64,000 nt of DNA, taken from Leclercia adecarboxylata. Its GTDB lineage: Bacteria > Pseudomonadota > Gammaproteobacteria > Enterobacterales > Enterobacteriaceae. The position numbers and the translations under genes are program-made. The notes beneath the pieces were generated by a model. The model saw only the letters and a program-made list of their open reading frames with translations, was not told the DNA's origin and made no database searches. This document shows positions 1 to 64,000 of this stretch, piece after piece. The stretch is taken from the NCBI RefSeq assembly GCF_006171285.1, contig NZ_CP040888.1:263618-327617 (forward strand). Reading direction: 5' to 3'. Within the stretch, counting starts at the first letter, position 1; each line of letters opens with the position of its first letter.

Positions 1-990
1 GTGATATCGTCCCTGTGGCCCAATAGAAATACTGAAATTTTTAGCGTGGCCATCTGTTGCGGCCATCATCCAGAAAATTATCTGCGCCATAAAAAACTGC
101 GCTTTGTCATGCTCAGCGCGGTCTGAATTACTCAGAACTTCCATAATTTCCGATATACCTGGCCCGCCGTCCGCCTGATATTTTCGTAATGGCGAAACGC
201 CCAGGGCCTGACACATATCTTCCTGGGGTAAACGAATGATCCATTGTCCGTCTCCTGACCATTTTCGGTCAAAACGTTCTACCACCAGCGCTTTCTGATC
301 TTCAAAGTGAGCAATCTGCGTTCTTGCCACGGGGAGCCCGTACTGTTCGAGAAGTACCGAGCAGAGCCATTCATTTTCAACCGACGAGCTCATGTCGGCT
401 TTCATGTTCCCCACAAGTCCGAGCGGTAGCTTGAATATATGCGTCGTTGGTGTATTACCCTCCGGCATACACCACCGATCTTCATGCCACAGTAGGGCTG
501 TTTTCTCCTGAGCACCGGCAATCGATAAACGTAAGTCGTCGTTATCTTCTGGCCTGCCCGGTAGCAATGTCTCCGTGGTATTACGCAAAGTTGCCGCAAT
601 TTCTGATTCAGTAAGAGGGTGATACTTCACGGAATATAAATCTGTGGGTTCGTCTCCGTCATGAAGCAGCTGTATCGCGCCCACGCAGTCTTTTCCCAGC
701 TCCGTCAGCAGATCAAAAGGCTCCAGGCTATCGGCCTTGTAACGCATTGCCAGACGTCTGCGTATGCCTTCGCTGTCCGGGAGTAAATTATCAAAATAGT
801 CACGTACCACATTTCCACGCCAGACCTGGTTCCCGGGAGTAAAAGGAATGGACAATGACAGCGGCCTTCCCTGTTCGTCAGCACTCCATTCAGGAAGGTA
901 TTGTAAGCTGTCAACCCCTTTACTTTTTTCCCAGTATCCGACTTTGATTCCGTTCATCCAGATTGCCAGACGCTGCTGTTTACGGCTCAT
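1..990 (-). CDS. hipA: HipA-family serine/threonine kinase toxin (3' end outside window)
   Basis: HipA is the toxin of a type II toxin-antitoxin pair; characterised members phosphorylate glutamyl-tRNA synthetase and cause growth arrest. The 330 codons visible include the family motifs in order: N-terminal HipA barrel, SIAGAQEK near residue 155, VERFDR, QEDMCQALG and the catalytic-loop TDGHAKNFSI at the end of the visible part. The C-terminal lobe lies beyond position 1. The start is the ATG at 990, four bases after the hipB stop, so the two genes are translationally coupled. Expression should depend on the hipB promoter. Family is certain; toxicity of this allele is inferred. Confidence 0.9.
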   Translation of the reverse strand, partial: MSRKQQRLAIWMNGIKVGYWEKSKGVDSLQYLPEWSADEQGRPLSLSIPFTPGNQVWRGNVVRDYFDNLLPDSEGIRRRLAMRYKADSLEPFDLLTELGKDCVGAIQLLHDGDEPTDLYSVKYHPLTESEIAATLRNTTETLLPGRPEDNDDLRLSIAGAQEKTALLWHEDRWCMPEGNTPTTHIFKLPLGLVGNMKADMSSSVENEWLCSVLLEQYGLPVARTQIAHFEDQKALVVERFDRKWSGDGQWIIRLPQEDMCQALGVSPLRKYQADGGPGISEIMEVLSNSDRAEHDKAQFFMAQIIFWMMAATDGHAKNFSISIGPQGRYH

Positions 991-994
991 ATCG

Positions 995-1291
995 TTACCA
1001 TTTCTCCTGTCGTGCAGGTGAGTTTGATTTAAGCGTTTCTTCCGTCTGCTTACTATCTGAAGAGGTGGCCGTCGAGGAGAAGCTGATTTTTACACCTAGG
1101 ACGGAAAACACCTTGAATAGCCGTTCAATGCTCGCACTGGCAGGGTTGGCTTCCAGACGTGAGTATGTCTGTTGTGTGACGCCTAACCTTTCGGACAGGT
1201 CTTTTTGCGTCAGGCCATTCGCCTTGCGAAAACCAATGAGCAAGGGACGCAGCTGGTTGAGCGTGTTTAACGGGTATTCATTATTGATCAT
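995..1291 (-). CDS. hipB: HipB-like XRE-family antitoxin/repressor
   Basis: A 98-aa protein with a helix-turn-helix of the XRE type (GLTQKDLSERLGVTQQTYSRLE) in its middle. It should neutralise HipA and repress the operon. I chose the ATG at 1291 because GAGG lies about 8 bases upstream; an upstream in-frame ATG at 1369 would run through the operator array and is unlikely. The C-terminal tail is rich in Ser/Thr and probably flexible, as in other HipB proteins. Order antitoxin-toxin is the usual one. Confidence 0.85.
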   Translation of the reverse strand: MINNEYPLNTLNQLRPLLIGFRKANGLTQKDLSERLGVTQQTYSRLEANPASASIERLFKVFSVLGVKISFSSTATSSDSKQTEETLKSNSPARQEKW

Positions 1292-1345
1292 AAGCTGGCC
1301 TCGGTAGTTTCCTCTGATACACCTTGCAGGCTGTTTTCTAAACAT

Positions 1346-1445
1346 ACACCCTAAAAGCTGTAATATCAAATTAACAGCCTAAAAGCTGTAATATCAAATT
1401 AACAGCCTAAAAGCTGTTAAATATAGAATACAACTTTTAGGCTGT
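1346..1445. promoter_or_regulatory. Four-site operator array upstream of hipBA
   Basis: Four 16-bp sites of the form ACAGC-CTAAAA-GCTGT (arms are inverted repeats) start at 1346, 1374, 1402 and 1430, spaced exactly 28 bp apart. The two inner sites are perfect; the first has ACACC in its left arm and the last has ACAAC with a TTTTAG centre. Position and symmetry make them the likely HipB operators. E. coli hipBA also has four operators, but with a different core sequence. HipB binding is inferred. Confidence 0.75.
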
Positions 1446-1718
1446 TACTAAGTGGCAGCATAGATCTTTATGACGTTTGATATGAGAGAACTATCGATAA
1501 TAAGCCGTTACGCTCGAACAGCATCCGGTAAGAGAGCTGACAGGTCAGGTTCATCGGTAAACGAGAAGCGGAGTATCTTATGGCCCCTGTTGTTAGCTGT
1601 ATAAGTAACTATGACCTACTCTCTGCCTCGGGGAGGAGGCAGAGAGAGAATTAAAAGCAAATGCAGACATTTTTAGCAGCTGGTGGGCTATGGGGTTCCA
1701 GAGGTGCTTCGGTGAATG

Positions 1719-3107
1719 TTACTTGACTGGCAAGTTTCCTGCTCTGATGGTCAATGCCTCGATGCTGTCTATATTGTTCTGAAGCCGTTCCAGTTCCGCC
1801 TTTTCAATACCGGCCCAAAGCTTTAAGTGTCGCTGATAAAGGGACCACTTGAGTGAGTGAAAACCATTCCAGGCTAACCCCATCCAGGAGGCGTAATTCG
1901 CATTGAGAATATTGCCGGTAATATACATTTTACCTGCGTTAACAGCACTGGAAGTTCCATAACCCAGGGCAAGCATCATCCGGAAGCGCGGATTTAGCCG
2001 CAAAGGCATGGTATCCAGTAAGGTCTCCCCAAAAGCTCCTTTTCCCAGCGATACCTGTTTCGCCACATAGAAAACCCGCATCAAAACTTCCATTATGGTC
2101 ATCGGAATACTTGTCACGATAAACTGACGAAAGTCATACCCGTTGACATACATGTACTCTATTTGTTTGCCGAAGTTAGAACTCCCCACAGGGATCCCCT
2201 CAAGCATACGAAGTAACCCCATAAAAGGAGCCGGTAAACCCATGCCACGGTTTCCTTTTGCTGAGGGGGCATTAACATCCGATGCCAGGTGTCCAAACAT
2301 TCTGGCGATGAGCCTGAAAATATTGGTTTCGTCGGTAACGCCTTTACTGGAAGGATAAACCACGATCTGTCCATTCTGAACCACCGTACAGGTCCCGTTC
2401 AGCATATCCTTTATGCCGAAAATAATGCCCAGTATGGGGTCGTGTGATAAAGCTCTTAAGCGGTGATTTGTGGGAGACAAAACGCCACCGGCTGCACCCA
2501 CTAAATCGCTGCTGATCGAACTGTCTGGTGCCCCTATAGGGAACAAATCTGAGAGTTTTGTACTCAGGTCCTCCGGCAAAATGGCATTGAAGGCTTTCTG
2601 CACCTGTTTATTGAAAATACCATCCACTTCTGTCGTAAAGCTCACCGTAGGTTTTGGCGGGGCTCTGACGCAAAGTAAATCCAGCATGGATGCTATGAGC
2701 CCGCATCCGCAGGCAATAGCATAATCCCAGGCGTCGAGTGCGTAGCGATCATTAAATTCTTTAATATGATTCTGGATCCGGGCATCTACGACAGCCAGGT
2801 CATCCGTGGAGAGTATTGTGGCCAGTCCAATATCACCGCATACACGCTGGTTAGCCTCGCTATATATGGTCTTGAGACCAGTAGAATGCATGGCAGTATC
2901 TGAGGGGGTCATTTCTCGCAGATGATGTTCTTTAAGCGCCAGATGCTCCGCTTCATCAAGTTCAGTGCCGCTGATTAGCCCGGTCAACTGTGCCTTAAGG
3001 CTCTCTATATCACTGTTAATTGTCTCGTGAGCGTTCGTGATATCCTGACCACGGAGCTGAATATAACGGATGGCCCTGAGCTCATCATCATAAGGAGACT
3101 GACTCAT
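1719..3107 (-). CDS. Hypothetical protein, 462 aa, downstream partner of a glycine-zipper membrane protein
   Basis: I do not recognise this protein. The N-terminal ~130 residues are charged and helical; a Cys/Gly-rich hydrophobic stretch (YAIACGCGLIASMLDLLCV) follows, then a glycine/alanine patch and a C-terminal half with several moderately hydrophobic segments. It may be membrane associated. The ATG at 3107 has GAGGT upstream that lies inside the end of the preceding gene, only 4 bp away, so both are translated from one message. Together with the 165-aa protein and the protease upstream it may form a module. Confidence 0.6.
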   Translation of the reverse strand: MSQSPYDDELRAIRYIQLRGQDITNAHETINSDIESLKAQLTGLISGTELDEAEHLALKEHHLREMTPSDTAMHSTGLKTIYSEANQRVCGDIGLATILSTDDLAVVDARIQNHIKEFNDRYALDAWDYAIACGCGLIASMLDLLCVRAPPKPTVSFTTEVDGIFNKQVQKAFNAILPEDLSTKLSDLFPIGAPDSSISSDLVGAAGGVLSPTNHRLRALSHDPILGIIFGIKDMLNGTCTVVQNGQIVVYPSSKGVTDETNIFRLIARMFGHLASDVNAPSAKGNRGMGLPAPFMGLLRMLEGIPVGSSNFGKQIEYMYVNGYDFRQFIVTSIPMTIMEVLMRVFYVAKQVSLGKGAFGETLLDTMPLRLNPRFRMMLALGYGTSSAVNAGKMYITGNILNANYASWMGLAWNGFHSLKWSLYQRHLKLWAGIEKAELERLQNNIDSIEALTIRAGNLPVK

Positions 3108-3111
3108 GTGT

Positions 3112-3609
3112 TTACCTCACCGCGACCAGGCTACCTTTTGGAGCTTTCTTAGTAAGCATGTCGATTGTTGCCTTGATCCCAGCAATTTCTGCCTTAAAAA
3201 ACTCCGCATTCGACATTAACCTTTCCTGTACTTCATAGAGCTTTTGAATGGCCTGACTGAGGGCGGCTGTCAGTTTCGTATTTTTTTTGTGTTTCACTAT
3301 CGCGTACCCGCCAATCCCTAACACAGCTACAGGTGCGGCCAATACCGCAATGCCTGCAACCATACCACCACCGACGATAGACCCTGCTGTAGCGAGCCCG
3401 GAGGTTATGCCTGCTGCTGACACTCCCGTTGTACCAAGCGTATAGAGAGCACCGAAGGAAGCCGCAGCGCCTACGCCTGACCCCGCCAATGCTGCTGCGC
3501 CCTCAGTAATACCCGGGAACTTATTTTCAAGCGCCTGAAGAGCACTTGTAACTTCATCCATTGCCTTCTTGCGAATTTTTTCGAGCTCTTCAGTTTCGGT
3601 AGCGTCCAT
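3112..3609 (-). CDS. Small glycine-zipper membrane protein
   Basis: A 165-aa protein with a charged N-terminal helix, then about 75 residues very rich in Gly, Ala and Val (two likely transmembrane helices with GxxxG-type spacing), then KHKKN and a C-terminal helix of coiled-coil character. Such hairpins occur in pore-forming or membrane-tethering small proteins. I chose the ATG at 3609 because GAGG lies 6-7 bases before it; an ATG at 3627 is the alternative. It is in an operon with the 462-aa gene. Function unknown; membrane insertion is inferred from composition. Confidence 0.6.
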   Translation of the reverse strand: MDATETEELEKIRKKAMDEVTSALQALENKFPGITEGAAALAGSGVGAAASFGALYTLGTTGVSAAGITSGLATAGSIVGGGMVAGIAVLAAPVAVLGIGGYAIVKHKKNTKLTAALSQAIQKLYEVQERLMSNAEFFKAEIAGIKATIDMLTKKAPKGSLVAVR

Positions 3610-3810
3610 TACAGGCCTCGTATTCATAACTTGCTGTGTGGTAGGTGAAAAAAAGCACCATAAAAGTGATGAAGAAATCATGACTTACTATTGGTGCACT
3701 TTCCAGTTCACGGTGGTCAGATTCAAAGCGTTTTGCTGATAGTAAATGCTGACACCGCATTGCCCGGCCCCGAAAATTATCCAGCCGGGCACCGTCGAAA
3801 ACTGGTAGTG

Positions 3811-4458
3811 CTAAAAATCGGTCGATGACTGAACTGACAGGGTTGGAGGTGGACCTGGATGAATTTCACCAATGAGACTACCTATAACATAATACTCACC
3901 TTCATCAGATATGATATAGGGCCCCCCTGAGCATCCTTGCTTGTTGTAATGCGAAATTTCAAAACGAGATGTGCAATGCTGGTTAGAGTGTTTAGCGCAG
4001 TAGCAGGAAGTGACACTTTGAATTTTCCCAAGGACCGTTGAAAGTGCAGTCTGGCCCAATGGATATCCGACCCCAAATGTTTGCATGTTGCCGACGGGGG
4101 GACGGCGTTTAAAATAATGTGATACAGGCTGTTTCATTCCAGATGGCAAAATCATTTTCGCACTATCTACAAACGGCATATTGCCTTGAAAGTTGCTTTG
4201 GTCATTACAGTCCTTAAGAATGAATTCAACAGGTACTGGGATGGTGTTTACTGGTCCGAGATGATTGTGGAATATTACGTAAAGCTTTTGGTTGTTGCTG
4301 CTGGGGTATTTCTTGCCAAGAACATCCGTCACAACATGGGCTGCGGTGAGAAGGTGTGCACTCGTACCGTCATCGAAGCCAAATGCCGTTGCTTCGCGAA
4401 ATGAACTAGGGTTTGAATTATCACTCACATAGATTTTGCAAACGTAGTTTTCAAGCAT
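3811..4458 (-). CDS. Trypsin-like serine protease
   Basis: A 215-aa trypsin-fold protease. The triad is readable: His41 in LLTAAHVV, Asp98 in PFVDSAK and Ser177 in GCSGGP. There is no signal peptide, so it should act in the cytoplasm, unlike DegP-type proteases, and there is no PDZ domain. The ATG at 4458 has GGAG upstream. It lies in the same direction as the membrane-protein pair, about 200 bp upstream. Bacterial proteases of this kind are often activators in abortive-infection modules; that role here is inference from context. Confidence 0.75.
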   Translation of the reverse strand: MLENYVCKIYVSDNSNPSSFREATAFGFDDGTSAHLLTAAHVVTDVLGKKYPSSNNQKLYVIFHNHLGPVNTIPVPVEFILKDCNDQSNFQGNMPFVDSAKMILPSGMKQPVSHYFKRRPPVGNMQTFGVGYPLGQTALSTVLGKIQSVTSCYCAKHSNQHCTSRFEISHYNKQGCSGGPYIISDEGEYYVIGSLIGEIHPGPPPTLSVQSSTDF

Positions 4459-4912
4459 TTTAACTTCTCCTTCAGAAGGCAGGTAACCACCAGGTCATAC
4501 GACCGAAGTTATGTCTGCTGAACAAGTCAGGGCAAATAAATGCGCTGGGTGATTTCCCGCCAATTCGATTAGTCTGACCCTCTATGGTACTGCCGCTCCC
4601 CCGGACGGGTATGCACAACAGCGTAGGTCAATGACGCCCTCTATTTAGAGAGCAACAGACAAAATTATCGGCAATGTACATGAAATCATTAATCCATTTA
4701 TCGGTGTACCTGGCTCAACGTATGATCTTGAACCAACCGGCGAGGGCAACGGAGTGCAAACAGAGTAGTAACCGTAAATCAGGCAGTCAGACATTCGTCA
4801 GGTCCATCGACAACAAATTATCTTCCTTCCCTGTCTGTCACTAAAATCCTCAGCTATCTATTTACTCAGCAAAGTTCTATATATTCAATTAGTTAAATCT
4901 TTGAAGAGCTGT
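4459..4912. other. Intergenic, no gene recognised
   Basis: No convincing coding frame on either strand. It separates the protease gene from the Tn7-like end and presumably holds the protease promoter, but I see no clear motif. Confidence 0.5.
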
Positions 4913-5051
4913 AAGTATACAACTTTAATGTCACGACACGAAAATAGCGATACAACTTTAATGTTAGCGATACAACTTTATTGTCTCATCGCTCCTCCTT
5001 GCAATCAGATGCATACGATCATAAGTGACACAACTTAAATATGACGCGACA
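4913..5051 (-). repeat. Tn7-like transposon end with TnsB-type binding repeats
   Basis: On the minus strand three 20-bp repeats of the type GACAWTAAAGTTGTATCGCT lie at 4966-4985, 4946-4965 and 4913-4932, with a more divergent copy at 5024-5045 next to a terminal TGT whose outer base is 5051. Tn7 ends have the same plan: terminal TGT and tandem TnsB sites starting GACAATAAAG. The orientation puts the element interior to the left, so the protease/membrane-protein genes would be inside it. The matching other end is not seen in the window. Iterons are an alternative explanation. Confidence 0.5.
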
Positions 5052-5094
5052 ACCATCTGAGCAACCTCCGTCATTTCATATAGTTATCTTATTT

Positions 5095-5343
5095 GCATGT
5101 CCTCATCCCATAAGGGGTGGGGCCTACCCCCGGCATCGAGCAAACCTGACCACCCTGCCCTCATTAAGACCCCACATGCGGCAATGGTGCCCTGTCCACG
5201 CCGCCCGCGATTTTTGAGGAAATGGGGAGGAAATAAAAAGAAAACAATAAGTTATCGGCTTAGGTACCGGCGCAGATCGGGAATCAGGCGAAGCCTGACA
5301 GCACGTTGAGGCCTGGCAGGGGGCTTGAGGGATGAGGACATGC
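5095..5343. repeat. 249-bp segment bounded by 15-bp perfect inverted repeats
   Basis: GCATGTCCTCATCCC at 5095-5109 recurs inverted at 5329-5343. The interior has no good gene. It may be a small non-autonomous mobile element or a structured regulatory DNA; no target duplication was recognised. Confidence 0.4.
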
Positions 5344-5413
5344 AATTGTGATAACCTTCCCGCCACGGGGTCGGTTAAATTCGTATCCTGCCGGTGCAAT
5401 TCCAACGGCCGCG

Positions 5414-5806
5414 TTACCAGTTCGCCGGGTAGCATGGCCAGCAAAGCCAGGCATCGAGCACCCGGGTTTCACTGACGGCCGCTGCATAGACGCCGGTATC
5501 CGGGAAGAAATAAACCGGGGTGGCGTTGTTCAGCTGGTCGCCTTCATCGGCCAGAGCGCCGATCACCTCATGAGGCTTAAGCAGCATATCCGTTAAATAT
5601 TCATCCGGGTGGATGGCATTCAGCGATATGGCCATCTCCAGAAATTCATCCAGGGTATGGCGGGTACGATACCCCCGGAAAACCTCGTATGAAGGCGTGA
5701 CGCATTCACCATCCAGGGAACAGGCATCGTAACCGGCCAGCTGCTCTTCGGTGAGTCCGGAGGCATGCTTTGCCACAAGATTCGTAAATTGCTCTTTATC
5801 GTCCAT
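5414..5806 (-). CDS. Hypothetical acidic protein, 130 aa
   Basis: Not recognised. It is an acidic soluble protein with DEFLEMAIS and a C-terminal Trp/Cys-containing tail. The ATG at 5806 (MDDKEQFTNL) has AAGGA about 7 bases upstream, so I prefer it to the upstream in-frame ATG at 5845. It has plasmid accessory character and no membrane segment. Confidence 0.5.
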   Translation of the reverse strand: MDDKEQFTNLVAKHASGLTEEQLAGYDACSLDGECVTPSYEVFRGYRTRHTLDEFLEMAISLNAIHPDEYLTDMLLKPHEVIGALADEGDQLNNATPVYFFPDTGVYAAAVSETRVLDAWLCWPCYPANW

Positions 5807-6210
5807 CACAATCCTTACGCTGTAGGGGCCTGTTTGTGTTATCACTGCTTCCGGTTTTTACTTCGCACAACCCGGCAGGTATCCGGTCGCCCGGGCGTCC
5901 TTTGCGGTCTTGTTCGCCCTTCGCCTGAATTACGTCAAATCCCTTTCACTACCCGGCCGCAGGGTGACACCTCCCCTTTTCTCCGGAAGCGAAAGAGGAA
6001 GAACAGTTTAACAGCCCGGATCCTCAATAATTTTCGCGTAACGGACTAAATAACCGGTTTATGCAGCTTCTGATAACCACAGACCGCGATAGAATAAAAC
6101 GTCTGGTGAGGAACCGGAGTGTTATGTAAGCGGGGGGTTTAACTGGGTATCTGTGTAGTCCTATTTAGCCAGATATCCCGAATAAAAACCTCAACGATTA
6201 GGTAAACGAA
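5807..6210. other. Intergenic, no gene recognised
   Basis: No supported gene. It would contain the promoter of the gene at 5806 and upstream sequence of the small ORF at 6211. Confidence 0.4.
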
Positions 6211-6345
6211 ATGGATGGATTCTGGTCGATGTTCTGTTTGTTTGTCGTGGTAGTTTCACTGCATAAAGCCCTTTCTGTAGCAGCAGCACGAGCAGACGCA
6301 GCAAAATTAAATATGCTTCTCAGAATGAGAAAGTTTAAAAAGTAG
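6211..6345 (+). CDS. Possible small membrane protein, 44 aa
   Basis: ATG to TAG gives a hydrophobic N-terminal half (FWSMFCLFVVVVSLHKAL) and a basic C-terminal tail ending MRKFKK, the pattern of single-pass small proteins. The ribosome site is weak (AGGTAAACGA). No family recognised; coding status uncertain. Confidence 0.35.
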   Translation: MDGFWSMFCLFVVVVSLHKALSVAAARADAAKLNMLLRMRKFKK

Positions 6346-6726
6346 CTTTCAAGACATCTGAGAATTCTTTTAAATCCTCAGAGGAAGTTATATGTTTAGG
6401 CTATTTGCAAACTAAGGTTGGAATTCCATCATTCTAGCCTTAGATCTTTGATCAAGTGAAGTTGCTCACTTGGTTGGATTTTACCGTTTCCTGACGGCTT
6501 TTCAGAAGCGAGGGCTGGTTGGAATGCCTTCCAGCTAGAAGTCTTGCAGATGCTCTCCGGGCATTAACTCATTGTCGAATCTGCACCAGTATCACTAGGT
6601 TGTTGAGCGGGCGATTAGCTTTTTCACTGAGCCGCTGTACACTCGACTGCTTCAAGAAGCACTACTTACCATTTGCCTGCCGTAAGGTCTGTTCTTAGCT
6701 GGATTTTTTTGGGAGGATACGCAGTC
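6346..6726. other. Intergenic, no gene recognised
   Basis: No supported gene on either strand. It precedes the nuclease-helicase operon and presumably carries its promoter; I could not assign -35/-10 elements with confidence. Confidence 0.4.
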
Positions 6727-7713
6727 ATGACAACTCAATCCAGCTCAATACAATACGCTTACGCGCTAGACGGCGAGGGCACCCTCACGCACATTGGCGC
6801 TGCCCTGCGCTCACATACTTACACCTGCCCAGGTTGTAAGAGCCCCCTGACCCCGGTAATGGGCGAGTTCAACGCTAAGCACTTTCGCCATTCGGAAGAA
6901 TGCTGTGCCCTTGAAACCTATCTTCACAAGTGCGGCAAAGAAGCATTCTTCTATCGCTACCAACAAGCTCTCAGCCGTGAAATGCCTATTAGCCTTGAGC
7001 TGGAGCGCCGGGTTGCCTGTAATGGTTCTCGTTTAGCCTTGGTTAGAGACGAAGCACGTCAGTGCGTAAAATCCGTGCCTGCACGCTACAACTTGACTCA
7101 ATTTTTCGATCAGGCAGAGCTGGAAAAACACGATAAGGTCACAGGGCTGCGACCAGACGTGATGTTGTATGATACGACTGGCGAAAGGCGTTGCTACGTA
7201 GAGATTTGTGTCACACACCCCTGCTCTCAAGACAAGATCGAAGCCGGTATCCCGATTCTTGAGTTTAAGGTCCAATCTGCCTCTGATATTCAGATGTTGC
7301 TTACCGGGGCCTACTCGATCAAGGAGAAGATCCTGAGAGTATTCAACTGGCTTCCCCCGTTTCAATCTGTGGACACCTGTAGCGGCGTCTGCTCAGTAGG
7401 TAACGTGGATATGTCTGTCTGGAGTTTAAGTGGTTCCGGCCGACTCAACGAACAAACGATGCCGCTCGCTGAAGTGGATTTAACAATCAATTCTGACGTG
7501 AACACATGGCCTAGATCGTTAGGGGCCGCTGAGCTGGCTGATAACTTACGAGCTTTTATCCGTCACGCCGATCCTCATTCACTATTTCCCAACTGCATTA
7601 TGTGCGAGCAAGCAGGCCGATGGGAGGATGGCTATCTGCAATGTCACAGTAAGGCAAAGATCGTTCCCTACACCGAGGCCCGTCAGTGCGCCAATTACAA
7701 GGTTAAGGCATGA
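6727..7713 (+). CDS. CoiA-like zinc-finger/PD-(D/E)xK nuclease
   Basis: A 328-aa protein. The N-terminus has the CoiA pattern: TCPGCKSP zinc-finger half, then FNAKHFRHSEECC, which precedes a predicted nuclease region. At about residues 150-180, LRPDVMLYD followed by YVEICVTH looks like the D...ExC/K core of a restriction-endonuclease-like fold. CxxC and further Cys/His near the C-terminus (NCIMCEQAG) suggest another metal site. The ATG at 6727 has GGGAGG upstream. Its last four bases (ATGA) overlap the helicase start, so nuclease and helicase form a tight two-gene unit. CoiA itself assists natural transformation; a plasmid nuclease-helicase pair more likely deals with foreign or damaged DNA (inference). 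Confidence 0.65.
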   Translation: MTTQSSSIQYAYALDGEGTLTHIGAALRSHTYTCPGCKSPLTPVMGEFNAKHFRHSEECCALETYLHKCGKEAFFYRYQQALSREMPISLELERRVACNGSRLALVRDEARQCVKSVPARYNLTQFFDQAELEKHDKVTGLRPDVMLYDTTGERRCYVEICVTHPCSQDKIEAGIPILEFKVQSASDIQMLLTGAYSIKEKILRVFNWLPPFQSVDTCSGVCSVGNVDMSVWSLSGSGRLNEQTMPLAEVDLTINSDVNTWPRSLGAAELADNLRAFIRHADPHSLFPNCIMCEQAGRWEDGYLQCHSKAKIVPYTEARQCANYKVKA

Positions 7714-9374
7714 CCAAAAGACTGACTTGGGAGCAGAAAAGTATTGTCAGCCATGACACCGGACATGCGTTGGTAAAAGCCGTACCTGGTAGCGGGAAAA
7801 CAACCACACTTGTAAAGCGCGTTGAGCGGCTGGTCAAGACGGGAACTGATCCTCGCTCCATTCTGATCCTGATGTACAACAAGTCGGCGCAGGTGAGCTT
7901 CACGGAGAACTTGAAGACGGCACTGATGTCGAGCGTGATTCCAGAAATCCGCACGTTCCACAGCTTGGCCTTAAAGATTGTTGGTTACGGAGAACGCCAA
8001 CAGATAATCAAGAAGAAAGACCTCATTACTCCAAGCGACTACCGCTATGAGCAACTGGTAAAGCAAGCCTACCGCTATGGCTTTGACCATGAGGCGAATT
8101 ATATTGACCCCAATGAAATTGAAAACTTCGAGCTGTTTATTGCTCGCTGCCGGGCGGCGGCCGTAACTCCTGTTGATGCTGCCAATGATCCAACGTTCAG
8201 CAACATCAAACGGGAGTTTATTCACGCCTATGGCCGCTATTGTGAGCTGCTGGAGGAAAACAGTCTGCGAACCTTTGATGACTGTTTGATTGAGGCTGTC
8301 GCACTGTTGCGTAATGACAGCAGCCTTGGTGCCCACTTCAAGCACATCATTGTTGATGAATATCAGGACGTTAACCTGATACAGCATGACATGACCCGCT
8401 TGCTATCTAAGTCGGATACGTCGGTTATGGCTGTTGGTGATGTTAACCAGTGTATTTATGAGTGGCGTGGTGCTCGACCAGACTTTATCGGCGGACTGTT
8501 TGAAAGGCACTACCCGAATACGAAGGTGTTTCAACTGTCATGCACGTTCAGATTTGGCCATGAGCTTTCCTTGATGGCTAACTCGGTAATTCGGCGCAAC
8601 TCTACAAAGCTGACCAAGCTTTGTGTCAGTCATCCTAGCACCCCCAAAACAGAGGTCAGATTGCACTTTGATAACTGCCTATCCAAGGTGCTATCAAACC
8701 TCTCGGTGAGCAGTGGAACACAAGCCATATTGTCCCGCACTAAGGCGAACCTTGCTGAGGCGGAAATTGCTTTACGCCTGTGTGGGCTACCTTATCGCTA
8801 CCTCAATGGTTCAAGCGCATTACACACCCGCACCGAAATCGGGATACTGGTAGTTGGCGTCTTGCTGTCTGTGTACGGCGATCTGCGGCTACTGGAAAAC
8901 CATCCCAACAAACAAGCGATTGTTTACGGCTTTCTGAAGGAGGCTGGTTTTAGATGGCAGAAAGGGCAATTCAAAGCGGCGCTCAGTGGATTGATGGCTC
9001 CGCACGCCGACCTATGGTCTGCTCTAGGTCAGTTATTCGAGGGCGCACAATACCAAAAAGATCGGCTGGGCAGGCTCGCCACTATCTGCCAGAAAGACGG
9101 AGAGGAAACGCCTGCTATCGATGTGTTACGACGCCTGAGTATGGAGGGTTTCATTGATAGTGTTGGCTCTGAGGGTGTAACTCGCACTGGATCGAACGAC
9201 CAGCAACGAGGGGTCGTGAGGATCGGGGAGCTACTTGACTCCAGTAAGATCGATTCCCGCACGTTTTTAAACCTTATCTTGAATCCAGGCGAGGCTGCTA
9301 CTGACTGCGATCCCTTCATCCTTTCCACACTGCATGGTTCCAAGGGGCTGGAGTGGGATAACGTAATACTGATC
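7710..9374 (+). pseudogene. UvrD/Rep-like superfamily 1 helicase, 5' part, split by transposon
   Basis: 555 codons of an SF1A helicase. Walker A is APGSGKT-like at residues 24-31 (AVPGSGKT); motif II is VDEYQD; motif III-like is GDVNQCIYEWRGA; LSCTFRFG is motif IV; STLHGSKGLEWDNVILIG is motif V. Motif VI is missing here because the coding sequence is interrupted at 9374 by the transposon. The frame continues into transposon DNA to a stop at 9470, so a truncated protein without motif VI would be made. The rest of the gene is at 53672-54046. The start overlaps the nuclease gene. Confidence 0.9.
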
Positions 9375-9396
9375 GGGGTCGTCTCAGAAAACGGAA
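9370..9396. repeat. Left target duplication (TGATC) and outer part of left terminal repeat
   Basis: TGATC at 9370-9374 is followed by the first 22 bases of a Tn21-subgroup 38-bp terminal repeat (GGGGTCGTCTCAGAAAACGG...). The remaining 16 bases are at 10724-10739, beyond the IS4321-like element. The same arrangement is mirrored at the right end. Confidence 0.95.
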
Positions 9397-10723
9397 TCTA
9401 TGGTCACTCCCGTTTTTGCAACACCGATTTTGACGACAAGTTGGCTTGCTTGAATCTATCCGGCGTCTGAATGGGATTTTATTCCCGCGCCTTGATGAGT
9501 TCCGCGCCTGATGAACCTCCAGAAAATATACGGCTTCAATGAGCCTTTCCGTTTTACAGGTTCCTCAACAGGCCGGTGGGCCGTTAGTATCATCAATATC
9601 AGTATTCGCAAAACCAGATCAGTAATTCTTTAAACCGGTGTATTTCTGCCGTTATGCTACATAAGTTTGCTGTCGTGCCGTTAGGGCCCAGGCTATTCTG
9701 GCCAGCTTGTTTGCCAGAGCACAAGTGACGACAAAGTTGCTTTTCCGGCACAGTAAATCCCTGACCCAATCGGCCAATTTGCCAGACTGGTGTTCCAGTT
9801 TTTGTATGAATACCCTGGCACATTGAACCAACAAAGTTCGGATCTTTTTATTACCTCGCTTACTAATTCCCAGCAATGTCGTCCTACCTCCCGTGCTGTA
9901 CTGCCGAGGTACAAGCCCTGTTGCCGCCGCAAAGTCACGGCTGCTGGCGTACTGCTTCCCGTCGCCAATCTCAGTTGAAATAGTACTCGCTGTCAGTGTT
10001 CCGACGCAGGGAATGCTCAGCAAGCGCTGTCCAACCTCATCTTCGTCCAACTTTCGTTTCAACTGGGATTCCAAATCTTTAATCTGCTCAACAAGATAGT
10101 GATAATGCTGTTGTAATTTCAGCAATAACTGGCTGAGGTAAAGAGGCAAACTATTATCCTCAAGAATGGTACTCAGTCGGCTAATAACGGCAGCTCCTCG
10201 GGGAACGCTAATGCCAAATTCCAGCAGAAAAGCATGCATTTGATTGGTTGTTTTTACCTTATCCTGAACCAGGGATTCACGGACACGATGCAGAGCCCGC
10301 ATTGCCTGCTGAGATTCCGTTCTGGGCTGCACAAAACGCATAGACGGACGCGATGCAGCTTCACAAATAGCTTCGGCGTCGACAAAGTCGTTTTTATTGC
10401 TTTTAACGAACGGGCGGACAAATTGTGGTGATATCAGCTTTGGGGAATGCCCCAACTCTTCCAACTTGCGTGCCATAAAGTGAGAACCGCCACAGGCTTC
10501 CATTGCGATGGTTGTAGCGGGGCATGTCGCCAAAAATTCGATCAACTTTGGCCGGGTAAATTTTTTACGGTAAACAGCCTTCCCGCGACGATCCTGGCAA
10601 TGAATATGGAAAGAGTTTTTACCCAGATCGATACCAATGAGCGCAATGTTTTCCATGATAGTTCTCCGAATGAAAGCCTGTCCTCAGCATAGTACCGGGA
10701 AGGAGGGAGTGACCATCTCATTA
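9397..10723 (-). mobile_element. IS4321/IS5075-type IS110-family element, left copy
   Basis: A 1327-bp insertion inside the left 38-bp terminal repeat, splitting it 22+16. The length and the site are those known for IS4321/IS5075, which target Tn21-family terminal repeats. It encodes one transposase. An inverted copy lies at 52318-53644. Confidence 0.93.
9652..10656 (-). CDS. IS110-family transposase (IS1111 subgroup), left copy
   Basis: 334 aa. The N-terminal DEDD nuclease domain begins ALIGIDLGKNSFHIH with the first catalytic Asp, followed by IAMEACGGSH and NDFVDAEAICEA. The C-terminal transposase_20 domain has RLLSIPCVGTLTASTI and the serine-containing GLVPRQYSTGGRTTLLGISKRGNKKIR. Such enzymes integrate without target duplication using a seeker RNA or sequence recognition. 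Protein identical to that of the right copy as far as I can read. Confidence 0.95.
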   Translation of the reverse strand: MENIALIGIDLGKNSFHIHCQDRRGKAVYRKKFTRPKLIEFLATCPATTIAMEACGGSHFMARKLEELGHSPKLISPQFVRPFVKSNKNDFVDAEAICEAASRPSMRFVQPRTESQQAMRALHRVRESLVQDKVKTTNQMHAFLLEFGISVPRGAAVISRLSTILEDNSLPLYLSQLLLKLQQHYHYLVEQIKDLESQLKRKLDEDEVGQRLLSIPCVGTLTASTISTEIGDGKQYASSRDFAAATGLVPRQYSTGGRTTLLGISKRGNKKIRTLLVQCARVFIQKLEHQSGKLADWVRDLLCRKSNFVVTCALANKLARIAWALTARQQTYVA

Positions 10724-10739
10724 AATAAAGCACGCTAAG
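10724..10739. repeat. Inner 16 bases of the left terminal repeat
   Basis: AATAAAGCACGCTAAG, the inner portion of the 38-bp Tn21-type repeat separated from its outer portion by the IS4321-like element. The tnpR stop codon lies within it. Confidence 0.9.
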
Positions 10740-11292
10740 CGTGCGTGGAGGCTGGCACCCAGCGGTACAGCGTCGGAATGGACACGCCGAGGTTCTTGGC
10801 CACGTCCTTGGGCGGCACCCCGCTGGCCAGCAGCTTCTTGGCCGACTCGATCTTGCTGTCGGTCATCTTCGGCTTGCGGCCGCCTTTGCGGCCGAGCTGC
10901 TTGGCGACTTCCAGCCCGGCGCGGGTGCGCTCGACGGTCAGCTCGCGCTCCATTTCGGCAAGGCTCGCCATGACGTGGAAGAAGAACCGCCCGGATGGTG
11001 TGCCGGTGTCGATGGAGTCGGTGAGGCTCCTGAACTGGACACCGTGCTTGTGCAGATCGCCGACCAGATCGACCAGTTGCTTGACCGACCGGCCCAGCCG
11101 GTCGAGCTTCCAGACGACCAAAGTATCGCCTTCGCGCAGCATTTCGAGCGTCTTGGCCAAGCCAGGCCGGTCTGCCCGCGTGCCACTCACCTTGTCCTCG
11201 AAGACCTTTTTACATCCGGCCTTGCTCAAGGCTTCGCGTTGCAGCTCCAGGTTCTGATCCTGCGTCGAGACGCGCGCATAGCCAATCAACAT
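10735..11292 (-). CDS. tnpR: Serine recombinase/resolvase of the Tn3-family transposon
   Basis: 185 aa, a full-length small serine recombinase. GYARVSTQDQNLELQ at the N-terminus contains the catalytic Ser (residue 8); GDTLVVWKLDRLGRSVKQL is the conserved active-site helix with the Arg pair; a C-terminal helix-turn-helix of the Hin type (GVPPKDVAKNLGVSIPTLYRWVP) follows. It would resolve cointegrates or invert DNA. The stop codon sits inside the left terminal repeat, so it is the terminal gene of the transposon. The start overlaps the end of the 123-aa gene by a few bases. Confidence 0.9.
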   Translation of the reverse strand: MLIGYARVSTQDQNLELQREALSKAGCKKVFEDKVSGTRADRPGLAKTLEMLREGDTLVVWKLDRLGRSVKQLVDLVGDLHKHGVQFRSLTDSIDTGTPSGRFFFHVMASLAEMERELTVERTRAGLEVAKQLGRKGGRKPKMTDSKIESAKKLLASGVPPKDVAKNLGVSIPTLYRWVPASTHA

Positions 11293-11657
11293 GGCTTGTC
11301 TCGCGCCCGGTCGATGCGTTCCTGCATCGCCTGCATCACTTCTTCGTGGGTGTACGATCTGGCGTTGGCGTCGGTGGCTTGCCGCAGGGCTTCCTCAACC
11401 TCGCGCGTCATCCGCTCGTAATCCTCCGGCCACAGCGCTTGCTCCATGCGCAGCGACGCCTGACTCAGCAGGTGCAGCAGGCTGAACAGCCGCATGTCGT
11501 TGGTGGCGACGATGCGCTCCCGAATCTGCTCCTGAATAGCTTCGCTAGCCCGATGCGCTTGTGGTGTGGCAGTCCCCTCGTAGTCAGCGGGGAATTCCGC
11601 TTCCTCGGCAATCCTTGCCCAGGCGCTGGCCAGCGCCTCGATGGTTGACGTGCTCAT
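11286..11657 (-). CDS. Hypothetical helical protein, 123 aa, in resolvase operon
   Basis: Not recognised. It is acidic and almost wholly helical by composition, with EQIRERIVATND and a C-terminal EEVMQAMQERIDRARDK helix that recalls small antitoxins or coiled-coil accessory proteins. I chose the ATG at 11657 (MSTSTIEALAS); longer reading into the neighbouring membrane gene is not supported. Its stop overlaps the tnpR start, and its start overlaps the stop of the membrane protein gene, so four genes appear to be co-translated. Confidence 0.55.
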   Translation of the reverse strand: MSTSTIEALASAWARIAEEAEFPADYEGTATPQAHRASEAIQEQIRERIVATNDMRLFSLLHLLSQASLRMEQALWPEDYERMTREVEEALRQATDANARSYTHEEVMQAMQERIDRARDKPC

Positions 11658-12154
11658 TTCCGCCGCTCCTGTGCTCTTTGGCGAATCAACCGGCCAAGGG
11701 GCCTCGACGCGAAAACCAGCAGCATCACGCCTATCGGATACCAGGTCGAGAAGACCACCAAGGCATCGAAGGCTGGCCGTCCGGTGTTGGTAGGCAGTAC
11801 GGCGGTCACAGCCATCAACCCGCCGACCGTCCAGATGATGCGCCACACGTAGGGCATCACGCGGGGCACGTAGCCGTCATCGAAAGCGGTCTGGTAGTAG
11901 CGGCGCAGGCCGCGCTCGGCAAGCGCCTGGCGCTGCCGCTCCGACAGCGCATCCGTCCGGCCATACCAGCGCCGGAATGGTGGACAGCGCAGCAGCAAAG
12001 GGGTGAAGAGGATCATCACCGCCACGATCGCGACACCCCACGCCATGACGGCGCCGGCATCGGGCCGCTTGGCGTTCTCGATCACGGGCGCGAAGACGCC
12101 CGGAGCACCGATCATCCAGAACAGCGCAATGTGCTGATGGAAGGAGAGCTTCAT
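11654..12154 (-). CDS. Hypothetical inner-membrane protein, 166 aa
   Basis: Four likely transmembrane segments: near residues 8-25 (ALFWMIGAPGVFAPVI), 35-58 (AGAVMAWGVAIVAVMILFTPLLL), about 105-125 (IIWTVGGLMAVTAVLP) and 135-155 (YPIGVMLLVFASRPLG). A positively charged loop (RRWYGRTDALSERQRQALAERGLRR, part) lies between the second and third. The ATG at 12154 overlaps the preceding stop (ATGA). Function unknown; it is part of the left-end accessory operon. Confidence 0.6.
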   Translation of the reverse strand: MKLSFHQHIALFWMIGAPGVFAPVIENAKRPDAGAVMAWGVAIVAVMILFTPLLLRCPPFRRWYGRTDALSERQRQALAERGLRRYYQTAFDDGYVPRVMPYVWRIIWTVGGLMAVTAVLPTNTGRPAFDALVVFSTWYPIGVMLLVFASRPLGRLIRQRAQERRK

Positions 12155-12477
12155 TTGCTCATCCACTTGCGCAGCAGGCGCTTTTTCAGGGAGGCGCGTT
12201 CTTGCGGGTTGCGTCCCTTGTGATTGGCGATGCGATCCGCCGTGGCGGCCTGGCGCTTGACGGGCCAGTAGGAGCGGCCATCCTTGCCCATCGACCAGAC
12301 GCTGCTGGCCTGGTTTTCCAGCAGGGGCAGATGGGCGCTCAGGGCTTCGGGCGACGCGCTGGTCAGCGCCGTGCGCTCACGGGTGCGCCAGCGCTGATGC
12401 CAGAGCTTCTTGTCCTCGCGCTCGCTGCCGCAGGTCGTGTGCCCGACGATGGGTGTTTTGCGGCGGCTGCGGCTCAT
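12151..12477 (-). CDS. Hypothetical basic protein, 108 aa
   Basis: Very rich in Arg and Lys (SRSRRKTPIVGHTTCGSERED at the start, SLKKRLLRKWMSK at the end), suggesting nucleic-acid or ribosome contact, but no fold is recognised. First gene of the overlapping set that leads to tnpR. Confidence 0.5.
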   Translation of the reverse strand: MSRSRRKTPIVGHTTCGSEREDKKLWHQRWRTRERTALTSASPEALSAHLPLLENQASSVWSMGKDGRSYWPVKRQAATADRIANHKGRNPQERASLKKRLLRKWMSK

Positions 12478-12731
12478 AACGTAGTGGTCTCCAAGAACAT
12501 TCAGGACTGATCCCAGGCGTCGATGGTCAAGACCTGATCGGCAGGACAGGCGGCTACGCGGTCGGGAACTGGATGGTGTTCAGTCTCATGCCGACCCCAT
12601 TCGATTGATCGCGTCGCTTGCGGCACGCTGCGACGCAAGGAGGTTTGCGACCTGGTTTAGCAGCCGTGTCCGCTGCATGTCTGTTACCTATCTCCCCGAC
12701 CGCTCATTGGACCAACTCCAGAGATTGGGCT

Positions 12732-13088
12732 CTATCGCTCAGCCAATACGAAACCGGCATTGGCTGATGCCACAACCGAGACGAACACAAATGGCTCGGT
12801 ACCTGTATTTCGCGCCCCGTGCACTTGGCCCGGTCTTGCCACGGCTATCTCACCTTCCCTGAGGGCACGAACAATCCCATTGCCCTGAAAGTAATCAGCC
12901 ATTCCCGACAAAACAGTCCACGTGTCTTGGCCGTGAGGATGAATGTGAGCCGCAATTTCCTGCCCGGGATGGACATGCCAAACCACGATAATTGAGTCTC
13001 GGGTTTCAAGCACAACGGAACGAATAGGCTCGCCTTCGGACGGCTGAACATACTCGGCTACAGAAAATATTCTCGATTCAACAGTCAT
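12732..13088 (-). CDS. Cupin-domain protein
   Basis: 118 aa, a single cupin barrel. The metal motif is seen as HVHPGQEIAAHIHPHGQDTW followed by GEIAVARPGQVHGARN, giving the usual three His plus a Glu. Such small cupins bind a metal and act as sensors or dioxygenase-like enzymes. The ATG at 13088 overlaps the end of the hepT gene, with GAGGGA upstream. Its substrate cannot be told. A longer frame upstream overlaps hepT and is not used. Confidence 0.7.
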   Translation of the reverse strand: MTVESRIFSVAEYVQPSEGEPIRSVVLETRDSIIVVWHVHPGQEIAAHIHPHGQDTWTVLSGMADYFQGNGIVRALREGEIAVARPGQVHGARNTGTEPFVFVSVVASANAGFVLAER

Positions 13089-13479
13089 CGGAGATCCCTC
13101 TTTCACAGTTGTCGTTACGGTCTTCATCGTCGGCATCCTGACGCACGGCGGGCAATTGCTGGAGCAACGCCGGCAGCCATTCCTGTACCGTCTCCCACAC
13201 CACATCGAGGTTGATGTCGAAATAGCCGTGAGCCATGCGATTACGCATATTGCGCATGCTGCGCCACGGCACGTCGGCATGCGCCTGGGTGAACTCGACG
13301 TAGCCATCCATCACCTTTGTGGCCGCCTCGCCGATGACGATCAGGCTCATGATGACGGCCTGCTGGGTGCGCTTGTCGGCCAAGAAGTCGTCCTTGGCCA
13401 TCCCTTCCACGAAGCTGCGCGCATCGGTTGCGGCCTGCTGAATGTGGTCGAGGTAATCGGGCAGGCGGTTCTCGCTCAT
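13078..13479 (-). CDS. hepT: HepT-like HEPN ribonuclease toxin
   Basis: 133 aa. The HEPN motif R-x4-H-x-Y is present as RNRMAHGY, in the usual place about two thirds along. HEPN toxins of this class cleave tRNA or mRNA; the partner MntA AMPylates the Tyr of the motif to silence it. The start ATG overlaps the mntA stop. The last ~20 residues (DADDEDRNDNCERG...) are an acidic tail that overlaps the cupin gene and may be dispensable. Confidence 0.85.
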   Translation of the reverse strand: MSENRLPDYLDHIQQAATDARSFVEGMAKDDFLADKRTQQAVIMSLIVIGEAATKVMDGYVEFTQAHADVPWRSMRNMRNRMAHGYFDINLDVVWETVQEWLPALLQQLPAVRQDADDEDRNDNCERGISDDC

Positions 13480-13766
13480 ATCGGTTGCGCCTCCGCGAGC
13501 ACCTTGGCCCGGAACTTCGGCGGCAGGTCGCCGGGAGTCAGCAGATCGACGTCAACGCCGAGCAGCGATTTCAGTTCTTCTTCCAAATCGCCCAAGTCCA
13601 ACAACGTGGCACCGGGCAGCGCATCGACCAACAGGTCGAGGTCGCTGCCATCCCGGTCGGTGCCATGCAGCACCGAGCCGAAGACGCGCGGGTTCGCGGC
13701 GCGAAAGCGGCCTACCGCTTCACGCACTGCGCTTCGCTTCATGTCAAGCACAACAGACGGTCGCAT
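13476..13766 (-). CDS. mntA: MntA-like minimal nucleotidyltransferase antitoxin
   Basis: 96 aa. The nucleotidyltransferase signature GS-x10-DxD is complete (FGSVLHGTDRDGSDLDLLVD), and the family's third acidic residue may be the Asp of DVDLL. It should AMPylate and neutralise HepT. The ATG at 13766 has AAGGA at good distance; the ATG at 13772 has none. It is the first gene of the hepT/mntA pair and lies just inside the Tn402-like remnant's left flank. Confidence 0.85.
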   Translation of the reverse strand: MRPSVVLDMKRSAVREAVGRFRAANPRVFGSVLHGTDRDGSDLDLLVDALPGATLLDLGDLEEELKSLLGVDVDLLTPGDLPPKFRAKVLAEAQPI

Positions 13767-13900
13767 GCGCATCCTTTCTTATCGAAACTCGTTGAGATGA
13801 TATGCAATCAAGAATAGAATTTCAAGAACTATTTTCGAGAATCGCAATGCCTTGATTCCCGTGCCGCGCTGTCGTTTTCAGAAGGCGACTGCACGAAATA

Positions 13901-14476
13901 TCAGGAGTCGGCTGCACTGCCAGAACTGGCCGCCTGCAAGGCAGCGTAGAGAGCGGTTTTTCCTACCTTGAGGCGTGCGGCGGCCTCGCGGACATTCAAG
14001 CCGTTGGCGACAAGCTCCCGCGCTCGTTGCAACTTGTCGGCAGTGACAACCGGCTTGCGTCCGCCTTTGCGCCCGCGTGCGGCGGCAGCGGTCAACCCGG
14101 CCTTGGTGCGCTCGCGGATCAGGTCGCGCTCGAACTGGCCCAGCGCACCGAACACATGGAAGATGAGCCGTCCGCCCGGCGTGGTGGTGTCGATGTTTTC
14201 AGTCAACGAGCGGAAGCCGACGCCCCGTGCTTCCAGCTTGCCGACCGTCTCAATCAGGTGCGGCAGGGAGCGGCCAAGCCGATCCAGCCGCCAGACGACC
14301 AGCACATCGCCATCGCGCAGATAAGCCAGCGCATCGGCCAAGCCGGGCCGGTCTGCCTTGGCCCCGGATGCCGTGTCCTCGAAAACCCGTTCGCAGCCTG
14401 CATTGCGCAGCGCATCCGTCTGCAAGGCGGTGTCCTGTTCCGCCGTCGATACCCGCGCATAGCCGATGAGTGCCAT
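13901..14476 (-). CDS. Serine resolvase of the Tn402-like remnant (TniR-like)
   Basis: 191 aa, complete. Catalytic serine in GYARVSTAEQDT (residue 9), GDVLVVWRLDRLGRSLPHL, GRLIFHVFGALGQFERDLIRER and a C-terminal helix-turn-helix (GLNVREAAARLKVGKTALYAAL). The first gene base lies just inside the left Tn402-type end, and res-like repeats lie directly upstream, the normal tniR-res order. About half-identical in pattern to the tnpR at 10735, so the transposon now has two different resolvases. Confidence 0.85.
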   Translation of the reverse strand: MALIGYARVSTAEQDTALQTDALRNAGCERVFEDTASGAKADRPGLADALAYLRDGDVLVVWRLDRLGRSLPHLIETVGKLEARGVGFRSLTENIDTTTPGGRLIFHVFGALGQFERDLIRERTKAGLTAAAARGRKGGRKPVVTADKLQRARELVANGLNVREAAARLKVGKTALYAALQAASSGSAADS

Positions 14477-14602
14477 TTCCGCCCATTTGTCCGTTATACC
14501 GTCCGCCTATCTTATTGTCCGTCATCCCGTTGCGCAAGATGTTTTCGGACAGGCGTCCGGTTTGGCCGCCTAATGATCGTTTGGCGGACAAGGCGACTGG
14601 CA
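14477..14602. promoter_or_regulatory. Probable res site of the Tn402-like remnant
   Basis: Upstream of the resolvase gene are several copies of a TGTCCG/CGGACA core in both orientations (near 14489, 14517, 14545 and 14585). This clustering immediately before a resolvase start fits a res recombination site. Subsite boundaries are not defined. Confidence 0.5.
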
Positions 14603-14807
14603 TCAGCCGAACAGCTCGCTATGGGAGCCAAGCCGCGCCAGTCGCAGGGTGTCGGCGTCGGACTTGCGGTAGATCAGCAGCAGGTCGGGCTTGATGTGGC
14701 ATTCGCGGTAGCCCGCCCAATCGCCGGAAAGATCGTGGTCGCGGTATCGCACATCCAGGGGCTGATCGGTCGCCAGCGCGACCAGAACCGGCTTGAGGTC
14801 ATCATTC
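14603..14807 (-). pseudogene. YafQ/RelE-like toxin, 5'-truncated
   Basis: The C-terminal 67 residues of a YafQ-family mRNA interferase: LDVRYRDHDLSGDWAGYRECHIKPDLLLIYRK followed by LRLARLGSHSELFG. The H-x-L-x-G-x-W...RECHI...DLLLIY pattern is diagnostic. The N-terminus is replaced by the Tn402-like end, producing an open frame that runs on into a LysR fragment (14903-15031); that fused frame is an artefact of the junction. No antitoxin gene remains. Confidence 0.75.
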
Positions 14808-14902
14808 GTGCAGCGGACTCCTGATACTGTTCGTTCAATAGACGACTGCACAACAGCCTTCAAACCGCGTTGTCTGGTGCAGTCGTCTTCTGAAAATGAC
14901 AA

Positions 14903-15031
14903 CAGCTGCACACGTCGGCTGACGGTGGATTGCGATATCGATAGGCGCTCCGCCGCTCGGCGGAAGCTGCCGGCCTCGGCGACCTGAACGGCGTACTTCA
15001 GGTATCGGAGATCAAGAGTCAGGTCGGGCAT
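14903..15031 (-). pseudogene. LysR-family regulator, N-terminal fragment
   Basis: 43 codons reading DLRYLKYAVQVAEAGSFRRAAERLSISQSTVSRRVQ, an almost complete LysR helix-turn-helix, cut by the Tn402-type end at 14902. It marks the left edge of the GC-rich, sphingomonad-like block. Confidence 0.75.
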
Positions 15032-15219
15032 GAGACCCGTCCTATCATACCGGCGGTCTCATCGGCGAACCGCCTGCGCCCGGTGAGCGGCACCCATGCA
15101 CGTCCACTTTCATCGAGCCCACCCCCGCTAGCGCCTGGGGAACGAGCACGTCCGTTGATCTCAGATGTGGAATCCGAGCTGAGCCCCTCAATGAGCATGA
15201 CCATGTCCGAATCTGTCAT
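15019..15219 (-). CDS. Possible small protein, 66 aa
   Basis: ATG at 15219 (MTDSDMVMLIEGLSSD), ending with a TGA that overlaps the start of the LysR fragment. The acidic start and the coupling make it plausible as a small gene upstream of the former lysR, but no family is recognised and the base composition of this region keeps many frames open. Confidence 0.3.
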   Translation of the reverse strand: MTDSDMVMLIEGLSSDSTSEINGRARSPGASGGGLDESGRAWVPLTGRRRFADETAGMIGRVSCPT

Positions 15220-15260
15220 AGATGCATGCGGCGGTCATACATTTTCACACGCTTGAAGTC

Positions 15261-15275
15261 TATGCGCGAAGCATA
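15261..15275. promoter_or_regulatory. Block A operator-like palindrome, site 1
   Basis: TATGC-GCGAA-GCATA, about 13 bp before the start of the truncated marR gene. It belongs to the same ATATGCG/CGCATAT series as the sites at 15539, 16604, 20523, 20562, 21561 and 30566. Confidence 0.5.
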
Positions 15276-15287
15276 TATTCTTGCGGT

Positions 15288-15494
15288 ATGGAGCCTGAGG
15301 TTGCCAAGTACCATTTAGGTGCACTCGCGTTGGCCGTTGCAGACAGCATCGCCAGTGTCTCGGCCTCGTTTTCACCAAGCGGCCCGGGGACCGCCGTGAT
15401 GGTGTTACTCAGCATGGAGCCCGGACTGCCGATCAGCGTTTTGGCTACCTCGATCGGGCTTTCTCATGCCGGGACGGTGCGATTGATCGAGTGA
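15288..15494 (+). pseudogene. MarR-family regulator, N-terminal fragment
   Basis: 68 codons aligning with the first part of the complete MarR at 16632 (MEPEVAKYHLGALALAVADSI against MDGPRDRNIFGAFALMISDDI, then GLSHAGTVRLIE against GLSHAGTVRLVD). The frame ends right after the start of the recognition helix, so DNA binding is lost. The rest of the gene was probably deleted at the junction before the doxX-like gene. Confidence 0.7.
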
Positions 15495-15538
15495 GGCAGC
15501 GAAGCGCGAGCCAGCCGCTCGACATATCTCGCTTATTA

Positions 15539-15559
15539 GTATATGCGTCGCGCATATAC
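15539..15559. promoter_or_regulatory. Block A operator, site 2 (best match)
   Basis: A near-perfect palindrome: GTATATGCG and CGCATATAC arms around a 3-bp centre, 71 bp upstream of the DUF417 gene. Its size and symmetry fit a dimeric MarR-type repressor. Confidence 0.65.
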
Positions 15560-15630
15560 TGCAACGCCTGCCCGAAGCACGTAGACGACGTTCGTGACGT
15601 TCCCACGGGACCACTGTTGAGGAATTTTAG

Positions 15631-16119
15631 ATGAGCATTTTCGACCGTTATGAATTTCTTGTCCCCGAGCACGGTCGGAGGGATCTTGGCCTGCTTAGAT
15701 GGGCTCTCGTGATCGTATTTCTGTGGTTCGGCGCGATGAAGTTCACAGCGTACGAGGCCTATGGTATCGCCCCGTTTATCGAACACAGCCCGATCATGAA
15801 TTGGCTCGGCATGTTCGGGACGCAGGGGCAAAGCTATTTCATCGGCGTTATCGAGTTATCGACCGGTCTCGTTCTGATCCTTGGTGCATTTCGTCCACTC
15901 TTCTCTGCGCTAGGCGCACTAATGTCAGCAGCGACCTATCTGATCACGCTGACCTTTTTCATCACCACTCCAGGTGTCGCGGAGCAGACTGCCGGCGGCT
16001 TTCCTGCGATTTCGGCTGCACCAGGGCAGTTTCTACTGAAGGACGCAGTTCTGCTAGCGGCGTCCCTCGTGCTGCTGCGTGCTTCGGTCCGCCACAGAGG
16101 GGCGCTTGTGCTCTCGTGA
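15631..16119 (+). CDS. YkgB/RclC-like DUF417 inner-membrane protein
   Basis: 162 aa. The DUF417 pattern is clear: LRWALVIVFLWFGAMKFTAYEAYGIAPFIEHSPIM, then GVIELSTGLVLILGAF, a third helix, TFFITTPGV and GQFLLKDAVLLAASL. Four transmembrane helices are expected. The E. coli member RclC is part of the RclR regulon and supports survival in hypochlorous acid. ATG at 15631 with GAGG upstream, and the palindrome at 15539 in its promoter. DoxX is the related alternative name. A second homologue is at 46417-46932. Confidence 0.8.
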   Translation: MSIFDRYEFLVPEHGRRDLGLLRWALVIVFLWFGAMKFTAYEAYGIAPFIEHSPIMNWLGMFGTQGQSYFIGVIELSTGLVLILGAFRPLFSALGALMSAATYLITLTFFITTPGVAEQTAGGFPAISAAPGQFLLKDAVLLAASLVLLRASVRHRGALVLS

Positions 16120-16159
16120 CTGTGGTCCTCTCGTGACGGCGGGCGTGCAAATCCTGCAG

Positions 16160-16360
16160 AACCTCCGCGGGGCATGGATGCTCCGTCGCGATATCGAGCC
16201 CGGAGGCGCTCAGCTGCATGGCGACGCGGTCTTCGCCCGTTTCGCCGCAATCCCCGACGTCGTGGAGCACGGACTGTTCCTCAATGGGATTGATACAATC
16301 GTGATCGCGCGCGGTGACACGATGGAAGTGCGACGCCGGGGGCAAGCTAGGTCTCGCTGA
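16160..16360 (+). pseudogene. Ribose-5-phosphate isomerase A, C-terminal remnant
   Basis: The frame ending at 16360 contains FAAIPDVVEHGLFLNGIDTIVIARGD, which resembles the RpiA C-terminal signature (IPGVVEHGLF...). No N-terminal part is present, so this is a non-functional scar. The assignment rests on about 30 residues. Confidence 0.4.
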
Positions 16361-16603
16361 TCTGCACCTGCGCGGCCTGGATGACAGCGCTGACGCGGAG
16401 TGATTCTCGGGCGCGACCTACGGCGATTCCGAGCGAAAAGGCTTGCCCTATAGCCGCCAGGTATCAACGGTTCCGCGGCCTTAACGAGCCGGACCCGTTT
16501 TTTTCGGCGCGCTCGATCAGTCGAAATCCTCCGAAACCCTTCTAAAACAGGACATTTTCCACAAGCCGCGCGGAGGAAGAGGACCACGGTATGGCTTGCT
16601 GTC

Positions 16604-16622
16604 TATGCTCCGCGCACATATA
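16604..16622. promoter_or_regulatory. Block A operator-like palindrome, site 3
   Basis: TATGC-TCCGC-GCACATATA, ending 10 bp before the marR start at 16632. It is an imperfect copy of the block A palindrome, in a position suited to autorepression. Confidence 0.45.
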
Positions 16623-16631
16623 GATGTGGCA

Positions 16632-17171
16632 ATGGATGGACCTCGAGATCGAAACATTTTCGGGGCGTTCGCACTCATGATCAGCGACGACATCGTTCGC
16701 GCTAGTTCATCGCGGGCGCCGGAAGCTGGACCCGCCGCCTCAGCGCTGGCGTTGCTCGCGCACAAGCCCGGGCTCTCGATCCGTATGCTTGCGATCGGGG
16801 TGGGCCTTTCACATGCTGGAACTGTTCGCCTGGTGGATAGATTGGTAAGCGAGGGATTGATCGAGCGTAGGGAGCATTCGACAGACGGGCGCGCGCGATC
16901 CCTCTATCTTACTCCAACTGGCAAGGTCGCGAGCGACGAGGTCCTGGCCTCGCGCGATCAAGTGATTGCCGAAGGGCTATCGATCCTTAATCCAGACGAA
17001 CTGAAAACCTTATCGGACATCGCTGAACGCGTTCTCCGAAATCGCTTGGAAAACCTCGAGCAGTCATACCGCATCTGCCGCTTGTGCTGCTACGAGGGCT
17101 GCACGAACTGCCCCGTCGATGCCGAATTGCATGAGCGAGGTGTGGACCGCGAGAAGAACGACGACGCGTAG
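16632..17171 (+). CDS. MarR-family regulator with C-terminal cysteine cluster
   Basis: 179 aa. The winged-helix domain has GLSIRMLAIGVGLSHAGTVRLVDRLVSEGLIERREHSTDGRARSL (read in parts), with the typical DxR wing. The C-terminus carries RICRLCCYEGCTNCP, five cysteines in 14 residues, outside the DNA-binding part; such a cluster could sense oxidants by disulfide formation or bind a metal. I chose ATG 16632 by alignment with the truncated paralogue at 15288. It probably binds the ATATGCG palindromes in this block (inference). Confidence 0.75.
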   Translation: MDGPRDRNIFGAFALMISDDIVRASSSRAPEAGPAASALALLAHKPGLSIRMLAIGVGLSHAGTVRLVDRLVSEGLIERREHSTDGRARSLYLTPTGKVASDEVLASRDQVIAEGLSILNPDELKTLSDIAERVLRNRLENLEQSYRICRLCCYEGCTNCPVDAELHERGVDREKNDDA

Positions 17172-17567
17172 GAGACTCGCAATTGCGGCAGCTCAACGCT
17201 GCTCAGATGGCGGGGCTTCATAATGTCAGCGAGCCTACCATCAGCCGCATTCTTTTGGCTACGCGTCAAGCCGGCCGATCGGGCATGGCGGTCTCATTCT
17301 AATATGTCGGTGATCGCCCCACTTTTAGCCGCTCAATTGATCGGAACGCGGTTTCGGAAGCGGCCGTTCAAACCACTCGCTGCATTCCCATTTCTCTATG
17401 TCCGATAGGTAGTTTCGGGGAAAAGCAGTCGGGAACAGGTTTCGGGAACGCATGCTCCGGCAGGAGCGCAGCGCGCGTCCCAAACGCGTTTTCCCGGTAG
17501 AGCTTCCCAATCGGCAAAGTGCGGGCCACCTCAGACTGCGAACGCGAAAAACCGCCTGGCTGGTCAC
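17172..17567. other. Intergenic with a possible recombinase tail remnant
   Basis: A frame at about 17184-17302 reads AAQMAGLHNVSEPTISRIL, a helix-turn-helix like those ending serine recombinases, with no catalytic domain. Otherwise nothing is recognised. It separates the plus-strand marR from the convergent MDR gene. Confidence 0.35.
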
Positions 17568-18593
17568 TCAAGGCAGGGTAACGACGATTTTCGCTGCGGA
17601 TACACCCGCCTTCAGGGCTTCCAAGGCAGCCTGGAGCATTTCAAGGCCCTGGCCCACGATCTTCGCCGGAGGGGCGGGGACGAACGTGCGCGCCGCGAGA
17701 GCCTGCGGCAGGAATTCGCGGTAGATCATTGGACCAACCTCGTCATCCTTGAGGCTCGTCCCGGAGATGTGCGTCGCCTCGACTCCAAATGAACGCTCGT
17801 CGGGCGGGGCCAGCGTCGCTGCCACCCGGCGCGAGCCCTCGCATCTCGCAACTACGGCAAAACAGTCTTTCATGTGACCGGTCGCGTGAAGCGTTCCAGC
17901 GAGACTGCGCCCGCGCATTGCCTCAATCACGTCTTCCACGATGGCTGGACTCGAGTGGTCAAGAACCTCGCTTGCACCCAGCTCCTTCAACAGGCCGACG
18001 TTGCGCGCCGAAGCGGTGGCGACGCACCTGTAGCCCGACGCCACCGCGAGCTGGATGGCGTTGCAGCCAACGCTCGACGATCCACCCCAGACCAGAACGA
18101 CCTCTGGACGCGCGGTCGGCGAGTGTAACGGTGGCGCGAGAGCCAACTGTGTCCGTCCGTAGAGCCCGCTTGCGGCGGTGCCAAGGCCAAGCGGGAGGAC
18201 TGCCGCATCAGCGAAGGCAATGTTGTTGGGGATCGGCGCCGCCATGTGGTCCAGCACGATCGTGTGGTGCTGGAACGCACCCTGCGCAGGTTGATTTACG
18301 GTTGTCCCGACCGCCTGTCCGATGACTCGATCGCCGACCTTGAACCGCTCGACCGCGCCACCGACCGCCGCGACCTCACCGGAGACGTCGCTGCCGAGAA
18401 TCGCGGGATAGTCGAGCCATGGCAAAAGCGCGACGTCCTGCAGAATCCAGTCGAGTGGGTTGATCGCGATGGCCGCGTTGCGGATCAATATCTCGTTCGC
18501 CGCCAGATGCGGCAGAGCGGTGACACCGATCCTCAGTGGCTGCCCCGGCGCTTTCTGCCAGGCGGCCTGATTAGTCACGGTTTCGGTCATCAT
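17568..18593 (-). CDS. MDR-superfamily NAD(P)-dependent oxidoreductase
   Basis: 341 aa. GroES-like N-terminal domain with NPLDWILQD and LGSDVSGEVAAVG, then a Rossmann domain with VVLVWGGSSSVGCNAIQLA (nucleotide-binding loop). No structural zinc cysteine quartet is seen, so it is likely a zinc-independent quinone or enone reductase. Last gene of the operon hydrolase/OsmC - msrA - MDR; its start overlaps the msrA stop (TGATG). It could remove reactive quinones or carbonyls made by oxidant damage (inference). Confidence 0.75.
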   Translation of the reverse strand: MMTETVTNQAAWQKAPGQPLRIGVTALPHLAANEILIRNAAIAINPLDWILQDVALLPWLDYPAILGSDVSGEVAAVGGAVERFKVGDRVIGQAVGTTVNQPAQGAFQHHTIVLDHMAAPIPNNIAFADAAVLPLGLGTAASGLYGRTQLALAPPLHSPTARPEVVLVWGGSSSVGCNAIQLAVASGYRCVATASARNVGLLKELGASEVLDHSSPAIVEDVIEAMRGRSLAGTLHATGHMKDCFAVVARCEGSRRVAATLAPPDERSFGVEATHISGTSLKDDEVGPMIYREFLPQALAARTFVPAPPAKIVGQGLEMLQAALEALKAGVSAAKIVVTLP

Positions 18594-19156
18594 CAACTCT
18601 TTCTGTCAAGTATTACAGCTGGGCGTTCGTCTGAGCGGTCCAACCGCCAGGTCGGGCGCACGAAGTGGCAGCTATAGCCCCCAGGATAGCGCACCAGGTA
18701 TTCTTGGTGCTCTGGCTCCGCCTCCCAAAAGGGTTCTTCTGGGTTGATCTCCGACACGACCGGGCCTGGCCAGCTTCCTGATGCCTCGATTTCCGCGATG
18801 GTTGTGAGGGCGACTTCCTTCTGCACTTCGGTGGTGTAGAAAATCGCCGATCGATAGCTCGGACCGACATCGCTGCCTTGTTGCTCGTAGGTCGTGGGGT
18901 CATGTATCTGGAAGAAGAGTTCCAAGAGCGAGCGATAGGCGAGAACGGAAGGGTCGAAGGTCACTTCCACTGCTTCCGCATGGCCGTAATGTCTCGCGTA
19001 GGTCGGATCAGGCATTTCTCCGCCTGTGTAACCGACACGCGTCGAAATGACTCCCCTGGCTCGGCGCAGCAAATCCTCCATGCCCCAGAAGCAGCCGCCT
19101 GCGAGAATTGCTCGCTCTGTCGCGGCCGCCCTATTGCCGGTAGGCGATTGGCTCAC
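18593..19156 (-). CDS. msrA: Peptide methionine (S)-S-oxide reductase
   Basis: 187 aa. MsrA motif [17 protein letters not shown] with the catalytic Cys, followed by [31 protein letters not shown] and YRSAIFY, all typical; the GYSCHFVRP end holds the second Cys. It reduces the S-form of methionine sulfoxide in proteins. I chose the GTG at 19156, preceded by GGAGGAGG about 11 bases away; the upstream ATG at 19282 would run into the OsmC gene. Middle gene of the operon. Confidence 0.9.
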
Positions 19157-19188
19157 AGTCCGTTCGCCCTCCTCCGTGTGCGCCACGG

Positions 19189-20421
19189 TCAAGCCAGCCT
19201 CGCGGGATCCGCAGCCTGACTGGCGCTCAAGAGCTCGGTCTGCACGTCCGAACCCCGGATGAGACTCAGATCGACGGGACACCGATCAGCGATCGCGAGG
19301 ATCCGAGCGCGCTGATCATCACTCAGCGGCCCATCGAGGACAATGGTGCGGGTGAACCGGTCGGGTGGCATCATGTCCGGCACCTTCTCGTGCTGCACGG
19401 TCGTGCTCGCCCGTTCGAGCGGAAAGCCCTTGCGGTTCGCATAGAGACGCATCGTCATCACCGTGCAGGCTGCGAGGCCGGCAGATACGAGTTCGTAGGG
19501 AGATAGTCCGGTCCCGAGGCCACCGACCGATGCTGGCTCGTCGGCGAACAGAGTGTGCTCGCCGCTGCGGACCTTGAGCTGGAACGTCCCTGCAAGAGTT
19601 TCGGTGGAGACGACGCCCTCCGCAACCTCGACCTGCGGAAGATCCGCGCTGAGTGGTGGGAGAAAGCGGCTCGCCCAAACCGCCACCATGGCCGCGGCGT
19701 AGTTCGCGTCCGCGACGTCGGTGAGAAGGTGATCCGCGTTGTCGAGCGAGATGAAGCTTTTAGGGTGCCTGGACGCGACGAAGATGCGCGACGCGTGGTC
19801 GATGCCGACCACCTGATCCAGCGGAGAGTGCATGACCAGCACCGGCCGTCGCAGGGAGGCAATGGCCTTCTCGACGTCGATCCCCTCAACCGCCTCAAGG
19901 AACCCTCGGCGAATGAGGAAGGGCCTACCGGCAATCTCCACCGAGGCCTCGCCCTCGCTCGCGATGGTGTCCAGATCATTCGGTCCGAAGAGGCGCAAGA
20001 TATGCTGAAGGTCGGCCGGCGCACCAATCGTCGCTACCGCCGCAATATCAGGCATGTCGGCGGCGGCTACGATCGCAGCGGTGCCACCCAGGCTGTGCCC
20101 GACGAGGAGGGACGGTGACATGCCCGCCGCCGCCATCGCATTTGCGGCGGCCCGAAGGTCCTCGACGTCCGACGCGAAGTTCACAGGTTCTCCCGTCCCA
20201 CCGCCGATCCCGGTCCCGGCGAAATCGAACCTCAAGACCCCGATGCCCGCACGCGACAGCGCGCGCGAGATGTGAACAGCGGCGCGACTGTCTTTCCCGC
20301 ACGTGAAGCAGTGGGCGAAGATCGCCCAGCCCCGCGGCGTCCCTTCCGGCGGTTCGAGGTGCCCGGACAGCGGAGAGCCAGCCCCACTGACAAACGTAAA
20401 TGATCTTCCTGCCATGTCCAT
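19189..20421 (-). CDS. Alpha/beta-hydrolase-OsmC fusion protein
   Basis: 410 aa in two domains. Residues ~1-260: alpha/beta hydrolase with [10 protein letters not shown] nucleophile elbow and a late DNADHLL histidine. Residues ~275-410: OsmC domain with [18 protein letters not shown] and [10 protein letters not shown], giving the two redox cysteines. OsmC proteins reduce organic hydroperoxides. ATG at 20421 with GGAGG upstream. First gene of the minus-strand operon, divergent from the LysR gene; palindromes lie between. This fusion is known in proteobacteria; the substrate is not. Confidence 0.85.
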
Positions 20422-20522
20422 CAAACCTCCAGCACGCGGCTTGGCGGTTGCGCTCTCAGAACCTTCGACGGAGCTGAGCGGAGCGCACCGCCAACCGGTA
20501 ATCGTCATCTCAGGCTATCATT

Positions 20523-20580
20523 TATATGTCTGGCGCATATAGACAAGCCCCTATACCATGATTATATGCGCCAAGCATAC
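20523..20580. promoter_or_regulatory. Divergent promoter with two block A operator sites
   Basis: Two palindromes, TATATG-TCTGG-CGCATATA at 20523-20541 and TTATATGCG-CCA-AGCATAC at 20562-20580, sit between the OsmC-fusion operon and the LysR gene. They resemble the strong site at 15539 and could govern both directions. Confidence 0.55.
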
Positions 20581-20649
20581 TTCTGCGACCTGCTTTCCAA
20601 AGGCGGTCTCACGGAAGAGGTATCAGTCAGGCGCGTGGGCCAAAGGACT

Positions 20650-21525
20650 ATGGAACTCAATCAAGTCAGCTATTTCATCAACTTGGCCGAGACGCTGAAT
20701 TTCACAGCGGCCGCTCGCTTGAGCGGTGTGTCACAGCCAAGTCTGACCCGCGCGATCCGCCGCTTGGAAGATGAGCTTGGCGGGCCGCTGATCTATCGCG
20801 ACGGGAAGAACAGCCGCCTGACTGGCCTTGGCCATGACGTCGAGGCAGAATTCCGGCGCATGGTGGTCGCGATGAAGAGCGTTCGCAATCACTCGGAGCA
20901 CTGGGCGATGGGGGGGCACCGCGTGCTGGATGTCGCCGTCGCGCCCACCGTCGGACCAAAGGAATTTACGGCATTCTTCGAGAGCGCATTGGCGGAGATG
21001 CCATCCATCGAAATCAAGCTGCACTCGCTCCAGTCGAACGAGGACACATCGGAGGTGCTTTCAGGAAAATACCACGCGTGCATCATGCCGCGTGAAACAA
21101 GACCGGAACGCAAGCTGGATGTGCATCCTCTATTTCGGGAGCGCTTCGTGCTCGGCTGTTCTGCAAACCATCCCTTGGCTGCCAACGAGATCGTGCGCGG
21201 CGAAGACCTGCTCGAGTTTCCTTTCGTCGATCGCCTGAAATGCGAGTTTCGCGATCGGATCCTCGATCACTTCGCGCGACGGGACTTGCTCATGCGACCT
21301 CGCTTTCGATCAGATCGCGAGGACTGGGTGCAACGGGTCGTCGCTGACGGCCACGCCATATGCATTCTTCCGGAACGATCGCCGACCGTGCAAGGCCTCG
21401 TCACTCGGCCGATCGACGGATTTGTCTTGGAGCGCGAAGTCGTGATCGCGACAGTATCCGGCTCCACGGCAACGGTCGAGATACGGAACATCGCGCAGCT
21501 GGCAGCCCGGTATGAGTGGAACTGA
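20650..21525 (+). CDS. LysR-family transcriptional regulator
   Basis: 291 aa. N-terminal LysR helix-turn-helix (LNQVSYFINLAETLNFTAAARLSGVSQPSLTRAIRRLE) and a periplasmic-binding-like effector domain. Two cysteines in the effector part (LGCSANHPL and RLKCEFRD) could be redox-active, though not in OxyR spacing. ATG at 20650 is chosen because the helix-turn-helix normally begins within a few residues of the start; an upstream ATG overlaps the operator. Divergent from the OsmC-fusion operon, which it probably controls. Confidence 0.85.
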   Translation: MELNQVSYFINLAETLNFTAAARLSGVSQPSLTRAIRRLEDELGGPLIYRDGKNSRLTGLGHDVEAEFRRMVVAMKSVRNHSEHWAMGGHRVLDVAVAPTVGPKEFTAFFESALAEMPSIEIKLHSLQSNEDTSEVLSGKYHACIMPRETRPERKLDVHPLFRERFVLGCSANHPLAANEIVRGEDLLEFPFVDRLKCEFRDRILDHFARRDLLMRPRFRSDREDWVQRVVADGHAICILPERSPTVQGLVTRPIDGFVLEREVVIATVSGSTATVEIRNIAQLAARYEWN

Positions 21526-21560
21526 ATCACGACGTGAAGAGCTTCGGCGCTATGGAAACT

Positions 21561-21575
21561 ATACGCGCAGCGTAT
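21561..21575. promoter_or_regulatory. Block A operator, site 6, upstream of msrB
   Basis: ATACGC-GCA-GCGTAT, a perfect palindrome about 97 bp before msrB. The surrounding sequence (GGAAACTATA... TATTGGATAAAT... CTATAGTC) partly recurs at 30835-30895. Confidence 0.5.
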
Positions 21576-21671
21576 TGGATAAATCTGGGGCGCACTGCTA
21601 TAGTCGGCGCAATGACTGCAAAGATAAATGACAGTGTGTCGAGCTCTCTAGATTAATTATTGGAGACTATC

Positions 21672-22115
21672 ATGAAGTTTGAGAAGTCACAGGCAGCAGT
21701 TGACCGCCTGACCCCCGAGCAACGCCGGATTACCCAGGATTCGGGGACCGAAAGGCCCTTCACGGGTGAGCACAACGACAACAAGGAGCCTGGCATCTAC
21801 GTCGACATAGTGTCGGGAGAGCCGCTGTTCGCTTCAACGGACAAGTTCGATTCGGGTACTGGCTGGCCCAGCTTCACCAAGCCGATCGTTCCGGCAAACG
21901 TGAACGAGGTGCGGGACAGTGCACACGGCATGGTCCGGACGGAGGTCAGGTCGGTACACGCCGACAGCCATCTGGGCCACGTTTTCCCGGACGGTCCTTC
22001 CGACCGCGGCGGTCTGCGCTACTGCATCAACTCTGCGTCCCTTCGCTTCATCCCGCGCGACGAGATGGAGTCCGAGGGATACGGTGAATATCTCGATCAA
22101 GTAGAGGAGGCTTAA
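21672..22115 (+). CDS. msrB: Methionine (R)-S-oxide reductase, zinc-less form
   Basis: 147 aa. Fold motifs [26 protein letters not shown] and the catalytic [13 protein letters not shown] are intact. The two CxxC zinc motifs of most MsrB are absent ([13 protein letters not shown] and [13 protein letters not shown] instead), which defines the zinc-free subclass. ATG at 21672 with GGAG upstream. One base separates it from msrA, so the pair is co-translated and covers both sulfoxide stereoisomers. Confidence 0.92.
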
Positions 22116-22116
22116 C

Positions 22117-22656
22117 ATGCATCAGCGCGCTGTTCTCGCAGGAGGATGTTTCTGGGGCATGCAGGATCTGATCCGCAAGCGGCCCGGCATCATCTCGACC
22201 CGTGTGGGTTACACGGGCGGCGATATTCCGAACGCCACGTATCGTAATCACGGCACGCATGCCGAGGGGATCGAGATTGTCTTCGACCCGACAGTGACGA
22301 GCTACCGGCACATCCTGGAATTCTTCTTCCAGATCCACGATCCGACGACGCTGAACCGCCAGGGCAATGATCGTGGGCTCTCCTACCGGTCGGGCATCTA
22401 TTATGTCGACGAGGAGCAGAAGCGCGTCGCCGAGGATACGATCGCCGATGTGGATGCCTCGGGGCTGTGGGATGGCAAAGTGGTGACCGAGGTCCAGCCG
22501 GTCGGCGAGTTCTGGGAGGCCGAGCCCGATCACCAGGATTATCTGGAGAAGCGGCCGGGCGGCTACACCTGCCACTTCGTCCGTCCCGACTGGGTTCTTC
22601 CAAAGCGGCATGAGGCCGGCGATGTGAGCCCTGCGGCCGGGGCTGCAGCGGAATAG
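22117..22656 (+). CDS. msrA: Peptide methionine (S)-S-oxide reductase
   Basis: 179 aa. [19 protein letters not shown] with the catalytic Cys, [38 protein letters not shown] and [11 protein letters not shown]. Nearly the same length and motif set as the msrA at 45231, which suggests related origins in different hosts. The Ala/Glu-rich C-terminal tail is not part of the fold. Second gene of the msrB-msrA operon. Confidence 0.93.
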
Positions 22657-22788
22657 GCTTCGCTGCCGTTAGTGCCGCGCCGATCCGGTTCGCAACCTCC
22701 GACGACCGCGTCAATCGACGCGGTCGTCGAACCCGGCCTTGAAGCAGATCATTCCATTCAGCCGCCGTCGCAGTGCCAGGATCCAGAT

Positions 22789-23493
22789 ATGACAGACCTC
22801 TCCTCCTTTCCCATCACGCAGCGCTGGCCAGCATCTTATCCGGATCGCTTGCAACTATACGCGGCCCCCACGCCCAACGGCGTCAAGGTCTCGATGATGC
22901 TGGAGGAGACTGGCCTGCCGTATGAGCCCCACTTCGTCGACATCTCGAACAACGAGTCGAAGGATCCAGCGTTCGTGTCGTTGAATCCCAACGGCCGCAT
23001 ACCCGCGATCATCGATCCGGCTGGCCCTGACGGCCAGCCCATTGGCATATGGGAAACCGGTGCGATCCTCATCTATCTGGCCGACAAGACGGGGCAGCTC
23101 ATCTCAACAACACCCGCCCAGCGGTACGAGACTCTGGCCTGGGTGTTCTTTCAGGTGTCGGGCGTTGGGCCGACCTTCGGACAGCTAGGCTTTTTCCTGC
23201 GATTTGCCGGCAAGGACTATGAGGACAAGCGACCTCGGCAGCGCTTTGTTGATGAATCCAGGCGTCTTCTCGGGGTCCTGGATCACCGGCTGGAGGGCCG
23301 CGAATGGATTGTCGATGATTACTCGATCGCGGACATTGCGACGTTTGGCTGGGTGAATGCGCTGGTCGAATTCTACGCAGCGGGCGACATCCTCGGCCTA
23401 AGCAGCTATTCGAACGTGCAGGCATGGCTCGAACGCGGGCTGGCGCGACCGGCTGTACAGCGTGGCCTGCGAATTCCTGCGAGGCCTGCATGA
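22789..23493 (+). CDS. Nu-class (YfcG/YghU-like) glutathione transferase
   Basis: 234 aa. Thioredoxin-like domain with LQLYAAPTPNGVKVSMMLEETGLPYE, NPNGRIPAIIDP and the E-T/S glutathione-binding turn (IWETGAILIYLAD), then the all-helical C-terminal domain with YSIADIATFGWV. Nu-class enzymes have disulfide-bond reductase activity with glutathione. ATG at 22789. Its stop overlaps the corA start. Confidence 0.85.
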   Translation: MTDLSSFPITQRWPASYPDRLQLYAAPTPNGVKVSMMLEETGLPYEPHFVDISNNESKDPAFVSLNPNGRIPAIIDPAGPDGQPIGIWETGAILIYLADKTGQLISTTPAQRYETLAWVFFQVSGVGPTFGQLGFFLRFAGKDYEDKRPRQRFVDESRRLLGVLDHRLEGREWIVDDYSIADIATFGWVNALVEFYAAGDILGLSSYSNVQAWLERGLARPAVQRGLRIPARPA

Positions 23494-24458
23494 CCATTAT
23501 CGCCGCATATTATTACAACGAAGGTAAGCGAGTCCGTGAAATCAGGCTCGATGAGCACGTCGAACTAAACGAGAATCGCTCGGGCTTCTGCTGGATCGCG
23601 CTTAGCGAGCCCACCGCAGACGAACTCAGCGCGATCCAGACGACGTATAACCTCCATCCTTTGGCGATCGACAACGCCATGCACCCGCTGTGCCCGCCCA
23701 AGCTCGAGGTCTACAACGATGAGTTGTACGTCGTCGCCCAGACCGCCGAGCTGGTCGGCGACCGGATCAGCTACGGCAAGATGGCGATCTTCACCGGTCA
23801 CAATCACCTTATCACCGTGCGGCACGGCAATGCCGGAGCGCTGGGCAAACTTCGGGAGCAACTCGAGGCATCGCCGACGCAGTTCGGCAAGGGTGTCGAC
23901 TATGTGCTGCACGCGATCTTGCACCGAGTGGTCGACCAGTATCTGCCCATCTTCGAAATGATCGAGGACGACGTCCTGGCGATGGAGCGACGGTCGCTGC
24001 ACGATTTCCTCGGGCCAGAAGAGGTGGCGCGAATCTTCGAACTAAGGTCCGAACTCACGCGGTTCCAGCGCACGCTCGGGGCTATGGCCGAGCTGGTGCG
24101 AAAGCTCGTTCGCGGCCACTTTCCCTGCATCAGCGCCGAAATGACACCATATTTCCACGACGTCGCGGACCATGTCCACCGCGTGCAGTCCATGGTCGAC
24201 GGCCTCCTGCTTATCCTGTCCACGGTCTTCGAGGCCAGCAGCCTTCTGGAAGCGCAAAGGATCGGTGTGGTCACTCGCCAGCTCGCGGCCTGGGCGGCGA
24301 TCTTGGCGGTCCCGACGGCGATCGCCGGAATATATGGCATGAACTTCAAGCACATGCCGGAACTGGACACGCCATATGGCTACTTCGTCGTGCTCGGAGT
24401 GATAGCGGTGTTCTGCCTTCTCCTATTCATGCGCTTCAAGAAGGCCAAGTGGCTATGA
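23490..24458 (+). CDS. corA: CorA-family magnesium/cobalt transporter
   Basis: 322 aa. Large cytoplasmic domain, then two C-terminal transmembrane helices with the signature YGMNF between them (residues about 285-290) and a short basic tail (RFKKAKWL). Pentameric Mg2+ channel. ATG at 23490 overlaps the preceding stop (ATGA). Its place in a redox operon is unusual; Mg2+ could help during membrane or ribosome stress, but the link is speculative. Confidence 0.88.
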   Translation: MTIIAAYYYNEGKRVREIRLDEHVELNENRSGFCWIALSEPTADELSAIQTTYNLHPLAIDNAMHPLCPPKLEVYNDELYVVAQTAELVGDRISYGKMAIFTGHNHLITVRHGNAGALGKLREQLEASPTQFGKGVDYVLHAILHRVVDQYLPIFEMIEDDVLAMERRSLHDFLGPEEVARIFELRSELTRFQRTLGAMAELVRKLVRGHFPCISAEMTPYFHDVADHVHRVQSMVDGLLLILSTVFEASSLLEAQRIGVVTRQLAAWAAILAVPTAIAGIYGMNFKHMPELDTPYGYFVVLGVIAVFCLLLFMRFKKAKWL

Positions 24459-24549
24459 GTAACGCACTTCGCGAGCTTCTCCGTCCGCCGAGTCACAGCG
24501 CGCTTTGTGCGCGAGCGTGTCCAATCCAGTTCAAGATGAAGGTGCTTCC

Positions 24550-25122
24550 ATGACCTCCCAGGTGACCGACGTTCTAGAAGCAGTCCAGTCATTCATCGCC
24601 AAAGGCTATGACCGCGAATACCGCGTCAAGGACGGCAATCTCGTCGATCTCGAACTAGGGTCAACCCTCGATGCATGCAGCATTCGCGTCGATGCGGCGT
24701 TGCGCCTCGAGAGCGGGGACGACGGCGAAGATGCCTCCAACATCTACGCGATCACCGATCCGGCGACAGAGCATAAAGGCCTGTTGATCGACGCCTTCGA
24801 CGTGTTCCACGAAATCTGCCCCCGCGACTTGTCCGAGCGCCTTGTGGCGCATCGGGAAACAGCACCGGCAGGTGACCAGGACGCGCCGAGCAAGCACGGA
24901 CTACGGAAAGTCTACAAGAGCGAGTTTCACAGCGATCCCGAGCGTTACGTTCTGCGCGAGGGCTTTCCAGACTTCCCGCCATGCCCTTTCGGCCAATCCT
25001 TCAGCATCCTCGGCTTCGATACCGCCGAGCAGGAATATGTCTGGCTCGTCACGAGCATCATTCGAGATCCTCGGCTGATCAGGGTTCCATACCAGGGCGA
25101 AGACGTCATCAGCGACGAATAG
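24550..25122 (+). CDS. Hypothetical protein, 190 aa
   Basis: Soluble and acidic. The first ~95 residues (GYDREYRVKDGNLVDL ... IYAITDPATEHKGLLIDAFD) resemble small proteins sometimes labelled phosphoribosylpyrophosphate-synthetase-like, a name with no functional basis. The second half is unknown. ATG at 24550. It sits between corA and the GreA-like gene on the same strand. Confidence 0.55.
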   Translation: MTSQVTDVLEAVQSFIAKGYDREYRVKDGNLVDLELGSTLDACSIRVDAALRLESGDDGEDASNIYAITDPATEHKGLLIDAFDVFHEICPRDLSERLVAHRETAPAGDQDAPSKHGLRKVYKSEFHSDPERYVLREGFPDFPPCPFGQSFSILGFDTAEQEYVWLVTSIIRDPRLIRVPYQGEDVISDE

Positions 25123-25209
25123 CGGTGTCGCTTAGCCGGAAAGGCTGGCCTTCCTGGCCCACACATCTGCAGGCTGAACTTTAAGAACATCGAAAATTAG
25201 GAGGTGATT

Positions 25210-25659
25210 ATGGACTGGAACAAGGACCACATACGAGAAACTATGCTCTTGCTGGAGACAGCAGCGTTGCACAGCGCTCGCGAAAACTACCTGGACTATG
25301 TCTCTACCGCTCGGCTCGATCGGAGCGAACCGATCGAAAACGACGAACTAGCTCAGGCCGAGGTCGCGAGCGACTTCGCTGAAGCGCTCGATGACACGCT
25401 CCATGACTACGCCAATAAACTCGAAAAGCTCAGGACGATCGATTTCGGCCCCAAGTTGGCCGTCAACGAAGGCGCTGTCGTCAAGCTGTCCGGCCGCCAC
25501 TTTGTGATCGCGGTGTCAACGAGCAAGTTTACCTGTCAGGGGCGTGAGCTCATGGGCATTTCCACGATGGCGCCGATCTTCGAAGCGATCGAGGGTGCCC
25601 GAGCCGGGGAGACCGTGCAGTTCAACGGCCGGGACCTCACCGTAGAAGACGTGGAATAA
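25210..25659 (+). CDS. GreA/Rnk C-terminal-domain-like protein, 149 aa
   Basis: A helical acidic N-terminus (residues ~1-75) followed by a small beta domain: VNEGAVVKLSGRHFVIAV, then GISTMAPIFEAIEGARAGETVQFNGRDLTVEDVE. The end matches the GreA/GreB C-terminal pattern (I..SP...AL.G...GD.V). Such proteins bind the RNA polymerase secondary channel. AGGAGG lies 5 bases before the ATG. Assignment to transcription is inferred. Confidence 0.5.
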   Translation: MDWNKDHIRETMLLLETAALHSARENYLDYVSTARLDRSEPIENDELAQAEVASDFAEALDDTLHDYANKLEKLRTIDFGPKLAVNEGAVVKLSGRHFVIAVSTSKFTCQGRELMGISTMAPIFEAIEGARAGETVQFNGRDLTVEDVE

Positions 25660-25765
25660 AGCCCTCCACCGCAGCCGGCGCGCTAGTGCCGAACGCCCTG
25701 CATCTCTTTCTGCATGCATACGGTCACTTGCAGCCGCGTTGACCTGGCTCATCAAAGGCAAACTC

Positions 25766-26167
25766 ATGACAACACCTTCATTCTTCATCACCCCCGGATA
25801 CGGGACGCGCCTGCATGACGCGCTTCATTATTCTCAGGCAATGCGCATTGGTGACCGCGTGGAGATCTCCGGACAGGGCGGATGGAACGACGATCTCGTC
25901 ATTCCGGAGTCGATTGAGGAAGAGATCGAGCAGGCGTTCAAGAACGTGGAACGGACGCTCGCGACCGCCGGAGCACGCTGGCCGCATGTGGTCCACGTCA
26001 ATTCCTATCACGTCGGTGGATTCCCTCCCGTGATCAACGAAACAATGGCCAAGCTGTATCGCCACTACATGCCCGACCGCGCTCCAATCTGGACGCAGTT
26101 GGGAATCGAAGCGCTGGGGCTTCCAACCATGCGTATCGAAATTCGCGTAACAGCTATCATCGCCTGA
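25766..26167 (+). CDS. RidA/YjgF/UK114-family protein
   Basis: 133 aa. RidA fold motifs: VEISGQGGWN, EEEIEQAFKNVERTLATAG and the catalytic-arginine strand PTMRIEIRVTAII. RidA deaminates reactive enamines; E. coli RidA is also turned into a holdase chaperone by N-chlorination with HOCl, which makes its presence here notable. Last gene of the plus-strand series begun by msrB, convergent with the MFS gene. Confidence 0.85.
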   Translation: MTTPSFFITPGYGTRLHDALHYSQAMRIGDRVEISGQGGWNDDLVIPESIEEEIEQAFKNVERTLATAGARWPHVVHVNSYHVGGFPPVINETMAKLYRHYMPDRAPIWTQLGIEALGLPTMRIEIRVTAIIA

Positions 26168-26197
26168 CCCCGCGGTTCGTGCAGGCGCCGTGCCGCG

Positions 26198-27469
26198 CTA
26201 ATCCCGCACGCCCTGCGCCCGCTTCTCCATGCATATCATCGTATCGAGAGATCCGGTTATCATCGGCGTGCTCGGAGAACGGGGGGCCGCCTTGGCCTGG
26301 TTGGTGCGCCTCGGCTGCCTGCGGGCGATGGCCAGCACTGCCAGGAGCGTGAGCAACGCCGCCGCATAAAGGAACAGGCCGCCAGGGCCGACGATATTCA
26401 TTGCAGCTGCTCCTATTAGGGGGCCAGCGGCTGTCCCGATCCCGTTGAGCAACAGAAGCCCGCGCGCGGTGCCGAGTAGCCGACCGGCCGGAAGATCGTC
26501 GTTTGCGACGGCGAGACACAACGAATAAATCGGGATGCCAAAGCCGCCGAACAGCGCACCTGCCGCAAGGAGCAGCGGCAGAGGCGCTTCCACCGCCAAC
26601 GCTACGCCGATGGCAGACGCTGCGGACGCCAGCGCCGCACCGGCGATGACAAGATTCCGGGGCACTCGATCCGAAAGCCAACCGAGTGGCCAATGGAAGG
26701 CGAGCGTTCCACCAAGAACCGCAGCCATGAAGGCGGAGATACCGCCCACATCGAGGCCGATGCTCTGGGCGAAGTTCGCGCCCATGCCCCAGAAACCACC
26801 GATAGCCAGGCCGGCCAGGAAAGCGCCAGCCGCAGCGAGAGGTGATACGAGGACGAGGTCCCTGAACGCGACCCATTCCTGTTCCACCTGGGCCGGCGGA
26901 TGACTGGGCAGCAAGGTGATCGGAACCACCGCCGCTGATATCAGCAGCGACACGATGAGGAACAATGTCACGTCGGCGGGCGGTGCGATGTTGAGTAACG
27001 CCTGCCCGATTGCCCATGAGCCCATAGAGACAACTCCGAATATCGACAGGAGCTGCCCGCGTGTGGATGGCAATGCGTGGGCGTTGAGCCAACTCTCCGT
27101 TGCGAGGATCATGCCCGCGTAGGCGAAGCCGGTAATCAGGCGAAGCGGCATCCAGGCGATCGGCTCCACGAACGCCACATGGAGAAGGGCGGTCATCGAG
27201 GCAATGGCCGCGAAGCCGGCGAAGGTTCTGACATGTCCCACGGAGACGATGATCGGTGGCAACACGAGCGCGCCGATCGTGAAACCCGCGAAATAGAAGG
27301 ACATCATCGCGCTGATCGCGCCGGTCGAGAACCCCTTATGGCCGGCTCTCACGATCAGGAGCGTGCTCAGCAGGCCATTGCCCAGCAGCAGAGCGGCGAC
27401 GCTCAGCAGCAGCGCCGCCACCGGCGCGAGAACGAGGCCGCGCTTGCCCGCCGACCTCATGGTATCCAT
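26198..27469 (-). CDS. MFS transporter
   Basis: 423 aa with about 12 hydrophobic helices and the MFS loop signature GWLSDRVPRN between helices 8 and 9, plus GFAYAGMILATESWLNAH in the first half, a pattern of the YcaD-like group. ATG at 27469 overlaps the end of the DM13 gene, so it is the last gene of the minus-strand operon. Substrate unknown; an efflux role is possible. Confidence 0.8.
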   Translation of the reverse strand: MDTMRSAGKRGLVLAPVAALLLSVAALLLGNGLLSTLLIVRAGHKGFSTGAISAMMSFYFAGFTIGALVLPPIIVSVGHVRTFAGFAAIASMTALLHVAFVEPIAWMPLRLITGFAYAGMILATESWLNAHALPSTRGQLLSIFGVVSMGSWAIGQALLNIAPPADVTLFLIVSLLISAAVVPITLLPSHPPAQVEQEWVAFRDLVLVSPLAAAGAFLAGLAIGGFWGMGANFAQSIGLDVGGISAFMAAVLGGTLAFHWPLGWLSDRVPRNLVIAGAALASAASAIGVALAVEAPLPLLLAAGALFGGFGIPIYSLCLAVANDDLPAGRLLGTARGLLLLNGIGTAAGPLIGAAAMNIVGPGGLFLYAAALLTLLAVLAIARRQPRRTNQAKAAPRSPSTPMITGSLDTMICMEKRAQGVRD

Positions 27470-27969
27470 CGCCGGGCTCGTTCTCGGGCCTGACTTGAGG
27501 GTTGATACTCTGCCGCACTGATGAACTGGTCGAATGCTTCGCACCAGATGACGACCGTGTTGTAGTCACGGACATCGATGCCGGCAGGCACCTCGACGAT
27601 GAAGCCGTTGAACGTCTTCACATCGCCCACGCGGACTGATCTGTCCTTGATTAGGAGAAAGGCCTCCTTCGTGTCGACGAAACGTGGTGCGAGGTAGAGC
27701 TTGTAGTCGGGACCAGGGGCGAGGCGCCCGATATGGGCGATACGGTCGCGCGAGACCCGGATCTCGCCTTCCCCCCAGTGAAGCAGGTCGCTGCCTTTGA
27801 GATCGCGGGCCAGACGCCCTGCGTAGAGCGTCTCGGCTGAGATGGTCCGCAAGGCCGCCGCGTCCGGGGCCTGGGGGGCGGTCAGGATCGGCAGCGTGTA
27901 GACACCGCCCGCGAAGCCCATGGCGAGCATCGCGAGATGGGTGGCAATCAGGATGACCCAGCGCCGCAT
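27457..27969 (-). CDS. DM13-domain protein with N-terminal membrane anchor
   Basis: 170 aa. Residues 4-24 form one transmembrane segment or uncleaved signal (VILIATHLAMLAMGFAGGVY). The DM13 domain fills the rest, ending GFIVEVPAGIDVRDYNTVVIWCEAFDQFISAAEY, with the conserved single Cys in VVIWC. DM13 is thought to be a redox or cytochrome-like domain on the periplasmic side. Close to the TlpA-like gene (3 bp apart). Confidence 0.8.
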   Translation of the reverse strand: MRRWVILIATHLAMLAMGFAGGVYTLPILTAPQAPDAAALRTISAETLYAGRLARDLKGSDLLHWGEGEIRVSRDRIAHIGRLAPGPDYKLYLAPRFVDTKEAFLLIKDRSVRVGDVKTFNGFIVEVPAGIDVRDYNTVVIWCEAFDQFISAAEYQPSSQARERARRWIP

Positions 27970-27972
27970 CGG

Positions 27973-28443
27973 TTACACCAGCTCCAGTCCCTTCACGAGC
28001 TGATCGGCGTCGAGATGGAAGTCCGAGAATACGATGCGGCCGCCAGCGTCCATCACGGAGAACCAGGGCGTTCCCCGCGTGCGGTAGTCCTCCATGAAGG
28101 TGGGAAGCGTCGCGCCGGCAGGTGGCTCGTCCTGACCGAACGCGACAGGAAGCGCATACTTGAGCTGGTTCACGCGCAGCTTCTCGAAGGTGTTCTCATC
28201 CGCTCCTTCGAAGACGGTCTGGATCACCGCGAAGCCCACGCCCTTGGCGCTCAATGCACCATGCAACCTTTGTAGCGTCGGAAATCCATGCAAATGGCAG
28301 CCACGGCACCAGTGCTGGAAGGCGAAGAGGACTTTCGGGCCGGTGCCGAGATCCGACAGCTTGAGCGGCGCGATGCTTTCTCCATCCGCGCCAATCCATC
28401 TCTGCACCCGCAGCTCGGGGGCTTGTCGTTCGTCGACGCTCAT
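27973..28443 (-). CDS. TlpA/AhpC-TSA-like thiol-disulfide protein
   Basis: 156 aa, thioredoxin fold. The redox motif is WCRGC in VLFAFQHWCRGCHLHGFPTLQRL, and the cis-Pro region is TRGTPWFSVMD. ATG at 28443 with GGAGG upstream; no signal peptide. It could reduce the DM13 partner or handle peroxides; both are inferences. Confidence 0.8.
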   Translation of the reverse strand: MSVDERQAPELRVQRWIGADGESIAPLKLSDLGTGPKVLFAFQHWCRGCHLHGFPTLQRLHGALSAKGVGFAVIQTVFEGADENTFEKLRVNQLKYALPVAFGQDEPPAGATLPTFMEDYRTRGTPWFSVMDAGGRIVFSDFHLDADQLVKGLELV

Positions 28444-28594
28444 CTGATCCTCCAATTCCGATGCAGAAGTCCGATGAGTGGTCGCGTGTGGCGATGGCAC
28501 GCGAACCTCACCGCCTTGATCCCCTACAGGTTGTAGGATGCGAGTTCGCCGACCGATACCTCGTGGCCAGCCCCGCCGTTCTTCCGTCGGTGTG

Positions 28595-28900
28595 TCACCG
28601 CCGCCCCTCAATGACAAAGGCGCGATAGCGGGAACCGGCAAAACGGTGCGCAGCGATGGTTTGGTAGGCGGGGCTATGATACCAATCACGGGCGGCCTGC
28701 ATCGTCGGGAACCGCAAAATTACGGCCCCTTCGACGGGCGGCCCCTCCAAATGCTCCATCGCGCCATAAGCGGCGAGAAAGGTTACGTCGTGGCCATCGA
28801 ACGATGGGCCGACGCCTGCAGAATAGGTTGCGAGTTCTTCCGGATCGGTGGTTTCTTCGCGGGTGAAGACGACGAACGCTTCCATCTTAAAGTCTTTCAT
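28595..28900 (-). CDS. DUF1330-family protein
   Basis: 101 aa of ferredoxin-like alpha-beta barrel type: AYGAMEHLEGPPVEGAVILRFPTMQAARDWYHSPAYQ is the DUF1330 signature. The start is uncertain (ATG at 28900 or 28885). Function unknown; often near oxidoreductases. Confidence 0.7.
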   Translation of the reverse strand: MKDFKMEAFVVFTREETTDPEELATYSAGVGPSFDGHDVTFLAAYGAMEHLEGPPVEGAVILRFPTMQAARDWYHSPAYQTIAAHRFAGSRYRAFVIEGRR

Positions 28901-28947
28901 AAGGTCGCATCTGCAGGCCACCGCCGCTGGCGATGGCCTTAAAGTCG

Positions 28948-29379
28948 TCAGGCTGGCAGCTCGAACCCGATTTTCGTGAGTGCCTCGACGCACGCATCCT
29001 GATCCTGCTGATAGTTGCCTCCGGAGATGCCGATCCCGCCGATCAACTTCCCGTCTTCCAGGATCGGATAGCCTCCGCCGACAGCGACCATCCGGGGGCG
29101 ATAGGCCAGCGGCGCCACTTTTGGATCGTTCGAAACATAGTCGTTCCAGACATGGGTGGGGTACCCAAACGAGGCGGAACTCCAAGCCTTGTCGATGGCA
29201 ACATCGACGGTGAGAAACGGCGCGTCATCAGTGCGCTCGAACGCGCGCAGGTTACCGGTGGCGTCGACGACGGCGACCGCAGCCGGGATGCCGATTGTAC
29301 GTGCCGCGGCGATCGCCGCGTCGATGAGGGCGACGGCGGTTTCGCGGTTGATCGAGGCGGTGGCAATGGATTTCGTCAT
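28948..29379 (-). CDS. GlcG/HbpS-like (heme-binding domain) protein
   Basis: 143 aa. Contains IPAAVAVVDATGNLRAFERTDDAP, KAWSSASFG and the glycine-rich MVAVGGGYPILEDGKLIGGIGISGG, diagnostic of the GlcG/HbpS fold. HbpS in Streptomyces senses heme and redox stress. AAGGA precedes the ATG at 29379. Second gene of the operon starting at 30463. Confidence 0.85.
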   Translation of the reverse strand: MTKSIATASINRETAVALIDAAIAAARTIGIPAAVAVVDATGNLRAFERTDDAPFLTVDVAIDKAWSSASFGYPTHVWNDYVSNDPKVAPLAYRPRMVAVGGGYPILEDGKLIGGIGISGGNYQQDQDACVEALTKIGFELPA

Positions 29380-29452
29380 GAAATTTCCTTCGCCGTGGCG
29401 TAATCCGTCCGGCGTTCTTGAGGTTAGAAAAGACGTTCGGCGGTGGCAGTCA

Positions 29453-30463
29453 TCAGAAGCCTTCGAGGACAATCTTGCCTCTTGCCGCGCCACTTTCGAT
29501 CAGTGCGTGCACCGTCTTCAGATTGGCGGCATTAATTGGCGACAATTTTTCGGTTAGCGTCGTGCGAATTTTGCCGTCGTCCACCAGCACCGCCAGCGAA
29601 TTGAGGATCTTGCCCTGCTCATCCATGTCGGGCGTGCCGTAGAGCGACCGTGTGAACATCAGCTCGTGGTGGATCGACACTGCCTTGCGCTTGAACAGCA
29701 TGACGTCGAGCGCCTTGGGATCGTCGATGAATCCGAACCGTCCTTGCGGGGCGATCAGTTCGGCGATGTCGGATGCATGCTGCTCGGTATGCGTGGTCGA
29801 GAACACGAAAGCGGGAGCGCCGATGTTGAGCTCGGCAATCTGTGGCGCGAGCGGCCGAGAGTGGTCGATGACATGATGAGCCCCAAGCCCTTTAACCCAC
29901 TCCTGGGTTTCCGGCCGAGAGGCGGTGGAGATGACGATGAGATCCGTGCGCTGTCGAGCGATCTGGATGGCGATCGACCCGACCCCACCCGCACCACCGA
30001 TGATGAGGATCGCCGCCGCCCCGGGAACGGGCTTCGTCACGTCCAGGCGATCGAACATGGCTTCCCAGGCCGTCAACGTCGTGAGTGGCAGCGCCGCCGC
30101 TTCCGCCCAGTCGAGCGACGCGGGTTTACGACCGACGATCCGGGCGTCGACGAGATGGAACTCCGCATTGGTGCCAGGCCTTATGAGCGATCCGGCATAA
30201 TAGACCTCGTCGCCTACCGCGAACTGCGTCACGTCGGGGCCGACCTCTTGCACGATCCCGGCCGCATCCCATCCCAGCACTTTCCAATCGCCATCAGCGG
30301 GCGGCGTGCTGCTGCGGATTTTGTAGTCGACCGGGTTGACCGAGACAGCCTTCACCTCAACCAGGATATCGCCTCCTTCAGCGACAGGCCGAGGCAGATC
30401 AATGTCGACCAGAGAGGCGTCCTCGGCGATGGGTCCCGGAACCTTGTAACCAACGGCTTTCAT
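29453..30463 (-). CDS. Zinc-independent quinone oxidoreductase (MDR family)
   Basis: 336 aa. SVNPVDYKIRSSTPP, LGWDAAGIVQEVG, and the NADPH loop ILIIGGAGGVGSIAIQIARQ with a typical ZADH/quinone reductase layout. It resembles ZTA1/QOR-like enzymes that detoxify quinones and alpha,beta-unsaturated carbonyls. First gene of the minus-strand operon MDR-glcG-DUF1330-tlpA-DM13-MFS, with an operator-like site at 30566 upstream. Confidence 0.85.
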   Translation of the reverse strand: MKAVGYKVPGPIAEDASLVDIDLPRPVAEGGDILVEVKAVSVNPVDYKIRSSTPPADGDWKVLGWDAAGIVQEVGPDVTQFAVGDEVYYAGSLIRPGTNAEFHLVDARIVGRKPASLDWAEAAALPLTTLTAWEAMFDRLDVTKPVPGAAAILIIGGAGGVGSIAIQIARQRTDLIVISTASRPETQEWVKGLGAHHVIDHSRPLAPQIAELNIGAPAFVFSTTHTEQHASDIAELIAPQGRFGFIDDPKALDVMLFKRKAVSIHHELMFTRSLYGTPDMDEQGKILNSLAVLVDDGKIRTTLTEKLSPINAANLKTVHALIESGAARGKIVLEGF

Positions 30464-30944
30464 CGGTGTCTCCAGCTTGCTGTATCCTGAAGTCTTATCG
30501 ATCAGATCGAAATTTCTTCCGAAATATACTCAGGATTTAAAGATTTCGCGTGTCAGACTATGAAGGTATGCGCGCAACATATCCAATAGCGGTACGACAT
30601 AGTTTCCATACCTCGGAGCCGGATTCAGAAGTTTATCGAAAATAGCGGTTTATTGCTGTTCGGCGGGTGAGCATCCGGATGGAGGCGATAAGCGCCCAAG
30701 CGGTTGAGGAGTCGACCTCTCAGCGGTCGCGTTGGCAGGGGCGATCTCGCCCGCCGGTCTCACACCAACGTTGGCAAGCGACGGCGTCCGCTCGAAATCC
30801 GCTGACGGGGATACGCCTGCAATGCCGATTCGAAGCTATCGAAACTATAGCTACAGGGTATTGGGAAATCATACTGGACTGACGCTATAGTCTTCACGCA
30901 TAACCACGACTCAAAATGGTCCAACACTTTTCTCTACGCTAATA
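30464..30944. other. Intergenic, promoter region and duplicated promoter remnant
   Basis: No supported gene. The first part is the promoter of the MDR operon. At 30835-30895 the sequence GAAACTATAG ... GGTATTGGGAAATC ... CGCTATAGTC resembles the msrB promoter at 21552-21620 and may be a leftover copy. Confidence 0.4.
30566..30584. promoter_or_regulatory. Block A operator-like site 7
   Basis: GTATGCGCGCAACATAT, about 100 bp upstream of the MDR gene at 30463, in the same series as the sites at 15539 and 20562. Confidence 0.45.
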
Positions 30945-30982
30945 GGGGAGCCCGCAGAATTCGGAAAAAATCGTACGCTAAG
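30945..30982. repeat. Tn1721-like 38-bp terminal repeat, left
   Basis: GGGGAGCCCGCAGAATTCGG... to ...TCGTACGCTAAG, 38 bp, with the internal EcoRI site (GAATTC) that marks Tn1721-type repeats. Mirrored at 50625-50662. Flanking 5-mers differ (TAATA and TGGCA), so the pair is not a clean single insertion. Confidence 0.85.
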
Positions 30983-31060
30983 GTTTTCCGGGCATCCGTA
31001 AGGGCCGAAACTTCCCGTCTTCCAGTCTGCGGCTCTGCCGCCAGACGTAATCGCCGGTTC

Positions 31061-32442
31061 ATGTACAGGACCTTAAGCGGCGAGTCCATTTAAAACGCCT
31101 TCCAAGGTCCTGTTCTGTATCGACTTTCTCTGCTTGGTTCGGCAGGCGTTCTTGGCCAAATAATCGGCAGCCCATTCCAATCTTTCCCTTATTTCTGTCA
31201 GCGCCCTATGGGCCACTGCTTCCAATAGCGGTAGCCACCACGTCGCACTGTTCTTCGACGCTTTCAGCATCGATAGCGCCCCACTCATCACACTCTGCGC
31301 GACCCGTCTCTTCATCACCAGCGACAGCAGGCTCGTCCACACCAACCCCTCGGCAATCGCTTTCTCGCCCGTCACAAACCCCTTGAGCCGGTTGTGCGAT
31401 TTCCACTCTTTAAATAACAACTCCACCTGCCAACGGCAGCGATACAGGCTCATCACCTGCTCTGCTGACCATGCTGCTCGCGGTAGGTTCGTCATCCACA
31501 GACAGAACCGCTTTTCCTCAGCAAACCAGCGCCGGATCAACCGGTACTCGACCTGGCCGGACTTCACCACCATATCCAGTACCTCGGCCCGACAGCGTCG
31601 CCGTCCGGCCTCTCTCAGAGATAGTCCCGCCAGCTTGGGTACTTCCCGTCCATCACCGCGCCAGGCTTGGATTATCTTGGGGTTCAGGCTTTTCGTGCCG
31701 CGCACCAGATAAAATCCGCCAGCGTCGTTCACCTGCTCAAACCAAGCCCTGTCAATGTAACCTGCGTCAGCCAGCAGCAGGCAGTTGGTCAGCGTGTGGG
31801 CTTCAGGCAGAAATTGCCGTTCCCCTGCGGTATCGGCAGACACACTCATGCACAACGGGCTCTGCTCCGACAGTGACATGGTCATATGGCACTCGATAGC
31901 TGCCGGACTGATGGTCTTGAACCGGCCGGGAAAATCAGCAGCAAGGCGCCGATGCACCGCAAAGGAGGTGCCATCGTGCAGTAACACCTGCTTGAACGCG
32001 CCGAGGGAGGCTGCTTTGAGTTGATGGTCGATACGCAAGGCGATGGCCCGCTCGACCAGGGCTTTCATAAACAGGGCAAAGCTCTCTTTGCGCAGCTGAT
32101 TGTGAAACGGTTTGTAAGAAACCTGATGGGTGTTTACCAGTTGCAAGGCATTGAAATGGCGGTGTAAACCGGCAATGTCATTGACCTGGTCGCCTCCCAT
32201 GGCCCGCAGCAGTGCAGGTACGAGCATGGCTGGGGTAATGGCACGCTGACGCAGACAAAACTTGCAGAGCCGAGCAATGCGCTCGAGTGCGGCGGGAGCC
32301 AAGAGTTGCTCCAGATAGTAATTAGCGTTGATAATAGTCATAGGCTTCGCGCGTGTTGATTTTGTTTGGCGATAAAATCAGATCACAAACGAAGCCTTTT
32401 TTATATCTATTTCAATTGGTTGCCGCTAAAGATCCTGTACAT
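31061..32442 (-). mobile_element. IS4-family element, copy 1 (complete)
   Basis: Outer sequence ATGTACAGGACCTTA at 31061 and, inverted, TAAAGATCCTGTACAT ending at 32442. It contains one intact transposase gene. A diverged second element with the same end sequence starts near 33085. Confidence 0.75.
31073..32341 (-). CDS. IS4-family transposase
   Basis: 422 aa, complete. The DDE domain is visible: LLHDGTSFAVH (first D), LADAGYIDR (second D) and YRCRWQVELLFKEWKSHNRLKG, the Y-(2)-R-(3)-E-(6)-K signature of IS4 with the catalytic Glu. ATG at 32341. About two thirds similar to the copy at 33187. Confidence 0.92.
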   Translation of the reverse strand: MTIINANYYLEQLLAPAALERIARLCKFCLRQRAITPAMLVPALLRAMGGDQVNDIAGLHRHFNALQLVNTHQVSYKPFHNQLRKESFALFMKALVERAIALRIDHQLKAASLGAFKQVLLHDGTSFAVHRRLAADFPGRFKTISPAAIECHMTMSLSEQSPLCMSVSADTAGERQFLPEAHTLTNCLLLADAGYIDRAWFEQVNDAGGFYLVRGTKSLNPKIIQAWRGDGREVPKLAGLSLREAGRRRCRAEVLDMVVKSGQVEYRLIRRWFAEEKRFCLWMTNLPRAAWSAEQVMSLYRCRWQVELLFKEWKSHNRLKGFVTGEKAIAEGLVWTSLLSLVMKRRVAQSVMSGALSMLKASKNSATWWLPLLEAVAHRALTEIRERLEWAADYLAKNACRTKQRKSIQNRTLEGVLNGLAA

Positions 32443-32574
32443 GAGTGAGGGTTATGGTGGCTATATGCTGGATATTGCTATTCAGATGACAGCCATATGG
32501 GGAAGATTACAGGCGCCTGAAATAACAGCAGAGTATGGAGTGACTACCACGGCTGGAGGTTGGCACGGGCTGAT

Positions 32575-32609
32575 CCCCTCTCCCTTTGGGAGAGGGTTAG
32601 GGTGAGGGG
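32575..32609. repeat. Short GC-rich palindromic repeat unit
   Basis: CCCCTCTCCCTTTGGGAGAG followed by GGTTAGGGTGAGGGG: a dispersed repeat of a type common in Pseudomonas, Shewanella, Aeromonas and Xanthomonas chromosomes. It suggests that the piece between the two IS4 elements came from such a chromosome. Confidence 0.5.
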
Positions 32610-32658
32610 AGCTGGCTGACCGGGTGTAGCAACCAGGCGGCATTACACCGCTGAATCT

Positions 32659-33030
32659 TCAGTTATTGAAATTCCACGCGATCGGCAGTTCGACGTCGAA
32701 GATAAGTGCATCCCCGTCGAGGCGAAAGGCCAGGCTGGTCTGGTGCTGGTCGTATTCGTTGATAATCAGGCAGCTCTCGGCGAAGTTGGACTCGTAGTTG
32801 ATATGGGCCACTCCTTCACGGCCGTCAGCGAGTTCGATGCTGAGCACCCGCAGCGGGTTCTCCTGACTGAGGTTGACCCGGGTGTCCCCCACGTCCACCA
32901 GCCGTTCCAGCAGAGGGAAGAAATCTTGTCTGTGGGTCGTTATGGCCTGGGTGATGGCCTGCTCCAGCTCAGCCTGGGTGGCGAAGGGGCCGCCGAGTGG
33001 GTAGCGGGTCTGGATCCTTTCCTGAGTCAT
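32659..33030 (-). CDS. Hypothetical protein, 123 aa
   Basis: ATG at 33030 with AGGAGG. Reads MTQERIQTRYPLGGPFATQ ... VLSIELADGREGVAHINYESNFAESCLIINEYDQHQ; soluble, beta-rich. Not recognised. It lies alone between two IS4-family elements and was probably carried in with them. Confidence 0.55.
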   Translation of the reverse strand: MTQERIQTRYPLGGPFATQAELEQAITQAITTHRQDFFPLLERLVDVGDTRVNLSQENPLRVLSIELADGREGVAHINYESNFAESCLIINEYDQHQTSLAFRLDGDALIFDVELPIAWNFNN

Positions 33031-33084
33031 TGCGTTTCCTCCTGAACTGAGATGTGGCAACAGTTTGGCCGCTGCAGTGACCTG

Positions 33085-34303
33085 TCATGTACAGGATCTT
33101 TAGCTACAACCAATTGAAATAGATAGAAAAAAGGCTTCGTTTGTGATCTGATTTAATCGCAAAAAAAAACCGACACGCCCGAAGCCATGACTATTATAAA
33201 TGCAACCCAGTACCTCAAGCAACTTCTTAGCTCTTCTGAACTCAACCGGATCGGTAAATTTACCGGTTTTTGTCAGCGACTCCGGGATATCCAGCCTGCG
33301 AGACTACTCCCGGCTCTGCTCTCAGGGCTTGGTTGCGACAAGGTGGATGGTATTGCTGGTTTGCATCGCCATTTCAATGCGTTGCAGCTCCATGATACTG
33401 ACCAAATAGCGTATAAACCCTTTCACAACCAGTTACGCAAGCAGGGTTTTCCCTTGTTCATGCGCGCACTGGTTGAACGAGCCATCGCCTTACGCCTCAA
33501 GGAGTGTCTACCGGACGCCCACGGACTGGCAGGCTTTGAGCAGGTACTGCTGCAGGACGGGTCGTCATTCGCGTTACATCCGCAATTGGCAGAACATTTC
33601 CCGGGCCGATTCAATAAGCACAGCCCCGCTGCGGTAGAGTGTCATATGACCATGTCCTTGCTGGACCAGTCGCCGATATCGATGAGTATCACGGCGGATA
33701 CCGAATCGGAGCGCAAGCATCTTCCGGCCGAAAATTCGTTAAATAACAAACTGTTATTGGCGGATGCCGGTTACATCAGCCGCGAGTACTTTGCTGATGT
33801 GACCAAAGCCAAAGGAAGCTATCTGGTCAGAGGGAGTCAAAATCTCAATCCCAAAGTACAGGCAGCTTACCGACAGGACGGCAGGGAAATGCCCAAGTTA
33901 CTCGGAAAAAAGCTCAAGGATATCGATCGGAGAAGCTGCAGAGCCGAGGTTCTGGATCTGGATGTGAGTTCGGGAAAGTATAAATATCGACTCATAAGAC
34001 GTTGGTTTGCAGAGGAAAAACGGTTCTGTATATGGATGACCAATCTTCCGCGTGAGCGATGGCCAGCCGAGAAGGTGATGGCATTGTATCGTTGCCGTTG
34101 GCAGATCGAACTGTTGTTCAAAGAGCTGAAATCACATAACCGGTTGAAGGCGTTCGCGACACGACAAAAAGCGATAGCGGAAGGCTTGATCTGGGCTAGT
34201 TTGCTGGCCTTGCTGGTCAAACGTCGGCTGGCGCTGACGCTGATTGGCAGCGCGGAGTTATCGATGCTGAAGATTGCCAAAAACAGCGCGCTTTGGTTAA
34301 TGC
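33085..34303 (+). mobile_element. IS4-family element, copy 2 (3' end lost)
   Basis: Begins with TCATGTACAGGATCTTTAGC, as the end of copy 1. Its right part is cut at 34303 by the 38-bp end of another Tn3-family element. Confidence 0.75.
33187..34303 (+). pseudogene. IS4-family transposase, C-terminally truncated
   Basis: Intact up to SMLKIAKNSALWL, including YRCRWQIELLFKELKSHNRLK with the catalytic Glu; the last ~55 residues found in copy 1 are replaced. The open frame continues to 34617 through transposon sequence, so any product would have an unrelated tail. Confidence 0.85.
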
Positions 34304-34341
34304 GGGGTTCGAGGTCCAATGATGTAAAAAACCACGCTAAG
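34304..34341. repeat. 38-bp terminal repeat of a third Tn3-family transposon
   Basis: GGGGTTCGAGGTCCAATGAT... to ...ACCACGCTAAG, exactly 38 bp with the family's GGGG start and ACGCTAAG end. The transposase stop codon lies inside it. It interrupts the IS4 copy 2 transposase gene. Confidence 0.8.
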
Positions 34342-36383
34342 AGGTTAATTCATTGTTTGTATTCAAATTTAATGGTCTTAACTCGCCCTTCAGAATATCT
34401 TCCGGTAACGAAAACGTATAATGTCCCAGCATATTTATATGGCCATGTATCAGCGGCGATAATCTTGCCAGATGCTCCTCTTCAGGTGTTTCCCCCGATT
34501 TGCGAAGATGTGACAACGCCTCCTGCATGTAAAGTGTATTCCACAGCACAACCGCATTGGTCACCAGACCCAGAGCACCGAGTTGATCTTCCTGCCCTTC
34601 ACGGTAGCGTTTTCTAATCTCACCACGTTGTCCGTAGCAAATGGCTCGAGCCACTGCATGGCGTCCTTCTCCCCGGTTGAGCTGAGTGAGGATCCGACGC
34701 CGGTAATCCTCATCATCGATATAGTTGAGAAGATACAACGTCTTGTTGACCCGGCCCACTTCCATAATCGCCTGAGCCAGACCAGATGGTCGGCTACTTC
34801 TCAACAGTGAACGAATAAGCTCTGATGCATGGATGGTCCCAAGCTTCAGTGAGCCCGCCATTCGCATCATTTCATCCCATTGGGATTCTATTTTTGACAG
34901 TTCAACACATCCCCGGGCCAGCTCATTCAGGGCACCATAATGTGCCGTTTTATCTGCCCGCCAGAATATCGCCCCGCCTGCATCGGCCAGACGAGGGGAA
35001 AACTGGTAGCCCAGTAACCAGAACAGGCCAAAAATGATATCGCTGGATCCTGCCGTGTCCGTCATAATTTCTACCGGATTCAGCCCGGTCTGCTGCTCCA
35101 GAAGCCCTTCCAGTACAAAGATGGAATCACGAAGCGTCCCGGGAACTACAATGCCATGGAAACCGGAGTATTGATCGGAGACGAAGTTGTACCAGGTGAT
35201 ACCGCGTCCTGAACCAAAGTATTTACGATTTGGTCCGGAATTAACCGTTTTAACCGGTGTGACAAAACGCATACCATCTGCGGAGGCAACCTCACCACCT
35301 CCCCAGTACCCCGCGAGCGGCAGCGTGGACTGAAAATCAACCAGCCGTGCATTAGCGGTGACCAGCGTTTCTGCCCTGAGATAATTTTGTTTAACCCAGC
35401 TCAGACGATGGCGAGTAAGCGCGGGAATATTATGCTTTATCAGGGGTTCATGCCCTATATTGCATGCTTCTGCCAGCAGTGTTGCGCACAGACTGACCTG
35501 GAGATCCTGCGCCCGAGCACCTGATTCACTGACGTGGCTGAATTCGCGGGTAAAACCGGTTCGGGCATCTATTTCAAGCAACAGCTCCGTCAGATCAACC
35601 GGAGGGATCAATTCTCTTACCCGACGATTCAATTGTATCAGTGCCGGTGGCTCATCCAGTTTATCCAGACTGCTAATCGTCAGTGAGGGATGCTTACCTT
35701 CATTGCTTATGCTGACCGCTGCGTTGCAGGCAAAACGTGAAGCCACTGATTTCCATGTGTCATCAAGCCGCGTAGCCAGTTGTTCTGCTGCTTTAGTTCC
35801 GTCTGATGGATGACCCAGCGCCCGACATACCGGGATGCGTTGTGCCTGCCATTCAGCTCCCTGAAGCAATTTTTGACGCGGGTCCCCCCACCGATCACTG
35901 TTCTCCAGCCAGAGATCACGACGGCGCAAAGAATCTTGAAGGCGCTCGAGAAGACACAGCGAGTAACCCGCTCGTAGAATCCTACCATCTCTGTCGTAGA
36001 CCAGACGTTTCCATGGGCCGGAAATGATTTGCTCTGGTGCATCGTCGAGAATTCGCTTTTTTGAGCCACTCAGTTCGGCCAGATAATGGATTGCTGACAA
36101 CGTGAGCTCCCCGGCCGGGGCGGCCTGAAAGTGTAAGTCACGCAACATCGCGGACAGGAAACGCTTCACCCGTCCATATTGTTCCACCATTTCATCCTGA
36201 AACTGAGTATCTTGCGGGCGCGCCAGCTCATTTACCTTGCCGACGGATTCAGCCAGTTTGTCCTTTGGTATGCGGCGAAAAATAGCCTGCCGCAGAACTG
36301 CTTCATCGGTGTTCTCATCAAGTAATAACGTGCATGCCCGTGCCAGTAATAGCGCGGCACGATCAAGATCTTTCAGGGTCCTG
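34337..36383 (-). pseudogene. tnpA: Tn3-family transposase, 5'-truncated by IS1
   Basis: About 680 codons of the C-terminal two thirds. DDE region: LAGYWGGGEVASADGMRF, YNFVSDQYSGFHG, VEIMTDTAGSSDIIFGLFWLLGYQFSPRLAD and the final RLSPLIHGHINMLGHYTF. The upstream part is missing because IS1 begins at 36384; the apparent first residues MESLP come from IS1. It differs clearly from the transposase fragment at 50663. Confidence 0.9.
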
Positions 36384-36398
36384 GGTAATGACTCCAAC

Positions 36399-36902
36399 TT
36401 ACTGATAGTGTTTTATGTTCAGATAATGCCCGATGACCTTGTCATGCAGCTCCACCGATTTTGAGAACGACAGTGACTTCCGTCCAAGCCTTGCCAGATG
36501 TTGTCTCAGATTCAGGTTATGTCGCTCAATGCGCTGAGTGTAACGCTTGCTGATAACGTGCAGCTTTCCCTTCAGGCGGGGTTCATACAGCGGCCAGCCA
36601 TCCGTCATCCATACCACGACCTCAAAGGCCGACAGCAGGCCCAGAAGACGCTCCAGCGTGGCCAACGTGCGTTCACCGAATACGTGCGCCACAACCGTCC
36701 TCCGTATCCTGTCATACGCGTAAAACAACCAGCGCTGGCGTGATTTAGCGCCGACGTAACCCCACTGTTTGTCCATTTCCGCGCAAACAATGACGTCACT
36801 GCCCGGTTGTATGCGTGAGTTTACCGACTGCGGCCTGAGTTTTTTAAGTGTCGTAAAATCGTGTTGAGGCCAACGCCCATAATGCGTGCACTGGCGCGAC
36901 AT
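36399..36902 (-). CDS. insB: IS1 InsB reading frame
   Basis: 167 aa, DDE domain of IS1 transposase: [37 protein letters not shown] and [22 protein letters not shown]. Made as an InsAB' fusion by -1 frameshifting with insA. Confidence 0.93.
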
Positions 36903-37096
36903 CCGACGCCATTCATGGCCATATCAATGATTTTCTGATGCGTACCGGGTTGAGAAGCGGTGTAAGTGAACTGTAGCTGCCATGTTTTACGGCAGTGAGA
37001 GCAGAGATAGCGCTGATGTCCGGCAGTACTTTTACCGTTACGCACCACGCCTTCAGTAGCTGAACAGGAGGGACAGCTGATAGAAACAGAAGCCAC
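36821..37096 (-). CDS. insA: IS1 InsA
   Basis: 91 aa, zinc-finger and helix-turn-helix protein: [48 protein letters not shown]. It binds the IS ends and represses transposition. Confidence 0.93.
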
Positions 37097-37146
37097 TGGA
37101 GCACCTCAAAAACACCATCATACACTAAATCAGTAAGTTGGCACCA

Positions 37147-37449
37147 TTACCCGTGAAGCTGATTCAACTCGTGCCTCAGTTGCTCCTTCGTATATTCCTT
37201 TTCGATTTGCTGATGGAGGATGCCATTAGCGTCAATCTGAGCTTTTAACACCAGAAAGAGAAGCACTGAACCCAGAATTTGTACAAATGGGCTTGAAATA
37301 CCTCCAAGAACATCTCCTATTTCGCCATAACCTTTCAAATATTGCAGCGGAAGAAGAGGTGCAAACAAAGGGATAAGCAGGCAAGCCGCACCACCAATGA
37401 CTATGACCCAGAAAGCTATTTTGGTAACAGGAGAGTTATAGATATTCAT
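37147..37449 (-). CDS. Membrane protein fragment, putAbiC-like N-terminus
   Basis: 100 aa with two transmembrane helices (AFWVIVIGGAACLLIPLFAPLL and IGDVLGGISSPFVQILGSVLLFLVLKAQIDA, read in parts) then a coiled, charged end. The layout resembles the N-terminus of putative phage abortive-infection proteins, which continue for ~200 residues. The TAA stop is formed by the IS1 end, so the gene is truncated. RBS AAGG lies at the end of the araC gene 2 bp away. Confidence 0.6.
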   Translation of the reverse strand: MNIYNSPVTKIAFWVIVIGGAACLLIPLFAPLLPLQYLKGYGEIGDVLGGISSPFVQILGSVLLFLVLKAQIDANGILHQQIEKEYTKEQLRHELNQLHG

Positions 37450-37451
37450 TT

Positions 37452-38387
37452 TTACACCTTTTCAGAATTTTCTTTTCTGTACGCGCTAGGAGTTTTGCCA
37501 ATTTTTTTCTTAAACAACTTTTGAAAGTGTTCATGTGCCGGATACCCAATGGCTTCACTCACTTCGGGAACAGACTTACCGGATTCTTTAAGCAGCTGCT
37601 TTGCTTTTTCAAGCCGACAATAGGTTAAATAATCAAGAGGTGTCATGCCTGACAGCTCCTTAAATTTGACGCTGTAGTTCGTACGCGACATCCCCGCAAT
37701 CCCGGCGAGATCGTCAAGACCCCATTTTTTATCGAGACTATGATGAATAGCTTCCAAGGTTTTGCTGAGTTGCGGATTTTCGATCAGTTTGAAGAATCCA
37801 GCATTTTTATTGGATTTGTACATGTGGATTCTTAACGCTTGCACGAAGATAATTTCGGTCAGCTTTCTGACTAACGTGTTGCTTCCAGGAAGCCCTGATT
37901 TTGCTTCCTGCTCTATAATACTTAAAAGCATGGCAAGCCAAGGCGAGTGGGAGTTATCAGCACTCTTGATATGCACGACATTTGGCAGCGAATTTAAGAA
38001 TGGATGATCGGGTCCGCCATTAAAACAAAAATGTCCGCAAACGACGTTGGCTTTGAGCTTGCTCTGATCACCGTATTCCAAAACTTGAGCTTCGGTGAGG
38101 TTGGCTTTAGCTCTAAATTCGACCGCAGGCTCGGCCTTGATTTTTGGTGCACTGGCCATGGTGTGCTCCATCCCTTTGAAAAAGATCAAAATATCGCCCT
38201 GCTCCGCCAATGCTTTAAGTTTAAGTTTTGGCACCTCATACCAAAACTCGCCATGAGTCACGATGTGAAATCTCGCTAGATTCTCTTCCTGCGGGAGGCT
38301 GATGCCCCAGTCTCCCGCAAATGAGGTTCTATACCAGTAGCTGCTAGTAAGCTCTACCTTATCTAAAATTTCACTGAGAACATCCAT
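37452..38387 (-). CDS. AraC-family regulator with Cupin_6 domain, RclR-like
   Basis: 311 aa. N-terminal Cupin_6 domain (SSYWYRTSFAGDWGISLPQEENLARFHIVTHGEFWYEV, in parts) and C-terminal double helix-turn-helix (WGLDDLAGIAGMSRTNYSVKFKELSGMTPLDYL ... VPEVSEAIGYPAHEHFQKLFKKKIGKTPSAYR). Cysteines occur as VVCGHFC in the sensor part. E. coli RclR has this architecture and is switched by HOCl through cysteine oxidation. Divergent from the msrA-grx-msrB operon, which it probably activates (inference). Confidence 0.82.
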   Translation of the reverse strand: MDVLSEILDKVELTSSYWYRTSFAGDWGISLPQEENLARFHIVTHGEFWYEVPKLKLKALAEQGDILIFFKGMEHTMASAPKIKAEPAVEFRAKANLTEAQVLEYGDQSKLKANVVCGHFCFNGGPDHPFLNSLPNVVHIKSADNSHSPWLAMLLSIIEQEAKSGLPGSNTLVRKLTEIIFVQALRIHMYKSNKNAGFFKLIENPQLSKTLEAIHHSLDKKWGLDDLAGIAGMSRTNYSVKFKELSGMTPLDYLTYCRLEKAKQLLKESGKSVPEVSEAIGYPAHEHFQKLFKKKIGKTPSAYRKENSEKV

Positions 38388-38407
38388 ATGTAGCTCCTAC
38401 GTAAACT

Positions 38408-38440
38408 GTCCAATAGGTCATGTTATACGAACTATTGAAC
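38408..38440. promoter_or_regulatory. 33-bp interrupted palindrome in the araC/msrA promoter
   Basis: GTCCAATAGGTC ... GAACTATTGAAC: arms GTYCAATAG/CTATTGRAC around a partly symmetric centre. It is kept in the decayed copy at 47931-47963, which supports a regulatory role. A second conserved stretch, TATATCTATTTTACATGCTG, follows at about 38444. Confidence 0.5.
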
Positions 38441-38509
38441 ATATTATATCTATTTTACATGCTGTAAAGTCAGTCTAATCAGTAAGTGGATGAAAACTAA
38501 GGAGGCTTT

Positions 38510-38998
38510 ATGAAACTAGATTATGTGATCGTTGCCGGAGGGTGTTTTTGGGGTCTCGAAGACCTCCTTAGGAGTCTGGACGGTGTGACGTCAACGAAGG
38601 TGGGCTACTCTGGCGGAGATTTTGATGATCCTACCTACGCCGATATTATAACAGGGAAAACGGGGCACGCCGAAGCGGTTCGCGTGGAATACGACCAAGA
38701 CGAAATATCTCTCGAAGAGATTCTACATTACTTTTTCAAAATCCATGATCCGACTACGAAGAATCGCCAAGGAAATGATGTTGGCACTTCGTATCGCTCG
38801 GCAGCGTTCTATCGTGACGATGCACAGAAAGCGATTATCGAAAACGTGATTGATGAGGTCAATGAGATCGGTCGCTTCGAGAATGAAGTGGTCACGACCG
38901 TCACCCTGGAAAAAGAATTCTACGACGCTGAGGCATATCACCAAAACTATTTGCAGAGGAATCCCAGCGGATACTCTTGCCATTTTGAAAGAGACTAA
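38510..38998 (+). CDS. msrA: Peptide methionine (S)-S-oxide reductase
   Basis: 162 aa. VAGGCFWGLEDLLRSLDG, KVGYSGGDFDDPTYADI, GHAEAVRVEYD, FFKIHDPTT, GTSYRSAAFY and GYSCHFERD. AAGGAGG lies 6 bases before the ATG. First gene of the block B operon under the shared promoter with the AraC regulator. A frameshifted duplicate of its 5' end is at 47765-47860. Confidence 0.93.
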   Translation: MKLDYVIVAGGCFWGLEDLLRSLDGVTSTKVGYSGGDFDDPTYADIITGKTGHAEAVRVEYDQDEISLEEILHYFFKIHDPTTKNRQGNDVGTSYRSAAFYRDDAQKAIIENVIDEVNEIGRFENEVVTTVTLEKEFYDAEAYHQNYLQRNPSGYSCHFERD

Positions 38999-39001
38999 AT
39001 C

Positions 39002-39262
39002 ATGAACCAAATGAACGAGGAAAAAATGAAAGCACTTAAGAATGTTGTTATTTATACGAAAGACCATTGTCCATTTTGCGCACGCGTGAAGAATTACCTA
39101 ACTGCTGAAAAGGTCGATTTCAAACAAATTCGCGTAGACGACGATCCGAAGACTTACCTGGAGTTGAAGGAAAGAACAAATCTCCAAACTGTACCGCAAG
39201 TTTTTGTGGATGGAGAATTCATTGGTAGTGCTACAGACTTCTTCTCGTGGATTGATAGCTAA
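39002..39262 (+). CDS. Glutaredoxin (dithiol)
   Basis: 86 aa. VVIYTKDHCPFCARVKNYL with the CPFC redox motif, cis-Pro in LQTVPQVFVDG and GSATDFFSWIDS at the end. It can use glutathione to recycle the oxidised methionine sulfoxide reductases encoded on either side. Starts 3 bp after msrA; an internal ATG at 39026 is possible. Confidence 0.9.
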   Translation: MNQMNEEKMKALKNVVIYTKDHCPFCARVKNYLTAEKVDFKQIRVDDDPKTYLELKERTNLQTVPQVFVDGEFIGSATDFFSWIDS

Positions 39263-39293
39263 AGAGTGAACCCTAAAATAAAGGAGCAAATAT

Positions 39294-39734
39294 ATGTTCA
39301 ATTGGAAAAGCATTTACAACTACCTGGATAACGGCACTCCCGCGCCTCCCAAAAAAGTAGAAAAGAGCGAGGAAGAGTGGAAAGAAATTCTGACGCCAGC
39401 GCAATTTCGGGTCATGCGGATGAAAGGCACCGAACGCGCGCACACCGGAGAACTCTGTTCATTTTATGAAGCTGGAAGGTACGCCTGTGTGGGCTGCGAC
39501 ACCGAACTCTTTGACTCGAACCTAAAGTTCGATTCGGGAACGGGATGGCCGAGTTTTTCTGAGCCAGTCGCAGACAACGTAATTCAATATGAACTGGATA
39601 CGACCTTCGGGCGCAGAATCGAAGTGCTATGCAATGTGTGCGAAGCCCATCTGGGGCACGCTTTTCCAGACGGTCCTGAGCCATCAGGGGTCCGATTCTG
39701 TATTAACTCGGAGTCATTGAAGTTTGTAGAATAA
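39294..39734 (+). CDS. msrB: Methionine (R)-S-oxide reductase, zinc form
   Basis: 146 aa. Two zinc CxxC motifs are present (RYACVGCDTELF and VLCNVCEAHLGHAF), unlike the other two msrB of the island; [13 protein letters not shown] and catalytic GVRFCINSESLKF are intact. ATG at 39294 after AAAGGAGC. Third gene of the operon. Confidence 0.92.
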   Translation: MFNWKSIYNYLDNGTPAPPKKVEKSEEEWKEILTPAQFRVMRMKGTERAHTGELCSFYEAGRYACVGCDTELFDSNLKFDSGTGWPSFSEPVADNVIQYELDTTFGRRIEVLCNVCEAHLGHAFPDGPEPSGVRFCINSESLKFVE

Positions 39735-39788
39735 TTTTTAAATCGAGGGGGTTTATGAAAGTGAACCTTTTGAAAAAAGGAGCCGTTC

Positions 39789-40034
39789 GTGTTGATTAAG
39801 CTGTTCGGTCATAAAGACTGCCATAAAACCAAGATTTACCATTCGTACTTGCAAGAAAAAGGGAGCCAGTTTGTTTTTTTGGATGTTCATGAAGACGACG
39901 CGGCTGCTGATGAACTGTGCTCCCTCTATTCGAACGGAAAGCTGAATTTCCCGACAATAGTGGTTGGGACAAAGAAGCTGAGAAACCCCAAGTTCAAGGA
40001 CCTTGACAGGTGGTTGGAAGCTTCAATGAAATAA
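39789..40034 (+). CDS. Glutaredoxin-like protein with a single active-site Cys
   Basis: 81 aa, thioredoxin-like fold: IKLFGHKDCHKTKIYHSYLQEKG with only one Cys in the motif (CHKT), and NFPTIVVGTKKLRNPK with the cis-Pro. GTG start at 39789, preceded by GGAG. A monothiol glutaredoxin-like helper for the Msr enzymes is a reasonable guess. Confidence 0.65.
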   Translation: MLIKLFGHKDCHKTKIYHSYLQEKGSQFVFLDVHEDDAAADELCSLYSNGKLNFPTIVVGTKKLRNPKFKDLDRWLEASMK

Positions 40035-40239
40035 TGAGTTTTTTAGAATTATTAATAACTTAATAAGCAGTAAGATCAATGATTACAGCAATTTTCCGCA
40101 GTTGTGTTACCAAGAAACATGCTGCGGAGTTTTAGCAAAGATACTTCATCAAGCTGGTGTTGGAAAACGTGGTCTTATCGTCGTTTGCACGGCGTGAGGA
40201 ATGGGAGTGGCTTCAATTTTTGAAAGTTAGGTGAAAAAT

Positions 40240-40902
40240 ATGTCGGATCTAAAAATGAATAAAGAAGACGGTGTTGAAAGCTATGAATTTGCAACCCCTG
40301 AAGCAATCGAAGAAGCATTGAAAATCGGGAAGCTTAGTCAAACGGTTTTCGGCATGGGTTGCTTTTGGGGACCGGATTCTAATTTTGGAGGGACGCAGGG
40401 AGTAGTGCAAACACGTGTTGGCTACGCTGGAGCATCAACTCTGGATCCGAGTTACCGCAACATCAACGGACACGCCGAAGTCGTCAGAGTGATCTACGAT
40501 AAAGACCAAATCAGCTACAGGGAACTTCTTGGAAGTTTTGAATCATGGTCTGTTCATGGTAGAAAGCAGGGCCAGTATCGCCAGATACTTTTTGTTTTTG
40601 ATCTGGAGCAAAAACAAGTAGCTGAAGAACTGATTCAAGCGATTGGAAAGGAGAAATCTCCCGAGGTGATTGAGGCCGGAGAACAAAATGGTTATTTTTG
40701 GCCCGCCGAAGATTACCATCAAAAGCATCGTCTTCGCAGAAACAAACAGCTTGTAAGTCTTGCAGAAGTAGATTTCGGTCCTCGCTGGGATGAACATCTG
40801 TATTTTACTAAATTAAATAGTACCGATAGAAAAGGCTTCAGTCTCTCAAGCTGGCTAAAAAAGTTGTCTCCGGAAATGCAGAAAGCTTACCGAATCGGTT
40901 AA
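40240..40902 (+). CDS. msrA: MsrA-family protein, longer variant
   Basis: 220 aa from the ATG at 40240. The core FGMGCFWGPDSNFGGTQGV, RVGYAGASTLDPSYRNINGHAEVV and DYHQKHRLRRNKQL is MsrA, but the context of the active Cys (MGCFWGPD) belongs to the longer eukaryote-like/DUF type, and the C-terminal ~50 residues are extra. It lacks the GYxCHF end, so recycling may differ. About 200 bp separates it from the preceding gene. Confidence 0.85.
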   Translation: MSDLKMNKEDGVESYEFATPEAIEEALKIGKLSQTVFGMGCFWGPDSNFGGTQGVVQTRVGYAGASTLDPSYRNINGHAEVVRVIYDKDQISYRELLGSFESWSVHGRKQGQYRQILFVFDLEQKQVAEELIQAIGKEKSPEVIEAGEQNGYFWPAEDYHQKHRLRRNKQLVSLAEVDFGPRWDEHLYFTKLNSTDRKGFSLSSWLKKLSPEMQKAYRIG

Positions 40903-41069
40903 TCTGAAATTGCAGCTGGCTAAAGAACTCTATTTTCTATATGTAAAGAATGTGACGATCTCCTTCACATGGAGTCCAAGAGAGCATAAAAAATCTGTGT
41001 AAGTCGCATTACCCATGTATTTGAAAGGAATAAATAATGCCAATATCAGACCAGCTTATCGACCGAAGC

Positions 41070-41094
41070 AAGACCTCAGTTTTTATGAGGTCTT
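41070..41094. terminator. Bidirectional-type hairpin terminator
   Basis: AAGACCTCA-GTTTTTA-TGAGGTCTT: a 9-bp perfect stem between the convergent msrA (40902) and GGDEF (41122) genes. A short T run lies in the loop, not after the stem, so efficiency is uncertain. Confidence 0.5.
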
Positions 41095-41121
41095 GAGATC
41101 AGCGCAGCATGAACAGATCTC

Positions 41122-42099
41122 TTACAGTGTGGCGAACACACTGGTTTGATTGCGGCCTTGGGTTTTAGCTTTGTATAACATCTGATCGGCGACTTCGAGC
41201 AACTGCTTTTTGTCGTCAAATAAATCAGCGCTGGCCAAACCTATGCTGACCGTTAATTGTCGTAATAACCACTCATGGTTAGCCACTACCAGCCTTAACT
41301 TTTCCAGTGTTTTATTTGCGGACGCTGTGTCTGTGCCTGGCAGGATCAGCACAAACTCTTCACCACCATAACGGGCGAAAAAGTCATAGTTCCTGCTATG
41401 GCGCTGAAACAGAGCCGCGACTTGACTCAGTGCCTCATCTCCTGCGGCATGACCATAGCTGTCGTTAAAACTCTTAAAGTGATCAATATCAATCAATGCC
41501 AGTACAAAAGATTGTCCTGTTCTTTGCCAGCGAGCAAATTCAGCTTCAAACTTGAGGTCAAAAGCTCTTCTGTTGTTCACCCCTGTCAGCGCATCCGTCA
41601 TGCTGGTATTATGTAATTGTTCGCCGACTTTTTTCAGCTCCAGTATGGCGATCACTTGTCTGGACAGAGCCTGCAAAGAGCTTATCTGCCGCTGGTTCAG
41701 CTGCTTAGGAACATGATCATAGACACAAATAGTACCAATCACTGCACCTTCGGGATCAATCAGCGGCGAGCCAGCATAAAATCGGTAGCCAGGTCCTGAA
41801 ATCACCATAGCATTGGTACTGAATCTGTGATCTAAAGTAGCGTCAGGGACCACCATTACCGCATCAGGTGTTTCCATTGCATACACGCAAAAGGACTCTT
41901 TAATTAATACAGAGGTACGCGAAATACCAACTTTTGCAATTAGATTCAGCTTTGTGTCATCGGTTCGCGTCACCATAGCCACTGGTGCATCACAGATATA
42001 ACACGCCAGTTCAGTGATATCCCGCAGGTTCTGATCTGCTTCAGCAGGTGCTTTTAGTGTGGTTTCTGCACTAGCTGTTTGAGCTAAACTAAAGGTCAT
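41122..42099 (-). CDS. GAF-GGDEF diguanylate cyclase
   Basis: 325 aa. N-terminal GAF sensor domain (residues ~20-160: ICDAPVAMVTRTDDTKLNLIAKVG, YAGSPLIDPEGAVIGTICVYD) and a GGDEF domain with ALIDIDHFKSFNDSYGHAAGDEAL and the active FARYGGEEFVLILPG. It should make cyclic di-GMP in response to a small ligand or redox signal. It is the right edge of block B, next to the IS630 copy. Confidence 0.9.
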   Translation of the reverse strand: MTFSLAQTASAETTLKAPAEADQNLRDITELACYICDAPVAMVTRTDDTKLNLIAKVGISRTSVLIKESFCVYAMETPDAVMVVPDATLDHRFSTNAMVISGPGYRFYAGSPLIDPEGAVIGTICVYDHVPKQLNQRQISSLQALSRQVIAILELKKVGEQLHNTSMTDALTGVNNRRAFDLKFEAEFARWQRTGQSFVLALIDIDHFKSFNDSYGHAAGDEALSQVAALFQRHSRNYDFFARYGGEEFVLILPGTDTASANKTLEKLRLVVANHEWLLRQLTVSIGLASADLFDDKKQLLEVADQMLYKAKTQGRNQTSVFATL

Positions 42100-42173
42100 G
42101 TACTTCTCCGTTTTTCTACTGCATTTTTCAAAGATCCTGCATAGAAAAATGAATTAAATCGTTGATTTAACTC

Positions 42174-43335
42174 TAAATAGCTGTTCCGAATAGTAGATCA
42201 CCGGAGGAAGGGAACTCAGTCCAGTTTGTGCGATCTGATTAGTCGCTAAACAAAACAAGCCACACCCAAAGGACTGAGTTGATGCCTATCCTACCACCTC
42301 TGCCACGACCACAACGGCGCCGCATTCACAAAATCATCCATGCCACCCGTGATAAAGGACATGCTCGTCGCTTGATGGCCATCTTGCTGTTACATGAAGG
42401 ACGCACGATCACCGATGTTCATCACCTTACCGGCGCTGCGCGCTCGACCATCGGTCGTTGGCTTCGGTGGTATCGAGATGAAGGCATAGATGCGCTAGAA
42501 GCCTTACCGGCTGGCCGTGCCCCAGTCTTACCTATCGCCAAGATTGTCACCTTACTGGTGCTGCTCATGCAGTTTTCTCCGCAAGATTTTGGTTATCAGC
42601 GCAGCCGTTGGTGTACTGAACTATTGGCTATAAAAATCAATCGGTTAACAGGGCTCAATGTGGCAGCCTCCACGCTCCGCCGATGGTTACCTCGTATGGG
42701 CATTGTCTGGCGCAGGCCCGTGCCGACCTTGCGGATAAAAGACCCAGCCTATCAGGAAAAAATGGCGAATATCGACGCCGCGCTGGCCCGCTGTGATGCC
42801 GATAATCCGGTGTTTTATGAGGATGAAGTCGATATAGACCTCAATCCCAAATTAGGAGCCGACTGGATGTTCAGAGCGCAGCAAAAGCGGGTTGTCACAC
42901 CGGGGCAGAATGCCAAGCATTATCTGGCAGGCGTTCTCCACGCAGGCAACGGAAGGGTACTTTACGTCAGCGGGATCAAGAAAAACTCATCGCTGTTTAT
43001 TGCCATGCTGGAAAAGCTGCGCCACCACTACCGACGAGCCAAAACCATCACGTTGATCCTCGATAACTACATCATTCACAAAAGCAAACAGACCGAGCGA
43101 TGGTTGAAGAAGAATCCCAAGTTCTGCCTGGTGTTCCAGCCAGTTTACAGCCCTTGGGTTAATCACATAGAACGGCTATGGCACAAGTTACATGAAACCA
43201 TCACGCGCAATCATCAATGCAGAGGGATGGCAAACCTGCTGGCCCGAGTGAAACACTTCATGGATACCGTGTCTCCTTTCCCGGGGAATGGCTATGGCAC
43301 AGCGAAGGTGTAGCACTATTGGGATCAGTTATTTA
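42174..43335 (+). mobile_element. IS630-family element, copy 1
   Basis: 1162 bp between TAAATAGCTGTTCC and, inverted, GGGATCAGTTATTTA, starting and ending at TA as expected for IS630. An inverted copy of the same length is at 49433-50594. It truncates the ATPase gene on its right. Confidence 0.88.
42279..43313 (+). CDS. IS630-family transposase, copy 1
   Basis: 344 aa. N-terminal helix-turn-helix (GRTITDVHHLTGAARSTIGRWLRWYR) and a DDE domain: VFYEDEVDIDLNP, ITLILDNYIIHKS and SPWVNHIERLWHKLHE with the catalytic Glu. Differs from copy 2 by one residue that I can see (Arg for Cys in TIGRWL). Confidence 0.95.
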   Translation: MMPILPPLPRPQRRRIHKIIHATRDKGHARRLMAILLLHEGRTITDVHHLTGAARSTIGRWLRWYRDEGIDALEALPAGRAPVLPIAKIVTLLVLLMQFSPQDFGYQRSRWCTELLAIKINRLTGLNVAASTLRRWLPRMGIVWRRPVPTLRIKDPAYQEKMANIDAALARCDADNPVFYEDEVDIDLNPKLGADWMFRAQQKRVVTPGQNAKHYLAGVLHAGNGRVLYVSGIKKNSSLFIAMLEKLRHHYRRAKTITLILDNYIIHKSKQTERWLKKNPKFCLVFQPVYSPWVNHIERLWHKLHETITRNHQCRGMANLLARVKHFMDTVSPFPGNGYGTAKV

Positions 43336-43990
43336 GCTGACTGTCAATAAAGCAATCTGCAACCATGTCTTTTAACCCTTCCATCAATTTTGTTTTTTTG
43401 TGCATGACGGACGTTAAGCGTTCAATGTGCCTCATTGATTTCCCTGGACGGCACAGAGAGAATTTATCAGCAATATCCTTGAGTCCTGACTGTCGAGCTT
43501 TAATCGGGGATAGGTGCGACAAGTTGTGCTGGATAATTGCGCAGTAATCCTTGATGGTTTTGATCTGCCGGGACACTTCTGTTATCTGAGCGATGTCTTC
43601 CGAGAGCCAGCAATCAATATTTTCCGCATTATTCAGCTTCATTTTGCTCTGTTCTGTAAATAAAGTGGAATCGGCGTCCCCTTTGACAAACCTGTAATGC
43701 AACGTGTTGTTATGTCTGTAAAGCACGACACAGGAGATCTGATCTTGTCGTTGATATTCAAAAATGACAAAACTACGTGCTTTAGAAAGATAGAAATCCA
43801 GAAAGGTTTTAGGCTTTTCTCTGACCATATACTGAGGGTCAATCCCATAAAAAACAGGAACCAGAACAAGAGATGAGGTTTTTCCTGCTCCGTTTGTCCC
43901 TGAGATGTTGCTATGACCCGTCAAGGATATTTCCGTCAATGAAGGAAACGCGCTCTGGTTGGTGATGATCCGCAGTAGTGCACTTTTCAT
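43336..43990 (-). pseudogene. SMC/MukB-like ATPase, N-terminal fragment
   Basis: About 218 codons of a large ATP-binding protein. KSALLRIITNQSAFPSLTEISLTGHSNISGTNGAGKTSSL carries the Walker A motif GTNGAGKT. The coding sequence is cut by IS630 at 43335, and the coiled coil and Walker B half are gone. Such SMC-like ATPases occur in Wadjet-type and related defence or repair loci; which kind this was cannot be told. Confidence 0.7.
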
Positions 43991-44338
43991 AAAAATCGCC
44001 TGCAAAATATACATTAAATCAATATATATCAGATCAGTGCATATTGGTAGTGTCAAGGTTAAATAATAGGCAATTTTGTACTAGGTAGCGTTTTAATTTG
44101 ATTATGGACTTTATGCTATACCGATAAATACACAGGAAATTTTTTTCACAAAAGTGTATGAATGTTGATAGAAGCAACAAGCTACCATCGAAGGGCGTTT
44201 CCAAAGATATTGGTATAACAGAGCATCGAACAGACTCAGTTGGAAAGGATCTCGCGTAGAAGCTCTATCATCTTCACGGATAACTCGCGTTTCCAACGAT
44301 AAATTAGTTTGGGATTATGTAGGGTAACGTTGTTGTAT

Positions 44339-44391
44339 CGTTATGTGATTTTACTCACTTAGCGCGGTGTACAGAACTACTGGATCAGATC
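44339..44391. repeat. 53-bp inverted repeat, left arm (IS3-type end)
   Basis: Begins CGTTATGTGATTTTACTCAC and ends GGATCAGATC; perfectly inverted at 46279-46331. It is the end of a degraded IS3-family element. The pair brackets the msrB-msrA-msrA operon. Confidence 0.85.
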
Positions 44392-44633
44392 AGTTTCAAC
44401 TGACGTTCTGCCGTTGCACATTTTGCCCTGATGAGTTCGTTCATTGTTGTAAGACAGCCACTCATCCTGATCATTTTGCCGCGTCTCCAGCGTTTGATTA
44501 ACTTGTTGCGAAAAGCCACCTGATAAAACTCGTTCAGGATCGCCTTATCAAACTGCTCGCAGATCCCATTCGTTTGCGGTGACATCGTTTTAGTTTTCGT
44601 GTGATCGATGCCACTACTAGAGTTGGTAATCAT
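44385..44633 (-). pseudogene. IS3/IS481-type integrase fragment
   Basis: Reads HTKTKTMSPQTNGICEQFDKAILNEFYQVAFRNKL, the C-terminal part of an rve-type transposase with the catalytic Glu position, followed by degraded sequence. Not functional. Confidence 0.75.
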
Positions 44634-44661
44634 GACGCTCGAACTTGCAGAGTAGCACAGC

Positions 44662-45234
44662 CTATATCGATGTTAACTCTACACCTGACTCTGTCAATTT
44701 ATGCGTATCAACATAGTGGCTGAAACGTGCTAATAAGAAGGTGAGTTTTGGATGAATGTACCTTTGACAAAATGGTCTGTTGGGTGCTGTATAAAAGTAG
44801 TCGATAAGCTCAGTTTTATTCGCTTTAAAATCCTTAAAAAAATAAACCTGAGTAATGACTGGCTGCTCAAAATCAGCTCTACAGGCATCTAATATGTTTA
44901 CAGCCTGGTTATACTGAACCTCATCATAAGCGTATATCGCTGAACGATATTTACCACGCATTGAGTGGTTTGATGTGCTCGCGTGAGTATGTAAATGGGT
45001 TTCGATCAAGGTTGATAAAGAAATAACAGTCGGATCAAAAACCACTTCAATGGCTTCGCTGAACTGAGCGTTGTCACCAATTGAGGCGATCCAACCTTGA
45101 TTGACAGTAGCAATGCCAATAAGTGATGAAAATACGCCTTCGGTGCACCAGTGACAACCACCGCCTAAGCCGATTGTATTAAGGGTGGTTGTCGTATGCA
45201 AATTGCAAGTCTGTGTGGGCTGCTGCAAACTCAT
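44662..45234 (-). CDS. msrA: MsrA-family protein with variant active site
   Basis: 190 aa. The usual GGCFWG is [12 protein letters not shown], with a second Cys three residues on, and the domain continues [34 protein letters not shown] and [14 protein letters not shown]. This variant MsrA type is seen in some gammaproteobacteria. ATG at 45234 overlaps the stop of the msrA at 45231 (ATGA). Last gene of the block C operon. Confidence 0.8.
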
Positions 45235-45731
45235 TGAGATGAGGGCAACTTCCAGTCTGGTCTGGGGAAGTGGCAGGTATAGCCATTTGGTCGGAGTTCC
45301 AAATAGTCCTGATGCATAGCCTCCGCTTCCCAAAAATCACTTGCAGGTTCGACTTCAGTCACTACTTTTCCAGGCCATAATCCCGAAGCATCCACGTCAG
45401 CAATGGTTTTTACTGCCTCAGCATGCTGTGCCTCAGAGGTATAATAAATGGCTGAGCGATAAGATGTGCCCTTGTCATTACCTTGTCTATTTACTGTACT
45501 AGGGTCATGAATCTGAAAGAAAAACTCTAAAATTTGTCGATAGCTGGTGATTTCATTATCGAACATTATTTCAATGCCTTCAGCATGGTTACCATGATTG
45601 CGGTAGGTAGCATTAGCCACTTCACCACCGGTATAACCTACTCGGGTTGAAGTGATACCGGGACGTTTGCGGATAAGATCCTGCATGCCCCAAAAGCAGC
45701 CACCGGCTAATACTGCGCGTTCAATTGCCAT
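45231..45731 (-). CDS. msrA: Peptide methionine (S)-S-oxide reductase
   Basis: 166 aa. [47 protein letters not shown] (in parts), [19 protein letters not shown] and [12 protein letters not shown]. It is strikingly close in motif order to the msrA at 22117 although its base composition is much lower in G+C. Three bp after msrB. Middle gene of the block C operon. Confidence 0.93.
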
Positions 45732-45733
45732 AA

Positions 45734-46180
45734 TTAAATGTCCTCTACTTGGTCTAAATACTCTGCGTAACCTTTACTTGCCATTTCTTCCCTAGGAATA
45801 AAACGTAATGACGCTGAGTTAATACAATAACGTAGGCCACCCTGGTCTTTGGGACCGTCTGAAAATACATGGCCTAAGTGACTGTCGCCATGAGTTGAGC
45901 GCACTTCTGTGCGGGTCATGCCGTGCGACCTATCAGTGATTTCAATTACGTTGACAGAGTCTATCGCTTTGGTAAAGCTCGGCCAACCACACCCTGATTC
46001 ATACTTGGCAGAAGACGCAAATAAAGGCTCACCTGACACGATATCCACGTAAATGCCGGGCTTGGTGTTCTTTAGCAATTCACCAGTCCCTGGACGCTCT
46101 GTACCATTTTCTTGCGTCACCCGATACTGCTCCTTAGTCAGAGCAGAAATCGCATTCATAGATTTTTGATAGGTATTCAT
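45734..46180 (-). CDS. msrB: Methionine (R)-S-oxide reductase, zinc-less form
   Basis: 148 aa. [33 protein letters not shown] and [13 protein letters not shown] with the catalytic Cys; CxxC zinc motifs absent, as in the msrB at 21672. ATG at 46180 with GAGGA upstream; the first gene of msrB-msrA-msrA. Confidence 0.92.
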
Positions 46181-46278
46181 AAATGTCCTCTTATAGAGTA
46201 GAGCCATGTGCCTTTCAGATTATAAGAGACCTTCTGTTTACAGAATTTATTTCACTTAGGCCGTTAACCCGAAAAAAT

Positions 46279-46331
46279 GATCTGATCCAGTAGTTCTGTA
46301 CACCGCGCTAAGTGAGTAAAATCACATAACG
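46279..46331. repeat. 53-bp inverted repeat, right arm
   Basis: Perfect inverse of 44339-44391; followed by the first codons of the element's OrfA. Confidence 0.85.
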
Positions 46332-46339
46332 AGGTGCCT

Positions 46340-46393
46340 ATGACAGCTAAAAAGAACTGCAAGACCTATACCGCAGAATTTAAGGCCCTCTAA
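46340..46393 (+). pseudogene. IS3-family OrfA, first 17 codons
   Basis: MTAKKNCKTYTAEFKAL, the N-terminus of an IS3-type OrfA, then a stop where the element is lost. Confidence 0.65.
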
Positions 46394-46416
46394 CTTATAG
46401 TTGTTTCGGATGCGGC

Positions 46417-46932
46417 TTATTTGTTTTTGTGCTCCAGTGCTGTAAGTGATGTGCCTACGATAAATATAGACACGACAAACAAGCCTAAATCTTTTAGCAA
46501 AAACTGGCCAGGAACCACAGAGATCGCAGGAAACCCAAGAGATGCCTCAAAAACACCGGGTGTAGTCAGCATGAACGACAATGTCGTAAAAAAGAGTCCG
46601 GTTGAAAGTACACCGCCCAAGATTGCGAGCTTAGGGGAGAAAACTCGTGCAGCGATTAACAGGCCAACTGAAATTTCAAGCACACCCAGAAAATTTGAGA
46701 ATCCTTGAATGCTGAGGAAACTATACATCCATGAAAGCAGAGGGCTATTACTAACAAAACCATGTATACCGTTTGCTTCGTAGCTAGTGAATTTCATACC
46801 ACCAAACCACAAATATATTATCGTCATGGCAACGTAGATGCCACCTATACCAAACTTAGTGACTTTTGCACCGAGATTATTACTAAGGATATTGGTAGTC
46901 TGGACACCATTTTCAATTTCGGGAATAGTCAT
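46417..46932 (-). CDS. YkgB/RclC-like DUF417 inner-membrane protein
   Basis: 171 aa, four transmembrane segments. IYLWFGGMKFTSYEANGIHGFVSNSPLLSW, GVLEISVGLLIAARVF, SFMLTTPGVF and FPAISVVPGQFLLKDLGLF follow the same order as the block A homologue at 15631. GGAG precedes the ATG at 46932. Its independent presence in a second cargo block is a main argument for a reactive-chlorine function. Confidence 0.8.
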   Translation of the reverse strand: MTIPEIENGVQTTNILSNNLGAKVTKFGIGGIYVAMTIIYLWFGGMKFTSYEANGIHGFVSNSPLLSWMYSFLSIQGFSNFLGVLEISVGLLIAARVFSPKLAILGGVLSTGLFFTTLSFMLTTPGVFEASLGFPAISVVPGQFLLKDLGLFVVSIFIVGTSLTALEHKNK

Positions 46933-47069
46933 CTTATATCTCCAATTATTTTTAGCCATGTGGACTCACTCTATGTAGCCCACTAAAATGATATGACTCT
47001 TGAGAAAAACTATATGTTTACTCGAGTCGAACCTAACTTAGGTAATTGCTGTAGTTGAGCACCAATGGA

Positions 47070-47624
47070 TTAGACATCAATGCCTAGTGGTTGAACGGCC
47101 GGGAAGTCGACCTCGGTCTGTGTCACTTCGTTAACGTAGTTAGTGAAAGTGTTCAGGGCAACAGCCAACAGAATATCCACTACATGTGCATCACTGTAGC
47201 CAGCGTTCAGCACCGCTTGGACCTGGTCATTGCTGACTTGCCCGCGCTGGCGGACTACGGCGGCAGCAAAACGCACGGCTGCGTCGGCCTTAGGGTCATT
47301 TGATGCACCGCTGCGGTTGGCAGTGAGTTCAGCATCATCAAGCTTGGCCACCTTACGGCCTAGGAAGGAATGGCCAGCAAGGCAATAATCGCAGCCGTTG
47401 ATCTCAGCGACGGCTAGGGCAATACGCTCAAGAGTCGCTGTACCCAAGCCGCCCTGTGCTGATGCTGCGCTCAATTGCAGGTAGCCAGTCAGCGCAGCAG
47501 GGCTGTTGGCAACGACGCGGAACATGTTAGGAACGCGGCCCAGTTGTTTTTCCACAGCCTTGAGTGAGGTATGGGTAGCAGTAGGCGCGGCGTCGATTGT
47601 GGTAGGGGTGTTCAAACGTGACAT
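47070..47624 (-). CDS. Carboxymuconolactone decarboxylase/AhpD-like protein
   Basis: 184 aa, all-helical. The redox motif CDYCLAGH (CxxCxxxH) sits at about residue 84 in AEINGCDYCLAGHSFLGRK. AhpD-type proteins reduce peroxides or act with peroxiredoxins. ATG at 47624 with AGGAGA upstream. Between DUF417 and the promoter remnant; same strand as the msr operon. Confidence 0.88.
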   Translation of the reverse strand: MSRLNTPTTIDAAPTATHTSLKAVEKQLGRVPNMFRVVANSPAALTGYLQLSAASAQGGLGTATLERIALAVAEINGCDYCLAGHSFLGRKVAKLDDAELTANRSGASNDPKADAAVRFAAAVVRQRGQVSNDQVQAVLNAGYSDAHVVDILLAVALNTFTNYVNEVTQTEVDFPAVQPLGIDV

Positions 47625-47764
47625 AAATTTCTCCTAGTGATTTGAAAGACAGCACGCTGTATTGGCGTGGAATAAATTGTATTTAAGAAGGTTCTGCTTG
47701 ATAATCCGTTGCTATCAGACAGCTCATCTTCACGTCTTGCGCAGTCGCCATTTCAGTGCCACTA

Positions 47765-47860
47765 CACACCTTCGTTGACGTCACGCCGTCCTGATTTCTA
47801 AGGAGGTCTTCGAGACTCCAAAAACACCCTCCGGCAACGATCACATTATTTATTTTTCAT
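47765..47860 (-). pseudogene. msrA 5' remnant, frameshifted copy of the gene at 38510
   Basis: The minus strand repeats the start of msrA (GTGATCGTTGCCGGAGGGTG, then TTTTTGGAGTCTCGAAGACC and GTGACGTCAACGAAGGTG) with one extra base after the sixth nucleotide, giving MKNK and a stop. Similarity ends near 47765. Confidence 0.88.
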
Positions 47861-47985
47861 AAAGCCTCCTTGGTTTTTATCTATTTACTAATGGAACTGA
47901 ATTTACAGCATGTAAAATAGATATAACATGCTCAATAGTTCGTATAATGTGACTTATTAGACAGTTTACGTAGGGGCTATGTCAG
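47861..47985. promoter_or_regulatory. Decayed copy of the araC/msrA divergent promoter
   Basis: Inverted relative to 38388-38509 and clearly homologous, including AAGGAGGCTTT, ACAGCATGTAAAATAGATAT, the 33-bp palindrome and ACAGTTTACGTAGG. It ends at the former araC start, where the ISAs1 element begins. Confidence 0.85.
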
Positions 47986-49423
47986 GGTGAGAGCGTGAAC
48001 ATTTTGTTAAATTTCACCCAGTTTTTTGAGACCCGCATTGAGTACCGTTTCCAGATATTCACTGCTCATTCCTGCGATTTTTTGCTTCCGTCTTACGCTC
48101 GCCTTGCGTGAAGTCTCGGCCCTGAGCATGTTCAGCCCCATGTGCCGGATGCACGCCAAAATCTCTGCGGCATCACCGCGATAAATCGGGCAATCATCCT
48201 CGCCCATCGTGACGTCCAGCACCCAGTGCAGGCTATTTTCGATGGCCCAGTGCCCACGCACCGCTCGCGCAAACTCATCCTGCACCAACGCTTTGGAACT
48301 GATGAAATAACGCTGCTCTATGGTAATTTTTTGCATATTTTCAACGCGATAGGAGATGGCCACGCCAATGCTGTGCAACTGTTTCCAATGAGGAAACTGG
48401 GCGGCCAACTCGCCCGCCGCCATGACATGGTACTCACGACCATCGATGCGGCCATGAGCCTTCTCAAGCGTCATCGTCTCTGCGCATAACGGGGTGGCCG
48501 CCAGCGGGGCGAGGGCCTGTCGAACCGCCTCGAACAACTTGGGTTGGTTGCCTTTGACGGCCAATAAGTAATCGCCACCTTGCTGAAGGATGGTCTCGGC
48601 GATCTCGGTCTGGCACCCCATCGCATCGATGGATACCAGGCAGCCTTTGATGTCGAGCAGCGCCAGCAACTCGGGAATAGCGGTAATTTCATTGGACTTG
48701 GCGTCGGTTTTTATCTGTCCGAGCACCAGCTTATTGGCGGCGGCATAGGCACTGACCATGTGAATGGTCGACGTTCGATCCTCACGGTCATAGGAACTGC
48801 GCAGGGTTTTGCCATCGATAGCGACCAGGGCGCCATCGGTGTGCTGGTTAATGGCTTGAGTCCACCGCACAAAGGCGGCCTGAAACGGCTCTGGTTTGAT
48901 GCCGGAGATGATCCTGGCAATGGTGTCATGGACAGGAATGCCGTTTTTAAACAGTCCCTTGGATTGAAACCAGGGAAGATGAACCTCGCCGAAATCCTCA
49001 ATATCTTCCCAGCCCTCAGCCCCGCCGATCACGGCACAGACGGTGAGAAACAGGACATCGTAGAAGGGATAATAAATCTTGGCATGCTGGCGAGGGTCGT
49101 GAATATTGTCGAAGAACTGAGCGAAAACGGCATCAATAGACATGAGAGCACTCCTGAAAAGGAGCATGAGATCACAGCCGGATCACCAGGTCAAATTTCA
49201 GGGTGAGGATGTGAGCAAATTGTTAACTATGGAAATCATGGAAATTATCATTTTTTGGATTTCATGCGCATTTTTTGAGCTGAAATGACGTGCAGTGACG
49301 ATTAAAAAGTGTGAAGGCGATCCTGACTATAAAGTTAACTGCATATCACAGGCCTATAAGTATTTGTTTTGTAGGCAAAAAACTATTTTTAATTTTTAAC
49401 AAAATGTTCACGATCTCGCCCTG
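47983..49423 (-). mobile_element. ISAs1-family element
   Basis: Ends are CAGGGTGAGAGCGTGAACAT at 47983 and the inverse of CAGGGCGAGATCGTGAACAT at 49423, about 1441 bp. A third partial copy of the end (CAGGGTGAGGATGTGAG) is internal at 49199, so the right side may hold a duplicated or nested end. Confidence 0.7.
48007..49143 (-). CDS. ISAs1-family transposase
   Basis: 378 aa from the ATG at 49143 (AGGAG upstream). DDE_Tnp family with VAIDGKTLRSSYDRED, VSIDAMGCQTEIAE, YLLAVKGNQPKL and RGHWAIENSLHWVLDVTMGEDDC, the ISAs1 signature with the catalytic Glu. Confidence 0.93.
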   Translation of the reverse strand: MSIDAVFAQFFDNIHDPRQHAKIYYPFYDVLFLTVCAVIGGAEGWEDIEDFGEVHLPWFQSKGLFKNGIPVHDTIARIISGIKPEPFQAAFVRWTQAINQHTDGALVAIDGKTLRSSYDREDRTSTIHMVSAYAAANKLVLGQIKTDAKSNEITAIPELLALLDIKGCLVSIDAMGCQTEIAETILQQGGDYLLAVKGNQPKLFEAVRQALAPLAATPLCAETMTLEKAHGRIDGREYHVMAAGELAAQFPHWKQLHSIGVAISYRVENMQKITIEQRYFISSKALVQDEFARAVRGHWAIENSLHWVLDVTMGEDDCPIYRGDAAEILACIRHMGLNMLRAETSRKASVRRKQKIAGMSSEYLETVLNAGLKKLGEI

Positions 49424-49432
49424 GATCTATGC

Positions 49433-50594
49433 TAAATAACTGATCCCAATAGTGCTACACCTTCGCTGTGCCATAGCCATTCCCCGGGAAAGGAGACACG
49501 GTATCCATGAAGTGTTTCACTCGGGCCAGCAGGTTTGCCATCCCTCTGCATTGATGATTGCGCGTGATGGTTTCATGTAACTTGTGCCATAGCCGTTCTA
49601 TGTGATTAACCCAAGGGCTGTAAACTGGCTGGAACACCAGGCAGAACTTGGGATTCTTCTTCAACCATCGCTCGGTCTGTTTGCTTTTGTGAATGATGTA
49701 GTTATCGAGGATCAACGTGATGGTTTTGGCTCGTCGGTAGTGGTGGCGCAGCTTTTCCAGCATGGCAATAAACAGCGATGAGTTTTTCTTGATCCCGCTG
49801 ACGTAAAGCACCCTTCCGTTGCCTGCGTGGAGAACGCCTGCCAGATAATGCTTGGCATTCTGCCCCGGTGTGACAACCCGCTTTTGCTGCGCTCTGAACA
49901 TCCAGTCGGCTCCTAATTTGGGATTGAGGTCTATATCGACTTCATCCTCATAAAACACCGGATTATCGGCATCACAGCGGGCCAGCGCGGCGTCGATATT
50001 CGCCATTTTTTCCTGATAGGCTGGGTCTTTTATCCGCAAGGTCGGCACGGGCCTGCGCCAGACAATGCCCATACGAGGTAACCATCGGCGGAGCGTGGAG
50101 GCTGCCACATTGAGCCCTGTTAACCGATTGATTTTTATTGCCAATAGTTCAGTACACCAACGGCTGCGCTGATAACCAAAATCTTGCGGAGAAAACTGCA
50201 TGAGCAGCACCAGTAAGGTGACAATCTTGGCGATAGGTAAGACTGGGGCACGGCCAGCCGGTAAGGCTTCTAGCGCATCTATGCCTTCATCTCGATACCA
50301 CCGAAGCCAACAACCGATGGTCGAGCGCGCAGCGCCGGTAAGGTGATGAACATCGGTGATCGTGCGTCCTTCATGTAACAGCAAGATGGCCATCAAGCGA
50401 CGAGCATGTCCTTTATCACGGGTGGCATGGATGATTTTGTGAATGCGGCGCCGTTGTGGTCGTGGCAGAGGTGGTAGGATAGGCATCAACTCAGTCCTTT
50501 GGGTGTGGCTTGTTTTGTTTAGCGACTAATCAGATCGCACAAACTGGACTGAGTTCCCTTCCTCCGGTGATCTACTATTCGGAACAGCTATTTA
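49433..50594 (-). mobile_element. IS630-family element, copy 2 (inverted)
   Basis: Same 1162-bp length and ends as copy 1 at 42174, opposite orientation. The pair encloses 6.1 kb of block C. Confidence 0.88.
49455..50489 (-). CDS. IS630-family transposase, copy 2
   Basis: 344 aa, the same protein as at 42279 apart from Cys in place of Arg in the helix-turn-helix (TIGCWLRW). The recent identity implies a late duplication or a composite transposition. Confidence 0.95.
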   Translation of the reverse strand: MMPILPPLPRPQRRRIHKIIHATRDKGHARRLMAILLLHEGRTITDVHHLTGAARSTIGCWLRWYRDEGIDALEALPAGRAPVLPIAKIVTLLVLLMQFSPQDFGYQRSRWCTELLAIKINRLTGLNVAASTLRRWLPRMGIVWRRPVPTLRIKDPAYQEKMANIDAALARCDADNPVFYEDEVDIDLNPKLGADWMFRAQQKRVVTPGQNAKHYLAGVLHAGNGRVLYVSGIKKNSSLFIAMLEKLRHHYRRAKTITLILDNYIIHKSKQTERWLKKNPKFCLVFQPVYSPWVNHIERLWHKLHETITRNHQCRGMANLLARVKHFMDTVSPFPGNGYGTAKV

Positions 50595-50624
50595 GTCAAA
50601 GAGCTGTCACGAGAACACCGTTAG

Positions 50625-50662
50625 CTTAGCGTACGATTTTTTCCGAATTCTGCGGTTCCCCC
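50625..50662. repeat. Tn1721-like 38-bp terminal repeat, right
   Basis: CTTAGCGTACGATTTTTTCC to TGCGGTTCCCCC with the EcoRI site, inverse of the repeat at 30945. It cuts into the tnpA gene that follows. Confidence 0.85.
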
Positions 50663-52306
50663 TGGCAGAAGCTGGTGATGACCGACACCGGCATCGACCG
50701 GCGCTACTACGAACTGTGCGCGCTGTCGGAGCTGAAGAACGCGCTGCGCTCCGGCGACATCTGGGTGCAAGGCTCGCGCCAGTTCAAGGACTTCGAGGAC
50801 TACCTGGTGCCGCCCGCGAAATTCGCCAGCCTCAAGCAGGCCAGCGAATTGCCGCTGGCCGTGGCCACCGATTGCGACCAGTACCTGCATGACCGGCTGA
50901 CGCTGCTGGAAACGCAGCTCGCCACCGTCAACCGCATGGCGCTGGCCAACGAGCTGCCGGACGCCATCATCACGGAGTCGGGCCTGAAGATCACGCCGCT
51001 CGATGCGGCGGTGCCCGATACCGCACAGGCCCTGATCGACCAGACGGCGATGATCCTACCGCACGTCAAGATCACCGAATTGCTGCTGGAGGTAGACGAA
51101 TGGACGGGCTTCACCCGGCACTTCGCCCACCTGAAGTCAGGCGACCTGGCCAAGGACAAAAACCTGTTGCTGACCACGATCCTCGCCGACGCGATCAACC
51201 TGGGCCTGACCAAGATGGCGGAATCGTGCCCCGGCACGACCTACGCCAAGCTGGCCTGGCTGCAAGCCTGGCACATCCGCGACGAAACCTACGGGGCGGC
51301 ACTGGCCGAGCTGGTCAACGCGCAGTTCCGACATCCCTTCGCCGAGCATTGGGGCGACGGCACCACGTCATCGTCGGACGGCCAGAACTTCCGCACCGGC
51401 AGCAAGGCCGAGAGCACCGGCCACATCAATCCGAAATACGGCAGCAGCCCAGGGCGGACGTTCTACACCCATATCTCCGACCAGTACGCGCCGTTCCACA
51501 CCAAGGTCGTGAACGTCGGCGTGCGCGACTCGACCTACGTGCTCGACGGCCTGCTGTATCACGAATCCGACCTGCGGATCGAGGAGCACTACACCGACAC
51601 GGCAGGGTTCACGGACCACGTCTTCGCGTTGATGCACCTGCTGGGCTTCCGCTTCGCCCCGCGCATTCGTGACCTGGGCGACACCAAGCTCTACATCCCG
51701 AAGGGCGATGCCACCTACGAGGCGTTGAAACCGATGATCGGCGGCACGCTCAACATCAAGCACGTCCGCGCCCATTGGGATGAAATCCTGCGGATGGCCA
51801 CCTCGATCAAGCAGGGCACGGCGACGGCCTCGCTGATGCTCAGGAAGCTTGGCAGCTACCCGCGCCAGAACGGCCTGGCCGTCGCCCTGCGTGAGCTGGG
51901 ACGCATCGAGCGCACACTGTTCATCCTGGACTGGCTGCAAAGCGTCGAGCTGCGCCGCCGCGTGCATGCCGGGCTGAACAAAGGCGAGGCGCGCAACGCG
52001 CTGGCCCGCGCCGTGTTCTTCAACCGCCTGGGGGAAATCCGCGACCGCAGCTTCGAGCAGCAGCGCTACCGGGCCAGCGGCCTCAACCTGGTGACGGCGG
52101 CCATCGTGCTATGGAACACGGTCTATCTGGAGCGGGCCGCGAACGCCTTGCGTGGCCACGGTCAAGCCGTCGATGACGGCCTGTTGCAGTACCTGTCGCC
52201 GCTCGGCTGGGAGCACATCAACCTGACCGGCGATTACCTCTGGCGCAGCAGCGCCAAGATCGGCGCGGGCAAGTTCAGGCCGCTACGGCCGCTGCAACCG
52301 GCTTAG
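50663..52306 (+). pseudogene. tnpA: Tn21-subgroup transposase, 5'-truncated
   Basis: About 547 codons, the C-terminal part of a ~990-aa Tnp[64 protein letters not shown] and the end [18 protein letters not shown] are typical. The 5' part is replaced by the Tn1721-like end. Its stop codon lies at the right terminal repeat of the 44-kb element, so it is that element's own transposase, now inactive. Confidence 0.93.
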
Positions 52307-52317
52307 CGTGCTTTATT
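52302..52317. repeat. Inner 16 bases of the right terminal repeat
   Basis: CTTAGCGTGCTTTATT, the inverse of 10724-10739; the outer 22 bases follow the IS at 53645-53666. Confidence 0.9.
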
Positions 52318-53644
52318 TAATGAGATGGTCACTCCCTCCTTCCCGGTACTATGCTGAGGACAGGCTTTCATTCGGAGAACTATCATGGAAAACATTGCGC
52401 TCATTGGTATCGATCTGGGTAAAAACTCTTTCCATATTCATTGCCAGGATCGTCGCGGGAAGGCTGTTTACCGTAAAAAATTTACCCGGCCAAAGTTGAT
52501 CGAATTTTTGGCGACATGCCCCGCTACAACCATCGCAATGGAAGCCTGTGGCGGTTCTCACTTTATGGCACGCAAGTTGGAAGAGTTGGGGCATTCCCCA
52601 AAGCTGATATCACCACAATTTGTCCGCCCGTTCGTTAAAAGCAATAAAAACGACTTTGTCGACGCCGAAGCTATTTGTGAAGCTGCATCGCGTCCGTCTA
52701 TGCGTTTTGTGCAGCCCAGAACGGAATCTCAGCAGGCAATGCGGGCTCTGCATCGTGTCCGTGAATCCCTGGTTCAGGATAAGGTAAAAACAACCAATCA
52801 AATGCATGCTTTTCTGCTGGAATTTGGCATTAGCGTTCCCCGAGGAGCTGCCGTTATTAGCCGACTGAGTACCATTCTTGAGGATAATAGTTTGCCTCTT
52901 TACCTCAGCCAGTTATTGCTGAAATTACAACAGCATTATCACTATCTTGTTGAGCAGATTAAAGATTTGGAATCCCAGTTGAAACGAAAGTTGGACGAAG
53001 ATGAGGTTGGACAGCGCTTGCTGAGCATTCCCTGCGTCGGAACACTGACAGCGAGTACTATTTCAACTGAGATTGGCGACGGGAAGCAGTACGCCAGCAG
53101 CCGTGACTTTGCGGCGGCAACAGGGCTTGTACCTCGGCAGTACAGCACGGGAGGTAGGACGACATTGCTGGGAATTAGTAAGCGAGGTAATAAAAAGATC
53201 CGAACTTTGTTGGTTCAATGTGCCAGGGTATTCATACAAAAACTGGAACACCAGTCTGGCAAATTGGCCGATTGGGTCAGGGATTTACTGTGCCGGAAAA
53301 GCAACTTTGTCGTCACTTGTGCTCTGGCAAACAAGCTGGCCAGAATAGCCTGGGCCCTAACGGCACGACAGCAAACTTATGTAGCATAACGGCAGAAATA
53401 CACCGGTTTAAAGAATTACTGATCTGGTTTTGCGAATACTGATATTGATGATACTAACGGCCCACCGGCCTGTTGAGGAACCTGTAAAACGGAAAGGCTC
53501 ATTGAAGCCGTATATTTTCTGGAGGTTCATCAGGCGCGGAACTCATCAAGGCGCGGGAATAAAATCCCATTCAGACGCCGGATAGATTCAAGCAAGCCAA
53601 CTTGTCGTCAAAATCGGTGTTGCAAAAACGGGAGTGACCATAGA
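52318..53644 (+). mobile_element. IS4321/IS5075-type element, right copy
   Basis: 1327 bp, inverted with respect to 9397-10723 and inserted at the equivalent base of the right terminal repeat. Confidence 0.93.
52385..53389 (+). CDS. IS110-family transposase, right copy
   Basis: 334 aa, same as the left copy: N-terminal DEDD domain (GIDLGKNSFH) and C-terminal STGGRTTLLGISKRGNK serine region. Confidence 0.95.
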   Translation: MENIALIGIDLGKNSFHIHCQDRRGKAVYRKKFTRPKLIEFLATCPATTIAMEACGGSHFMARKLEELGHSPKLISPQFVRPFVKSNKNDFVDAEAICEAASRPSMRFVQPRTESQQAMRALHRVRESLVQDKVKTTNQMHAFLLEFGISVPRGAAVISRLSTILEDNSLPLYLSQLLLKLQQHYHYLVEQIKDLESQLKRKLDEDEVGQRLLSIPCVGTLTASTISTEIGDGKQYASSRDFAAATGLVPRQYSTGGRTTLLGISKRGNKKIRTLLVQCARVFIQKLEHQSGKLADWVRDLLCRKSNFVVTCALANKLARIAWALTARQQTYVA

Positions 53645-53671
53645 TTCCGTTTTCTGAGACGACCCCTGATC
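53645..53671. repeat. Outer part of right terminal repeat and right target duplication
   Basis: TTCCGTTTTCTGAGACGACC and CC, the inverse of 9375-9396, then TGATC at 53667-53671. Confidence 0.95.
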
Positions 53672-54046
53672 GGGCTGAATGAGCAGGAATTTCCTGGCGG
53701 CAAACCCGATGATGTTTACAGCGTTCGCACATCGATGAACACCCCTCCGGCCGAAGAGGAAATCGAGGAGGAACGTCGGCTGTTTTATGTCGGTATCACT
53801 CGCACAAAACAGCAGCTAAATCTGGTGGTCCCTCTTGATGAAGGGCTTGCGCGGTGGCTCAAAAACCGCTGGGATAGCACCCCGAAGAAGTCACCGATAG
53901 CTACTCGCTTCGTCTATGAGGCTGGCTGGACTGCTTGTGCGGTTACCAGTGATGCGATCTATAACAGCACGGTAGAGAAACAGAAGGCTGACTTCAGCAA
54001 GTTTCACCAATGGTATCTAAGAGATCTTCAGCGGCTAAAAGTCTAG
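53672..54046 (+). pseudogene. UvrD/Rep-like helicase, 3' part
   Basis: 124 codons directly continuing the gene cut at 9374: GLNEQEFPGGKPDD, then EEEIEEERRLFYVGITRTKQQL, helicase motif VI with its Arg. A short C-terminal region follows. It has no start of its own except an internal ATG, so it is probably silent. Confidence 0.92.
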
Positions 54047-54048
54047 GG

Positions 54049-54303
54049 CTACCGATACTTTTCGATTTCAGACAGGTGCTCGTTATCCAGATCAATTGTG
54101 GCTTTTCTTTCAGAAGCGAGCTTCTTCGCTCGCTTTGCATACTGAAGCCCCTTGGCTGGCTGCTCTCCGCGTAGGATCTGTTCAGCCTGCTTGCTCGTGC
54201 TGTGCCCCAGAAAGCGTTCGTACTGCTCGTCAGATACCTCAGTGCCGATCAGTCGTTCGATCCAGCCGCTTTTCGGCGGGTAACTTACGCCCAGCGCAAG
54301 CAA
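54049..54303 (-). CDS. Hypothetical protein, 84 aa
   Basis: Basic-acidic helical protein (DEQYERFLGHSTSKQAEQILRGEQPAKGLQYAKRAKKLASE, in parts). Ends 2 bp from the helicase stop, convergent with it. Not recognised. Confidence 0.4.
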   Translation of the reverse strand: MLALGVSYPPKSGWIERLIGTEVSDEQYERFLGHSTSKQAEQILRGEQPAKGLQYAKRAKKLASERKATIDLDNEHLSEIEKYR

Positions 54304-54422
54304 CTGCCTTTTCTGTACCCACTATTTCCGGCGCGGCCGGCTTCAATCAAGGCTTTGGTTAGAACTACAGCCATTTGGGGACTCTCATACACAAACCTGA
54401 ACCATGCGGGTCTGATTGGCGG

Positions 54423-54664
54423 TCAAGATAGCAGCGCATCGAAATCAACACTGAACTCTGCTTCTAAGAACTCAATCGTGGCTGGTTGGCTATCGAGCGA
54501 TGCTTCCCGTGTAGACTCCAGTGCGCACTCCAATCGACGCAGCAGAGTAAACGGCAAAATGATCTTGCCGAAGTCGGTATGCTTGAAATCCCCCCCCACA
54601 GGTCTTCCGCGTTCTTCCAAATGAAATCAGCTTGCGAAGCAGCCGAACCTACGAACTCTGCCAT
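54423..54664 (-). pseudogene. Type I restriction methylase HsdM, N-terminal remnant
   Basis: From ATG 54664 (GGAGG upstream): [15 protein letters not shown], then in another frame [29 protein letters not shown], which together are the HsdM N-terminus. The frame shift falls at an 8-base C run at 54589-54596. The catalytic methylase domain is absent. Confidence 0.8.
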
Positions 54665-55289
54665 CTTGGCCTCCAACCAACTTTTGCACGAAACGGCACA
54701 TCTTCCAAAAGAGGGTTGTCAACCAAGTTTTGCACAAAACGGACTTTGATCCATTTCTAACTAAAATCTACAATCCAACCTCAGATTGCAAATAGCCTAT
54801 GTTTATTACAGATGGTATGGTTCGTGTTTTTGTTTATTCGATGGCAACTGTACTCTTTCTGCCGCTTGGCTTGTTGAAAAGCACGTGGTGGTTTTCACCA
54901 TTGTTTGCGATAGCTGCTATTGATTACTTAATGTTTCTGCGTCGACAAGGCTAGTTGCTGAACCTCATACCTCAGAGCAATCTGTATGTTTTTTACACCA
55001 CTGGTTAAAAGGTCAGGCTACGTTCCTGACGTTTTTTAAAAAACAGTTTTATGTTTGATGCGTTACTGGTCTGTCTGGTAACCCAGTGGTACATTACCAT
55101 TATTAAGGCTGGCTGGCGGTGGTGCATCATGCTTAAACGACCCTCTCTGAGCGTACTTTCCGACAGTCCTGTGCACCGCACCACTTACCCGGCAGGCCTA
55201 TGTCTTGGTTATTCTTCGTTGTACCTTTTTCTTCAGCTTTATCCCTGACATGTCTGTCTGAACAGTTCTAAGCAAACCGGAATGTTGTC
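54665..55289. other. Intergenic, one possible small ORF
   Basis: Besides the 51-codon frame at 54799, no gene is supported. Confidence 0.4.
54799..54954 (+). CDS. Possible small membrane protein, 51 aa
   Basis: Two hydrophobic segments (VFVYSMATVLFLPLGLL and WWFSPLFAIAAIDYLMF) and a basic tail RRQG. No ribosome site is seen; coding uncertain. Confidence 0.3.
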   Translation: MFITDGMVRVFVYSMATVLFLPLGLLKSTWWFSPLFAIAAIDYLMFLRRQG

Positions 55290-55631
55290 ATGGCCAAAGT
55301 ACAAGGGCTCTTTGTTGGATACCGAAAATTCGCTGTTGATCGCGACTGGCTTCGTCAGCAGGAAGAACAACGTTATCGGGATCGCCAGCGACAATTTGAT
55401 GAATGGTCCAGGAAATGGGTCACTGTAACCAGGCTCAAAGAGACTCGTTTATGGACTGACGGAGCCATCAGGCGATGGTTGGGTGAACCTCAGCAGCAGG
55501 GTAAATATAAAGTTTTCCCCGTTGAAGCGGTTTTGGCTGCTGAGAAGTTGAATGAGTTTCGGCTCTGGCTTAAACCCCGACTGGAAAAGAAACGTGCCCA
55601 GCACCACCACTTTTTAATTCCATTTCTGTAA
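55290..55631 (+). CDS. Hypothetical protein, 113 aa, near ter cluster
   Basis: Arg/Gln-rich helical start (WLRQQEEQRYRDRQRQFDEW), then TRLKETRLWTDGAIRRWLGEPQQQGKYKVFPVEAVLAAEK, which has the look of a small helix-turn-helix. Not recognised further. Confidence 0.5.
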   Translation: MAKVQGLFVGYRKFAVDRDWLRQQEEQRYRDRQRQFDEWSRKWVTVTRLKETRLWTDGAIRRWLGEPQQQGKYKVFPVEAVLAAEKLNEFRLWLKPRLEKKRAQHHHFLIPFL

Positions 55632-55722
55632 AGTAGAAACAACGGCAGTTCCGGCCGCATTCAAGGCTTCGGCATCTGGTCAGAAATAAAGCGCCATTTT
55701 TCAGTATAAGGGAGGTTAGATA

Positions 55723-55914
55723 GTGGAAGGTATTGAGACACTGAGTTTGCAGCTTGATGAGAATGAAACTATGGCCCTTGCTCAATTAGTTAAACGTCTG
55801 AGCTGGAGCGATCTTCGTGGCTGTGCTGTGAGTGACGAAGAAGCCTGGGTAATGAAAAGCGCAATTGAAAAATTACAACAGGCGTTAAGGGAAGAAGGTT
55901 ATGCGCCTCGATGA
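55723..55914 (+). CDS. DUF7706-like small protein, 63 aa
   Basis: GTG start with a strong GGGAGG upstream. LSLQLDENETMALAQLVKRLSWSDLRGCAVSDEEAW follows the pattern of small plasmid/phage proteins of the DUF7706 type. Function unknown. Confidence 0.55.
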   Translation: MEGIETLSLQLDENETMALAQLVKRLSWSDLRGCAVSDEEAWVMKSAIEKLQQALREEGYAPR

Positions 55915-55963
55915 GGCTGGCTTCGTTCTTTATTCCGATAACAAATTTGCTTAAGGACTAACT

Positions 55964-56035
55964 ATGAGCCAGCACTGGTATGAGGTGAAAAGCAATCAGG
56001 GAATTGTTCAGGTGATTGTTGGGAGAAGATATTAA
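55964..56035 (+). pseudogene. Short gene remnant, 23 codons
   Basis: MSQHWYEVKSNQGIVQVIVG then a stop; looks like the N-terminus of a longer small plasmid protein, downstream of the DUF7706-like gene. Confidence 0.35.
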
Positions 56036-56154
56036 TGTAATGCGTTTCTGCATTACATCAAGCAGATTAGCTTTTTCTGGTCAAAATAGACGATGTGATT
56101 TTTCTTTAGCCGAAGTCCATCCGCTCCCCACGCAACCGGTAAAGGTTCGCAGGT

Positions 56155-56610
56155 TTAATAAAGATAGGTTTCGTATCTCCCTAAGGGTGGGATAGGTAAA
56201 CTCATAATGGCATCTGTGTTTACTATGTAAGTATTCGGGTAAAATTCATCTAATACAGTAAAGTTTAGTTTCTTACAAAAGCTTAATAAATATGGGTTTT
56301 TCACGTCTTCTATTACAACATCGCACCAGGGATTCGATTCACAGCAAAGCTTCAGAAAAGACTTAAACCATCCCTTGTTTTGTATTTCTTCCGGAAGCCG
56401 TACCACATGTATGGTCAGACAATCTCCATGATAACGATTAGTACTTTGTCTAAGCCCTACAACAATCCCCTTTTCTTGAATCTGTACACCTGCCTGATGC
56501 TCTTTCATGTCGGGCGTATAGTGCCTTGCTCTGTTTAACCAGGCCACCAGCTGCTGAGCCGTACTTGGTGATTCTTCAGCTATCCATTTCAGGTACTTGA
56601 TGCGGTCCAT
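56155..56610 (-). CDS. GNAT-like hypothetical protein, 151 aa
   Basis: Pattern of a small acetyltransferase: YHGDCLTIHVVRLPEEIQNKGWFKSFLKLCCES, then VVIEDVKNPYLLSFCKKLNFTVL, resembling the GNAT acetyl-CoA region. Downstream of terF on the same strand; often found with ter genes on such plasmids. Activity not shown. Confidence 0.5.
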   Translation of the reverse strand: MDRIKYLKWIAEESPSTAQQLVAWLNRARHYTPDMKEHQAGVQIQEKGIVVGLRQSTNRYHGDCLTIHVVRLPEEIQNKGWFKSFLKLCCESNPWCDVVIEDVKNPYLLSFCKKLNFTVLDEFYPNTYIVNTDAIMSLPIPPLGRYETYLY

Positions 56611-56700
56611 ATGCGCCTCCCTGTACGATTTCCAATGAACAAAGGCTCTACAGTATTAAGCTGCTGTAGAGCTCATTCAACCAAGCTCAAACTGTGCGTA

Positions 56701-57942
56701 TTAAAGGATGCCTAACCTTTTTGTTTCATCGATCCACGGTCTGAATTCTTCCAGTAGATTATCATATAACTTTTCATCGCTAATCGAACCGAAATCATCC
56801 ATGGCAAAGAAGTGGGTGTTATCAACCCGGCGGTCAGTAAAGTCATCCAGATTTTTGAGGATACCGTAGCTTGAACCACCCAGGCCGACAAACTTCCAGA
56901 AGATGGGGTAGTTGGCAGAACGCCGGATTGCATCTTTAATCGCCCGGGTCTTGCTGATCCCGCCATCGGTAATAAATACAACATACACCGGGATTTTCGA
57001 GTCCTTAAAGTAGTCGACTATTTCTTCCATCACAGGAGGCTCGTTGTTTGTCCCTCCGAGGCCCGGCAGGTTCTCCCAGGCTGAACGCTTTCCAGCCCCG
57101 CGAATGGACTGAATATATGTGTCCAGGTTGTCCAGTGTGACGTTTGGATACTTCTTATGCTTCTCTCCAAATCCCCAGACATCCATTTCACCGTCGTCGT
57201 CGAACTGGGCGGCAAGAACGGCGATGCGGTCCAACACAGACTGAACGTTACCCTTACTGAACTGGCCACTCATTGAGCCGGATGCGTCAAGTACAAATGC
57301 AACCGCTGCCTCAAGGGTGTCCAGTTTATTTTTAGTAAGACTGACCGAGGCTTTTTTAGCGAGGCTTACAAGGCGCGGAGATCTGGTTTCCAGTTTCTTT
57401 TCCAGACTGATACGAGCAGGCTTTGCTGGCTGCGGAGCTGGCTGTGCGACATCAACGCCATAGCTAATGGCCAGAGGCTCAAGACCACCGTTGAAACCCT
57501 GCCCGAGCGCACGAAGCTTCCAGGCGCCATTGTGCCGATATACTTCACCCAGGATAATTGCTTTCTCACTGCGGCCCTGAGTCTCAGCCTGGAACTCAGC
57601 GATTCCTTGAGCCTGCATGCTCAACGAACTGAGCCCACTGATGGTATCTTCACCATCAATGACAACTGTGATTGCAATTTTACTGATGTTCGCAGGAACA
57701 CGATCCAGTGCTATCTCAATGCTGGACTGCTGAGAACCGGTAACGAGCTTTACTGCCCCTTCAGGAGAAGACAGATTATTGTAAAAGATAAAGTCAGAAT
57801 CGCCGCTGACCTTTCCCTGAGCATTAAGCAGGAACAGGCAGGTATCGGGTTCGCCTTTAAAGCCGGATTTGGTAGGGTACTGAAGATTCAGCCTGATCGC
57901 AGATTGCTGAAGTGGTATGTTTTGTCCGGATTGTAGATTCAC
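56701..57942 (-). CDS. terF: TerF: TerD domain fused to von Willebrand A domain
   Basis: 413 aa. N-terminal TerD-type domain ([42 protein letters not shown]), a linker rich in Pro/Lys, then a vWA domain with the MIDAS motif DASGSMSGQ and [11 protein letters not shown]. Last gene of the ter operon. It is thought to work with other Ter proteins at the inner membrane in metal/phage stress. Confidence 0.93.
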
Positions 57943-58370
57943 ATTAACTCTCCTGATTTTTGATTATTTTAAAGCGCAGCGTTTATATAGGTTCCCCTGG
58001 CTTAGTTCAGGACGCTGGATTTCTGGTGAGGCGTATATATGGTGTGACACCATATTTCATCACGTTGAAGTTTCTATACCTGTTGAATTGGAATTTCCAT
58101 TGGTCGGGTATTTTATCTTCCAGAACCCGTGCCTTCATAAGTCGCAAACGTAACATATATCAGAGGGGCATGCTGTTGATATAAGGCACGGAATACAGGC
58201 TTTAACCAGCAACCAGAGAAAAATCCGTTTCCTGCCTTTAAAAGGCTCACGTCAGAATTAACATCTCTCTGCTTTCTGAGATTCCCGAACCCTTTCTGCC
58301 CCCCCCCTCCTGATAGCGGATCGCAACCAAAAAAAACCCCGGCATTGCCGGGGTATGATTCAGCGTTATT
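57943..58370. other. Gap between terE and terF
   Basis: No gene seen. It holds the hairpin at 58336 after terE and probably a separate promoter for terF. Confidence 0.5.
58329..58354 (-). terminator. Rho-independent terminator after terE
   Basis: ACCCCGGC-ATT-GCCGGGGT at 58336-58354 with an A run on the plus strand at 58329-58336, that is a T run after the hairpin on the minus strand. Confidence 0.85.
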
Positions 58371-58946
58371 TTAGATGTTAACGCCGTGCTGGGAGGCAAG
58401 AGCCGCCAGGCCACCGGCAAAGCCCTGACCGACAGCTTTAAACTTCCACTCAGCGCCATGACGATACAGTTCACCGAAGACCATAGCGGTTTCGGTTGAG
58501 GCATCTTCAGACAGATCGAAACGGGCAATTTCCGTGCCGTTGTCGTTGTTGTAAACGCGCATGAAGCTGTTGCTCACCATGCCGAAGTTTTGTTTACGCG
58601 CTTCTGCATCATAGATGGTAACGGCAAACACCAGTTTTTTGATATCTGCTGAGACTTTGGTCAGATCGATTTTGACCTGCTCATCGTCGCCGTCGCCTTC
58701 ACCGGTACGGTTGTCGCCCTGGTGCTCTACCGCGCCATCAGGGCTGGTTTTGTTATTGAAGAAAATGAAATGCGCATCTGACAACACTTTACCGTCTTCG
58801 CCTACTGCGAACACGGAAGCGTCCAGGTCAAAACCCTGACCATCGGTTACACGGGCATCCCAGCCTAGGCCAACCATAGCAACATTCATGGTTGGTGCTT
58901 CTTTGGTCAGAGATACATTGCCGCCTTTTACGAGAGAAACTGCCAT
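58371..58946 (-). CDS. terE: TerE, TerD-family calcium-binding protein
   Basis: 191 aa. [50 protein letters not shown] and [24 protein letters not shown]: the TerD fold with its acidic calcium sites. ATG at 58946. Followed by a strong terminator. Confidence 0.95.
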
Positions 58947-59014
58947 TTTTAGCTCCTGCAAACAGTTGAATGAGGGCTGCATTAACAGCCCCGGGTAGAA
59001 AAGTTACTTTTTGA

Positions 59015-59593
59015 TCAGGACGCGTTAATGCCGTACTGAGCACATACAGATGCCAGACCACCAGCATAACCCTGACCTACTGCGCGGAATTTCCACTCAC
59101 CATTGTGGCGATACAGCTCGCCGAACAGCATGGCAGTCTCAGTGGACGCATCTTCGGTCAGATCGTAGCGAGCAACTTCAGTCTGGTTATCGTCATTAAC
59201 CAGACGAATAAACGCACCGGATACCTGACCAAAGCTCTGGCGACGAGCCTGAGCATCGTGGATGGTCACAACGAAGATGATCTTGTCAACTTCAGACGGG
59301 ACGGCGTCCAGTTTAATTTTCAGCGATTCATCATCACCATCGCCCTCACCGGTGCGGTTATCGCCGGTGTGCGTTACGGAACCGTCGGATGACGTCAGGT
59401 TGTTATAGAAGATGAAATCTGAATCGCCGCGCACTTTGCCGTTTGAGGCCAGCAGGAATGCTGAAGCATCCAGGTCAAAGTCCTGACCGTCTGTTGAACG
59501 CGCATCCCAGCCAAGGCCCACCAGGACGTTTTTCATTGACGGAGCTGCTTTACTTAGGGAGACGTTCCCGCCTTTGGAAAGAGAAACACTCAT
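59015..59593 (-). CDS. terD: TerD
   Basis: 192 aa, paralogue of Ter[22 protein letters not shown] and [18 protein letters not shown]. TerD and TerC are the core of tellurite resistance in this cluster. GAGG precedes the ATG at 59593. Confidence 0.96.
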
Positions 59594-59641
59594 AAAATAA
59601 CCTCTTCGATTAGTAATTGTTCAGGTTAACACTTAAGGGGA

Positions 59642-60682
59642 TTAACTCCCCTTTTCCTCAGATTCAGGTTTGCCCGGGAACATGACGCTTGCGAGAATGC
59701 CCAGCGCCAGTACACCCAGTACAACATACAGGCTGGTTGTTGCCGCGATGCTGTAACCATGATGCCAGATGTGATCGGTCGCATTCAGGCCGAGTTTTGC
59801 CGCGATGAAGAACAGCAGCACGATAACGGCCTTCTCCAGATGAACCAGGTACTGTTTCAGTGCCTCAAGGACAAAGTACAGAGTACGCAGGCCCAGGATA
59901 GCAAACATCATGGCACTATAGACGATAAGCGGTTCACGACTGACGGCAATGATTGCCGGTACCGAGTCAAACGCGAACATTACGTCCGAGAGTTCAACCA
60001 CAGCCACACACAGGAACAGCGGGGTCGCATACAGCGCCGCTTTTTTACCACGGCCAATGGTGACATCGCTGTTTTCTGGTTTCGCCAGTTCAGCATCCAC
60101 TTCCTTCTGGTTAAGCAGGAAGGCATGCCCTCTGAGCTTCGGCCAGATAGGGAAGAAGCGTTTAACCATGCGGTAAGCCAGATGCTGGGAGTAATCCTCA
60201 ATTTCATCATCGTCATCACCGCTTTTAAGCATCATGACCGCTGTCCAGGCAACGATAATAGCGAAGACAACTTCAACATACGGCCCCAGACTCAGCAGGC
60301 TCGTACCGATGGCGACAAAGATGCCCCTGAAGACAATGGCACCAATGATCCCCCAGTAGAGAACACGGTGGCGATAACGATCCGGAACGGCGAACCAGGA
60401 GAAGATGGCCATCATGACGAACAGGTTATCGACCGACAGCACTTTCTCCAGCGCATAACCCGTGACAAACAGACTGGCAACCTCAGCACCGTGGTGGATA
60501 TAGAGGAAACCGGCAAATGCCATCGCAACCACAACCCAGAATACGGACCAGAGCGCCGCACTCTTCAGCGAAATAGGCTTGTCATCACGGTGCATAAACA
60601 GGTCAATAAAGATGGCACCGACTGAAAGCGCAATAAAAACAATGACCGTTTCAGTCGGGAAGCCGATGTGTGTGGAAACCAT
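59642..60682 (-). CDS. terC: TerC integral membrane protein
   Basis: 346 aa with about nine transmembrane segments; FALEKVLSVDNLFVM-type motif (YALEKVLSVDNLFVMMAIFSWF) and VAVVELSDVMFAFDSVPAIIAVS carry the conserved acidic residues in the membrane. It anchors the Ter complex and is essential for resistance. Confidence 0.97.
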   Translation of the reverse strand: MVSTHIGFPTETVIVFIALSVGAIFIDLFMHRDDKPISLKSAALWSVFWVVVAMAFAGFLYIHHGAEVASLFVTGYALEKVLSVDNLFVMMAIFSWFAVPDRYRHRVLYWGIIGAIVFRGIFVAIGTSLLSLGPYVEVVFAIIVAWTAVMMLKSGDDDDEIEDYSQHLAYRMVKRFFPIWPKLRGHAFLLNQKEVDAELAKPENSDVTIGRGKKAALYATPLFLCVAVVELSDVMFAFDSVPAIIAVSREPLIVYSAMMFAILGLRTLYFVLEALKQYLVHLEKAVIVLLFFIAAKLGLNATDHIWHHGYSIAATTSLYVVLGVLALGILASVMFPGKPESEEKGS

Positions 60683-60704
60683 ATTTTACCCTTAGGGATG
60701 TGGA

Positions 60705-61160
60705 TCAGAGGCCAAATTCAGCCGGGTCGAAGCCCAACGCGATAGCGATCTCGCGGGAGGCCAGTTTCTCGTCCTGATCGAAGTTACCGTCACTTTTCGC
60801 AACGGCAATACCAACACGTAAGGCCAGCTGAGCGGCCTCAGGCTGATCTTTCAGCGCCAGGATGTATTTCATGGTTTCGCCCTTGCCGATTTCAACATCG
60901 AAATCGAAGCTTGAAACCAGTTTATTGAAGAACTCAATCACCTCATTGGTATCGAAGACCTTCAGCTCTTCTGAAGAGCGCAGAAAGCCCATCATTTTCT
61001 GCTTTTCTTCCGAACTTACGCCGTCACTCGATACGGCAATACGGGCACATACAGCAACGGTGCCCTGCATGAATTTTTTGTTTTTGAAACGGCCAACCTG
61101 GCGGGTCAGTTCGTCACGGCCTGAGTTAATGGCACCTTTAACTTTGTCGAAAAAGCTCAT
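60705..61160 (-). CDS. terB: TerB
   Basis: 151 aa, all-helical with two acidic metal sites: VSSDGVSSEEKQKM and AKSDGNFDQDEKLAS. ATG at 61160 (MSFFDKVKGA). It links TerC at the membrane to cytoplasmic partners. Confidence 0.95.
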   Translation of the reverse strand: MSFFDKVKGAINSGRDELTRQVGRFKNKKFMQGTVAVCARIAVSSDGVSSEEKQKMMGFLRSSEELKVFDTNEVIEFFNKLVSSFDFDVEIGKGETMKYILALKDQPEAAQLALRVGIAVAKSDGNFDQDEKLASREIAIALGFDPAEFGL

Positions 61161-61182
61161 ACCTGTTTCCTTTGTTGCTGTG

Positions 61183-62340
61183 TTATTTAGAACCGGCGCT
61201 CCAGCGAAATCCCCAGCCAAATGCCCGGTCCATTTCGTCCTGGCCTTTGAAGTACTGGTTAATTCGCTCGACTTTAATTGCGCCGTTTTCGTTTACGAGT
61301 CTGGCAATGGCGCACAATGTGCGACGGTTTTCACCTTCGGTCAGGCGGGTCTCAATGGGCGGTTGATCCGGCACATGAATGGTGACCACACCATCAGTCT
61401 TGTCCCAGCTGGGAACACCTTCATAAATAAAGGCGTAAATCAGCACTTCGCGGATATGCTTCCATTCACGTCCATTGATATGCAGCCACTCGCCGTCTGA
61501 TACATCACCCGTCCGGTCATCGCCCTTGAGCTGAACATACGGTTCATCGCGATAATCACCGAATGCATTACCGAGCGCCTGAATGACCGATTTATACCCG
61601 TCCTGAAGCTCAACAAAGGCCCCCAGATCCAGGTCGATTCCTTTGGAGCCGAACATGCCTGCAAAGCCTGATTTGCCGCTGCCCCGGTGCCAGTTCAGGT
61701 TGATCCGGATTTCACCGAAGTTATCCCGTTTGGTCAGGCTGATTGCAGGCTTCTCTTTTGTCAGCGATACCTTGCTCAGGCTGATTTTTGTCTCAACTGG
61801 CGGAGGGGTTACAACCGGAGGAGTCGGGGCTGCGGGAGCCGGTTCGTCGGCAATATTTACGCCGAAATGCTCTGCCAGCGGTTTAAGTCCACCGTTGAAC
61901 CCCTGCGCAACGAAGCGGAATTTCCAGTCATTATTACGACGGTAAAATTCACCCAGAATTAAGGCTGCTTCCTGACGGCCGCTCAGTTCGACACTGCCGC
62001 TAACCAGGCCGGTAGCCCCTTGCTCCACGTCGATGGAAAGATTACGAAGACCGGACACCGTCTGCCCACCGTCACAGGTCACGGTGAACGCAATTTTCTG
62101 GACATCAGGTTTCAGCCGGTTGAGCGCGACAGTAAAGGTTGAGTACTGGCCTTCACTGACCAGGCTGACGGTACCATCATCGTTACGTGGCTGACCATAA
62201 AACACCATGTCCGCATCACCCTGCACCTTCCCGTCGGCATACAGGCGAAACGCCGAAGCATCCACCTGGCCGCCCGAGGTGATCCGGACCCGCAACTCCT
62301 GGGCTGGAACGGGGGCATTGCCCCCCGGCGTCAGGTTCAT
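61183..62340 (-). CDS. terA: TerA
   Basis: 385 aa: N-terminal TerD-type domain, a Pro/Ala linker near residues 170-190 (EPAPAAPTPPVVTPPPVE) and a C-terminal TerA domain (GSGKSGFAGMFGSKGIDLDLGAFVEL). Its start overlaps the terZ stop (TAATG). Confidence 0.95.
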   Translation of the reverse strand: MNLTPGGNAPVPAQELRVRITSGGQVDASAFRLYADGKVQGDADMVFYGQPRNDDGTVSLVSEGQYSTFTVALNRLKPDVQKIAFTVTCDGGQTVSGLRNLSIDVEQGATGLVSGSVELSGRQEAALILGEFYRRNNDWKFRFVAQGFNGGLKPLAEHFGVNIADEPAPAAPTPPVVTPPPVETKISLSKVSLTKEKPAISLTKRDNFGEIRINLNWHRGSGKSGFAGMFGSKGIDLDLGAFVELQDGYKSVIQALGNAFGDYRDEPYVQLKGDDRTGDVSDGEWLHINGREWKHIREVLIYAFIYEGVPSWDKTDGVVTIHVPDQPPIETRLTEGENRRTLCAIARLVNENGAIKVERINQYFKGQDEMDRAFGWGFRWSAGSK

Positions 62341-62921
62341 TAGCGAATAACCGCTGAAACGATATCGGAGTGCATATCGTCAATTGTGCGGCCGCGACAG
62401 GCATGGCCAAGGGCGGTAAAGTCCCAGTTGCCGTTATTACGGCGCAGCGAAGAAATAACGATCCCGGTATGTGAGCCCTGCTCAGTCAGCTTGTAGCGAG
62501 CCAGCTCTTTGCCGGTTTGATCGACAACGCGGCAGAACGCGTTTTCGACGTCATTGAACGACTGACCACGGAAGCTGTTTACCGTAAACGCCAGGTATTC
62601 AACGTTTGCAGGCAGTCGGGAGAGGTTGACATTAATCACCTCATCGTCACCGTCACCTTCACCGGTCAGGTTATCGCCACTGTGCACAACAGCGCCGCAG
62701 GTGGATTCCAGTTTGCGGAACCAGATGGTGTCAATTGTTTTACCGGTGCTGTCCATTAATACGCAGCCAGCATCGAGATCGATTGAGTCGTTGCCTCCAA
62801 ACAATCCTCCAAGAAGACCTTTTTTCTTAACCGGATCCCAACCGAGACCGAAATGAAGCTGGCTTAATGCAGATGATTCTTTGCTGAGTGATACCGTCTG
62901 GTTCTTAACTAATGAAACCAT
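62340..62921 (-). CDS. terZ: TerZ
   Basis: 193 aa, TerD family: HFGLGWDPVKKKGLLGGLFGGNDSIDLDAGCVL and [18 protein letters not shown]. First gene of the ter operon on the minus strand. Confidence 0.95.
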   Translation of the reverse strand: MVSLVKNQTVSLSKESSALSQLHFGLGWDPVKKKGLLGGLFGGNDSIDLDAGCVLMDSTGKTIDTIWFRKLESTCGAVVHSGDNLTGEGDGDDEVINVNLSRLPANVEYLAFTVNSFRGQSFNDVENAFCRVVDQTGKELARYKLTEQGSHTGIVISSLRRNNGNWDFTALGHACRGRTIDDMHSDIVSAVIR

Positions 62922-63241
62922 GTTTTATTCCTTAAAATGGTAATGACCGAGACAATCAAAGGTATATTTAGTAACTGACGAAGAAAATCATATCATGATG
63001 AAGTTCTCTGACAAGGGAAATTTTGGTAGTTTTCTGTAAAAACACAAAAAGAAATCCTTTTCAGGGTGTTAATTTTCTAAGTTTAATTTAAATATCAATG
63101 TGTTATCAGGAATCCAAAAAACCTGACGCACTCCATAACCACAGGAGTTATAAATCATATTATGATTGACATGTAGCTTAGACACTCATAGACTCACTTC
63201 TCAATCATAAATTTGCATGGCGTTCCGGATAATTAAAAAAA
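62922..63241. promoter_or_regulatory. Divergent promoter region between terZ and the ATP-grasp gene
   Basis: AT-rich, about 320 bp, no gene. It contains AATCATAATCAT-type partial repeats (ATCATATTATGATTGACATG at about 63156). It presumably drives ter leftward and the ATP-grasp operon rightward; no operator is defined. Confidence 0.5.
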
Positions 63242-64000
63242 ATGAACAAGAAAATTTGGTTTATGGAAGGTTTATCCTCCCAGCGAGATATTATTCAGGG
63301 GGTAAAATCATTTGCAAAAAAAAATAATTTTGCCATTACCGTTTTTGCCTCCCACCGTAACGAAAGAAATGAAATCCTTTCCGTTGCCGACTATTCTTTG
63401 ACTGAACCTGAAGATCCTCAAAAACGTCTTCAGTTTATCCAGGAAACCATTCAGTCCTACGGCATCCACCATATTCATACTGGCCGTAACAGCCAGTGGT
63501 TTGAAGAACACCGTTCAGCCATTGAATCGACCGGTGCCACCCTTACTACCGGTGCAACGGGCGTCGACTGGTTAACTCTGGCTGACGAAAAAGTTACTTT
63601 TGCTCAGTTTATGGAGCAAAAGGGTCTCCCGGTCGTACCATCCTGGCGGGTGAATACGCTGGCAGAATTAAAAACACACCTCGCGGCCCCGCCGTTCACT
63701 GACAGCCCGGTATGCGTGAAGCCGGTGACGGGTATCTATGGCATGGGATTCTGGCGCTTTGATGACAGTGCTTCGCCTATGGCCGTCTTTAATCATCCCG
63801 AACATCGTCTGGTCAGTCCGCAACAGTATATTGCAGCAGCATCAGCTGCTGAGTCGTTTAAACCCCTTGTTTTGATGCCGTACCTGCCAGGCCCGGAATT
63901 TTCCGTCGATATCCTCGCGGATAAGGGCGAAATACTCGCAGCCGTGGGACGCCGTAAGGAAGGGGTTATCCAGTATCTGGTAAACGAAGGAAGCGCCGGG
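63242..64000 (+). CDS. ATP-grasp protein of the tellurite island (3' end outside window)
   Basis: 253 codons visible. NKKIWFMEGLSSQRDIIQGVK N-terminal domain, LADEKVTFAQFMEQKGLPVVPSW entering the ATP-grasp domain, VCVKPVTGIYGMGF (phosphate loop) and LMPYLPGPEFSVDILAD. These genes sit beside ter operons with phosphoribosyltransferase-like partners and may make a nucleoside-like metabolite. ATG at 63242. Confidence 0.8.
   Translation, partial: MNKKIWFMEGLSSQRDIIQGVKSFAKKNNFAITVFASHRNERNEILSVADYSLTEPEDPQKRLQFIQETIQSYGIHHIHTGRNSQWFEEHRSAIESTGATLTTGATGVDWLTLADEKVTFAQFMEQKGLPVVPSWRVNTLAELKTHLAAPPFTDSPVCVKPVTGIYGMGFWRFDDSASPMAVFNHPEHRLVSPQQYIAAASAAESFKPLVLMPYLPGPEFSVDILADKGEILAAVGRRKEGVIQYLVNEGSAG

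Follow-up and report, generated by a model that had tools for sequence, protein, structure and literature searches.

A probable composite cargo for oxidant defence on an IncHI2A-type plasmid, with a candidate msr regulon under a Cupin_6/AraC-type regulator

In Escherichia coli, RclR drives rclABC, and its redox pair is Cys21-Cys89 (PMC7464077). According to the available part of a Pseudomonas aeruginosa study, RclR there activates the adjoining gene for RclX, an AhpD-like protein, and each of the two gives protection from HOCl and HOSCN (PMC7950407). RcrB, a DUF417 protein of the UPEC rcrARB system in E. coli CFT073, is a HOCl-protective determinant; the portion of the account at hand places rcrARB under the repressor RcrR and gives the operon no msr gene (PMC9600549). 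Genes for methionine sulfoxide reductases (msr) recur next to chlorite dismutase (PMC9751292). Mobile examples come from partial sources. Acinetobacter plasmid pAbe229-114 has methionine sulfoxide repair regions and a proposed ISAba1 composite transposon with oxidative-stress genes (PMC6863613), an msrB-msrA-yfcG-corA cluster of p10265-KPC (IncP-6) is termed backbone (PMC4785139), and a citing paper links the Legionella mobile element ICE-betaox to oxidative-stress tolerance (PMC5413113).

We analysed a window of 64,000 nucleotides of Leclercia adecarboxylata, which contains a 44-kb island. Like RclR-rclABC, the island encodes a Cupin_6/AraC regulator and a DUF417 membrane protein (32% identity to RclC); unlike it, the island regulator has neither Cys21 nor an annotated neighbouring RclA, and msr, glutaredoxin and AhpD genes are present. 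An AraC-type regulator with an AhpD-like CXXC protein is common to the island and P. aeruginosa, a likeness by description and not by RclX sequence, but the island adds msr, glutaredoxin and DUF417 genes to what is described there as a single-gene neighbour. The DUF417 protein is the feature in common with rcrARB. RcrR is of the TetR type. Plasmid-borne methionine sulfoxide repair is shared with pAbe229-114, whose account, in the part available, mentions neither a regulator nor a duplicated promoter nor a link to RCS. Block 1 of the island resembles the msrB-msrA-yfcG-corA cluster of pFBAOT6 and IncP-6, and the oxidative-stress link is common to the island and ICE-betaox, which is described as an integrative conjugative element, unlike the island. 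On balance, we favour the view that an IncHI2A-type plasmid carries a composite cargo for oxidant defence, in which two separately acquired modules most likely sit in an older shell and module A (blocks 2 and 3) is built around one regulon.

The gene inventory of an earlier note on this DNA was confirmed by Pfam: six full-length msrA (PMSR, PF01625, in 6/6), three msrB (SelR, PF01641, in 3/3), two DUF417 genes (PF04224 in 2/2) and a Cupin_6/AraC regulator. All six MsrA frames have the motif cysteine, which lies in GCHWC in the gene at 44662 and in GCFWG in the other five, and the six MsrA and three MsrB combine the catalytic cysteine with their PMSR or SelR domain, msrA1 being included by way of its upstream frame. 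The earlier list lacked a further msrA match, the seventh, which is broken and lies at 47590-47844. Genome-wide, PMSR has 8 matches and SelR 4 at E 0.001; since 7 and 3 of these, respectively, fall in the window, the cluster is not due to chance. Two glutaredoxins, an OsmC fusion, RidA, GST, a CMD/AhpD-like gene and two quinone-reductase-like genes were also borne out (Pfam; glutaredoxin 2 by homology); the gene at 27973, labelled TlpA-like, matched no Pfam family at E 0.001. An oxidant-defence role is well supported by this gene content, and the proposal of horizontal transfer for a gene set of this kind, RclC-family and Cupin_6/AraC members included, is supported.

The regulator and block 2 contain the following features.

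37147..37449, minus strand: shortened hypothetical, first 99 aa of a protein of 246 aa in Shewanella sp. ANA-3, cut adjoining IS1
37452..38387, minus strand: Cupin_6/AraC regulator (PF12852 + PF12833)
38414..38450, plus strand: predicted operator, 21-bp-spaced direct repeat (motif model)
38510..38998, plus strand: msrA3 (PF01625)
39002..39262, plus strand: glutaredoxin 1, CPFC (PF00462; cysteine list)
39294..39734, plus strand: msrB2, two CXXC pairs (PF01641; cysteine list)
39789..40028, plus strand: glutaredoxin 2 (tblastn, 86% to the pALWED1.1 glutaredoxin)
40240..40902, plus strand: msrA4, divergent MsrA (PF01625; under the TIGR00401 cut-off)
41122..42099, minus strand: GAF-GGDEF diguanylate cyclase (domain match)

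RclR itself has the Cupin_6 and AraC HTH architecture, as does the island regulator, and the description "RclR-like" holds at this domain level. The two are 29% identical over 193 aa, and the redox pair is not shared: RclR Cys21 is Thr in the island regulator and is found in 0 of 115 homologs. The Cys89 equivalent (Cys117 of the island regulator) is present in all 115 homologs, so this cysteine is not diagnostic of the regulator clade. In the annotation of a near-identical relative, no RclA or DUF417 gene lies beside the AraC gene; the block 3 DUF417 gene is 8 kb from it, behind the promoter copy. Weak RclA matches (23-41%) occur at homolog loci L006 and L011-L013, and, of 8 other genomes, 5 have DUF417 genes adjoining a gene of the AraC type. 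Within the regulator clade (at least 74% identity), 6 of 8 loci have a divergent msrA, in Shewanella, Aeromonas, a Cyclobacteriaceae, two Bdellovibrionaceae and a Cytophagales record; at the remaining two, unrelated sequence starts just inside msrA (L008) or intergenically (L009). None of 72 more distant regulator loci has msrA. The dN/dS values of the regulator, msrA3, msrB2 and msrA4 are 0.08-0.14 (regulator versus pALWED1.1, 0.09), which shows, at the level of sequence, purifying selection on these four genes.

What is new here is that the regulator promoter, together with the start of msrA, has been copied before ahpD-DUF417 in block 3.

44662..45234, minus strand: msrA5, GCHWC type (PF01625; under the TIGR00401 cut-off)
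45231..45731, minus strand: msrA6 (PF01625)
45734..46180, minus strand: msrB3, two Cys, without CXXC (PF01641; cysteine list)
46417..46932, minus strand: DUF417 (RclC/RcrB family) of block 3 (PF04224; some homologs named YkgB/RclC)
47070..47624, minus strand: AhpD-like (CMD) protein with CXXC (PF02627; ahpD_dom; Cys78-Cys81)
47767..47979, minus strand: duplicated promoter and broken msrA start, before ahpD-DUF417 (188/213 identical to 38391-38602)
47920..47956, minus strand: predicted operator, second copy (58.7 bits, first copy 59.0; repeat weaker, 6/12)

The duplicated stretch occurs in 47 plasmid records, at two or more places in 39 of the 47 rows. Among the matches listed in a literature search whose coverage leaves out most subscription papers, none named the island or the promoter duplication. 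A direct repeat at spacing 21 is shared by four lineages. It was not significant in single-sequence tests (49 to 500 of 500 shuffles equalled it). In a joint column-shuffle test made after these, 47 of 5000 shuffles reached the observed repeat at any spacing and 0 of 5000 at spacing 21; because the four lineages and the 12-base width were our choice, 47/5000 is the fairer figure. Each of the four lineages repeats 8 to 9 of 12 positions, whereas the two ahpD copies repeat 6 and pALWED1.1 msrA3 repeats 7. Invariant positions number 21/37 in the site versus 23/74 in the remaining intergenic region, a modest difference (Fisher p 0.013). After the two sites listed above, the 37-bp operator model (nine sequences, including both window copies) gave 20.2 and 16.3 bits in the window for opposite-strand overlaps of the same sites, and then 7.3 bits or less. 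Its best scores were 3.5 bits over 8 kb of the E. coli rcl region and 2.5 bits over 39.75 kb of pFBAOT6, and thus no such site is seen in rclABC or block 1. The duplicated promoter and the conserved 21-bp-spaced repeat suggest that one regulon spans both promoter copies.

The two DUF417 genes score 102.7 and 116.2 bits against PF04224 (cut-off 27), and each is 32% identical to RclC. The msrB3-msrA6-msrA5 triple may have its own promoter, because it lies 236 bp behind DUF417, is flanked by a 59-bp inverted pair (18 plasmid records, Shewanella and Vibrio among them) and is absent from pALWED1.1 within the stretch compared. The dN/dS of ahpD rests on 1 synonymous and 3 non-synonymous changes and is uninformative.

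We propose that module A is organised around a single regulon. The Cupin_6/AraC regulator would bind the direct repeat of the divergent promoter, turning on msrA3-grx1-msrB2-grx2-msrA4; via the copied promoter it would also drive ahpD-DUF417, and possibly msrB3-msrA6-msrA5 too. MsrA and MsrB, supplied by glutaredoxin, would repair oxidised methionines, the AhpD-like enzyme would remove oxidant and the DUF417 membrane protein would protect the cell. Hypohalous oxidants (HOCl, N-chloramines, HOSCN) would be the likeliest inducers. Gene content, promoter duplication, the conserved site and the linkage in other taxa are established as sequence features; specificity of the island for hypohalous oxidants is a plausible proposal.

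Block 1, or module B, repeats the theme of DUF417, msrB and msrA beside LysR and MarR regulators, as in pFBAOT6, to which it is 99.98% identical across 18.2 kb.

15631..16119, plus strand: DUF417 (RclC/RcrB family) of block 1 (PF04224, E 2.2e-29; 32% to E. coli RclC)
16785..17171, plus strand: MarR-family regulator, N-terminus probably called short (PF12802; pFBAOT6 annotation longer)
17568..18596, minus strand: alcohol dehydrogenase/quinone-reductase-like, zinc-type (PF08240)
18593..19081, minus strand: msrA1 (PF01625; GCFWG just upstream of annotated start)
19189..20421, minus strand: alpha/beta hydrolase-OsmC fusion (PF12146 + PF02566)
20650..21525, plus strand: LysR-type regulator (PF00126/PF03466)
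21672..22115, plus strand: msrB1, single Cys, without CXXC (PF01641; cysteine list)
22117..22656, plus strand: msrA2 (PF01625)
22789..26167, plus strand: GST, CorA, two hypotheticals, RidA (Pfam)
26198..30463, minus strand: MFS, DM13, unassigned protein, DUF1330, HbpS-like, second alcohol dehydrogenase (Pfam)

The msrA1 start annotated in a relative is probably misplaced, because the motif lies upstream of it. The three blocks had been thought to differ in base composition and MsrB subclass and to come from unrelated bacteria. We found two compositions (GC 0.609 in block 1 versus 0.441 and 0.453 in blocks 2 and 3), and blocks 1 and 3 share an MsrB type (their msrB-msrA DNA is 66% identical); msrB2, with its two CXXC pairs, is presumably of the zinc type. 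The ANA-3 plasmid has both of the latter blocks inside a single region of 11.4 kb (blocks 2 and 3), and pALWED1.1 has parts of both together. In the pFBAOT6 stretch compared, module A had no match beyond distant msrB-msrA similarity. These comparisons indicate two sources, not three: the pFBAOT6 region for block 1, and one for blocks 2 and 3 together.

An Acinetobacter plasmid that comes from permafrost 40,000 years old carries relatives of the regulator half. The core of this part is probably older than chlorine disinfection, and selection by chlorine disinfectants, which the earlier note had suggested, is therefore unlikely as the origin; later selection by them could still have occurred. 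More tentatively, module A may be a mobile, cross-phylum hypohalous-oxidant regulon that was expanded by promoter duplication, uses a Cys21-independent RclR-type switch, merges DUF417 and AhpD branches with glutaredoxin-fed Msr, predates chlorination and had biological selectors; we regard this fuller reading as possible, short of probable. A regulon tens of thousands of years older than chlorine disinfection would have had biological halogen or thiocyanate oxidants as its natural selector, such as those made by phagocytic protists or haloperoxidases. If this is true, a single transferable segment would give its host self-regulated repair against bleach-type oxidants, on plasmids that occur in hospital, sewage and environmental isolates; the permafrost occurrence would uncouple the rise of such tolerance from present-day disinfection, and the island would be a compact test case for regulon growth through promoter copying.

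A general methionine-sulfoxide and peroxide repair island, lacking specificity for chlorine or thiocyanate oxidants, is an unlikely alternative but one to be taken seriously. Its msr, glutaredoxin, AhpD, OsmC and GST genes would respond to H2O2, organic peroxides or metal-driven oxidation. Msr, glutaredoxin, OsmC and GST are general oxidant gene families by nature, and a regulator without RclR Cys21 fits such a role. The block 1 LysR is weakly closer to OxyR (27.6% over 243 aa) than to HypT (23%), similarities too weak to identify it as either, but it has a Cys near 199 and none at 208, the two positions of the OxyR redox switch. The carriers ANA-3 and pALWED1.1 bear metal-resistance genes too, according to the available part of the source (PMC5067307). 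The presence of DUF417 (twice), AhpD and the Cupin_6/AraC regulator, parts tied to HOCl or HOSCN in the E. coli and P. aeruginosa accounts as far as these go, speaks instead for hypohalous oxidants, and none of the 39 window proteins scanned with Pfam has a catalase domain.

That the genes hitchhike on a resistance plasmid and have no present role is improbable. Many IS insertions and several broken genes (the msrA fragment, the shortened hypothetical and a thiolase remnant) agree with passive accumulation, but 6/6 msrA and 3/3 msrB frames are open, four module A genes are under purifying selection, and the regulator-msr operon is retained in MAGs of other phyla.

The composite cargo lies in a shell with the following mobile elements.

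9375..10740, no strand: left outer Tn21-type inverted repeat (IR), split by IS4321 (I1 repeat, IR, TSD TGATC)
10735..13869, minus strand: shell left arm with resolvase, hypotheticals, cupin, DUF86, nucleotidyltransferase (at least 99.9% to pSTm-A54650 and pFBAOT6)
13901..14476, minus strand: second resolvase (PF00239)
31073..36902, no strand: mobile-element remains, namely ISApu1, second IS4-type transposase frame, Tn3 transposase fragment (34337-36397) and IS1
42282..43313, plus strand: ISAhy2, one member of an inverted pair (partner at 49455-50489)
48007..49143, minus strand: ISAs12, adjoining the duplicated promoter
50675..52306, plus strand: Tn3-family transposase, C-terminal 543 aa (PF01526; 100% to pFBAOT6)
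52301..53666, no strand: right outer inverted repeat, split by IS4321 (repeat comparison; junction in at least 205 plasmid records)

The outer IRs begin at 9375 and finish at 53666, with the 5-bp duplication TGATC. The "one Tn3-family transposon" of the earlier note, a 44-kb segment inserted as a single unit, is very doubtful: the paired IRs, the TSD, a 680-aa open frame across the joined flanks, and a 1011-aa frame on contig C8 of this genome, in which one stretch is, as printed, 100% identical to the inner tnpA piece, agree with it, but both IRs are interrupted, the island has transposase frames of 686 and 543 aa and no full-length Tn3 transposase, and the shell is found in far more records than the island. 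The same left and right junction sequences occur in at least 188 and at least 205 plasmid records, respectively, versus nine with nearly the whole island, and the IncHI2 plasmid pSTm-A54650 carries a mercury (mer) cargo between identical IRs and TSD. The TSD was accordingly dropped as proof of unit transposition. Since the same ends frame mer and the junctions are commoner than the island, an older cargo in a pre-existing Tn21-type shell was most likely exchanged for the msr cargo.

Domain matches bear out the gene counts of an earlier note on this DNA: six full-length msrA and three msrB genes occur with two for DUF417 proteins and one for a Cupin_6/AraC regulator, all bounded by inverted repeats (IRs), the left from 9375 and the right up to 53666. 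The motif cysteine is present in every msrA frame; for the gene at 18593 it precedes the annotated start. A broken seventh msrA match lies at 47590-47844, and the rest of the genome contains one further msrA and one further msrB (profile matches, E 0.001). The window belongs to contig C1 of this genome, and the plasmid records closest to it are Enterobacteriaceae plasmids, including the IncHI2A plasmid p208355-NR. Block 1 forms module B, and blocks 2 and 3 form module A, with the following features:

37452-38387, minus strand, Cupin_6/AraC regulator (block 2)
38510-40902, plus strand, msrA3-grx1-msrB2-grx2-msrA4, divergent from the regulator (block 2)
44662-46180, minus strand, msrB3-msrA6-msrA5 (block 3)
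46417-46932, minus strand, DUF417 gene (block 3)
47070-47624, minus strand, ahpD (block 3)

The msrA5 product (44662-45234) carries a GCHWC motif, not GCFWG, falls far under the curated MsrA cut-off and possibly represents a distinct MsrA subfamily. At 43325-43990, adjoining ISAhy2, a fragment matches the beginning of the long DUF3584 family.

Over 18.2 kb, block 1 and the mobile-element remains behind it (16090-34303) share 99.98% identity with Aeromonas caviae pFBAOT6. There, the region runs on beyond DUF417 into trbG/trbI conjugation genes, a hint of a former integrative-element phase. Blocks 2 and 3 match, at 99.96% and 99.97%, two stretches inside one 11.4-kb region of a Shewanella sp. 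ANA-3 plasmid, and the Acinetobacter lwoffii plasmid pALWED1.1 holds block 2 (92% and 89%) together with the block 3 genes ahpD and DUF417 (98%). The GC content is 0.609 in block 1, 0.441 in block 2 and 0.453 in block 3. The joint occurrence of blocks 2 and 3, or of parts of them, in both plasmids and their similar GC argue for two sources, instead of the three separate origins proposed earlier from differences in base composition and MsrB subclass. Those differences hold for the MsrB of block 2, the only one with CXXC pairs, but not for the GC of blocks 2 and 3, nor for the MsrB of blocks 1 and 3, which is of one type (66% DNA identity over msrB-msrA). With two sources sharing this MsrB type, the theme of DUF417, msrB and msrA was gathered twice. 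The relative orientation of blocks 2 and 3 in the ANA-3 plasmid is unlike that in the window; this would be explained if the two ISAhy2 copies of the window, which are in inverted orientation, had served as the ends of an inversion.

The outer IRs, the IS4321 in each, the TSD TGATC and a 680-aa open frame over the joined flanks fit a Tn21-type insertion. Plasmid pSTm-A54650 has identical IRs, an identical TSD (on the other strand) and an identical 3.2-kb left arm, with mer genes replacing the msr cargo, and pWW19C-IncHI2 has mer genes within the left junction. At least 80% of the 400-base junction queries was found in at least 188 (left) and at least 205 (right) plasmid records; both island queries were covered at 97% or more in nine (the window's own record may be uncounted). 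Thus, the single Tn3-family transposon of the earlier note retains its paired IRs and TSD, but the shell also frames mer cargo, its junctions are commoner than the island, and no full-length transposase was found inside the island. Contig C8 of the same genome has a 1011-aa frame containing a stretch 100% identical to the island's inner tnpA piece. Most simply, IncHI2 would have received a mer-type insertion long ago, and recombination would later have swapped the interior of that insertion.

Upstream of ahpD-DUF417 stands a second copy (188/213 identical) of the sequence that separates the AraC gene from msrA3 and of the opening 93 bases of msrA3. The stretch duplicated there was found in 47 plasmid records, at two or more places in 39 and at one in 8. 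DUF417 and AhpD are in this way placed behind a copy of the single regulator's promoter, and module A would be one regulon. This promoter-duplication architecture was not found in the published literature searched. Alignment of the window with Cyclobacteriaceae (L010), Bdellovibrionaceae (L011) and Cytophagales (L013) MAGs revealed a direct repeat near AAGTCATATTAT in the AraC-msrA3 intergenic region, with the 21 bp spacing of classic AraC half-sites. The 34 matching cells out of 48 were reached by 47 of 5000 column shuffles at any spacing and by none of 5000 at spacing 21; sequence by sequence, the repeat is not significant. Because only 6 of 12 repeat positions are kept in both ahpD copies, the duplicate may be a weaker predicted site.

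Among the best 80 of 96 related loci, the regulator has at least 74% identity in eight, and a divergent msrA is present in six of these, although the independent cases are fewer since L006 is ANA-3 itself and L011 and L012 carry one and the same region. In the other two, unrelated sequence starts just within msrA (L008) or in the intergenic region (L009). The 72 loci at 40% identity or less have no msrA, one msrB, five AhpD and five Grx (E 1e-6; several contigs are short). The regulator-msr operon also occurs far outside Gammaproteobacteria, in Cyclobacteriaceae, Bdellovibrionaceae and Cytophagales MAGs (L010-L013; regulator identity 74-94%). The dN/dS values against pALWED1.1 are 0.09 for AraC, 0.12 for msrA3, 0.08 for msrB2, 0.14 for msrA4, 0.24 for DUF417 (7 changes) and an uninformative 1.03 for ahpD (4 changes only); the diguanylate cyclase (unequal lengths) and the glutaredoxins were left out, and AraC was saturated against Bdellovibrionaceae. 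In pALWED1.1 and the Bdellovibrionaceae MAGs, the block 2 operon has a thiolase between Grx2 and msrA4 and a monooxygenase-like gene beside it; 35 aa of the thiolase are kept (40123-40227) in the window, ANA-3 and the Aeromonas locus L007. A GAF-GGDEF diguanylate cyclase (41122-42099) adjoins msrA4 also in Shewanella, Aeromonas and Acinetobacter, a hint that the oxidant response may be linked to biofilm signalling.

In E. coli, HOCl is reported to make RclR drive rclABC, including the DUF417 protein RclC (PMC7464077). In CFT073, tolerance of HOCl is attributed mainly to RcrB, another DUF417 protein (PMC9600549), and P. aeruginosa RclR drives the AhpD-like RclX and counters HOCl and HOSCN (PMC7950407). 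Methionine sulfoxide reductases are described as routine companions of chlorite dismutase (PMC9751292). The block 3 DUF417 protein has matches (E 1e-5) in 9 of 369 genomes, its own included; in five of the other eight, two of them of one genus, an AraC-type gene lies within about 1.5 kb of DUF417. These five regulators have a Cys one column off RclR Cys21 in three cases and exactly there in one (L094). Four loci of other Gammaproteobacteria (L089, L090, L091, L094) combine DUF417 with an AraC-type regulator bearing a Cys at or adjoining this column, and three of the four have a glutaredoxin. Compared with E. coli RclR, the island regulator has Thr for Cys21 but keeps Cys89 as Cys117; of 219 homologs, 120 were listed, and the 115 of these longer than 270 aa all have the Cys89 equivalent and none has Cys21. 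Judged from these residues, either the sensing chemistry or the signal would differ from that of RclR. The best explanation is probably a two-module oxidant-defence cargo with module A as a regulon and hypohalous oxidants as the likeliest inducers; we hold it with moderate confidence, and no higher because of the missing Cys21.

The host of pALWED1.1, A. lwoffii ED23-35, is reported from permafrost forty thousand years old (PMC8490738). Since this plasmid holds the regulator, msrA3, both glutaredoxins, msrB2, msrA4, AhpD, DUF417 and both promoter copies, the core of module A is probably older than industrial chlorine, barring later sample contamination. Selection by chlorine disinfectants, as suggested previously, is therefore unlikely as an origin; some carriers were sampled from sewage or hospitals, where modern selection is possible. 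Plasmid-borne msr regions of Acinetobacter have been regarded as probable oxidative-stress regions (PMC6863613), and the block 1 msr cluster is present in a KPC plasmid paper, in the accessible part of which no function is argued (PMC4785139). The LHR island reportedly gives chlorine resistance (PMC9189398, a review), and ICE-betaox is tied to oxidative-stress tolerance (PMC5413113, a citing paper).

The msrB3, msrA6 and msrA5 genes behind the block 3 DUF417 were absent from pALWED1.1 in the stretch examined. They are framed by a 59-bp inverted pair (98%; 44338-44396 and 46274-46332) that stops 84 bp before DUF417, and may be a later insertion with its own promoter. The pair, similar copies of which occur in 18 plasmid records, Shewanella and Vibrio among them, may delimit a small mobile unit.
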